IMG/VR virus record: IMGVR_UViG_3300006916_000136
Location: 1 to 36,637 of that record
Origin: a virus
Reading direction: 5' to 3' (one strand)
Length of the DNA stretch: 36,637 bases
In this document: positions 1-36,637 of the stretch, in pieces
Numbering within the stretch: the stretch's first letter is position 1
Layout: every line of letters begins with the position of its first letter
Translations under genes and position numbers: made by a program
The notes under the pieces: model-generated
The model's database searches: none
Told to the model about the DNA's origin: nothing
Seen by the model: only the letters and a program-made list of their open reading frames with translations

Positions 1-6
1 ATTTAT

Positions 7-243
7 ATGTATATTATATTAAAGCATAACCCTAAACTAAGACCAGGTGGAATGTTTATACATCACGTTCAGTTTGAGGAAGAAGGTAAAGATGAGCATG
101 GATATCCTATAACTAAATTTACAGAACAGGGAGATCCTGTATTAAAAGATCTAACTACAATACCTGTTCCGTATTTAAAAGATGAGGTTATATCTTTAAT
201 ACACTATTTACATGATAATAGAAAAAAACTAAAAAAGAAATGA
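7..243 (+). CDS. small uncharacterised protein upstream of terminase genes
   Basis: I do not recognise this 78-residue product. It is short and charged, has a Lys-rich C-terminus (about the last 8 residues) and carries a PGG tripeptide near residue 14. No membrane segment or known motif is visible. The first Met is only six bases inside the window and the upstream codons are open, so the true start may lie outside it. The stop overlaps the next start as ATGA, so the gene is probably translationally coupled to the following gene and belongs to the DNA-packaging operon. Confidence 0.6.
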   Translation: MYIILKHNPKLRPGGMFIHHVQFEEEGKDEHGYPITKFTEQGDPVLKDLTTIPVPYLKDEVISLIHYLHDNRKKLKKK

Positions 244-755
244 TTGCAAAACTATTTGATATACAAAATGGCAAAGTAGTTCCTACAGAACATTGTTATA
301 CATTGAAGTCTCTTAAAGATATAATGGATAATTATCCAGATGATCATCTAAAAATTTATCAATATTTATTTTATATGACATGTCCTAATCCTGACATGAA
401 TCCATTCTTTCATACTCCTGAGCATGAAAAAGAAGAGATAATAATGAAAGAGGTAAATGGTGAGTTTTCTACAGAAGATGATGATGTATGGGCAGCGCTT
501 AAATTTTGTGAAAAAATGTATCAGACTCCAACATCCAGAGCATATAAAGGTATTGCAGCTATGTTAGATAGATTAGGAAGGTATATGCAGACTACGCCAA
601 TTGAGCACGGTAGAGATGGTAATATTAACTCCTTAGTAAATGCAGCTGCTAAATATCAACAGATTAGAGAGTCATTTAAAGGAGCATATAAAGATCTTCA
701 AGAAGAACAGCAAAGTAATGTAAGAGGTGGAATAGGATTAGGATATGATCAATGA
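240..755 (+). CDS. conserved protein preceding TerL; candidate small terminase subunit
   Basis: This 171-aa protein lies directly before the large terminase and overlaps its start by 11 bases, the usual place for a small terminase subunit. Seen: an N-terminal half with 'KIYQYLFYMTCPNPDMNPF', an acidic middle, a helical segment around residues 85-145 ('TPTSRAYKGIAAMLDRLGRYM'-like, shortened here), and a C-terminal 'RGGIGLG' tail. I recall similar proteins beside terminase genes in other phages, usually annotated only as hypothetical or structural. No clear helix-turn-helix can be read by eye, so the TerS role is inferred from position and helical character. A virion-assembly role is the alternative. 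Confidence 0.6.
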   Translation: MIAKLFDIQNGKVVPTEHCYTLKSLKDIMDNYPDDHLKIYQYLFYMTCPNPDMNPFFHTPEHEKEEIIMKEVNGEFSTEDDDVWAALKFCEKMYQTPTSRAYKGIAAMLDRLGRYMQTTPIEHGRDGNINSLVNAAAKYQQIRESFKGAYKDLQEEQQSNVRGGIGLGYDQ

Positions 756-2961
756 TACAGAAATATATCAAGATATTCCTACATGGGATAATGGTACATG
801 GACTAGTACAGACTTTGATAACAGAGAAGACTTTGCAAAATATGTAAGAGATCTATTTAAAGAACCTGGTCAGTATGCATTTGATGATATATCTTATGAA
901 TTTAATGCAGAGGCCACTAAGTTTAATAAACAAGGATTTTATTGCGCAGCTCCTTTTAAATCAAGAGACTTTATTAACTATTGGGAAGGAGAAAAGAAAA
1001 AGTGTAGGAAAGGTGTTATATATAAATCAAAAGATAAAACCTGGTATATAGCAAGAGACTATTATATGTGGTTAAACTTCCTACCAATTTTTAACAAAGA
1101 AATACAAAAGTTTGGATTTGCTGATATTAGAGATGCTCAATATCATATGGCACTATATGAAGTTTTAGCAGAATTAAACTTTAAACATGTTGCTATATTA
1201 AAGAAACGTCAGATAGCATCTTCTTATTATCATATGGCAAAGCTTATTAATCAGCAATGGTTTGAAGCTGGTGTTACTCTAAAGATAGGAGCTAGTCTTA
1301 AGGATTATATTAATGAAAAGGGATCCTGGAAGTTTTTAGATGAGTATGCTGCATTCTTAAATGAACATACTGCATGGTATAGACCTATGAATCCTAGTAA
1401 AGTGATGATGTGGCAGCAGAAGATTGAGGTTAGAAAAGGTAATAGAAAAACTGAGGTAGGTCTTAAAGGAACTATACAAGGTATGTCATTTGAGAAAGAT
1501 CCTACAAATGGAGTAGGGGGTCCAGTAAAGTATTTCTTTCATGAGGAAGCTGGTATTGCACCTAAGATGGATAAGACATACGAGTATATGAGGCCAGCCA
1601 TAAGATCAGGACTTACAACTACAGGATTATTTATAGCCGCTGGATCTGTGGGTGACCTGTCACAATGTAATCCACTTAAGGATATGATTCTTAATCCAAC
1701 ATCTAAAGATGTTTATGCTGTAGAAACTAATTTAATAGATCATAAAGGTACTATAGGTTTGTCAGGTTTGTTTATTCCTGAACAATGGTCTATGCCTCCT
1801 CACATAGATCAATATGGTAACTCTAATGTAAAAGAAGCTACAGTAGCTTTGCAAAAACAATTTGATAATTGGAAAAAAGAGTTACCTCCAGAAGATTATC
1901 AGTTAAGAATATCTCAGCATCCAAGAAATATAAAAGAAGCATTTGATAACAGATCTGTATCTGTATTTCCTACACATCTTCTTGCTGCACAAGCTAGAAG
2001 AATAGAAGAAAAAGAATATGGATATGAGTTTTTAGATATATTAACAGATGCTAATGGCAAACCAACTGTTAAAAAAAGTAATAAGCATCCTATACGTGAG
2101 TTTCCAGTAAATAAAAAAACTGAAGATAAAACAGGTTGTTTAGTTGTATGGGAAAGACCTAATAAAGAAAAACCAGACTTTGGAAGTTATTACGCATCTA
2201 TTGACCCTGTAGCTGAAGGTAAAACTACGACATCAGACTCTTTATGTTCTATTTATGTAATGAAGAATTCTGTAGAAGTTACTAAAGTAACAGGAACAGA
2301 AACAGAAACTTATATAGAACAAAGTAAAATTGTAGCTGCATGGTGCGGAAGGTTTGATGATATAAAACAAACACATCAGAGGTTAGAACTTATAATAGAA
2401 TGGTATAATGCATGGACTGTAATAGAGAATAACATTTCTTTATTTATTAATTACATGATAAGTAGAAAGAAGCAGAAATATCTTGTACCTAAAAGTCAGA
2501 TAATGTTCTTAAAAGACCTTGGTGCAAATAAAAATGTATTTCAAGAATATGGCTGGAAGAATACTGGTACATTATTTAAATCACACCTTCTTAGTTATGG
2601 GATAGAATTTGTAAGAGAAGAGCTTGATCAGGAAACAAAAGAAGATGGAACTGTAGTTAAAACAACATATGGAATAGAAAGAATTCCAGATCCAATGTTG
2701 ATAAAAGAAATGCAAGAATATGCAGATGGAGTTAACGTGGATAGATTAGTATCATTTGTGGCACTTGTGTCTTTTATGAGAATACAAGAATCTAATAGGG
2801 GTTATACTAAACAGATTATAAGGGATGACGCAGCTAAAAAGTTGCAAAAGTCGGAAAATTTGTTTAAATTAAATAGTAGTCCGTTTAGATACATGGGCCG
2901 AAAAAGTAAAAGATCAAAAGGTAGAGGTTTTAAAAAATCTGCTTTTAAAAATATTAAATAA
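745..2961 (+). CDS. terL: terminase large subunit (packaging ATPase/nuclease)
   Basis: This is the DNA-packaging motor, which docks on the portal, translocates DNA by ATP hydrolysis and cuts concatemers. Seen in 738 aa: a deviant Walker A at residues 153-160 (KKRQIASS), where the Lys stands at the front as in lambda gpA rather than in a GKT; a Walker B region at about 262-270 (FFHEEAG); the coupling motif GSVGD at 300-304; and an RNase H-like nuclease domain with D487 (ASIDPVAEG), E561 (WTVIENN) and D666 (VDRLVSFVAL) as probable metal ligands. A basic Lys/Arg/Ser/Gly tail ends the protein. The length is at the long end for TerL because of an N-terminal extension of roughly 130 residues before the ATPase. 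It starts inside the preceding gene, and the portal gene follows after 5 bases. Confidence 0.95.
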   Translation: MINDTEIYQDIPTWDNGTWTSTDFDNREDFAKYVRDLFKEPGQYAFDDISYEFNAEATKFNKQGFYCAAPFKSRDFINYWEGEKKKCRKGVIYKSKDKTWYIARDYYMWLNFLPIFNKEIQKFGFADIRDAQYHMALYEVLAELNFKHVAILKKRQIASSYYHMAKLINQQWFEAGVTLKIGASLKDYINEKGSWKFLDEYAAFLNEHTAWYRPMNPSKVMMWQQKIEVRKGNRKTEVGLKGTIQGMSFEKDPTNGVGGPVKYFFHEEAGIAPKMDKTYEYMRPAIRSGLTTTGLFIAAGSVGDLSQCNPLKDMILNPTSKDVYAVETNLIDHKGTIGLSGLFIPEQWSMPPHIDQYGNSNVKEATVALQKQFDNWKKELPPEDYQLRISQHPRNIKEAFDNRSVSVFPTHLLAAQARRIEEKEYGYEFLDILTDANGKPTVKKSNKHPIREFPVNKKTEDKTGCLVVWERPNKEKPDFGSYYASIDPVAEGKTTTSDSLCSIYVMKNSVEVTKVTGTETETYIEQSKIVAAWCGRFDDIKQTHQRLELIIEWYNAWTVIENNISLFINYMISRKKQKYLVPKSQIMFLKDLGANKNVFQEYGWKNTGTLFKSHLLSYGIEFVREELDQETKEDGTVVKTTYGIERIPDPMLIKEMQEYADGVNVDRLVSFVALVSFMRIQESNRGYTKQIIRDDAAKKLQKSENLFKLNSSPFRYMGRKSKRSKGRGFKKSAFKNIK

Positions 2962-2966
2962 TAACT

Positions 2967-5726
2967 ATGCAGGTATTTAATGCACTTCAATTAAAAAACG
3001 GAGCTAAAGCAGAGCAAAATAGAATTGGTTCTGTTACTCAACCTTTGCAATTTTTATCAAAGAAAAAAAAAGATGAAGAGTGGGCTGCTTGGAATTTGGA
3101 TTGGCTAGAATGGAATGGTATTAAACAGCTGCGTAGAAATGGAAGAAGACTTTCTAAAAATTATAAACTCGCTAAGGGTCATATTGATAGATCTGATTAT
3201 ATTGTAGAAGAAGATAATGAAACTAGAACTATTGTAGATATGTTAACTCAAAATGATGAGGGATCTGCATTAGAACTAAAATTTTACCCAATAATACCAA
3301 ATGTAATAAATGTATTAGTAGCTGAGTTTGCTAAAAGATCTACTAAACTTACTTATAGAGCAGTTGATGAATTTTCATATAATGAAATGCTTGAGCAAAA
3401 AAGAGCTATGGTAGAGGAGGTTCTTTTAACCCAAGCTTCTACTAAGGTTACTGCTGCATTATTAGAACAAGGTTTAGATCCAAATTCTGAAGAAGCTCAA
3501 GAGCAATTAAGCGGTGATAATTTAAAAAGTTTACCAGAAATAGAAATGTACTTTAAAAAGAGTTACAGATCTATGATAGAAGAATGGGCTACTCATCAGC
3601 ATAAAGTAGATATGCAAAGATTTGGTATAGATGAACTTGAAGAAAGAGCATTTAGAGATATGCTTATTACAGATAGAGAATTTTGGCATATGCGAATGAT
3701 GGAAGATGATTATGAGGTAGAACTTTGGAATCCACTTCTTACATTTTATCATAAGTCTCCTGATGCAAGATATATTTCAGATTGTAATTGGGTTGGTAAA
3801 AGTGATATGATTACTGTTTCTGATGCAATTGATAAGTATGGTTATTTAATGGATGAAGATCAATTAAAATCCTTAGAATCTATTTATCCTGTAAGAGCTG
3901 CTGGTTATAATATTACAGGTTATCAAAATGATGGTAGTTTTTACGATGCAACTAAATCTCATGAGTGGAATACACAAAGACCTTCATTAGCTATGCGACA
4001 GTATACTAGCTTTATGGGTCAAGAAGGAATTTCTGAAGGTAATGATGCTGTACAACAAATACTTGCTCAGAGTGAAGATTATAAAGATGAGGGTACTGCA
4101 TACTTAGTAAGAGTTACTACAGCATATTGGAAATCACAAAGAAGGCTTGGTCATCTTACTAAAATTACTGAACAAGGAGAAGTAGTAACTGAAATAATTA
4201 CAGAAGATTATAAAATAACAGATAAGCCTATATATGATACTAGACTCTTTAAAAATAAATCTAAAGATAATATTGTATTTGGTGAACATATAGATTGGAT
4301 ATGGATTAATGAAGTTTGGGGTGGTATTAAAATAGGTCCAAATTTACCAAGTTACTGGGGAATGAATAGTTCTGATGGGTTTACACCAATGTATATTGGT
4401 ATAGATAAAAAGAAACCAGGACCACTTAAGTTTCAGTTTAAAGGTGATAATTCACTATATGGATGTAAGCTTCCTGTGGAAGGTGCTGTGTTCTCAGACA
4501 GGAATACAAAATCTACAGCTCTTGTGGATCTTATGAAACCATTTCAGATTGGTTATAATATTGTAAACAATCAAATGGCCGACATACTAGTTGATGAATT
4601 AGGAACTGTCATCATGCTTGATCAAAATACTCTTCCAAAACACTCACTTGGTGAGGATTGGGGTAAGGGTAACTTAGCTAAAGCATATGTAGCTATGAAG
4701 GATTTTCAGATGTTACCTCTTGATACATCTATTACAAATACAGAAAATGCATTAAACTTTCAACACTTTCAAAAACTTGATTTAGATCAGACTAATAGAC
4801 TTATGTCTAGGATTCAACTAGCTAATTATTTTAAGCAACAAGCTTATGAAGTAATAGGAGTTAATCCACAAAGGATGGGTCAGCAAATTTCTCAGCAAAC
4901 TGCTACTGGTGTAGAACAAGCTGTAAATGCATCATATGCTCAAACAGAAATGTATTTTATTCAGCATGCTGATTATTTAATGCCTAGAGTTCATCAGATG
5001 AGAACTGACCTAGCGCAATATTATCATAGTACTTCTCCATCTACTAGATTAAGTTATATAACATCTGCAGATGAAAAAGTTAATTTTGAGATAAATGGTA
5101 CAGATATGCTTATGAGAGATTTAAATATATACTGTAGCACAACAGCAAATCATAGAGCAGTGTTAGAGCAACTTAAGCAGATGGCGATGCAAAATAATAC
5201 TACAGGAGCTAGTATATATGATCTTGGTAAAATTGTACAATCGGATTCTATTGCAGAGTTAAATGCCGCTATGAAAGACTCTGAAGCAAAACAACAAGAG
5301 CAGAAGCAACAAGAAATGCAACAGCAACAGCAAATGCAAGAACAGCAAATACAAGCTCAACAACAAGAACAGCAAGCTGAGAGAGATTTTAAAGTTATGG
5401 AATCTGAAAAAAGAGATCGTAAGGATATACTCATTGCTGAAATTAGAGCTGCTGGTTATGGTTCAATGATGGACATTAATAAAAATGAACAATCTGATTA
5501 TCAAGATGCAATGGCAGATATTAGAAAATCAGATCAATATCAACAGCAAACTCAAATGCAAAGAGAAAAACAAGCTAATGATATGATGAAGCATAATCAA
5601 AAAATGTCTATTGAAGAACAAAAGATACAAGCTCAAAAAGATATAGCTGATAAACAGTTGCAAATAGCTAAAGAAAATAAAAATAAATACGATGTTAAAG
5701 CATCAAAATCAGATAAGAAAAAATAG
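2967..5726 (+). CDS. portal protein
   Basis: This 919-aa protein follows TerL, precedes the scaffold-like and capsid genes, and has the size and composition of the large portal proteins of crAss-like phages. It would form the dodecameric ring at the head vertex through which DNA enters and leaves. Seen: a basic N-terminal segment, a long mixed alpha/beta body, a region near residues 520-600 with 'DLMKPFQIGYNIVNNQMAD' that fits the portal core, then a helical stem/wing region. The C-terminus is an extended Gln-rich coiled region (about residues 772-810 nearly all Q/E/M), followed by a Lys/Gln-rich helix to the end, probably the barrel or an internal arm. No conserved catalytic motif is expected. 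The assignment rests on order, length and pattern recall. Confidence 0.85.
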   Translation: MQVFNALQLKNGAKAEQNRIGSVTQPLQFLSKKKKDEEWAAWNLDWLEWNGIKQLRRNGRRLSKNYKLAKGHIDRSDYIVEEDNETRTIVDMLTQNDEGSALELKFYPIIPNVINVLVAEFAKRSTKLTYRAVDEFSYNEMLEQKRAMVEEVLLTQASTKVTAALLEQGLDPNSEEAQEQLSGDNLKSLPEIEMYFKKSYRSMIEEWATHQHKVDMQRFGIDELEERAFRDMLITDREFWHMRMMEDDYEVELWNPLLTFYHKSPDARYISDCNWVGKSDMITVSDAIDKYGYLMDEDQLKSLESIYPVRAAGYNITGYQNDGSFYDATKSHEWNTQRPSLAMRQYTSFMGQEGISEGNDAVQQILAQSEDYKDEGTAYLVRVTTAYWKSQRRLGHLTKITEQGEVVTEIITEDYKITDKPIYDTRLFKNKSKDNIVFGEHIDWIWINEVWGGIKIGPNLPSYWGMNSSDGFTPMYIGIDKKKPGPLKFQFKGDNSLYGCKLPVEGAVFSDRNTKSTALVDLMKPFQIGYNIVNNQMADILVDELGTVIMLDQNTLPKHSLGEDWGKGNLAKAYVAMKDFQMLPLDTSITNTENALNFQHFQKLDLDQTNRLMSRIQLANYFKQQAYEVIGVNPQRMGQQISQQTATGVEQAVNASYAQTEMYFIQHADYLMPRVHQMRTDLAQYYHSTSPSTRLSYITSADEKVNFEINGTDMLMRDLNIYCSTTANHRAVLEQLKQMAMQNNTTGASIYDLGKIVQSDSIAELNAAMKDSEAKQQEQKQQEMQQQQQMQEQQIQAQQQEQQAERDFKVMESEKRDRKDILIAEIRAAGYGSMMDINKNEQSDYQDAMADIRKSDQYQQQTQMQREKQANDMMKHNQKMSIEEQKIQAQKDIADKQLQIAKENKNKYDVKASKSDKKK

Positions 5727-5791
5727 TTTAGCTATATAATGCAAAATTTTTAATAAAAGTTTGTAAATAATTTTAAATTTTTAAGATTTAA

Positions 5792-5803
5792 TTTAGTATA
5801 TTA
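5792..5803 (+). promoter_or_regulatory. putative late promoter TTTAGTATATTA
   Basis: The sequence TTTAGTATATTA lies 26 bases upstream of the scaffold-like gene, in a roughly 100-base AT-rich gap between portal and scaffold genes. The same core occurs upstream of at least five other genes in the window, in each case intergenic. If TATATTA is the -10 element, transcription would start near 5810, leaving a short A-rich leader (AATAACCAACAAAAACTGACAA). It would drive the scaffold-like and capsid genes up to the terminator at 8787. Confidence 0.65.
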
Positions 5804-5829
5804 AAGTAATAACCAACAAAAACTGACAA

Positions 5830-7119
5830 ATGGCAGAAGAATTAAATGAGGAAACTCAAGCACAAGATTCTACAACGGTAGAAGAAGTAGATGTAAATAT
5901 TGATGAAATCTTTGGAAATGTGGGAGCTGACAACGTTATGTTACCTCAAGAAGAAGATAATGAAAAGAAATCAAACATCTTTTCTAAACCAGAAGAACTT
6001 GATACAACGTTCATTGACAAACCTGAAACAACTACAACTGAAACTCCTGAAAGGGAAATGACAGCTGAAGAAAAAATTGAATCAACTCCTGATTCTATAG
6101 TAGATGAAGCATTAGCTGAATTAGATGATGCAATTACTATAGAAGAAACAGGAGATGCTAAATCAGGTAGACGTAAAACTGATAAAAATGGTTTACAAGA
6201 ATTAGCTGCTAAGATGATAGAGGAAGGTACTCTATTTGCTTTCGATGATGACAAACCAATTGAAGAATACAGTACTAAAGATTTTAGAGAATTGTTTGAA
6301 GCTAACTTTCAAGAAAGAGAAGCTAAGATTAGACAAGATACTCCAAAAGAATTTTTTAATGCATTACCTGATGAATTAAAAGTTGCTGCTAAATATGTAG
6401 CAGACGGTGGTACAGATCTAAAAGGATTATTTAAGACACTCTCTCATGTAGAAGAGGTTATTGAATTAGATGCTAATAATCCTGATCATCAAGCTAAAAT
6501 AGCAAGGCAATATCTTACGGCTACTAATTTTGGCACACCTGAAGAAATAGAAGAAGAAATAGAAACTTGGGAAGATACAGATAGGTTATCTAAAAAAGCA
6601 AATCAGTTTAAGCCTAAGTTAGATAAAATGCAAGAAAAAATTGTTGCTCAACAATTAGCTCAACAAGAGCACAAGAAAAAGCAACAAGAAGAGCAAGCTT
6701 CAGTATATATGGATAATGTATATAATACACTTTCTAAAGGTAAATTAGGAGAAGTTAAATTAGACAAAAGAGTTCAGAATCATTTATATTCTGGATTAGT
6801 TCAACCTAACTATCCATCTATTTCAGGTAAACCTACTAACTTATTAGGACATTTACTTGAAAAATATCAGTTTGTAGAACCAAGACATGATCTTATTGCA
6901 GAAGCATTATGGTTACTTTCTGATCCTAATGGATATAAAGAAAAAATTAAAGGTCTTGGTAGTCAGGCAGCTGTTGCAGATACAGTAAGAAAACTAAAAA
7001 CTGCACAGTCTAATAAGAATACTAGTTCTTCTACACCAGTTAGAGAAGAACGTGTAACAAGAAAAAAAGGTACAAAAAATACAGTACAAAGAAAGAACAG
7101 TATGTTCAAAAGATTTTAA
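5830..7119 (+). CDS. probable scaffolding / prohead assembly protein
   Basis: This 429-aa protein sits immediately before the major capsid gene. The first ~115 residues are very acidic and low in complexity (Glu/Asp/Thr). Residues ~120-215 form an alpha-helical 'DLKGLFKTLSHVEEVIELD'-type region, a helical Lys/Gln/Glu coiled segment spans about 260-300, and the C-terminus is strongly basic with RKKGTKN and a final FKRF. An acidic N-terminus, coiled middle and basic C-terminus encoded just before the capsid gene are typical of phage scaffolding proteins, whose basic end binds the coat protein. No Ser/His/Asp protease triad is apparent, so I do not call a prohead protease here. The function is inferred from position and composition. 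Confidence 0.7.
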   Translation: MAEELNEETQAQDSTTVEEVDVNIDEIFGNVGADNVMLPQEEDNEKKSNIFSKPEELDTTFIDKPETTTTETPEREMTAEEKIESTPDSIVDEALAELDDAITIEETGDAKSGRRKTDKNGLQELAAKMIEEGTLFAFDDDKPIEEYSTKDFRELFEANFQEREAKIRQDTPKEFFNALPDELKVAAKYVADGGTDLKGLFKTLSHVEEVIELDANNPDHQAKIARQYLTATNFGTPEEIEEEIETWEDTDRLSKKANQFKPKLDKMQEKIVAQQLAQQEHKKKQQEEQASVYMDNVYNTLSKGKLGEVKLDKRVQNHLYSGLVQPNYPSISGKPTNLLGHLLEKYQFVEPRHDLIAEALWLLSDPNGYKEKIKGLGSQAAVADTVRKLKTAQSNKNTSSSTPVREERVTRKKGTKNTVQRKNSMFKRF

Positions 7120-7151
7120 TTAGTAAACAAATAAAAACAAATAAATAAAAA
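7120..7151 (+). promoter_or_regulatory. A-rich translation leader of the capsid gene
   Basis: The gap before the capsid start is almost purely A with scattered T and C (AACAAATAAAAACAAATAAA), with no Shine-Dalgarno sequence and no copy of the promoter motif. The capsid gene is therefore probably read from the promoter at 5792. A-rich unstructured leaders replace Shine-Dalgarno sites in Bacteroidota, which supports the host assignment. Similar leaders precede the genes starting at 8858, 13346 and 19645. Confidence 0.6.
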
Positions 7152-8768
7152 ATGGCAACTCCAGTATTAAACAATGGTATCTTTCTACGGGATACAGCGT
7201 ACAACGCAAGTTCACACGTAGATTCTTATCACTTGGTTAACATGCTTAAAGATGCAGAACCTATGGACCTTGGTCCTGTGGACCTATGGGCTATGTCCCA
7301 GAAGGTAGAAATGCCCCTTTATCAAATGTCTAGCTTTGGTGGAAAGAATGTAATTATGGTAGACAATGCTCGTGGAGAGTATAAGTGGCAAACACCAGTG
7401 TCTAATGACCTTCCTTATATTATTGAGGATATTGAAGATCCTGCAGCAGTTCTTGGTGTAGATGGTCAAACATTCCGCATTAAGATAAGCAGAAGAGAAT
7501 TTGGTCATGGTGATATCATTACTTATGACAAGTATAATGGTACTGAACTTTACATTACTGATGAAGATATTCTTCCAATGGGTGATGGTTATATCTATAC
7601 TGTTCAACTTGTAAATAATAATAATACTGCCTCTTTAGATAGAGCTTTTTTAGCAAATGGAACTAAATTCTTTAGAAAAGGTTCTGCTAGAGGTGAGTAT
7701 GGTGAAAGATTCTCTGACATTACAACAAGAACTGGATTCCGTGAATTCTACAACTATGTAGGTGGAGCAGAAGCACATGTTCACTATTCAGTTTCTTCTA
7801 GAGCTGATCTTATGATCAAAGGTGGAATGAATGCTGATGGTACAGTTCCTGTAACTGAAATCTGGAGAAGTTCTGATAAAGGAATGGATCCTTCTGTAAC
7901 TTCATTAGAAGATATGGTAAAAGTAATGGGTAAAGATAAAGTAAGAAGAGCATTTGATAATGGCGATCTTTCTAGAACTTTCCTTACTCAAATGGAATCT
8001 GCTCACTTAACAAAAGTAGCAAATGACATTGAGTCTTACCTTATGTGGGGACAAGGTGGTAGAGTTAGACAAGACGGTCCAGATGATTTAAGATTATCTG
8101 TAGGTCTTTGGCAACAACTTGACAACTCTTTCAAAAGAGTATACAACAAGAATAACTTCAACCTTGACTTATTCCGTTCTGAGATTTATAACTTCTTTAA
8201 TGGTAAAGTTGAATTCCAAGGTCCAGATCCAAGTAGACAATTAATTGTTCAAACAGGTATGGGTGGAATGAGAATGGTAAATGAAGCTATCAAAAGAGAA
8301 GCTGTATCATCAGGTCTTGTAATTCAAGCTGCTGACATCGGTGCTATCACTGGTCAAGGTATGGACTTGAATTTTGGATTTGCTTATACTTCTTATGTAA
8401 TTCCTTTCCTTGCTAACGTTAAGTTTGTACTTAACCCAGCATTTGATAATGTAAATACTAATGATATTGAGAACCCAATTATTGATGGATTCCCATTATC
8501 TTCTTATTCATTCATTATTTTTGACATCACTGATAATACTAATGACAACATCTTCTTGTTGAAGTTAGAATGGGATAACCAGTTAAAGTGGTGGTATCAA
8601 AATGGTACAATGGACTACATGGGACGTAGCCAAGGATTCCAGTCTTCTGGTCAATTCAATGGATACCGTGTCATGATGTCACAAACAATGCCTGCAATTT
8701 GGGTTAAAGATCCAACTAAGGTATTGAAGATTGTTATGAGAAACCCAGTTACTGGCGGATCATTCTAA
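7152..8768 (+). CDS. major capsid protein
   Basis: This 538-aa protein is the probable HK97-fold coat protein. The evidence is its place after portal and scaffold, its A-rich leader and strong terminator, its mostly soluble mixed alpha/beta sequence, and codon use that shifts from its neighbours toward C-ending codons (TTC, AAC, GAC, TAC) in the way highly expressed phage genes do. Residues ~75-110 ('GEYKWQTPVSNDLPYIIEDI') and the 'SSRADLMIKGGMNADG' stretch near 225 look like the E-loop and spine region, but I cannot assign the fold precisely. The C-terminal half has Phe/Tyr/Trp-rich strands ('WDNQLKWWYQNGTMDYMG'). No N-terminal protease site stands out. Confidence 0.88.
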   Translation: MATPVLNNGIFLRDTAYNASSHVDSYHLVNMLKDAEPMDLGPVDLWAMSQKVEMPLYQMSSFGGKNVIMVDNARGEYKWQTPVSNDLPYIIEDIEDPAAVLGVDGQTFRIKISRREFGHGDIITYDKYNGTELYITDEDILPMGDGYIYTVQLVNNNNTASLDRAFLANGTKFFRKGSARGEYGERFSDITTRTGFREFYNYVGGAEAHVHYSVSSRADLMIKGGMNADGTVPVTEIWRSSDKGMDPSVTSLEDMVKVMGKDKVRRAFDNGDLSRTFLTQMESAHLTKVANDIESYLMWGQGGRVRQDGPDDLRLSVGLWQQLDNSFKRVYNKNNFNLDLFRSEIYNFFNGKVEFQGPDPSRQLIVQTGMGGMRMVNEAIKREAVSSGLVIQAADIGAITGQGMDLNFGFAYTSYVIPFLANVKFVLNPAFDNVNTNDIENPIIDGFPLSSYSFIIFDITDNTNDNIFLLKLEWDNQLKWWYQNGTMDYMGRSQGFQSSGQFNGYRVMMSQTMPAIWVKDPTKVLKIVMRNPVTGGSF

Positions 8769-8786
8769 TCTAAACAATATATTCTT

Positions 8787-8817
8787 AAAAAGGGGGAGGG
8801 GTGTCCTCTCCCTTTTT
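8787..8817 (+). terminator. Rho-independent terminator after the capsid gene
   Basis: Eight pairs form between GGGGGAGG (8792-8799) and CCTCTCCC (8805-8812), with one G-T wobble and a 5-base loop. A-T pairs extend the base, and a run of six T follows. It begins about 20 bases after the capsid stop. The next gene (8858) has no recognisable promoter, so leaky termination may be how its level is set below that of the capsid protein. Confidence 0.9.
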
Positions 8818-8857
8818 TATTTTAAATAACCAATAACAGAAACCAAAAACAAAACCA

Positions 8858-9877
8858 ATGGCAAAAACAGATTTTACAATGGTGGAAACACCAACTAATG
8901 CAAAAGATTCTAAAATTATTATTAAACCTTACTTTGATGCAAGATCCGAAAATATGGGTTTAGAACAATATGGTCTTAGCTTATTTGATGGAGTTAAACA
9001 TCAAGAACAATTAGCATGTTTAGAAATTAATGGAATTAACAGATACTTAACAGGTCTAAATGAGTTTGCTCCAGAAATTAAAAAACTTAACCCTGAATTA
9101 AGAGAAGCTAAAATAAAACAAATAAGAGCTACAGTAGCTGATTTAGAAGCAGAGCTAGCATCTAATATTCTTGATCCAGAAGATAAAGACTTTTGGAATA
9201 AAGTAAAACTACTTAAGCCAGATAATAATGAATTCTGGAATAAGATTGACATAAGTGTAGGTAATGAACCTTTATACTTAAACATGACAAATCCTTATGA
9301 TAGAATTAAGCTAATGGCAATTGAAGCTGGTGGATTTTCATTAATAGCCAAAAGTTTTGAAGATGCAAGAGCTAGACCTAAAAAACCTAAGTTTTATTTA
9401 GACAGAGCAGAACAAGCAGTATCTACTAGAACTGAGTATAAGAAACTAAGAAACAAAGCATTATCTGAACTGCAAAAGTTATTTGATAAAAATAGTACTA
9501 AGTTATTTTATCTTGCAAAAGTTGTAGATTCTAATAGTACACAGTATAAAAAGTCAACTCCATTAGATATTTTATATGAAAACATGGATGAATACATTCA
9601 TGCAGATGGCTCAGAAAGCAATATGGAACGAGCTGTTAAATCTTTCTTAGATGCATCAAAATTATCTATGGAAGAATTAAAACTTAGAACTATAGTTAAA
9701 GATTCATCTTTTTTCAAATACATAGTAATTAAATCAGATGGCCATATTTATCATTCTAAAAAGAATGCTTTATTAGGAAGAAATATTTCTGATGTAGTAG
9801 AGTATTTAAAAAATCCTCTTAATGAAGATATCTTAGATGATTTAACTAACTCATGTGAAACCTATTGGAAAAGTTAA
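8858..9877 (+). CDS. conserved structural-module protein of unknown function
   Basis: This 339-aa protein follows the capsid gene and its terminator. I recall similar proteins downstream of capsid genes in Bacteroidota phages but know no function. Seen: an N-terminal domain with 'ACLEINGINRYLTGLNEF' near residues 53-70, a helical region ('ATVADLEAELASNILDPED', about 91-109), two DFW/EFW-type aromatic patches near 110 and 125, a basic helical centre and a C-terminal 'IKSDGHIYHSKKNALLGRN' segment near 290. No signal peptide or membrane segment is present. The leader AATAACCAATAACAGAAACC shares AATAACCAA with the leader of the scaffold-like gene. It could be a capsid-associated or head-completion protein. 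Confidence 0.6.
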   Translation: MAKTDFTMVETPTNAKDSKIIIKPYFDARSENMGLEQYGLSLFDGVKHQEQLACLEINGINRYLTGLNEFAPEIKKLNPELREAKIKQIRATVADLEAELASNILDPEDKDFWNKVKLLKPDNNEFWNKIDISVGNEPLYLNMTNPYDRIKLMAIEAGGFSLIAKSFEDARARPKKPKFYLDRAEQAVSTRTEYKKLRNKALSELQKLFDKNSTKLFYLAKVVDSNSTQYKKSTPLDILYENMDEYIHADGSESNMERAVKSFLDASKLSMEELKLRTIVKDSSFFKYIVIKSDGHIYHSKKNALLGRNISDVVEYLKNPLNEDILDDLTNSCETYWKS

Positions 9878-9882
9878 TAATT

Positions 9883-9897
9883 TTTCTTATATTATAC
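9883..9897 (+). promoter_or_regulatory. putative promoter, variant TTCTTATATTATAC
   Basis: The motif differs from the core TTAGTATATTATAC only in the AG positions, which are CT/T here. It lies about 30 bases upstream of the 215-aa basic gene, and a TTG lies about 18 bases upstream of the core, similar to the spacing at 13273, 17793 and 20175. It would drive the cluster of small basic genes. It is a weaker match than the other copies. Confidence 0.45.
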
Positions 9898-9925
9898 TAT
9901 ATATCTATTAATAAAAAAAATTATC

Positions 9926-10573
9926 ATGCGTAAAAAAATGAGAAAATATCAACCAGGTGGTTCAATGAATAAAACTCAACCTAATCCTGTTAATCCTGTA
10001 GCACCTGTAGCAAAAGAACCTATGAATACTGGACTTCAAAATGCAGGTCAACCTCAAGCAGCTCAAACACCTGTAACCCCTATTACTAATGGTGCAACAG
10101 CTCAAGCACCACCAATGGATCCTTTACTTGTAGCTAAAGCAAAATATACAAAGGCTGGATATAATCCAAGAAAAGCACGTAGATTGGCTATGAAAGAAGT
10201 AAATCCTTTAAACAGAGATAGAATTTCTGGAAAAGATGTTCTAAGTACGGCTGGTAATGTACTTAAACTAGCTAATGATTCTGCTGGTACTATTGGTGCA
10301 TTTAGAAGCGTTTTTCAAGAAAATGGTGGTGTAGTGAGTGGAAAGAAACTTAGAAAAGCTAATGGCTTTATGCAAGACGGTGGTAGTGTAAAAAAAGCTG
10401 GAAGAAAAGCTACTAGAGCTATGAAGAAATATATTGGAGCTGAAAAAGCATACACTTCTGGTAATATGAAAAAAGGTGCTAGGAAAGAAGCTAAAGGCGA
10501 TAAAATAGCTAGAAAGGTTAATAAACTTCAAGAATCATCTAGACCACCCCTATCTAAAACTAGAAAAAGATAA
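9926..10573 (+). CDS. basic Pro/Gln-rich virion-associated protein with GG motifs
   Basis: This 215-aa product is not assigned to a known function. The N-terminus is basic and ends in a GG tag (KYQPGGSM, about residues 6-13). A Pro/Gln/Ala-rich linker follows (about 14-70), then a helical part with 'KAKYTKAGYNPRKARRLAMK'. GG motifs recur at 'ENGG' and 'FMQDGGSV', and the C-terminal ~50 residues are Lys/Arg-rich with KEAKGDKIARK, which matches KEAKSDKIKTK in the gene at 11080. The modular layout suggests a DNA-binding or packaged virion protein. A second Met at residue 5 is an alternative start. Confidence 0.6.
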   Translation: MRKKMRKYQPGGSMNKTQPNPVNPVAPVAKEPMNTGLQNAGQPQAAQTPVTPITNGATAQAPPMDPLLVAKAKYTKAGYNPRKARRLAMKEVNPLNRDRISGKDVLSTAGNVLKLANDSAGTIGAFRSVFQENGGVVSGKKLRKANGFMQDGGSVKKAGRKATRAMKKYIGAEKAYTSGNMKKGARKEAKGDKIARKVNKLQESSRPPLSKTRKR

Positions 10574-10578
10574 AAGTT

Positions 10579-10869
10579 ATGGCAAGATGTATGAAATGCG
10601 GAGGTTCTAAGATGGCTAAAGGTGGTGCTTTAAGATCTGTACCAGGTGGAACTAAATATAATGGTCTTAGATCTCTTCCTACAACTGTAAGAAATAAAAT
10701 GGGTTATGCTCAATATGGTAAATCTGTTTATGATAATGGTGGTATGGTAGGTATGCCTATGTATACTAACAATCCAAGGTTTGAACAAGGTAGAATTCTT
10801 GCTTACGGAGGTTCTTGTGGTCCTAAAGTAATTAGTGCTAAATCTCTTAGAAGATCAAAATCTTTTTAA
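10579..10869 (+). CDS. small basic Gly-rich protein with Cys pair
   Basis: This 96-aa product starts MARCMKCGG (a CxxC within the first 8 residues) and carries several Gly-Gly motifs: AKGGAL, VPGGTK, DNGGMV and AYGGSCG. The C-terminus is basic (SLRRSKSF). It lies 5 bases after the previous stop and 1 base before the next start. No function is known to me. The GG pattern is shared with the large cargo proteins at the end of the window, suggesting it is a virion component. Confidence 0.55.
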   Translation: MARCMKCGGSKMAKGGALRSVPGGTKYNGLRSLPTTVRNKMGYAQYGKSVYDNGGMVGMPMYTNNPRFEQGRILAYGGSCGPKVISAKSLRRSKSF

Positions 10870-10870
10870 G

Positions 10871-11080
10871 ATGACAAATGATGCAGAAGTTTTAAAGTTT
10901 TTTAGAGAGTCTAAAGAAAAGATGTCTGAAGGTGGCTCAAAAGATGCATGTTATAAAAAAGTAAAAGCAAGAGAGTTAGCATTAGGTAACAAGTGGCCTT
11001 CTGCATATGCTAGTGGAAGACTTGCAACATGTAGAAAAAAGGGAGCTTCTAACTATGGTAATTCCAAAAAGAAAAAGTAG
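10871..11080 (+). CDS. small basic protein with NDAEVLKFFRES tag and PSAYASG motif
   Basis: The ATG at 10871 follows the previous stop directly, and I prefer it to an in-frame GTG at 10835 that would lie inside the upstream gene. The 69-aa product has two parts. The first is an N-terminal NDAEVLKFFRES tag plus SEGGSKD, shared with the gene at 12085. The second is a body with ACYKKVKARE...KWPSAYASGRLATCRKKGA, which matches a small protein family I know from marine phages that usually reads 'YKVWPSAYASG'. The function is unknown. It is Lys-rich throughout with two Cys, and a nucleic-acid-binding or capsid-internal role is possible. Confidence 0.7.
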   Translation: MTNDAEVLKFFRESKEKMSEGGSKDACYKKVKARELALGNKWPSAYASGRLATCRKKGASNYGNSKKKK

Positions 11081-11676
11081 TGGCTGTTAGGAAAACTAAA
11101 AAAGGTGCAGCACTTAGACGTTGGTTTAAAGAAGATTGGCGTACACCATCTGGGGATAAAGATTATTCTAAAGGTGACACTACATTTAGACCTACTAAAC
11201 GTGTAAGTAAAGATACACCTACTACTTGGAGTGAATTAACTCCTTCTGAGATAGCTGCCGCTAAAAAAGAAAAAAGAGAAAAGAATAGAGTTAGTAGATA
11301 TAAAAAAAAGAAAACAATGGCAAAGAAAAAAGTTGGTGGTACAGCAGCTAAAAAATTTAAAGCTCACGCTATGTATAAGGATGGTAAAGTTGTAAAGGCT
11401 AAAACCATGGCTGAACATTTAAAGTTAAAAAAACTTGGTTATGGTCATACTAAACCTAAAATGAAATTAGGTGGGGCTAAACCAAAAAAGGCCAATCGCT
11501 TATATAGGAAAGCTGATAAGGTTGAAGAGAAAGCTTATGTTAAATATGAAGCATCTAATAAAACAGCTAAAGATAAAAACAAGTATCTTAAAAAAGAGGC
11601 TAAATCTGATAAGATAAAAACTAAAGCTTATAAAGCAAAAGTTGGTAAAAAGACATACAAAAGAAAATATACTTAA
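11080..11676 (+). CDS. two-module basic protein (WFKEDW domain plus Lys-rich domain)
   Basis: The start is a GTG sharing one base with the preceding TAG. Residues ~8-70 ('GAALRRWFKEDWRTPSGDKD', then a TFRPTKRVSKDTPTTWSELT stretch) match a small domain common in phages, with the WFKExW signature and an RVSRYKK end. From Met80 (11317) the sequence reads like a second small gene: MAKKKVGGTAAKKFKAHAMY, a GG motif (KLGGAK) and a Lys-rich C-terminus with KEAKSDKIKTK, also found in the gene at 9926. An A-rich stretch upstream of Met80 resembles a translation leader. The gene may be a fusion, or it may express a second product of about 119 aa. The function is unknown. Confidence 0.65.
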   Translation: MAVRKTKKGAALRRWFKEDWRTPSGDKDYSKGDTTFRPTKRVSKDTPTTWSELTPSEIAAAKKEKREKNRVSRYKKKKTMAKKKVGGTAAKKFKAHAMYKDGKVVKAKTMAEHLKLKKLGYGHTKPKMKLGGAKPKKANRLYRKADKVEEKAYVKYEASNKTAKDKNKYLKKEAKSDKIKTKAYKAKVGKKTYKRKYT

Positions 11677-11704
11677 AGAAAAGTAGTGCTAACTTAAGAT
11701 ACTA

Positions 11705-11977
11705 ATGGCAACTAAAAAAGCAAGTAAGAAAAAAGGAGCTATGAAAGGCTGTACAATCAAAAATGGTTGTAAGTCTAAAAAAGGTGGTCTTACTGCTAAA
11801 GGTCGTAAAAGCATTAACCGTAAAACTGGTTCTAATCTCAAAGCACCTCAACCAGGTGGTGGAGCTAGAAAGAAAAGTTACTGTGCTAGATCTGCTGGTC
11901 AAATGAAAAAGTTTCCTAAAGCTGCTAAAGATCCAAACAGCCGTTTGAGAAAAGCAAGGAGAAGATGGAAATGCTAA
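11705..11977 (+). CDS. small basic protein of the 'TAKGRKxxNRKTGSNLKxPQ...SYCARSAGQM' family
   Basis: This 90-aa, very basic product contains 'GGLTAKGRKSINRKTGSNLK' (about 29-48), PQPGGGARKKS, YCARSAGQMKKF and a C-terminus ending RKARRRWKC. I recognise this as a widespread short phage protein (usually SFCARMxGM and a terminal RxWxC) frequent in marine and other environmental phages, with no demonstrated function. Conserved Cys, Trp and many Lys/Arg make a nucleic-acid or metal-binding role plausible. It is the last gene before the promoter-like motif at 11984. Confidence 0.75.
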   Translation: MATKKASKKKGAMKGCTIKNGCKSKKGGLTAKGRKSINRKTGSNLKAPQPGGGARKKSYCARSAGQMKKFPKAAKDPNSRLRKARRRWKC

Positions 11978-11983
11978 TGTTTT

Positions 11984-11998
11984 TTTTGTATATTAATA
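11984..11998 (+). promoter_or_regulatory. putative late promoter TTTTGTATATTAATA
   Basis: A copy of the recurrent motif (TGTATATTA form) lies in the short gap after the 90-aa gene, preceded by a run of T. If TATATTA (11989-11995) is the -10 element, transcription would begin near 12002 and serve the genes at 12085, 12310 and 12567. Confidence 0.6.
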
Positions 11999-11999
11999 T

Positions 12000-12065
12000 A
12001 TGAGTAAAACTTTTATTGAACCAGAAGAAACAGATGATCAAATTTTTATCTACTGGGATTATTAA
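12000..12065 (+). CDS. possible 21-aa acidic micro-ORF
   Basis: The frame from the ATG at 12000 reads MSKTFIEPEETDDQIFIYWDY then TAA. It is strikingly acidic and aromatic amid extremely basic neighbours and fills the gap before the next gene. Its ATG would lie at or just before the predicted transcription start of the promoter at 11984, so it could be translated only from read-through transcripts. It may equally be chance or a decayed gene remnant. Low confidence. Confidence 0.2.
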   Translation: MSKTFIEPEETDDQIFIYWDY

Positions 12066-12084
12066 AATAAAACTATGGCAAGTA

Positions 12085-12303
12085 ATGAAAAATAAAACAA
12101 ATGATGCAGAAGTATTAAAATTCTTTAGAGAATCTAGAGAATCTAATACATATGCAGGAGGAGGTGAAACTTGTTCTATGGAACTGACTGCAACAGGAAG
12201 ACCAAAAAGAAGGTGCAAAGGTAGTGGTAAAGCAAGAAGACAAGCAAAAAGAGCAAGAAGAAAAGGTGAAAGAGAAAGAAGGAGAGCAAGGAGAAAATGG
12301 TAA
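12085..12303 (+). CDS. Arg-rich small protein with NDAEVLKFFRES tag
   Basis: I choose the ATG at 12085. A start at 12016 in the same frame would add a poor 23-residue extension lying within the predicted leader. The 72-aa product starts MKNKTNDAEVLKFFRESRES, repeating the tag of the gene at 10871. An AGGGETCS joint follows, then a C-terminal half made almost only of Arg, Lys, Ala, Gly and Glu (for example GKARRQAKRARRKGERERRR). The protamine-like tail suggests binding to packaged DNA, while the shared tag suggests a common partner. No family is known to me beyond the tag. Confidence 0.65.
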   Translation: MKNKTNDAEVLKFFRESRESNTYAGGGETCSMELTATGRPKRRCKGSGKARRQAKRARRKGERERRRARRKW

Positions 12304-12309
12304 TGGATA

Positions 12310-12555
12310 ATGAGTAAGGAAAAAACATTTATGGGAATAAATCCTAAACATAAGGGTTATTGTACACCTATGTCTAAACCTACTTGTACTCCTAGAAGAA
12401 AAGCATTAGCTAAAAGATTAAAGCCAGGTGGAGATCTTTATAAAGGTAAGAAGAAATACGGTGGTCCATTAAAAGAACTTAATGATATGCAGTCTGCTAG
12501 AAAAGGTAAAGCTGTAGGATCTATGTTAGAAGGTGGTAAAATTAAATACGCTTAG
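12310..12555 (+). CDS. small protein with GYCTPMSKPTCTPRRKALAKR motif
   Basis: This 81-aa product contains INPKHKGYCTPMSKPTCTPR then RKALAKRLKPGG, which I recognise as a short phage protein type (HKGxCTPMTKxTCTPRRKALA) seen in environmental phages without assigned function. Two Cys lie 8 residues apart. GG motifs follow at KPGGDL, KYGGPL and LEGGKI. It starts 7 bases after the preceding stop. It probably belongs with the other small basic GG-motif proteins as a virion or DNA-associated factor. Confidence 0.7.
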   Translation: MSKEKTFMGINPKHKGYCTPMSKPTCTPRRKALAKRLKPGGDLYKGKKKYGGPLKELNDMQSARKGKAVGSMLEGGKIKYA

Positions 12556-12566
12556 TAGAAGATAAA

Positions 12567-13265
12567 ATGTTAAATAGCACAATAGTCATAAAATTAAAGC
12601 AACGGTTAAACAAGCTAGATAGCCAAGACTATGATAATATAGAATGTTGGCAAGCTGTTGAAGCATTTAACAAAGCTCAAGTTGAATGGTCTAGAAGACA
12701 ATTGCATGGGATGAATCAAATGCAAGAAGGTGATGAGCAATCTACTAGAAGAAAGGATGATCTACAAGTTTTATTATCTAAAGATGGTATAACAATGGTA
12801 GATAAAGAAGACTTTTTTTCTGGAGCTATTCCTACTAATTATTTACAATGGAAAAGAGTAGATGCTTTTGCATGCAAAGATTGTTGTGAAGATAGACGAA
12901 TGACTATATATTTAGCAGAAGAAGGTAACTTAAATCAATTACTTAGAGATAAATCTAAGAAACCTTCATTTGAATGGGCTGAAACATTTGCTACATTAAT
13001 TGATAATAAAATTCACGTATATACAAATGATGAATTTGACATTACAAATGCTAGCTTAACTTATTATAGACAACCTAGAAAGATTCAAATTCAAGGCTGT
13101 GTAGATCCATATACTAATGAAGAATCTACATTAAATATTGAATGTGAGTTTAAAGATGATATTATAGAGTTAATTATTGATGAAACTGTAAGTATACTAG
13201 CAGGAGATATAGAATCTGGTAATCAGTATCCAAGAGGTCAGCAAGAAGCTGAAAGAAATAATTAG
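12567..13265 (+). CDS. conserved structural protein, probable head-tail connector/adaptor
   Basis: This 232-aa protein contains 'DSQDYDNIECWQAVEAFNKA' followed by QVEWSRRQLHG and EGDEQSTRRKDDLQVLL (about residues 18-70). I recall this pattern from structural proteins of crAss-like and other Bacteroidota phages. The later part is beta-rich with WKRVDAFACKDCCEDRR (a C-x-x-CC cluster near 101-105), 'IHVYTNDEFDITNASLTYYR' and an acidic C-terminus. Its place, after head genes and before tail genes, suits a connector or adaptor protein. That role is an inference. The stop is followed by the tandem promoter at 13273-13314. Confidence 0.65.
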   Translation: MLNSTIVIKLKQRLNKLDSQDYDNIECWQAVEAFNKAQVEWSRRQLHGMNQMQEGDEQSTRRKDDLQVLLSKDGITMVDKEDFFSGAIPTNYLQWKRVDAFACKDCCEDRRMTIYLAEEGNLNQLLRDKSKKPSFEWAETFATLIDNKIHVYTNDEFDITNASLTYYRQPRKIQIQGCVDPYTNEESTLNIECEFKDDIIELIIDETVSILAGDIESGNQYPRGQQEAERNN

Positions 13266-13272
13266 TGCTACA

Positions 13273-13314
13273 GTTTGATTATTTAAAAACTTTTAGTATA
13301 TTATAGTATATTAT
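13273..13314 (+). promoter_or_regulatory. tandem late promoter with perfect 10-bp duplication
   Basis: A TTTG (13273-13276) is followed after an AT-rich spacer by two immediately adjacent identical copies of AGTATATTAT (13295-13304 and 13305-13314). Each contains TATATTA, so two -10 elements sit one helical turn apart, giving start sites near 13311 and 13321. A pure A/C/T leader (ATAAACAAAAACAAAAAACA) runs to the ATG at 13346. This is the most elaborate copy of the motif and precedes a gene with high-expression codon use. Confidence 0.7.
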
Positions 13315-13345
13315 TTATTTATAAACAAAAACAAAAAACAAAAAA

Positions 13346-14782
13346 ATGTCTTATTTTTCTCACGCATTTAAAAAGACCTTTGTGATGTCATCGTACTCAC
13401 AACCAGATGGGTCTAAAACAACAGCTGACTTAACTAAGGGTGAAGTATCAATATTTAACTCAAAAACTTGGGCTAATGTTTTACCTCCTTCAGGAGCTGA
13501 CTTCTGTTGTCCATTTATTATTGCAGCAGGTGCACCTTATACTAATGATAAAATTGGTCCATTCCACGGTGGATATAAAGAATCAATTAAAACTAAAGGA
13601 ATCAATTCTAGATATGTAACTAAAGTTTGGAACTCTTTTGCTTCTGAAGCACAAGCTGCTGTTCTTCATGTTGGTACTACAGTATGGACTCAAGAAGGAG
13701 CAGATGGTGAAACAGCAGGATGTTGTCCTGAATTCCTTTGTGGTGAAAACTATCATCTAAGAGTAGATGTTAAAGGTTCTCCAGCATTAAGAATGTTAAA
13801 TCACCAAGGATATGTAGAAGTTACTGCATACGGTGGTTGCTGTCCTGATGACGCAATTGATCCAGTACCTGTTAATCCAGCTGATATTATGATACAGTGG
13901 GCTAAAGGTCTTTGGGAAAGTGTAGTTGTTACAGGTAATGGACCAAACTTTAATCCATCTAATCCTGCATCTGCAGATAGAGTAAATCCAAATCCATTCT
14001 TTGTACCAGTTGTTAATGTAACTGATAACGGAGGAACTGTAACTGGACTTTTATTCCCTCCAGGATGGTTAGGCGTATATGGTCCTACTGCTGCTCAAGT
14101 TGCAACTCAAGCTGGTTTGCTTGAAGCAAATGTAACAGATTGGGATTCTTATACTATTCCTGCTATGGAAACTGGTATTTGTGGAGGTTTAACTTTAACA
14201 GGTGCATATGAAGAAACTAAGTTTGGAACATGTACTTTCCAACCTTCTGACTTCTATGGTTTAGAGCCAGTTAGACTTTATGCTTCTGAAGTAGATCTTA
14301 ATGGAGATCCTTGTGCATTCACAGGAATCTGTGTAGTAAACGAATGTTTAGGTAAACAAGCTCAGGGTCTTGGTGAAACTGCTCTTAGAGATTTTATCTT
14401 ATCAGAATCTTACAGACAAAATCCATTTGCTACTGATCTTAGAATCCGTGAGATTACTCAAGGAACTGACATGATTGACAGTGTAGGAGGAGTTTACAAA
14501 GATAAACTTTATGATAGATTATTAATTCAACATACTGTTCCAAGATACAATAATCCATCTGGAACATTTGATAATGATCAGTATGTAATTGAAATTCTTA
14601 CTGAAGCTGATAGTGCTATAAACGGACCTGGTTCACAAGCAAGAGCTTTGTTAGTATCAGATCTTAACGCAACATTCAGCGCATGCGGTGAAAGCTGTAT
14701 AGATATTCCTGATGGGTCAACTGTTGACTGTCCAGCTGTATCTATCCCAGTTGTTCCGAGACAAGTAACTGAATTACTGTAA
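13346..14782 (+). CDS. abundant structural protein, candidate major tail or decoration protein
   Basis: This 478-aa product has its own tandem promoter, an A-rich leader and a terminator, and codon use close to that of the capsid gene, so it is likely a major virion protein. The N-terminus ('SKTTADLTKGEVSIFNSKTW', about 22-41) resembles the entry segment of tail-tube or sheath-like proteins of some Bacteroidota phages. Paired cysteines recur: ADFCCPF, AGCCPEFLCG and GGCCPDD, all in the first ~175 residues. The middle is Asn/Pro/Gly-rich and the C-terminus has 'YDRLLIQHTVPRYNNPSGTF'. A classical podovirus would not need a 478-aa major tail protein, so a tail sheath/tube, head fibre or decoration protein are all open. 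Confidence 0.6.
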   Translation: MSYFSHAFKKTFVMSSYSQPDGSKTTADLTKGEVSIFNSKTWANVLPPSGADFCCPFIIAAGAPYTNDKIGPFHGGYKESIKTKGINSRYVTKVWNSFASEAQAAVLHVGTTVWTQEGADGETAGCCPEFLCGENYHLRVDVKGSPALRMLNHQGYVEVTAYGGCCPDDAIDPVPVNPADIMIQWAKGLWESVVVTGNGPNFNPSNPASADRVNPNPFFVPVVNVTDNGGTVTGLLFPPGWLGVYGPTAAQVATQAGLLEANVTDWDSYTIPAMETGICGGLTLTGAYEETKFGTCTFQPSDFYGLEPVRLYASEVDLNGDPCAFTGICVVNECLGKQAQGLGETALRDFILSESYRQNPFATDLRIREITQGTDMIDSVGGVYKDKLYDRLLIQHTVPRYNNPSGTFDNDQYVIEILTEADSAINGPGSQARALLVSDLNATFSACGESCIDIPDGSTVDCPAVSIPVVPRQVTELL

Positions 14783-14800
14783 TAATAATTAATTACTCAT

Positions 14801-14840
14801 AAAAGGGAGAGTGAGATATAATTTCTCCTCTCCCTTTTTT
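14801..14840 (+). terminator. Rho-independent terminator after the 478-aa structural gene
   Basis: AAAAGGGAGAG (14801-14811) pairs with CTCTCCCTTTT (14828-14838). With one bulged base the stem continues as GAGA/TTTC-type pairs, and the transcript ends in seven T. It lies 18 bases after the stop codon. The arm sequences resemble those of the terminator at 8787 (GGGAGAG/CTCTCCC versus GGGGAGG/CCTCTCC). Confidence 0.88.
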
Positions 14841-14852
14841 TATTTCTAAAAT

Positions 14853-15395
14853 ATGGCAAATCATGTATTAAGTTTAGAAATACCAGAAGTAGGAAATCCT
14901 TGTGTTATTAAAATTTTTGATACAAGTGCATATTCTGCACAAGTTGGTATTTTTGAACCAAAATTATATATAACAGTTCCTGGTTATACAAATGCAGCTG
15001 AAGTAGCTTTTATACCTCAGTCATCTCCTACATTAACTGGATGTGACCTAGGTATACAAACACAAAATTGCGGTTCTTCATATGTGAATTTACCTGATGG
15101 AATATATGTAGTAAAGTATGTAGTAGATCCTACACAAACTGTGTATGTAGAATATAATCACTTGAGGACTACTCAAGCAATGAATCTTTATCAAAAGATT
15201 CTCTGTGATATTGAAGTAGCAGATTGTGATCCTCCAGCTAAAGTAAAAGATAAACTTAATCATCTTAGACTTATTGGAATGTATTTAGAAGCAGCTAAAT
15301 CTAAAGTGGAAACTTGTCATGAAGCACAAGAAGGAATGACGCTTTATAATTATGCTTTAAAACTTCTAAAAAAATTAGATTGTAGAAACTGTTAA
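14853..15395 (+). CDS. conserved tail-region protein
   Basis: This 180-aa protein has an N-terminal beta domain (residues ~1-95, ending in LPDGIYVVKYVVDPTQTVYV) and a C-terminal helical domain with Cys: YNHLRTTQAMNLYQKILCDI, then 'LRLIGMYLEAAKSKVETCHE' and MTLYNYALKLLKKLDCRNC. I recall this two-part protein as common in tail gene clusters of Bacteroidota phages, where it precedes a small zinc-ribbon gene as it does here. The function is unknown, and a baseplate or tail-hub role is inferred. It follows the terminator by 12 bases and has no own promoter motif, so it depends on read-through. Confidence 0.65.
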   Translation: MANHVLSLEIPEVGNPCVIKIFDTSAYSAQVGIFEPKLYITVPGYTNAAEVAFIPQSSPTLTGCDLGIQTQNCGSSYVNLPDGIYVVKYVVDPTQTVYVEYNHLRTTQAMNLYQKILCDIEVADCDPPAKVKDKLNHLRLIGMYLEAAKSKVETCHEAQEGMTLYNYALKLLKKLDCRNC

Positions 15396-15414
15396 CCGTT
15401 TAAAACCAACAATT

Positions 15415-15561
15415 ATGGCAACATGTAATAACTGCAGAAAAAGATTATCCTGTGGATGTCAAAAAGCTAAAGCATCTGATGGTGTTTCAGTTTGTAAAGG
15501 CTGCAAAGCTTCTTATGAAGCAAGTATAAAAAAAAAGAATTTAACTAAATTTATAAAGTAA
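15415..15561 (+). CDS. 48-aa zinc-ribbon-like protein
   Basis: The ATG at 15415 opens a 48-codon frame ending TAA at 15561, in the 170-base gap between two larger genes and 1 base before the next start. The product begins MATCNNCRKRLSCGCQKAKA and has Cys at 4, 7, 13, 15, 27 and 30 (CxxC, CxC, CxxC), with a Lys-rich end. This pattern fits a compact zinc ribbon/knuckle. I recall similar short proteins (CxNCxxxLxxGCQ...ASDGxxVCxxC) in the same position in related phages. A structural or assembly role is likely but unproven. Confidence 0.75.
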   Translation: MATCNNCRKRLSCGCQKAKASDGVSVCKGCKASYEASIKKKNLTKFIK

Positions 15562-15562
15562 A

Positions 15563-17794
15563 ATGTCTATACAGCTACCACAATTTTTTATTAGACCTTG
15601 TTGTCCTGAAAATGGGACAGAAGCATTGGTGAATATTACTGGTGGTTTTTCTGATAATGGTGTATATATTTATAATGGGTCAAATTTAAGTATACCAGGT
15701 ACAGATGTAACTTTAGTTACAGGCGCATGTTATACAATAAGTTCATCAGCATTTGTTGGAAATGTAACTTCTATAGCATTAGCAGATCTTACTGGATTTT
15801 ATCTAAATTCCAGATGTGATGATCCTACAGTAGACGCAGCTTGTCCAGATTGTAGTCCTGACCCTGGTAATTATTATATAAAAGCTGTTCCATGTTGTGG
15901 GGGAGATGCTATATTTTTTAAAGGAGAAGGTTATACAGGAGGAATTACTGATGTAAAGGATCCAAATTCAAGTGCTCAACTTAATGGTTCTCAACAACCA
16001 ATACCTTCTATACCTCAATTTAGTATAAACAATTATAATGGTGTTTATTTATTTCTAGGATTTGTACAACAGAGTCAACAAAGTCTTTTAGGATTAGAAG
16101 TTGGTCAATGTTATACTTTTTCTTTTAATAGTATATCTGATCCTAGTTCTGAATTAACCCAAGCTGAGTATAATGCATTAGGTTATCCACCTTATATATC
16201 ACAGTTAGATTTTGTAAGTAAAACAGATTGTGATACAGTAGATGCTGTAACAGGAGAAAGAATATGTCCAGATTGTGAAGAGATTTGTTATAGACTTACT
16301 AGTTGCACAGGTATAATAATAAACACTGTTCAAGATCTTTCTTTATATGTTGGAACGTATATTGAACTTTCAGGTTATACAGGATCTTGGTTAGTTCAAG
16401 TAAATGAAGGCATATGTCAAGATCCATCTAGGACTTTAAAGATATCAGGAACAGGAGCTACTCCTTGTCCTTGCTTATGTTATGAAGTTATAGGTGAGTC
16501 TGGAGGTATAAGCTATATAGATTGTGATGGTGTTAGTCAATATACTTATGGGCCAGCAAAATTCTGTGCACAAGCTCCTCCTTTAATTAAAGGTGTAGAG
16601 GGTGAAGATTATACGCTTATAACTGGTACAGATTGTGTAGATGGTGAATGTGTAGAGCAATGTTTTTTACTTACTAATTGTGATCCTACCGCATATCCTG
16701 AACAGGATGCAACTTTAGTTTCAACATTGCAAAGTTTATCTTCATATGTAGGTACAAATAGAGTAGTTGTATTAGCAGGATATGATGGATGTTGGAATGT
16801 TACTTTAGCAGCAGAATGTGATTGCCCAGTAGATGTTACAGTAATTAGAGATTATATAGATTGTGAAGAATGCTTAGGTATTACTGCTTATAAGTTATTT
16901 AACTGTGAAAAGATAAATGAAGTAGTTTATACTCTACAAGACTTTTCCGCATATGTAGGTCAAGTTATCAAAGATGATTGCGGATGCTGGGTAGTAGAAG
17001 AAATAGATTATCAACCACCTAGTGAAACAACTATTGTAGATCCTATAGTATTTGAAGATTGCAATACATGTCTTACTACATATTACACTCTAACTGATTG
17101 TGATGATTCAGAATCAGTAATTATTAGTTCAACTAACTTATCACCTTATGTAGGTCAAGTAGTTAAAATAGAAGGATGTGATCCATGTTATGAAGTTGCT
17201 TTATATGAAGATGCAGTTGCACCTGCAGTATGGGAAGAAGTTACAGTAACTGAAGCTTCTGCAAGTTGTCCTGAGTGTAAACAGCTAGCTCCTAGATGTT
17301 CTACTGTATTTAATAATAGTACAGAAGATAGAACGTTTACTTATATAGATGCTAATGGAGATTCTCAAGAAACAGAAATAGTTAAATCAGGACATTTTTC
17401 ACTAAGACATTGTGTTCAATATTGGGATGAACCTGATACATTTATTTATAACTATTATGGTGATTGTACAGTATTTGAAGATGAGCGAGGTGTTAAAACG
17501 GGACTATGTGTACAGTACTTTCCTAATAACAGAAAAGTAAAACCAGGATATAATACACCTATATGTTCAGCTGAAAAATATGATAAGATTACGTGTAAAG
17601 CTGCAGACATAATGTATAAAAAGGTTCTTGAATTAAGATATGGTATATCTAATTGCTGTCCTGAAGAAGATGAAAAGTGGTTAATTAAAAAAGAACTTAT
17701 TGAATTACAAGCATTAACAGATCCTAATTATAAATGTGATCCTTTAACTGATTGTTGTGGTAATCCTACATCACAGTGTTCTTGCAATTCTTAA
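15563..17794 (+). CDS. Cys-rich repeat tail protein with conserved C-terminal domain
   Basis: This 743-aa protein has three parts. The N-terminal ~225 residues hold two related Cys-rich units, each starting with a CC pair (RPCCPENG near 11, VPCCGGD near 112) and ending ACPDC or ICPDC. Residues ~239-573 hold four tandem units of the form YxLxxC...LxxYVGxxV...GCWxV. The C-terminus (about 575-743) has 'VKPGYNTPICSAEKYDKITC', 'ADIMYKKVLELRYGISNCCP' and KKELIELQAL, a domain I know from tail proteins of Bacteroidota phages. The protein is probably a baseplate or fibre-attachment component. There is no membrane segment. The cysteines may bind metal or form disulfides outside the cell. Confidence 0.7.
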   Translation: MSIQLPQFFIRPCCPENGTEALVNITGGFSDNGVYIYNGSNLSIPGTDVTLVTGACYTISSSAFVGNVTSIALADLTGFYLNSRCDDPTVDAACPDCSPDPGNYYIKAVPCCGGDAIFFKGEGYTGGITDVKDPNSSAQLNGSQQPIPSIPQFSINNYNGVYLFLGFVQQSQQSLLGLEVGQCYTFSFNSISDPSSELTQAEYNALGYPPYISQLDFVSKTDCDTVDAVTGERICPDCEEICYRLTSCTGIIINTVQDLSLYVGTYIELSGYTGSWLVQVNEGICQDPSRTLKISGTGATPCPCLCYEVIGESGGISYIDCDGVSQYTYGPAKFCAQAPPLIKGVEGEDYTLITGTDCVDGECVEQCFLLTNCDPTAYPEQDATLVSTLQSLSSYVGTNRVVVLAGYDGCWNVTLAAECDCPVDVTVIRDYIDCEECLGITAYKLFNCEKINEVVYTLQDFSAYVGQVIKDDCGCWVVEEIDYQPPSETTIVDPIVFEDCNTCLTTYYTLTDCDDSESVIISSTNLSPYVGQVVKIEGCDPCYEVALYEDAVAPAVWEEVTVTEASASCPECKQLAPRCSTVFNNSTEDRTFTYIDANGDSQETEIVKSGHFSLRHCVQYWDEPDTFIYNYYGDCTVFEDERGVKTGLCVQYFPNNRKVKPGYNTPICSAEKYDKITCKAADIMYKKVLELRYGISNCCPEEDEKWLIKKELIELQALTDPNYKCDPLTDCCGNPTSQCSCNS
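16279..17280 (+). repeat. four tandem degenerate protein repeats (YxLxxC...YVG...GCWxV)
   Basis: Units begin with CYRLTSC (about 16285), CFLLTNC (about 16660), AYKLFNC (about 16885) and TYYTLTDC (about 17077). Each continues to LSLYVG, LSSYVG, FSAYVG or LSPYVG and then to a G-x-W or C-W/C-Y core. Spacing varies between about 66 and 125 codons. The DNA identity is low, so the duplication is old and the conservation is at the protein level. Confidence 0.7.
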
Positions 17795-17800
17795 TAATAA

Positions 17801-17813
17801 TTTGTATATTATA
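17801..17813 (+). promoter_or_regulatory. putative late promoter TTTGTATATTATA
   Basis: The motif core GTATATTATA lies 14 bases before the fibre gene start, in a 32-base gap, with a TTG 17 bases upstream of the core (CTTGCAATTC, still inside the end of the previous gene). A start near 17818 would give a leader of about 9 bases. It probably drives the fibre gene and the 146-aa gene up to the terminator at 20124. Confidence 0.6.
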
Positions 17814-17826
17814 AATAACAGAAAAT

Positions 17827-19614
17827 ATGAAACCTTTAAACCTAGATAATAAACCTTGTAGCCCAATATCTTCCAACTGTGTAGTTTGGCAAGGACCTGA
17901 CATTCCCTGCATACAATTATGTACTGGAGATAGTGTCTCTGATGTTGTATCAGCAATGGCCACAGAGCTTTGTACTATTCTAGATACTTTAAAAGTTTCT
18001 AACTATGATCTTAGTTGTTTTAATTTACAAGCATGTGGACCAGAAGACTTTCAGGCTTTAATTCAATTTTTAATTGAAAAGATTTGTGAATTAGAAGGAG
18101 TAACGCCTGAAACAAAAGATATACCTGGTTGTCCTGATTGTGTAGTATCAGTAGCAGAATGTTTTGTTACAGGTACTCAAACAACAATGCAGTTAGTAGA
18201 TTATGTTCAACTTATTGGAGAAAGAGTTTGTAGTATAGTTACAGAGATTAGTTTAATTAATGCTCAAATTACTGATATTTTAATTAGAGTTACTAATCTA
18301 GAAAATGCACCTGTTCCTACATTTACACTTCCTACTTTTACATTAGGATGTACTATTGGAGCCTTAACAGGAGATCAAGCAATTGATACTGTACTTATTG
18401 AGTTTATAAATAATGTGTGGTGTTCATTCTATGCTGAAACAGGAACTACAGCTGAGTTAGATGCAGCTGGAAAACAAAAATGTCTTGGTGATGCAGATGT
18501 TCAGTTAAATACTGGAACTGCCTTTTCTACAAATCCTAATTGGATACTTGATGCTAACTATGATACATTAGCGGATGCTATTAATAACATCTGGGTAGCT
18601 TTATGTGATGTATGGAATTATACTAATACAAATCCTCCAGTTACTGTTGCAGATACTAATACTATAGATCTAGAACTTAATTCAAGTAGTCTTCTAACTG
18701 CAAAAGTTCAAGATACAGGATGGGTAAATCTTCTTGGTTTTGATTGGTATTCAGGTGCTGCAGATTCAGATGGTACAAGACCTCAATGCAGAAGAATTGG
18801 GAACGTAATTCACTTTAGAGGAATTGTTTGGATTCCTATGGCAAAATCACCAAGTGATGCTACAGTTTTTCCAATATCAAGTATTAGCAGTTATTATAAC
18901 AATAGCTTTACTGATGTTGCAACTTCTGGTGCAGGAAGCTGCTCGGTATCTGGAAGTGATTCATTAATATGGAATCAAGGTAATTCTGTTATTCCACCTG
19001 AAGTTATTGCATCTCAAACAATAGATGGTCCTGCTAGATTTCAATATCCAACAGTTCTTTCTAGACCTGTTGCTGCACAAGGTCAATCAGTTCTTTTAAC
19101 TGCAGCTGGTAGATTTGGAATTCAAGCTAGTGGAGAATTATATTTTGCAGCTTTAAGAGATCAAGAACTTGCTACAACTTTAGGTACAAGTATACCAAAC
19201 AATTCACCACTACGTTACATTACAAGTAGAGTAGAAACTGGTCAGTTAATACCAAATTTTGATAGTAGTGGCTCTAATGTAAACTCATTTCCTAATCATG
19301 CTACTTGGAATGTTGCGCTATCATATAATCCTGGTAATATAGTTCTTTATAATGGTGCTTATTATCAATGTTATACTAGAAGTACACCTGGTTCAACACC
19401 AGATGTAACGACAAATGAATGGAGCACTTATACAATAGATATAGAAACTGATACATATCCAAATACAAATAGTTATGAGTTTGGTATTAATGCAGGTAAT
19501 GCAGATGAATTAGGTGGTTTTTATGCAACCTTAGAAGGATTAAGTGCATTTATACCATGTGATTCAAATCCTATATTTAAAGCAGCATTAGATTGTGATG
19601 ACCCTAGACCTTAG
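17827..19614 (+). CDS. tail fibre protein with C-terminal carbohydrate-binding-like module
   Basis: This 595-aa protein probably contacts the host surface. The N-terminus (about 17-49: NCVVWQGPDIPCIQLCTGDS then VSDVVSAMATELC) is an attachment module I recall from fibres of Bacteroidota phages, and a related piece occurs in the next gene. Heptad-like helices (about 120-160, INAQITDILIRVTNLENAP) look like a trimeric coiled coil. The middle is Thr/Ser/Asn-rich beta structure. Residues ~491-536 read WNVALSYNPGNIVLYNGAYY then QCYTRSTPG...NEWSTY, close to the CBM5/12 (ChtBD3) pattern WxxxxxYxxGxxVxYxGxxYxC...W. The C-terminus returns to beta structure with two Cys. A host glycan receptor is the natural inference. 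Confidence 0.75.
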   Translation: MKPLNLDNKPCSPISSNCVVWQGPDIPCIQLCTGDSVSDVVSAMATELCTILDTLKVSNYDLSCFNLQACGPEDFQALIQFLIEKICELEGVTPETKDIPGCPDCVVSVAECFVTGTQTTMQLVDYVQLIGERVCSIVTEISLINAQITDILIRVTNLENAPVPTFTLPTFTLGCTIGALTGDQAIDTVLIEFINNVWCSFYAETGTTAELDAAGKQKCLGDADVQLNTGTAFSTNPNWILDANYDTLADAINNIWVALCDVWNYTNTNPPVTVADTNTIDLELNSSSLLTAKVQDTGWVNLLGFDWYSGAADSDGTRPQCRRIGNVIHFRGIVWIPMAKSPSDATVFPISSISSYYNNSFTDVATSGAGSCSVSGSDSLIWNQGNSVIPPEVIASQTIDGPARFQYPTVLSRPVAAQGQSVLLTAAGRFGIQASGELYFAALRDQELATTLGTSIPNNSPLRYITSRVETGQLIPNFDSSGSNVNSFPNHATWNVALSYNPGNIVLYNGAYYQCYTRSTPGSTPDVTTNEWSTYTIDIETDTYPNTNSYEFGINAGNADELGGFYATLEGLSAFIPCDSNPIFKAALDCDDPRP

Positions 19615-19644
19615 TAAAAATTAAAAATTATAAAATAAAAAAAA

Positions 19645-20085
19645 ATGGCTTGTTCAAATTGTAATACCCCAACCTGTGGATGCTCTGGTACTTATGTAGT
19701 ATCAGCTACATGTCCACCAGCATGCGCTGAAGTATTTAATGCTCAGTGTATTGTTTATACTGGATCCGACATAGTGTGTGGATCTGAAACTGTTATAGCA
19801 CGTAATGCTTATTTAGATACGGCATTAGCTAATATTGTAGATTACATTTGTACATCTACATTAAGAATAGATGACACTTCAGTTCCATTACAAGCATGTA
19901 GTGTAGGTGTACCTGTTAACTTAACTCAAAACTTAGGTAAACAATACTGTAAACTTTTAATTATTGATGTAGCAACTAACCAAGATATAACTAGTGATTT
20001 TACTATTGTACTTACCTCAGTTGGTAATTATACTATTACACCAGGATCTTTTACTGGAAATGTAAGAATTATAGCACAAGGATAA
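19645..20085 (+). CDS. small Cys-rich tail fibre accessory protein
   Basis: This 146-aa product starts with a Cys knuckle (CSNCNTPTCGC, residues 3-13) like that of the 48-aa zinc-ribbon gene. A second Cys group and CIVYTGSDIVCG (35-46) follow, aligned with the CVVWQGPDIPC of the preceding fibre. The C-terminal half is beta-rich and ends YTITPGSFTGNVRIIAQG. The shared segment suggests both proteins use the same attachment site on the tail or interact with each other. The leader is A-rich (AAATTATAAAATAAAAAAAA), and the transcription unit closes 40 bases downstream. Confidence 0.6.
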   Translation: MACSNCNTPTCGCSGTYVVSATCPPACAEVFNAQCIVYTGSDIVCGSETVIARNAYLDTALANIVDYICTSTLRIDDTSVPLQACSVGVPVNLTQNLGKQYCKLLIIDVATNQDITSDFTIVLTSVGNYTITPGSFTGNVRIIAQG

Positions 20086-20097
20086 AATTGTCGCAGT

Positions 20098-20120
20098 TTG
20101 TTGGTTTCTGTGGCTAACAA
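20098..20120 (+). other. 7-bp hairpin preceding terminator
   Basis: TTGTTGG (20098-20104) can pair with CTAACAA (20114-20120), leaving a 9-base loop TTTCTGTGG. It lies between the stop of the 146-aa gene and the terminator stem at 20124. It may be a 3'-end stabilising structure, or part of a short stable RNA together with the terminator. There is no T-run directly after it, so it is not a terminator itself. Confidence 0.4.
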
Positions 20121-20123
20121 CGG

Positions 20124-20157
20124 GAAAGCCCTCACACAAGTGGGGGTTTTCTTTTTT
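20124..20157 (+). terminator. strong Rho-independent terminator closing the fibre unit
   Basis: GAAAGCCCTCAC (20124-20135) pairs with GTGGGGGTTTTC (20140-20151) over 12 positions, with two G-T wobbles and a 4-base loop ACAA, followed by six T. It separates the fibre genes from the ring/muzzle genes. Confidence 0.92.
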
Positions 20158-20192
20158 CACTATATTTGTTTAACTTGTTAATCTCATTAATT

Positions 20193-20204
20193 TTTAGTAT
20201 ATTA
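20193..20204 (+). promoter_or_regulatory. putative late promoter TTTAGTATATTA for the ring/muzzle operon
   Basis: An exact copy of the motif lies 10 bases before the ATG at 20215, with CTTG about 17 bases upstream of the core. If TATATTA (20198-20204) is the -10 element, transcription starts near 20211, so the first gene would be nearly leaderless. It probably drives the coupled genes from 20215 to 30541. Confidence 0.7.
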
Positions 20205-20214
20205 TTTAAGTAGT

Positions 20215-20796
20215 ATGGAAGCATTTAACACACCAAACTTACAGGCTCCGAGATTTAGAGCGGATACATATCAAGTTCTAAACAAAGAGTTCTTTGACAG
20301 ATTTAGAGAAAAATATCCAAAGTATAAAAGCTTAAAGGATAAAGAGCTAAGATCAATTATAAAATCTTTTAATAAAAAGATTTATGAAACTGTAGTTGAC
20401 AAAAGAAATGGGGTAGAATTACCACAATCATTAGGTTGGTTATTTGTAGGAACATGTCAACCTAGTAAAAAGAAAAATATTGATTTTGCTAAGTCTAAAA
20501 AGTACGGTGTAAAAGTTTCTAATAAAAATTGGGATAGTGATGGCAAGCTTGCTAAAATATTTTTTACAAGTAAGGCAGTAAAACATAAAGTTAAAAACAG
20601 AGAGTTTTGGGGTTTTACAGCATGTAGAGAGTTTAAAAGAACAGTAGCTAAAGTATATCCTGAAAATTGGAACAACTATATAGTAGTTGATCCGCAGAAA
20701 AAATTAAAGCTAGCTTATGAAAGAAAGGTAGCTAATGAAGTAAGGCTTAAAAAACGAGACCATGCTTTAAAAGATTATAATGAATTTGACTTATGA
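20215..20796 (+). CDS. conserved basic protein of the tail-assembly operon
   Basis: This 193-aa, Lys/Arg-rich protein reads 'APRFRADTYQVLNKEFFDRF' near the start, a conserved centre NGVELPQSLGWLFVGTCQ (about 65-82), KWxSDGKLAKIFF-type residues at about 105-118, and 'REFWGFTACREFKRTVAKVY' then PENWNNY near 130-160. I recall this protein next to ring-protein genes in crAss-like and other Bacteroidota phages, always without a function. The ATGA overlap with the next gene indicates coupled translation with the tail rings. A tail-assembly chaperone, a minor structural role or a nucleic-acid-binding role would all fit. Confidence 0.65.
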   Translation: MEAFNTPNLQAPRFRADTYQVLNKEFFDRFREKYPKYKSLKDKELRSIIKSFNKKIYETVVDKRNGVELPQSLGWLFVGTCQPSKKKNIDFAKSKKYGVKVSNKNWDSDGKLAKIFFTSKAVKHKVKNREFWGFTACREFKRTVAKVYPENWNNYIVVDPQKKLKLAYERKVANEVRLKKRDHALKDYNEFDL

Positions 20797-21458
20797 GCAC
20801 AACAGTTGGCGAATCAATATCAAGAGTAAGAAATACACTTAAAGCTGTTAAGGAAGATCCATTCTTAACAGATAGAACAATTTATTTTTCTATAATTAAA
20901 TATGGGCAATCTCTTATGAAGAGAGAAGATAATCAACTTAGGCTTATGAAGATTAGTAATATCTTCAAAGTAATGCCTTATGTTGAACTCATAGAAGTAG
21001 ACAAAGTAGATGCTGCATGTGTAGGAGTTTATTCAGGATGTTATTTTAAAAGAACAAAAGAAAGGTTACCTGATTTATTAACAGGCATACAGGGTCCTAT
21101 ATTTAGGACTGTATCTTCTATTGATGGTTCTATAGAGTTATTTAGAACTGATCCTGGTACTTTTGTTTCTATGACTAAAACTACAACTTTCAAATATAAT
21201 AAGAGACAGTACTGGTGGTATTTAGATGGATATTTATATTTCCCAAACTTAATTTGGGATGCTGTTAAGATAGAAGCAATATTTGAAAATGATGTAGAAA
21301 CATGTGATTCTGATAAATGCACTATTAGACAAGATCAAGCTTTAAATATACCTGATTACTTATTTTCAGAAATAGAACAATATGTAGTTCAAGAATTAAC
21401 CATGAGTATTCAAGTTCCTTCAAATGGAGCTGATGATAGTCAAAACACACTTAGATAA
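20793..21458 (+). CDS. tail ring / head-tail connector protein 1
   Basis: This 221-aa protein starts with a helical segment (VGESISRVRNTLKAVKEDPF; TIYFSIIKYGQSLMKRED) followed by beta-rich sequence with 'MPYVELIEVDKVDAACVGVY' and an acidic Cys site (ETCDSDKCTIRQDQ, about 169-182). The C-terminal helix reads IPDYLFSEIEQYVVQELTMS. This plan, paired with the next gene and followed by a giant stabilisation protein, matches the ring proteins of crAss-like phages (functional counterparts of P22 gp4-type connectors). It overlaps both neighbours by 4 and 1 bases. The ring assignment is by recall of pattern plus gene order. Confidence 0.7.
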   Translation: MSTTVGESISRVRNTLKAVKEDPFLTDRTIYFSIIKYGQSLMKREDNQLRLMKISNIFKVMPYVELIEVDKVDAACVGVYSGCYFKRTKERLPDLLTGIQGPIFRTVSSIDGSIELFRTDPGTFVSMTKTTTFKYNKRQYWWYLDGYLYFPNLIWDAVKIEAIFENDVETCDSDKCTIRQDQALNIPDYLFSEIEQYVVQELTMSIQVPSNGADDSQNTLR

Positions 21459-22498
21459 TGGACTATAACTATACACTTAAATACAGAACTTTTGATCAAC
21501 TTTTAGAAGATGTAACTGTAGATTTAAATACATTTGCTTTAGAAAATATGATTGAGCCTCAGCAGCTTATTAAGCTTGCTAAGAAACTTAATTATGATTT
21601 AGGTCTTAGAGTTAATCAACAAAAAGAAATCATCTTAGATGTAACGCATGGTAAAGTAAAATTACCTGATGACTTTTATACATTTAACTTTGCTTACATA
21701 TGTGGTGATAGAAAGTCTGCACAAACATTAGGATACGATGGTTTTGCAGGAGGAACTAATATGCAAGAAGTTAAAATAACTGATGGTAAAATTCCTGAAA
21801 CATATACAGACTTTCCTGCACAAGTTCCAGATCCTTGTGATACTTCACAACCTACATGTTGTTGTAATGATGAAGGAACTTTAGGAACATGCTTAGTACA
21901 CAATCCACAACAACCTTATGGTGATGAATTAACTAAACCTAGAGTTTTTATGAATTGTAAAAATGAAACGTATGAGTTAATACAAGTAATTAATGCTTCT
22001 GAAACTTATGTATATGATAGTCTTCTTCCTTTAAGAATGAAAGCTAGTCAAAGTATTGATTGTCATTGTCCAAATTTATACTATAACACACCTAATGAAG
22101 GTTGGATTAAATATGGATTTTTATACACAACTTTTAAAACAGGTAAGGTTTACTTAAACTACCAAGGTCAAATGGAAGATGATGAAGGAAACTTGTTAGT
22201 TCCAGATCATGATAGAATAAATGAATATTACGAATATGCATTAAAAGCTCGAATATTAGAAAACTTATATCTTAATGGAGAAGATGTTTCCCAGAGAATG
22301 CAGCTTATTGAACAAAGATTAAGAGAAGCAAGAAATAATGCATTGAGTATAGTTAATACACCAAACTTTGCTGAAGTAAAACAAATTTGGGCTGCAAATA
22401 GAAAAGCTATGTATGGTAAATATTACAATATGTTTATGTCATACTCACCTAACAGTGGATTCAATAGAGCTTATGATAATATTAGAGTTGTACAGTAA
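21458..22498 (+). CDS. tail ring / tail tubular protein 2 with Cys-rich insertion
   Basis: This 346-aa protein has an N-terminal helical domain (YRTFDQLLEDVTVDLNTF; 'LIKLAKKLNYDLGLRVNQQK'), then KVKLPDDFYTFNFAYICG near 67-84. This is the layout of the second ring protein that accompanies the 221-aa type in crAss-like phages. A Cys-rich insertion (about 124-150, CDTSQPTCCCNDEGTLGTC) is followed by a beta domain and a C-terminal helical domain (YEYALKARILENLYLNGEDV, REARNNALSIVN). The C-terminus is aromatic and hydrophobic. It shares single-base overlaps with both neighbours. The CCC insertion is unusual for an intracellularly assembled ring and may be exposed. Confidence 0.7.
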   Translation: MDYNYTLKYRTFDQLLEDVTVDLNTFALENMIEPQQLIKLAKKLNYDLGLRVNQQKEIILDVTHGKVKLPDDFYTFNFAYICGDRKSAQTLGYDGFAGGTNMQEVKITDGKIPETYTDFPAQVPDPCDTSQPTCCCNDEGTLGTCLVHNPQQPYGDELTKPRVFMNCKNETYELIQVINASETYVYDSLLPLRMKASQSIDCHCPNLYYNTPNEGWIKYGFLYTTFKTGKVYLNYQGQMEDDEGNLLVPDHDRINEYYEYALKARILENLYLNGEDVSQRMQLIEQRLREARNNALSIVNTPNFAEVKQIWAANRKAMYGKYYNMFMSYSPNSGFNRAYDNIRVVQ

Positions 22499-25400
22499 TG
22501 GCAAAAAAAGGATTAAATCAAACAAGTATTGATAAAAGTAAAAGTTTTCTCAAGGGATTAACTAGAGATACAGATCCATCATTTATTCAAGATGGAATGT
22601 GGACATATGCTAGAAATGCTGTAAATAATACTAAAGAAGGTGATCTTGGTACATTGTCTAATGAAGAATCTAACGCACTGTGTGCAAAGATTGGTTTAGA
22701 TATTACTGTAGAAAATAATCCTGTAATAATAGGTGCTATACCTTTATTTGAAGGTAAGTGGATTATTTATTCTGCTATATATGATGCACAAAATAATAAT
22801 GTTATTACATCTGAGATAGGTTTATTTGAAGAAGAGTTTTGTAAATATAGACCTATTGTAAGAGATACTTGTTTAAATTTTAACAAGTTTAATTTAGTTT
22901 CAGGAGCATCTAGAGAAAAAGAAGATTGTTCTTGGCAAGTGTATTGGGCTGATGGATTAAATCCAGATAGATATGTAAATATAGGAGATCCTAATAAATG
23001 GCCTTCTGAGTCATATTCATGGCTTGGTGGTTTAGGTCCTAATACAATTAATTATTACACAGATGGTACAAACAATATATTATGGCCTGGGGTAGCTTGG
23101 GAGGAAGATTGTGTCATTGTAGATGATGATGGTAATACTGTTATTGTAGTTGAATCTGAAAATGATAGCATACCTTTAGGCTGCAGAATATGCAAACCTT
23201 TAAACAAATTAAGTTGTGATGATATAAGATTAGCAAGTCTTGTTAAAACTCCATGTATAGATGTTACAGTAAGTTCTCAACAAGGTACTATTGAAAATGG
23301 ATCTTATGCTTTTTATTTAGCCTATACGATTGATCAACAAGCCGTTACTAACTTTTTTTCACCATCTTACATACAACCTATTTTTAATGAGATAAATGAA
23401 AGAGGTTCGCTTGAATTAAAAATAGATGCTGATACAGAGCACTTTGATGAATTTGTATTAGTAGTTGCTAGATTTACAAATCAAAATTCTAGTTTAAAAA
23501 CCATTGGATATTTTTCTACAAATAGCCAAAACATAGTTATAGATCAAATAGCAGAATCATTAGGCAATGCTGATGAAAAAGCTGTACTCCAACAAAATCC
23601 AGTATTTGAAACCTCTAATCAAATTGCAGAAGGTAGCAGATATTTATTAAGAATAGGACCTACTTCAAAGTTTGATTTTAATTATCAACCCTTAGCAAAC
23701 TTAATTAAATCTAAATGGGTATCTGTTGAATACCCTGAAGACTATTATATTAAAGGTGGTAAAAATGCAGGCTATTTAAGAGATGAAGTTTATTGCTTTT
23801 TTATTAGATGGGTATATGATACAGGAGATAAGTCTGCATCATATCATATTCCAGGTAGACCTGCTAGAGATTATTCAACGCCTTTTTCAGGAACAATTAA
23901 TGAAGTAGATACATATACAGATCAAAACAGTTTGCCAGGAGAGCAATTCTTATATGAGACTATAAATACAGGTACATATACAGGAAATGGTGGAACTCCT
24001 GATGCTATTGATGACTTTGGTGGTAAAATTATTGCTGAAGGAGATATGGGATTTTGGCAATCTACAGAAAGATATCCTGATAACAGACCTGATATATGGA
24101 ATTCTTCTTACTATTGTTGGACTAAGAGTACAGATGCTCAAAATGATTTATGTGGTAGACCTATTAGACATCATAAATTTCCTGACAATTCTGTAAATCA
24201 AGATGCATATCATTTTGATGAAAGAAATGGTCAATACTTTATTAGACTTATGGGAGTTTCATTTGAAAATATTATACTTCCAAAAGATCAAGATGGTAAA
24301 GATATTGAAGGTATTGTAGGTTATGAAATATTAAGAAGTTCTCGTCATGGGAACAAAACTATTGTTGCTAAAGGTATGGTAAATAACTTTAGGGATTATG
24401 AATTACAAGGACGAACAAATTCTGATGCTAGTATAGGTCTTTATGCAAACTATCCATTTAATTGTATAAGACCTATTGATAATAGCACTAACCCAAATAA
24501 TGAAAACTATGGGTTTAATGATCCGTTTATTTTAAGTAGATTGCCAGACAATCAAACAATAAATCCTTTTGATGCTGAGTTTGTTAATCAAACTTTACCA
24601 CAAGATTTAATTAGTTTTCATTCTCCAGATACATCATTTAAGAATCCTTACTTATCTATGTCAGAACTTAAGGTATATGGTCATTTACAAGGTACTGCAG
24701 AACAAAAATTTATAGAACCAAACGGTCATCCAAAGTTTAAACTATTATCAGATGTAGTAGTAGTACTTGGATTAGTAGGTGGTGTATTAAATGCTATGGC
24801 TAAAACACTACCTAAAAGAAAATTAAAAACTGATCTTACAGCAAATCAGGTAGTACAGACTGGAGGTGGATCCGTACCAGATACACCATCATTAGGAATA
24901 GCTGGATACACTGCTGCAACTACAACTATGGCACCTCTAGTTACTGCTGCAAATACTACAGGTACTTTAGGTGTTACAGGTACAGATCCTTATCAAGTTG
25001 CATATAAGGCTGGACAGACTGCACTTAATGCAGGTGCAATTGGATATGCCTATTCAATGAGCAGTTATGAAAAAGAACCTTCAGTATATGAGTTGATGCC
25101 TCCAGGTTTAGCTGCATTGGGTAGTATTGGACCTTATATATTTTATGTACTAGAAGGAGCTGGAAATACAACGGACCTTATATATGCACTTATCAGAAGT
25201 GAACAATATGCTCTAGAACAAATTAGTCATGGTGATTATACTGAGTGGGTAGTAGCTCCTACTGATTTTCCTAGTAGATTTACAATGGCAGATGGTATTT
25301 ATGTTTATGACGATGTACAAGACTTTCCTGAATTCCAGGACAATGGCGGAACATCAGTTAGATATAGAATAAATAATAAAAAAAGACCTAAGCTAACAGT

Positions 25401-27822
25401 ATTAAGAACTGAATCAGGAAACGGTTTAAATATAGGTCCAAGATTTTTATATAATGGTGGTAGTCAACTAGATCCTGATAATGTAAGTATTGATACATCT
25501 TTAATGACATTAGGAGTTGCTGCTGATGTGTATTCTGATACAGGAGTAGGTGGAAAACCAGCTGATAAGGAAATTCCTTTTACTAATACTATTGCAAGTA
25601 ACTATGCAGGTTTAAAGTTTAGTATAAGAAATCAATATGGTAAACTTGAGAATGTACAACAAATTATTGCAACACCTTGTGAACAAAAAATAGATTTTGA
25701 TAATCTATCAACTACAAATTTTGGTGCATCAACACCAGATTGTATTGTACCATTAATTCACAATAAGATTGCAAAGACGCCAGTATTTTTTGGTGGAGAT
25801 ACTTACATAAATAGATTTACTGAGAAAAACATAATGCCATTCTTTAGACAATGGTTATATGATCAGCCAGAGAATACACCTTTTAATTACTACATAGAAC
25901 CTAATGTGCCTTATCCAAGATACTGGGCTAACAGTGAACCCTGGGATTTTGCAGGACTATATAATATAAGTAATATAATTGATGTTCTTGCAGATACAAG
26001 TTTTGGTTCTGGATTATTACCAAGTAGTTATTATAACTTAGATAAGTTTGGTGTTAATTTTTTAAGACCTAAAAATGACTATTTTTATTTAGCTAATTGT
26101 GGAATAAGAGATTTCTTTGTTGAGTCAGAAGTACTAGTAGACTTTAGAGCAAGAGGAACATTTGACTATGAAGAATTCTACAGTAAGTATAGATTTACAG
26201 ATTTAGAGTTTTTATTTAACATGGATCCTGATATACTTACACGAGGTAATAAATATATTTATGATTATTCTTTAAGTTCTTCTAGATTTATATTTAATCA
26301 ATATTTCACACAAGGTCTATTACAAAGCAAAACTTATGATCCTGAAGTTGCAGATTTATGTTTCACGTCATATCCAAACAGAATTAATTATTCTTTACCG
26401 CAAGTACAAGAAGATACTACAGATGGTTGGTTAACTTATCTTCCGTTAAACAGAGTGTCATTTAGAAATGATGTTAACTCTGTAAAGAATTACGGTAAGA
26501 CAGGAGTCTTTATAACTTTTGAAGATGCACCACCTATGTTATATGAAGGTGTAGATCAAAGAGAAACATATGTTGGTGTAAAGACAACTGTTGGAGATGG
26601 TGGTTTATTTGCAGCAACACCTGTTAATGTAACTGCTGCAGATAAAAAGTATGAGTATGGTTCTTCTCAAGATAGATTAGGAATTATATCTACTCCTGTT
26701 GGTTTATATTATATAAGTCAACAACAAGGTAAGATATTTTCATATGGTCAAGGTTTAACTGAGATATCTCAGATAAATATGAAATGGTGGTTTAATGAGT
26801 TTTTACCATATAAATTATTAGAAGACTTTCCTGATTTCCCACATGTAGATAACCCAGTAGCAGGTATTGGATGTTCTGCAGGTTATAACAATACAGATAA
26901 TATTATATATTTTTCTAAAAAAGATTATTATCTAAAAGATGAATATAAAGGACAAGTAGAATATATTGAAGGAGACAACTTTGCATATACTATAGATAGA
27001 AATAAAATTACAATTAAGCTTGGTGATCCAATATTTTTTGAAGATGCTTCATGGACATTAAGTTTTGACCCTAAAAATAATCAATGGATATCATTTCATG
27101 ACTGGCATCCTAACTTGTTAATCTCAAGTAGAAATAAACATTATACTACTAAGGCAGGTGCTATATGGGAACATAATGCAGGTTGTAATAATTATTGTAA
27201 TTTTTATGATAAACAGTTCCCGTTTGAAATAGGCATTCCTTTTACTACAGGGCAAAACGTAGTTACTGTAAGAAGTATAGAGTATTTTTTAGAGTGCTAT
27301 AAAAGAGATAGTAATTTCTGTGTAGATCAGTATCATGTGTTAGATTATAACTTTGATCAAGCTATTATATTTAATTCTGAACAAGTTTCAGGATATCTTA
27401 ACTTGAATATATTTCCTAAGAATAATGTAGCTTTATCTCAAGATTATCCAAAAGTAAATCTAGGTTCTGTAGATATATTAGTATCAAAAGAAGAACAGAA
27501 GTATAGATTCAATCAGTTTTGGGACATAACTAATGATAGAGGAGAGTTTCCAGTTGGTTCAGGTTATCCACCTACAGGTCCTTTAATTCCAGGAACAACA
27601 ACGTTATTAGGTAACTATGAAGAGAATCAAATATGGAATACGCAAGCTAATGGATATATACAAGTATTAAATCCTGTAAACCTTAATTATAATAAAAGTG
27701 AAGTTCAAAGAAAAAAATTCAGACATTATAATAACTTTGTAAAGTTAATTAAGGATAATCCACAGGATGTAAATATGATATTGAAGTTTGTAAATATGAA
27801 AAGTCTTAATTCCCCTAGATAA
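22498..27822 (+). CDS. giant tail stabilisation/muzzle protein
   Basis: At 1,774 aa this is the largest gene. The N-terminus (KGLTRDTDPSFIQDGMWTYA, then RNAVNN...EGDLGTLSNEESN, residues ~19-60) is the hallmark opening of the big tail nozzle proteins of crAss-like and related phages, counterparts of P22 gp10. Further family-like stretches are RYLLRIGPTSKFDFNYQPLA (~380-400), YLRDEVYCFFIRWVYDTGDK (~422-441), HIPGRPARD, WQSTERYPDNRPDIW (~520) and CGRPIRHHKFPDN. Between ~745 and ~900 lie two hydrophobic stretches (LLSDVVVVLGLVGGVLNAMA; PPGLAALGSIGPYIFYVLEG) flanking a Thr/Ala/Gly-rich loop. The C-terminal half is aromatic beta structure and may form the distal tail tip. It is translationally coupled to ring protein 2. 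Confidence 0.75.
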   Translation: MAKKGLNQTSIDKSKSFLKGLTRDTDPSFIQDGMWTYARNAVNNTKEGDLGTLSNEESNALCAKIGLDITVENNPVIIGAIPLFEGKWIIYSAIYDAQNNNVITSEIGLFEEEFCKYRPIVRDTCLNFNKFNLVSGASREKEDCSWQVYWADGLNPDRYVNIGDPNKWPSESYSWLGGLGPNTINYYTDGTNNILWPGVAWEEDCVIVDDDGNTVIVVESENDSIPLGCRICKPLNKLSCDDIRLASLVKTPCIDVTVSSQQGTIENGSYAFYLAYTIDQQAVTNFFSPSYIQPIFNEINERGSLELKIDADTEHFDEFVLVVARFTNQNSSLKTIGYFSTNSQNIVIDQIAESLGNADEKAVLQQNPVFETSNQIAEGSRYLLRIGPTSKFDFNYQPLANLIKSKWVSVEYPEDYYIKGGKNAGYLRDEVYCFFIRWVYDTGDKSASYHIPGRPARDYSTPFSGTINEVDTYTDQNSLPGEQFLYETINTGTYTGNGGTPDAIDDFGGKIIAEGDMGFWQSTERYPDNRPDIWNSSYYCWTKSTDAQNDLCGRPIRHHKFPDNSVNQDAYHFDERNGQYFIRLMGVSFENIILPKDQDGKDIEGIVGYEILRSSRHGNKTIVAKGMVNNFRDYELQGRTNSDASIGLYANYPFNCIRPIDNSTNPNNENYGFNDPFILSRLPDNQTINPFDAEFVNQTLPQDLISFHSPDTSFKNPYLSMSELKVYGHLQGTAEQKFIEPNGHPKFKLLSDVVVVLGLVGGVLNAMAKTLPKRKLKTDLTANQVVQTGGGSVPDTPSLGIAGYTAATTTMAPLVTAANTTGTLGVTGTDPYQVAYKAGQTALNAGAIGYAYSMSSYEKEPSVYELMPPGLAALGSIGPYIFYVLEGAGNTTDLIYALIRSEQYALEQISHGDYTEWVVAPTDFPSRFTMADGIYVYDDVQDFPEFQDNGGTSVRYRINNKKRPKLTVLRTESGNGLNIGPRFLYNGGSQLDPDNVSIDTSLMTLGVAADVYSDTGVGGKPADKEIPFTNTIASNYAGLKFSIRNQYGKLENVQQIIATPCEQKIDFDNLSTTNFGASTPDCIVPLIHNKIAKTPVFFGGDTYINRFTEKNIMPFFRQWLYDQPENTPFNYYIEPNVPYPRYWANSEPWDFAGLYNISNIIDVLADTSFGSGLLPSSYYNLDKFGVNFLRPKNDYFYLANCGIRDFFVESEVLVDFRARGTFDYEEFYSKYRFTDLEFLFNMDPDILTRGNKYIYDYSLSSSRFIFNQYFTQGLLQSKTYDPEVADLCFTSYPNRINYSLPQVQEDTTDGWLTYLPLNRVSFRNDVNSVKNYGKTGVFITFEDAPPMLYEGVDQRETYVGVKTTVGDGGLFAATPVNVTAADKKYEYGSSQDRLGIISTPVGLYYISQQQGKIFSYGQGLTEISQINMKWWFNEFLPYKLLEDFPDFPHVDNPVAGIGCSAGYNNTDNIIYFSKKDYYLKDEYKGQVEYIEGDNFAYTIDRNKITIKLGDPIFFEDASWTLSFDPKNNQWISFHDWHPNLLISSRNKHYTTKAGAIWEHNAGCNNYCNFYDKQFPFEIGIPFTTGQNVVTVRSIEYFLECYKRDSNFCVDQYHVLDYNFDQAIIFNSEQVSGYLNLNIFPKNNVALSQDYPKVNLGSVDILVSKEEQKYRFNQFWDITNDRGEFPVGSGYPPTGPLIPGTTTLLGNYEENQIWNTQANGYIQVLNPVNLNYNKSEVQRKKFRHYNNFVKLIKDNPQDVNMILKFVNMKSLNSPR

Positions 27823-27823
27823 T

Positions 27824-30541
27824 ATGAATAAAAATTATTATATAGCTCCTTCTGAAATTCACGGTGATGGTTTATTTGCGCGTGTAGATTTTAAAAAAGG
27901 TGGCATGGTAGGATTGGCTCATGTTAATGACCAACCTGCTACAGAAATAGGAAAGTTTCATAATCATGATGAAAAGAATCCTACAATGATAAGTAAGAAA
28001 ATTGGTAATAAAAGATATGTTTATGCTAATCAAGATTTAAAAGCAGGAACTGAATTAACTACTAATTATAGAATGCAACCTGAATTAGGACAACCAGAAG
28101 AGTTTGATGTACCAAAAGCTCAAGATGGAATATTCTTATCATCAGGAAAATTTAGACCTCAAACTAATACGATAGGAAGTACTTTAGGTTTTAAAAAAGT
28201 ATTTCCAAAAAAAGATACTACTTGGTCATTAACAGGTAATGTAGGGTATGGTAAAAATCTAGAAGCTGATAAGGAAGGTTTAGCTGCTAGTATAAATGCT
28301 GAAAACTTTGGTAAATTCTTTGGTGGTCAAAGAAGAGTAAATGCTGTAACAAATCTAGAAGCTTTTGTGGAACCAGATAACTATGGTGGACAATTTACCG
28401 CAGGACCTAATTTACATTGGGGAACTCATCCTAAAAGATCTTTACCTAGAGGTACAGGAAGATTAGATTTTCAACCGTTTAACCTTAGAGTAGGATATCA
28501 ATCAACTCCGTATCAAACTGATTCAGGTGACGCTTTATTTGATAATGCTACTGGTAGACTTAGTTGGGGTTATGGAGCTAAATTAAAAGGTGAATATAAA
28601 CCAAAATTAAAAGGTAGATTTAGACCTACATTGTTTGGTGATTTAGGGGTTGATGCAGATTTTTTAATGCAGGATTATGATCAAGATAAAATAGATGCGG
28701 GAAGTATCACTTCTAGCAATGAAGGGTTTAAAATAAAGCCAAGCTTCTCTGCTAATTTAGGAATTAGAGTTCCTATAGATGGAAGTAGACTAAGACGTAG
28801 AAGAAGACCAGATCCAGTAGAAGAAGATGATGTATATTATAATCCAGGAATTAGAACTTCTGATCCTAATTCAGTGGAAGCATATGAGGAACCAGAAGCA
28901 TATCAAGAAGGTGGGTTTATTCTAGATCTAGATGAACAAGAAGTTCAAAGATATGCAAAAGGTGGATATATATTAGAAGAACTAGAAGAAGGTGGAGAAG
29001 ATTGTCCAGAGGGATATGTTTTAAATTTAAATGGAGAATGTGTTAAAGCAGATCATACAGGGTCTTCAGAAGAAAATGCAAATATTAAAGATGAGTTAGA
29101 AGCTCAGGGTTACAAGGATGAAACTAGTTTGCTTAAAGACGCACCTCCAGGTCTTAGTATGTTTTCATTAAAGCCTGGTCAGTCTGTAGAAGATTTGTTA
29201 GGTTCTTTAAAAGAACATCCTTTTGCTAGAACTGATAAGGATAAAGAATTCATTAAAAAGAATAAAAAAGATTGGGAAAATTTTTATGATGAAATGCTTG
29301 CTTGGGGAGGATACAATTCAGCTGGAGAACGTGACGAAGGTTTTAATCAGTTTAACCTATGGCGCAATAAACCTAATTGGAAATGGTTGGCTAAAAATGC
29401 AAGTTTTGCGAACCGTTATCTTTATAAGAATTCTGGGAAATCAGATGAGCTTACAGAAGCTGGAAAAATTGTTGAAAAATATTTTGGAGACATGACAAGG
29501 AATGATGATGGTGGATCTCCTGCAATGTGGGAGAGAGAAGATAAATTAAAAAAACACTTTTGGAAAAAGGCAGGTAGAGACTGGGATTATAGATACGAAT
29601 ATGCTGATTTTGATGGTTGGGATGGATCAAAGTTACTACGTGCAACATTACATGATACTGAAAAGTCTGGTAAGTATAAACCACTTTATGTAGACTTACA
29701 AAAGGAGTATGAAAAAATGCCGTTTAATATTCAAGAGGAACCTGTAGTAATAGAAGAAGACATTCCTCAAGTTGATATTTTAGAACCAAAAATTCCTGCA
29801 GAAATAGTTGTAAAAGAAGATTTGCCGATAATACCATTACCTGTAGCAGAAGAAGAAGTTATAGAACAACCATTACCTTCAGCTGAAGAATTCTATGCAG
29901 ATTCATTACCTGTAACAAATAGTGAAGGTGAGATAGTAGTACCTTATGAAGAAACTACAGGTAAGTATAGAAGAGAAAGAAGAGGTGTACGTAGACCACG
30001 TACAAAGAACCGAACATGGGATGGTGTTAAAGGTAACCTTCAAAGAATATTTACAGATAAAGAATATTCTGGACCATGGTTTCCAAATCTTAAAAGAAGA
30101 ATTAAGCAAGAAGGTGGTCCTATTATAAAACAAAGAAAAGGTGTTAGAGAAAATTTTGATCATTCTGTTTGGACTCCTTCAGGTGAATTCTCTAAACCTT
30201 CTAGTGTATCATCTCATTTGATGGCTGCAGAAGAAGTTCCTGGTAGAGGTTGGGTTGGGTTTCCAACTTTATTTCAAGGTAATCCATATGTAGAAAATGA
30301 AAGCATGTTGTCAACTAATGTTGGTGAGTGGTTAGATATGTCTGATCAAAATAATGGATGGTGGCCAATTTATGAAGAAGCTGACAGAAGAGGTGAAGTA
30401 TATGACTTTGGAGAAGACAAAGAAGCTGCATTAGCTTTTGGTGAAGGTTCTTGGAAAGATCAATTACCAATAGAGATTGAATTAAGTGATGAAGAAGTTG
30501 AAAGATATAGAGCTGGTGGTTATATTATAGAAGAGATTTAA
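27824..30541 (+). CDS. virion protein: SET-like domain, beta-barrel-like region and GG modules
   Basis: This 905-aa protein opens with a compact SET-like lysine methyltransferase domain (residues 7-88): IHGDGLFA (GxG motif, 12-19), GKFHNHDEKNP (N47-H48 of the NHxxxPN motif) and AGTELTTNY with Y82. Residues ~101-330 alternate polar and hydrophobic residues with many Gly and aromatics (LTGNVGYGKNLEAD; RPTLFGDLGVDADFLMQD; SFSANLGIRVPI), resembling an outer-membrane beta-barrel. Then come an Arg/acid linker, YQEGGFILDLDEQEVQRYAK then GGYILEELEEGG (about 360-392), a charged helical region, and a C-terminal domain (~806-882: VGFPTLFQGN ... YDFGEDKEAALAFGEGSWK) known to me from other phage virion proteins. 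It ends with ELSDEEVERYRAGGYIIEEI. It is probably an injected or tail-internal protein. No SAM methylation target is evident. Confidence 0.65.
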   Translation: MNKNYYIAPSEIHGDGLFARVDFKKGGMVGLAHVNDQPATEIGKFHNHDEKNPTMISKKIGNKRYVYANQDLKAGTELTTNYRMQPELGQPEEFDVPKAQDGIFLSSGKFRPQTNTIGSTLGFKKVFPKKDTTWSLTGNVGYGKNLEADKEGLAASINAENFGKFFGGQRRVNAVTNLEAFVEPDNYGGQFTAGPNLHWGTHPKRSLPRGTGRLDFQPFNLRVGYQSTPYQTDSGDALFDNATGRLSWGYGAKLKGEYKPKLKGRFRPTLFGDLGVDADFLMQDYDQDKIDAGSITSSNEGFKIKPSFSANLGIRVPIDGSRLRRRRRPDPVEEDDVYYNPGIRTSDPNSVEAYEEPEAYQEGGFILDLDEQEVQRYAKGGYILEELEEGGEDCPEGYVLNLNGECVKADHTGSSEENANIKDELEAQGYKDETSLLKDAPPGLSMFSLKPGQSVEDLLGSLKEHPFARTDKDKEFIKKNKKDWENFYDEMLAWGGYNSAGERDEGFNQFNLWRNKPNWKWLAKNASFANRYLYKNSGKSDELTEAGKIVEKYFGDMTRNDDGGSPAMWEREDKLKKHFWKKAGRDWDYRYEYADFDGWDGSKLLRATLHDTEKSGKYKPLYVDLQKEYEKMPFNIQEEPVVIEEDIPQVDILEPKIPAEIVVKEDLPIIPLPVAEEEVIEQPLPSAEEFYADSLPVTNSEGEIVVPYEETTGKYRRERRGVRRPRTKNRTWDGVKGNLQRIFTDKEYSGPWFPNLKRRIKQEGGPIIKQRKGVRENFDHSVWTPSGEFSKPSSVSSHLMAAEEVPGRGWVGFPTLFQGNPYVENESMLSTNVGEWLDMSDQNNGWWPIYEEADRRGEVYDFGEDKEAALAFGEGSWKDQLPIEIELSDEEVERYRAGGYIIEEI

Positions 30542-30574
30542 TAAACATATAAGGTTTAAAAAGTAAACTAAAAA

Positions 30575-30587
30575 TTAGTATATTATA
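30575..30587 (+). promoter_or_regulatory. putative late promoter TTAGTATATTATA
   Basis: A strong copy of the shared motif lies in the 62-base gap before the 1,554-aa gene, 16 bases from the ATG. With TATATTA at 30579-30585 the expected start is near 30592, giving a leader of about 12 bases. It would drive the last cargo-type genes separately from the muzzle operon. Confidence 0.65.
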
Positions 30588-30603
30588 CATAAGTACTTAA
30601 ATC

Positions 30604-33600
30604 ATGGCAAAAAAGAAATATAGAATATATAAAGCAGGTGGTGCTCAACAAGGTAGAGTAATAAATCCTACAGCAAAGTTTTTAGCTAAGGCACAAATGG
30701 GAATGCAACAACCATCTCCTGAAGAAATGGAAATGATGGAACAGCAAGCAATGCAGCAGCAAGGTCAGCCTCAAATGTCTGAAGAACAAATGATGCAGCA
30801 GCAAGAGCAAGTACAAAGAATGGTAATAGAACTTATTGAAGACTATGCTGAACTTACACAAGCTGATCCTAAAAAAATATATGAAACATTACAAGCAACT
30901 GAAAATCCTCAAGAACAACAAGCTATGCTTGATCAGATGGCAGAAGTTGTTCAGAAAGCAAATGCTGGTGCAGAAGAAGAAGTTGAAGCAGCCGAGCAAC
31001 CAATGAGTAAAGGAGGTTATGTAAAAAGTAGATTAAAGCAATTAAAAAAAGCTCAGGAAGGAATGGAAACTCCAGAAGAGCTTGAACAAACACCTACCAT
31101 TAATGATACACCAGATGGAAGAGAATCTTTAGTATCTAATTTTAATCAAAGTTTAAAAAGTACTGCTCAGAATGCAAGTTATAAACAACAAGCTGAACAA
31201 GAGTTTGATTCTGGTAATTACCAATTTGGTGGAGGTAAAGAACGAAGACAACAAAGAAGAACTAACAGAAGGTTAAGAAGAGCATTTAAGGATATACCAA
31301 TGGCATATGGTATAAATCAAATGGGTGTTCCTAGTTCAGGTATAAATGTTTTTGCACCTGCTATGATGCAAATGCCTTCACAAAAAGAAATTATTAAATC
31401 TGAGAATGCTGAAAATTCGGAAGTTACAAATGAATTTAATCCTCAAGGAGTTAATATTAAAGGAAGCATGAAATATGGTCTTTTTGGTAGACCTAAGAAA
31501 TATGAATTTGAAATGTCTGGTATGCCAGGTACATTCACTCCATTTATGGGAGGGATGTTTGGAGCAGGTGCTATGAGTACAGGTTCTAGTGGATATTATA
31601 GATCAGGAACAGATTGGCAAGATCCAGTTAAAGCCTATGTAAAATTTAACAATGAAGCTAATGTAGTAACCAATGCTGATGAAGAAAATAAGATACGTGA
31701 AATTTCTGGAGCTACTGATGCTGAAGTAAAAGCAATTTCTGATACTAATAAAGAAGTACAAAACGTTATTGATAATACTTTAGATAGTTCAGGTATGTCA
31801 TTGTTAGAACAATTAGATTACTTAAAAAATCAAGGTCATAAATCTGCTAATCTTACTCCTACATATACAAATGAGGAGATGCCTGAAGAAAATGAAAAAA
31901 CAGTAGAAGAGTATGAACCTAAACAAAAAGAAGCAGCTAGTTCTAATTTTAATAAAACTGAAGTAGAAACAGAAGAAGCTGAGGAAACTTCAGTAGAAGA
32001 TATAGAAGTGGAAGCAGAAGATTTAGAAATGGAAGTTGAAAATGTTGGACCTGATCAACTTGGAGAAGGATCTGATGCATACAATCAAAGTAACATCTCT
32101 CGTAGAAATCCTTTGGATAATCCAAATGATTCAGCAGTATTTTACGATGGCCCTAGAACTTTTCAAACAAGTGTAACCCTTAAGTTTTTTGATAGAGTTA
32201 AAGAATTAGAAGCAAAAGCTGAAAAAGCAATTTTAAATGCTAAGACTCCTAAGGAAAAGAAAAAAGCTAATGATATTCAGAAAAAAGTTACTGCACTAAA
32301 AAAAGATATTGTTGCAAAATTAAATCCTGTAAATCCTGTAAATCCATATGCTCTTACGAGATCTTTTGCAAATACTAGTCCTGAAGAAGATACTTTATTT
32401 ACAAACTTAACACCAACGCAAAAATTAAATTCAATGATATATGGTACGCCAAGTATCAAACAAGATGGTGGTGAAATGGATGATCCTTTTGCAAATATAA
32501 GAGGTACAGGCGAACCTAATTTAGCGCTACCATCAGAAAATGCATATGGGTTAAGTGAAGAGCAACTAGCAGTAGGTAAAGCAAAGATGCAAGATATTTT
32601 CTCAAAAGAAAATTTTGCTGGTGGTCTTTTTAACAACATGAACTACGTAAATCCTGCGGCAGATGACGAATGGTCTATGACAAGTCCAGAACAATTAGAA
32701 GCTCAAAAAGAGATTAATGAATACCAAGCTCCAAAAACATTTGATGATGTTTCTGAGGAAGAATTAGAAGAGGTTGTATATAGTGGAGATTTAGGTACTT
32801 TAAAACAAAATATAAATGATACCGTAGCTCAATTTGCAGCTGCTGATCCTAATGTACAAAAAATACTTGATGAACAAGGTGTTGCTGCTGCAATAGCTAG
32901 TTCTGATATAATTAAAGATACTATTAATCAGGAGTTTTCTGCAGCCTTTTTAGCAGCTATAAATGATACAGTAAATATAGATCTTGTAGACATGTATAAT
33001 GATGTATTATCAGGGAAAAAAGTAGATTCTAGTTTATTAAACGAATATTATGGTGATTCTATAGATGTTGCTACTTTAGATTCAACTGCTCTTGCAGAAA
33101 AAATATTACCTATATTGTCACAAGAGTTATCCGAACCTATGGGCTTGACTGATTACTTAGAAGCTATTGGTTGGACTGCTGGTGGAATAGCAGCAGCAAG
33201 ATATGGCTACAAAAAGTTTAAGGGCAGAATACCTCGTGGTACTAGTATTTCTGATTTTAATTTTAAAATTGCAAAACCATTGCCTGGAGGTAAATCTACA
33301 GTTACACCAATGTTTAAAAGAAAAAGTTTACCACCAGGAAGTGGAAGCTCATATTCTAAATCTGGAAAAAGTATATCTAATAGAGTTACTGTACCTAGAT
33401 CTGCACCTAGGACTGTTGGACAAACAATTGCTAAATCTAAACCTAGCCGTTGGTCTAGATTTTTACAGGGTGCAAAAATACTGGCAAAAGGAATGGGCAG
33501 AAACACTCCAATGTTAGCTCCTGTTTGGGGTCTATTGGATACTGAAGAAGATAAAAAAGATGATCTATTTTATCAATTATATTTTAACCAACCAAGAACT

Positions 33601-35268
33601 TCTACTTCGGGTAAAAGAACAATGAAATTACAAGGAGGAGGTTTTGTGAACATAGATGATCCTATGTATGGTAATCCAGACTTATATAAGTTTACTGGAG
33701 GTGGTCAAGACTTTATGGGTTATGGAGGAATACCAATGGCTCAATTTGGTTATGCTAATGTAGATGAAGATCTTACTGATGAAGAAAGAACATCGTTTAC
33801 TCAGACTCCAGAGTTTGGAGAAGCTGCTAGATCTATGCTAGATGAAGATTTGTATGGTGGTAGAGGTATGGGATATGATGACATGCAATATGCAGCTTCT
33901 GAGAATCTAGGTTATAATGAAGATAAAGGAGATCAAGTAGCAGATTACTATGATAATATATTAACTGATCAAGGACCTGCTGCATTTCAAAATGCAATAA
34001 ATGAAGGTCAAGATAGTTATGTATCTGCAATACCTTTTGCAAATAACACTAATCCTTTTCCTGCAGAGATAATTTCTAATCCTCAAATGGAAGCTTTACA
34101 AAATTATACAGCACCAGAAGATTTAAGAGAGCAAGGTTATTTAAATAATAATCTAGAAGCTCAACAACAATATTTAGCTCCAGGAGAACAATATAATGAT
34201 GTTCAGTGGGATGATTATCAATATGGTGGTTATTTAATGAGAGCTCAAGACGGTGTTAGTGGTATCAAAAATCCTGATGGTCCAATGCCTGGATTTACAT
34301 GGGAGGAATGGGAACAGCTTAGTCAAGAAGAACAAAAACAAGCTATACAAGGAAGTCGTGATGCTAGAAACCAATATGCAACTCAACGTCAGCAAGTACA
34401 ACAACCTATTAATCAAACAGGTTTTAATCCTTTTGGTGCATTAGCAGGTGCATTAACAGGAATGCCTTATGGTATGGGTAATAGTAGACAAAAAGTGTTT
34501 AATAATGCAGGAGGATATTGGAAACAAACAGGGTTTCCTGCAGGAACAATTGATCCAAGTAATATAACTAGAGTTCATACTGAAGGTAAGAGAGGTTTAT
34601 TTGGTCCTAAAGGTAAGATGGATATTTACTTTGGTGGATCAGGAGAAGCTGCTGCTGATGGAGTTCCACAAGGATCTGCAGATGGACAGAGACGAGGTTT
34701 TCCTGACATGAGCTATGATGCAAGAGCAGAAAGAGCTGAAGGTAGATTTGATCGTAGAGCTCAAAATGCTGTAGACAGAAGAGAAAGAAGAGATGCTAGA
34801 CCTGGTGAAAGAGCAGCTAGACAAGAAGGCAGACAGTTAAACAGAGAAGAAAGACAGTTTGAAAGAAATCGTAGACAGAATATAAGACAGGGTAGAGGTG
34901 ACACTGGTGGTTTTGATAGAGATGCGGCTATTGCAAGAAGAGCAGCAACTGCAGAACAAGCAGCAAATTCTCAACAAGTGATTGCTGATCCAAATCCTGG
35001 GTATAGTACTGATAAGCTAAATAAATTTAAAGCTGGAGATATGAGTAGAGGTCAACTTAGAAAAGCTGACTTTAACAGATCAGAAAGAAAACAATACAGA
35101 CAAGGTGATGCTGAAGGAGCTTCAGAAGCTAGAAAAAATAGACGTAGAGCTGAAAGATTGAAAGAAAAACAATACGGTGGTTATTATCAAGAAGGAGGAG
35201 AGTATGACCTTACAACAGAAGAGATATTAGAAATAATGGCAGCTGGTGGTCAAATAGAATTTATTTAA
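30604..35268 (+). CDS. large internal virion (cargo-type) protein
   Basis: This 1,554-aa, low-complexity, modular protein starts with a GG tag (KYRIYKAGGAQQG), a Gln/Met-rich segment (~27-72) and a helical EDYAELTQADPKKIYETLQA region. Further GG/QDG sites are SKGGYVKSR, KKAQEGM, KQDGGEM, LQGGGF, AQFGYAN, QYGGYLMRAQDG and QYGGYYQEGG. An acidic Glu/Val-rich part lies near 430-485. A weakly hydrophobic helix (LTDYLEAIGWTAGGIAAARY, ~849-868) precedes basic sequence, and residues ~1371-1443 are almost all Arg, Glu, Ala and Gln. The C-terminus (YDLTTEEILEIMAAGGQIEFI) resembles the end of the previous protein. Position after the muzzle gene and this composition match capsid cargo proteins of crAss-like phages that are thought to be ejected with the DNA. 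Confidence 0.65.
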   Translation: MAKKKYRIYKAGGAQQGRVINPTAKFLAKAQMGMQQPSPEEMEMMEQQAMQQQGQPQMSEEQMMQQQEQVQRMVIELIEDYAELTQADPKKIYETLQATENPQEQQAMLDQMAEVVQKANAGAEEEVEAAEQPMSKGGYVKSRLKQLKKAQEGMETPEELEQTPTINDTPDGRESLVSNFNQSLKSTAQNASYKQQAEQEFDSGNYQFGGGKERRQQRRTNRRLRRAFKDIPMAYGINQMGVPSSGINVFAPAMMQMPSQKEIIKSENAENSEVTNEFNPQGVNIKGSMKYGLFGRPKKYEFEMSGMPGTFTPFMGGMFGAGAMSTGSSGYYRSGTDWQDPVKAYVKFNNEANVVTNADEENKIREISGATDAEVKAISDTNKEVQNVIDNTLDSSGMSLLEQLDYLKNQGHKSANLTPTYTNEEMPEENEKTVEEYEPKQKEAASSNFNKTEVETEEAEETSVEDIEVEAEDLEMEVENVGPDQLGEGSDAYNQSNISRRNPLDNPNDSAVFYDGPRTFQTSVTLKFFDRVKELEAKAEKAILNAKTPKEKKKANDIQKKVTALKKDIVAKLNPVNPVNPYALTRSFANTSPEEDTLFTNLTPTQKLNSMIYGTPSIKQDGGEMDDPFANIRGTGEPNLALPSENAYGLSEEQLAVGKAKMQDIFSKENFAGGLFNNMNYVNPAADDEWSMTSPEQLEAQKEINEYQAPKTFDDVSEEELEEVVYSGDLGTLKQNINDTVAQFAAADPNVQKILDEQGVAAAIASSDIIKDTINQEFSAAFLAAINDTVNIDLVDMYNDVLSGKKVDSSLLNEYYGDSIDVATLDSTALAEKILPILSQELSEPMGLTDYLEAIGWTAGGIAAARYGYKKFKGRIPRGTSISDFNFKIAKPLPGGKSTVTPMFKRKSLPPGSGSSYSKSGKSISNRVTVPRSAPRTVGQTIAKSKPSRWSRFLQGAKILAKGMGRNTPMLAPVWGLLDTEEDKKDDLFYQLYFNQPRTSTSGKRTMKLQGGGFVNIDDPMYGNPDLYKFTGGGQDFMGYGGIPMAQFGYANVDEDLTDEERTSFTQTPEFGEAARSMLDEDLYGGRGMGYDDMQYAASENLGYNEDKGDQVADYYDNILTDQGPAAFQNAINEGQDSYVSAIPFANNTNPFPAEIISNPQMEALQNYTAPEDLREQGYLNNNLEAQQQYLAPGEQYNDVQWDDYQYGGYLMRAQDGVSGIKNPDGPMPGFTWEEWEQLSQEEQKQAIQGSRDARNQYATQRQQVQQPINQTGFNPFGALAGALTGMPYGMGNSRQKVFNNAGGYWKQTGFPAGTIDPSNITRVHTEGKRGLFGPKGKMDIYFGGSGEAAADGVPQGSADGQRRGFPDMSYDARAERAEGRFDRRAQNAVDRRERRDARPGERAARQEGRQLNREERQFERNRRQNIRQGRGDTGGFDRDAAIARRAATAEQAANSQQVIADPNPGYSTDKLNKFKAGDMSRGQLRKADFNRSERKQYRQGDAEGASEARKNRRRAERLKEKQYGGYYQEGGEYDLTTEEILEIMAAGGQIEFI

Positions 35269-35277
35269 TATACTAAA

Positions 35278-36637
35278 ATGAAAGTAAGAATTAAAAATTT
35301 AGGAAAGTTAAGACAAGCTGCTTACGGTGGTCAACAATCAGATGGAGCTTTAGATGTTACACCTACATCTTTTGGTGGTAGTATGGCTTCTGCTCAAGAA
35401 GGTGTTCAAGTTCAAAAAACTTTAACAAGAGAACCTAGAGAAGAAGCTAACTTAGAAGCTGAAGGTGGAGAGACTGCATTTGGTCCTATATCTGGAGATA
35501 CTATTCCAGATCATATGGTAATAAAAGGCCCTAGACATTCTAGTGGTGGAGTACCTCTAAACCTTCCAGATGATACTTTTATATTTAGTGACACTAGGAG
35601 AATGAAAATTAATGATCCTAGTATATTAGCAATGTTTGGTAAAAAGAAAAAGAAAGGTGGATATACTCCAGCAGATCTTGCCAAGCCATATGATATTCAA
35701 AAGTATAAGGCTATACTTATGGATCCTGAAAGTGATGATAAAGCTGTGTCTACTGCTCAAATGATGATACAGAATTATGTTTTAAAATTAGGAGCATTAG
35801 CTTTAGCTCAAGAAGCTAAGAAAGGATTTCCACAAGGTATTCCAGAAATGGCCAGACCATACATGGAAGCTAATGGTATTGCTGATGAAGACTTATTACC
35901 AGAACAACCTCAACAAGAGCAACCTCAGCAACCTATGCCTGAGCAACCTATGGAGCAAATGCCAGAAATGCAAATGCAACCTCCAATGGCATTTGGAGGA
36001 TATACCGATTTAAATAGGTTTATAGAAGGTGGAGATCAAACACTAGCTTTTAATAATGGTACAGTACAAGGAGCTACTGCAATGGATAGACTTGATAATT
36101 CAATCTATAGTGAAGAAAATTTAGATAATCTTACAATGGATGACTTAACTGAGCGTAATACTCAATTACTAGCAAATGATCCTATATCTGAAGAAGAGTT
36201 TGATCCACCCCCACCACCTACTCCAGAAGAAATAGCATCAGGAGAAGATCCAGAAGGAGGAAAAGCTTCATACAAATGGAAAAATAAGTTTAATGTAAAT
36301 AAGCCTGAATTAGCACGAAGAGCTAATATGGCTATGAAGATTGGTGCAAATCTTATCAATGAATATGATAGACGTAGAATTGCAGGTAGAAGTCAAAGAG
36401 CTAGTTATGATGAACCAGCTAGACAAAAAGATTCTAGAGGTATGTATGGAGCTAACACAGGTAGAGAAGCTCTAAGAAACATGGAAGAATCAGAAATGAT
36501 AGTAGGACAAGACTATGGTCAATACGGTGGATCTATGGCAGATTATGCTATGAGCATGGGAGGATCTTACTTTCCTACTATGGCTACTGGTGGATTTAAT
36601 ATGTTACCAATGGCCCAAGATGGTGACGGAGGTAAAA
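35278..36637 (+). CDS. internal virion (cargo-type) protein, 3' end outside window
   Basis: The frame opens with ATG at 35278, 9 bases after the previous stop, and stays open for 453 codons to the window end, so the gene is truncated by the window. The N-terminus is basic and ends in a GG tag (KLRQAAYGGQQSDG), with FGGSM and SAQEGVQ soon after. Residues ~58-115 read 'LEAEGGETAFGPISGDTIPD' and IKGPRHSSGGVPLNLPDDTF then IFSDTRRMKI, a conserved block I recall from large virion proteins of Bacteroidota phages, followed by YTPADLAKPYDIQKYKAIL. A Pro/Gln/Met linker (~210-238) precedes another AFGGY and EGG. It probably forms a packaged protein set with the two preceding genes. Confidence 0.7.
   Translation, partial: MKVRIKNLGKLRQAAYGGQQSDGALDVTPTSFGGSMASAQEGVQVQKTLTREPREEANLEAEGGETAFGPISGDTIPDHMVIKGPRHSSGGVPLNLPDDTFIFSDTRRMKINDPSILAMFGKKKKKGGYTPADLAKPYDIQKYKAILMDPESDDKAVSTAQMMIQNYVLKLGALALAQEAKKGFPQGIPEMARPYMEANGIADEDLLPEQPQQEQPQQPMPEQPMEQMPEMQMQPPMAFGGYTDLNRFIEGGDQTLAFNNGTVQGATAMDRLDNSIYSEENLDNLTMDDLTERNTQLLANDPISEEEFDPPPPPTPEEIASGEDPEGGKASYKWKNKFNVNKPELARRANMAMKIGANLINEYDRRRIAGRSQRASYDEPARQKDSRGMYGANTGREALRNMEESEMIVGQDYGQYGGSMADYAMSMGGSYFPTMATGGFNMLPMAQDGDGGK

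Follow-up and report, generated by a model that had tools for sequence, protein, structure and literature searches.

The Gly-Gly peptides that recur in the proteins of this crAss-like phage fragment look like one motif, but they resolve into a system of internal joints between protein modules and a set of matched terminal elements at the ends of the proteins encoded by a block of cargo genes. The terminal elements are an acidic C-terminal element (CTE) and a basic N-terminal element (NTE); the type of the CTE on one cargo protein is matched to the NTE of the next. Docking of the one onto the other is our leading explanation for this arrangement.

The 36.6-kb record was analyzed entire, and its 36,637 nt are here called the window. 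Its TerL matches those of Crassvirales and related Bacteroidota phages at ~25% identity, and IMG/VR holds at least 598 relatives of its capsid gene, the best 80 of them at 89–95% identity. Relatives were used for everything downstream of the window: we called open reading frames and compared gene order in 80–107-kb relatives and in several shorter ones, and searching with the conserved domain of 35278, the last gene of the cargo block, added 80 further loci. The total comparison comprised about 95 relatives. Gene order is that of crAss001 (gp42–gp50 synteny), with portal, capsid, tail proteins, muzzle (22498), a block in the C1/C2 position and RNA polymerase (RNAP) proteins. The muzzle-like tail gene (22498–27822, + strand), which by this synteny has the position of crAss001 gp44, carries neither the GG code nor terminal elements and is the boundary at which the cargo block begins. 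In the window clade this block consists of the three or four genes after the muzzle; in the window they are a first gene, 27824 (27824–30541, + strand), a middle gene, 30604 (MID; 30604–35268, + strand), and the last gene, 35278. Judging from gene order, their products are presumably internal virion proteins that are injected. Between the first and middle cargo genes lies a gap (30542–30603) of 62 nt in the window and mostly 56–60 nt in relatives, and gaps at the other cargo junctions are about −4 to 11 nt. The longer gap may hold a promoter or regulatory element. Elsewhere in the window, downstream of the capsid gene (11080–11977), small basic genes have DUF5872 and DUF6321 domains, of which DUF6321 also occurs in several PHROG families from other phages (phrog_727, 3477, 10346).

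An earlier note on this DNA had listed the Gly-Gly peptides, and every one that we looked up was present and in frame. Within the window, the literal pattern ([KRA]xQxG or YGG) rose above shuffles only in 30604 (9 versus 2.6 expected, p = 0.001). A narrower pattern for the joints (QxGG, A[QK]xG, [AQEYF][YFK]GG), compared with per-protein composition-matched shuffles, was in excess in 27824 (5 versus 0.8 expected, p = 0.002), 30604 (11 versus 2.0, p = 0.001), 35278 (5 versus 0.6, p = 0.001) and 10579 (3 versus 0.13, p = 0.001), and marginally so in 9926 (2 versus 0.3, p = 0.034). It was not significant in 12310 or in the TerL, portal, scaffold, capsid, ring or muzzle genes of the window. When motif counts were compared with within-protein shuffles by gene class across 14 genomes, QxGG was enriched in the three-gene cargo block (77 versus 25.7 expected) and in the small basic cluster (21 versus 3.1), with no excess in other structural genes (9 versus 37), the RNAP block (6 versus 11) or the rest (7 versus 30). 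YGG was in excess in the cargo block only (74 versus 19.7 expected), where GG[YFM][IVLM] was also enriched (65 versus 8.9). Because the excess over shuffles is found in the cargo block and the basic cluster, the GG code is not a composition effect. Enrichment after composition correction, a check that the earlier note had proposed, is specific to a subset of the presumed internal virion proteins and is seen neither in the RNAP block nor in the rest.

The listed peptides are thus real, but the list mixes module joints, two terminal elements and GG pairs that belong to the fold of 35278. The code does occur at N-termini, at C-termini and between linkers, as had been described, and this includes positions between modules. 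In the basic cluster, where QxGG is enriched, gene 9926 carries an N-terminal GG element, KYQPGG (9944–9961, + strand), and a second GG copy, FMQDGG (10367–10384). Genes of this cluster share Q-x-GG but have no terminal elements (NTE in 0/96, CTE in none).

Cargo proteins are mosaics. Relatives hold SET, GNAT, Zn-ribbon-like, LysM/SLT, amidase, VanY and ART-PolyVal modules; SET, SLT, Amidase_2, ART-PolyVal and VanY occur across 30 proteins, and one relative protein combines SET, GNAT and PG_binding. The first cargo gene of the window is a variable mosaic with no NTE, a CTE at its end and a weak SET match just under the cut-off. A PKAQDG joint follows the SET-like domain (28112–28129), an internal joint cassette, consisting of a CTE-like unit with flanking GG (EAYQEGGFILDLDEQEVQRYAKGGYILEELEEGG), lies at 28895–28996 (CTE profile E = 5.7e-7), and a KQEGGP joint lies at 30104–30121, all on the + strand. 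The middle gene has its NTE first, its CTE last and several GG joints amid low-complexity stretches, again on the + strand: MSKGGYVKSRLKQLKKAQEG (31003–31062), KQDGGEM (32458–32478), MKLQGGGF and MAQFG (33622–33750) and YQYGGYLMRAQDG (34216–34254). As a separate observation, the ~230 residues past the PKAQDG joint of 27824 (28130–28830) resemble the alternating aromatic/glycine strands of an outer-membrane-type beta-barrel, an unusual look for a phage cargo protein; the stretch has no Pfam match.

Homologous segments have their ends at joint elements far more often than expected, both in the variable genes of a first set (27 versus 9.1 expected, z = 5.8) and among the 63 non-redundant proteins of a second (107 versus 47.3, z = 9.4), for which control dipeptides gave z values of −2.2 to 3.3. 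The distant C1 family (crAss001 and relatives) behaves similarly, with [FY]-A-x-GG elements (18 versus 0.8 expected) flanking the modules that have been inserted, lost or duplicated. We propose that the short internal GG elements (LPKAQxGG, YQDGG, AxGG) would serve as hinges joining exchangeable modules.

Nearly every cargo protein save the last ends in a CTE, a short acidic helix-GG-strand such as GGFIMELTDKEIERYRKGGFIIEELD or EVYMTDDELDEFLANGGEVEYI. A profile trained on other loci and contigs was used to search 890 proteins of 14 genomes, 48 of them cargo-block proteins. All 41 matches fell within these 48, with no match in the 842 other proteins or in shuffles. Most matches are at the exact C-terminus, the GG lying mostly about five residues from the end, and the remainder are at internal joints. 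In the window, the type 2 CTE of 27824, IEIELSDEEVERYRAGGYIIEEI (30470–30538, + strand; profile E = 1.2e-7), and the QYGG joint with the type 3 CTE of 30604, EYDLTTEEILEIMAAGGQIEFI (35167–35265, + strand; profile E = 2.9e-8), are each followed directly by the stop. The last cargo gene has no CTE, and crAss001-type single-gene C1 proteins have GG joints and no CTE. A tblastn search of phage records with a CTE cassette gave no match. Modelled alone with AF2, the type 3 CTE of 30604 was predicted to form a helix with an extended tail and no autonomous fold, as would be expected of a peptide that requires a partner. Codon identity in the type 3 CTE was 0.551 versus 0.577 expected from codon usage; since this is not above expectation, the constraint is on the peptide and not on the DNA, and the same test led us to reject a DNA-level origin of the CTE, whether as a recombination arm or as an overlapping promoter.

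Some first cargo genes carry other tails (QGGDLSKLNKFIH and similar). An alternative basic GG tail (KKIGGVIKIRKSKLNKFKH, RKKGGDVPKLLRFTR) ends some cargo genes at loci L181/L175, L164, L200, L207 and L208; the gap from these genes to the middle gene is shorter (35–39 nt), and the middle gene of L175/L181 lacks its NTE.

The NTE is a basic N-terminal element of the form KVRIxKxP..GG or KYRITSxP..GG. Its profile matched 30/48 cargo proteins versus 5/787 others. The window has a type 2 NTE in 30604 (KKKYRIYKAGG..., 30610–30687, + strand; profile E = 2.2e-9) and a type 3 NTE in the last cargo gene (MKVRIKNLGKLRQAAYGG..., 35278–35352, + strand; profile E = 9e-5). Middle cargo genes mostly have both elements, and the last has the NTE without the CTE. 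Net charge is +3 to +4 for the NTE and −3 to −5 for the CTE, with controls near 0, the basic cluster apart.

The types of the two elements are matched across gene junctions. CTE type 1 (LGDEVDEATMKxLKKLGYTxE) is found only before genes starting KY[RKQ]I[TV][SG] (NTE-Y), a start seen in 0/39 first cargo genes; it precedes NTE-Y in 8/9 distinct cases versus 0/54 (Fisher, 2e-9). The type 1 CTE and NTE-Y might be inherited as a single unit. Likewise, an alternative CTE3 goes with an alternative NTE3 in 9/9 cases versus 0/67, although this swap probably represents one clade. We also measured co-variation by partial Mantel correlation given distances in the conserved domain of the last gene. Cognate pairs gave the highest values (CTE3×NTE3, 0.39, p = 0.001; CTE2×NTE2, 0.37, p = 0.002), above both the non-cognate pairs (CTE2×NTE3, −0.04; CTE3×NTE2, 0.16; NTE2×NTE3, 0.12) and the adjacent-sequence controls (CTE3×C1 residues 21–45, 0.18; CTE2×MID residues 21–45, 0.25). 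Cognate elements lie only a few to about 60 bp apart, and this linkage, a partial confounder, could inflate their co-variation.

In two lineages the middle and last genes are fused. There the CTE3 and the NTE strand are missing, and a plain GG linker is kept; a search for more middle-last fusions returned the same contigs and only these two lineages. The loss bears on a further reading, in which GG elements are flexible linkers only, marking recombination joints between modules and taking part in neither binding nor cutting. Module ends do coincide with GG, and C1-family modules are gained, lost or duplicated between [FY]AxGG elements, as this reading would have it. We nevertheless regard it as very improbable: it leaves unexplained the conserved terminal elements, their types and their absence on fusion, and the lack of excess codon identity means that the type 3 CTE is not a DNA homology arm.

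These data suggest instead that CTE/NTE pairs are docking ends that link the cargo proteins head-to-tail so that they are stored and ejected in order, the GG joints acting as hinges, a proposal to which we give about an even chance of being correct. The acidic CTE of protein n would bind the basic NTE strand of protein n+1, presumably by strand pairing, so that separate proteins would be strung in gene order: first cargo protein, middle, last. The last may anchor the string near the portal. Such a string would allow the proteins to be packed in order and ejected N-to-C with no need for a single giant gene. More tentatively, we propose that a few orthogonal CTE/NTE docking pairs assemble the injected cargo of environmental crAss-like phages head-to-tail, which would allow effector genes to be inserted, split or fused with the ejection order kept.

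The earlier note had taken the peptides to mark proteins destined for the capsid interior, either as a common packaging tag or as protease sites. The code is indeed carried by presumed internal (cargo) proteins, but a universal tag or a set of protease sites is poorly supported. A packaging tag has a precedent in T4, where a capsid-targeting sequence directs internal proteins. That sequence is, like the CTE and NTE, a short terminal element specific to internal proteins; it differs in being a single N-terminal type that is cleaved off, where CTE and NTE occupy two ends and come in matched types. In its present form the idea would be that the NTE, the CTE or both bind one shared partner (portal, scaffold, tail barrel or capsid) that sends the proteins into the procapsid. 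It would account for the strict specificity of the terminal elements for the cargo block, for the presence of at least one of them on nearly every cargo polypeptide and for the one NTE still carried by the fused middle-last gene. From a shared partner one would not expect the first gene to lack the NTE and the last the CTE, types to match the next gene, or co-variation to be greater for cognate than for non-cognate pairs. Moreover, RNAP proteins are part of the virion cargo in crAss001 (PMC6235969, PMC10172136), and they carry neither terminal element (0/35) and show no GG enrichment. We therefore consider a packaging tag unlikely.

The last cargo gene may connect the block to crAss001 C1. Between the muzzle and RNAP genes, the cargo block of the window occupies the position of the C1 gene, and 35278 encodes a conserved folded domain (35416–35910, + strand; AF2 pLDDT 94), a possible counterpart of the C1 portal-docking domain. 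Its GG pairs (EAEGGE, GPRHSSGG) are part of the fold, so they are not to be counted as code. By hhalign the domain aligns with the portal-docking segment of the C1 family (gp45 residues 425–552) with E = 0.0012 over 96 columns, and on this sequence comparison, together with the matching gene position, homology of the two is likely, if unproven. Full-length hhalign of the 35278 and C1 families was uninformative, Foldseek of the domain against the PDB found neither gp45 nor any other match, tblastn of the C1-like domain against phage records gave no match, and a search for related loci with the whole 35278 protein found none. In BFVD, the domain resembled in its structure (E = 1.2e-4) an 895-residue structural protein from Cellulophaga phage phi4:1. 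We identify this protein, by its length, as gp040, which is recorded as found in virions by MS/MS and which carries the elements YQNGG, FQIGG and FQSGG.

In crAss001, segments 214–245 and 425–552 of gp45 (C1) have been modelled in the virion (PMC10172136). These segments begin at, or immediately past, AYGG (residues 207–210) and AFGG, and the second stops ten residues ahead of the next GG. gp45 resembles the cargo proteins in its position after the muzzle gene, its basic N-terminus and the GG elements around its modules. A predicted transmembrane helix near the N-terminus is a further trait of C1. It differs in being one 842-residue protein without a CTE, where the window clade divides the block among three or four proteins that have CTE/NTE ends.

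The modelled segments also bear on cleavage. Cleavage of the GG-x type has precedents in adenovirus and ASFV, and the GG elements might be cut by a virion or post-injection protease, possibly one of the virion-carried zincin domains, to release modules. GG-type motifs are enriched in presumed virion precursor proteins, modules are bounded by GG, and HExxH (zincin-type) motifs recur, as motif matches alone, in several cargo proteins and in most large RNAP-block proteins. In addition, polyvalent proteins have been predicted to be zincin-processed (Iyer et al., PMC5512222). Cleavage at internal joints is therefore possible. Yet the claim that the code consists of virion protease sites is not borne out. 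With the CTE at the extreme C-terminus, a cut after its GG would free only about five residues and would not give two sizeable products; cut sites would not be expected to co-vary or to come in types matched to the neighbor; and AFGG of gp45 (residues 425–428) starts the modelled, portal-bound segment 425–552, so the chain is continuous there. We judge a protease code improbable. Separately, in genomes G001–G009 (e.g., L095, L097) two large RNAP-block proteins carry HExxH-type motifs, YHEAWH in a protein of 2.7–3.9 kilo-residues and LHEF[SA]HP in the adjoining protein; from these motifs, the two are candidate virion metalloproteases.

How phage internal proteins are organized and ejected in sequence through a narrow tail is largely open, and in crAss001 all that can be seen is pieces of a single cargo protein. 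With a peptide code from which the contacts between cargo proteins, and their order, can be predicted, the question becomes directly testable with short peptides. The code also provides a signature by which to search viral metagenomes for injected effectors, whose own sequences have diverged too far to be recognized, and CTE/NTE pairs could supply orthogonal docking tags for building protein chains.

Among known systems, the cargo proteins resemble the polyvalent proteins of phages and conjugative elements described by Iyer et al. 2017 (PMC5512222), which are likewise large mosaic polypeptides beside virion genes, with SET, ART-PolyVal, GNAT, lysozyme, amidase and LysM domains and zincin-like HExxH motifs. 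The class is also characterized by genes placed with virion or transfer genes, by products delivered along with the DNA and by frequent zincin metallopeptidase domains; here the block adjoins the muzzle and RNAP genes, and HExxH was seen at the level of the motif. Relatives have at least two conflict-type domains in one polypeptide, a criterion for this class, and their membership in it is well supported; the window copy has the weak, sub-cut-off SET match only. The difference is the defined code of joints and end elements, for which we found no counterpart in the available part of that paper.

The CTE also recalls the helix-GG-strand of the SutA RNAP-binding domain (PF20661) and DUF7210 (PF23843). 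Six-frame scanning of phage genomes gave few matches to these families, weak ones that fell on CTE sites, and SutA matches at the C-termini of 30604 homologues (G015, G006, G004, G002) were in register with the RNAP-contacting residues of SutA. All scores on the CTE were below the curated cut-offs and helix-GG-strand is common in unrelated proteins, so we do not take the likeness as a sign that the CTE binds RNAP and keep it as a lead only; the SutA-like register is possibly convergent.

Polyketide and non-ribosomal peptide synthases offer a close parallel to the proposed docking. Their docking domains are matched C- and N-terminal elements that order proteins, are complementary in charge and are absent where proteins are fused. 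CTE/NTE pairs share with them the matched ends at cognate junctions, the charge complementarity and the absence on fusion. We claim no homology between the two; the CTE and NTE lie in a phage cargo block, where they would, by analogy, bind one another to set the order of injected proteins.
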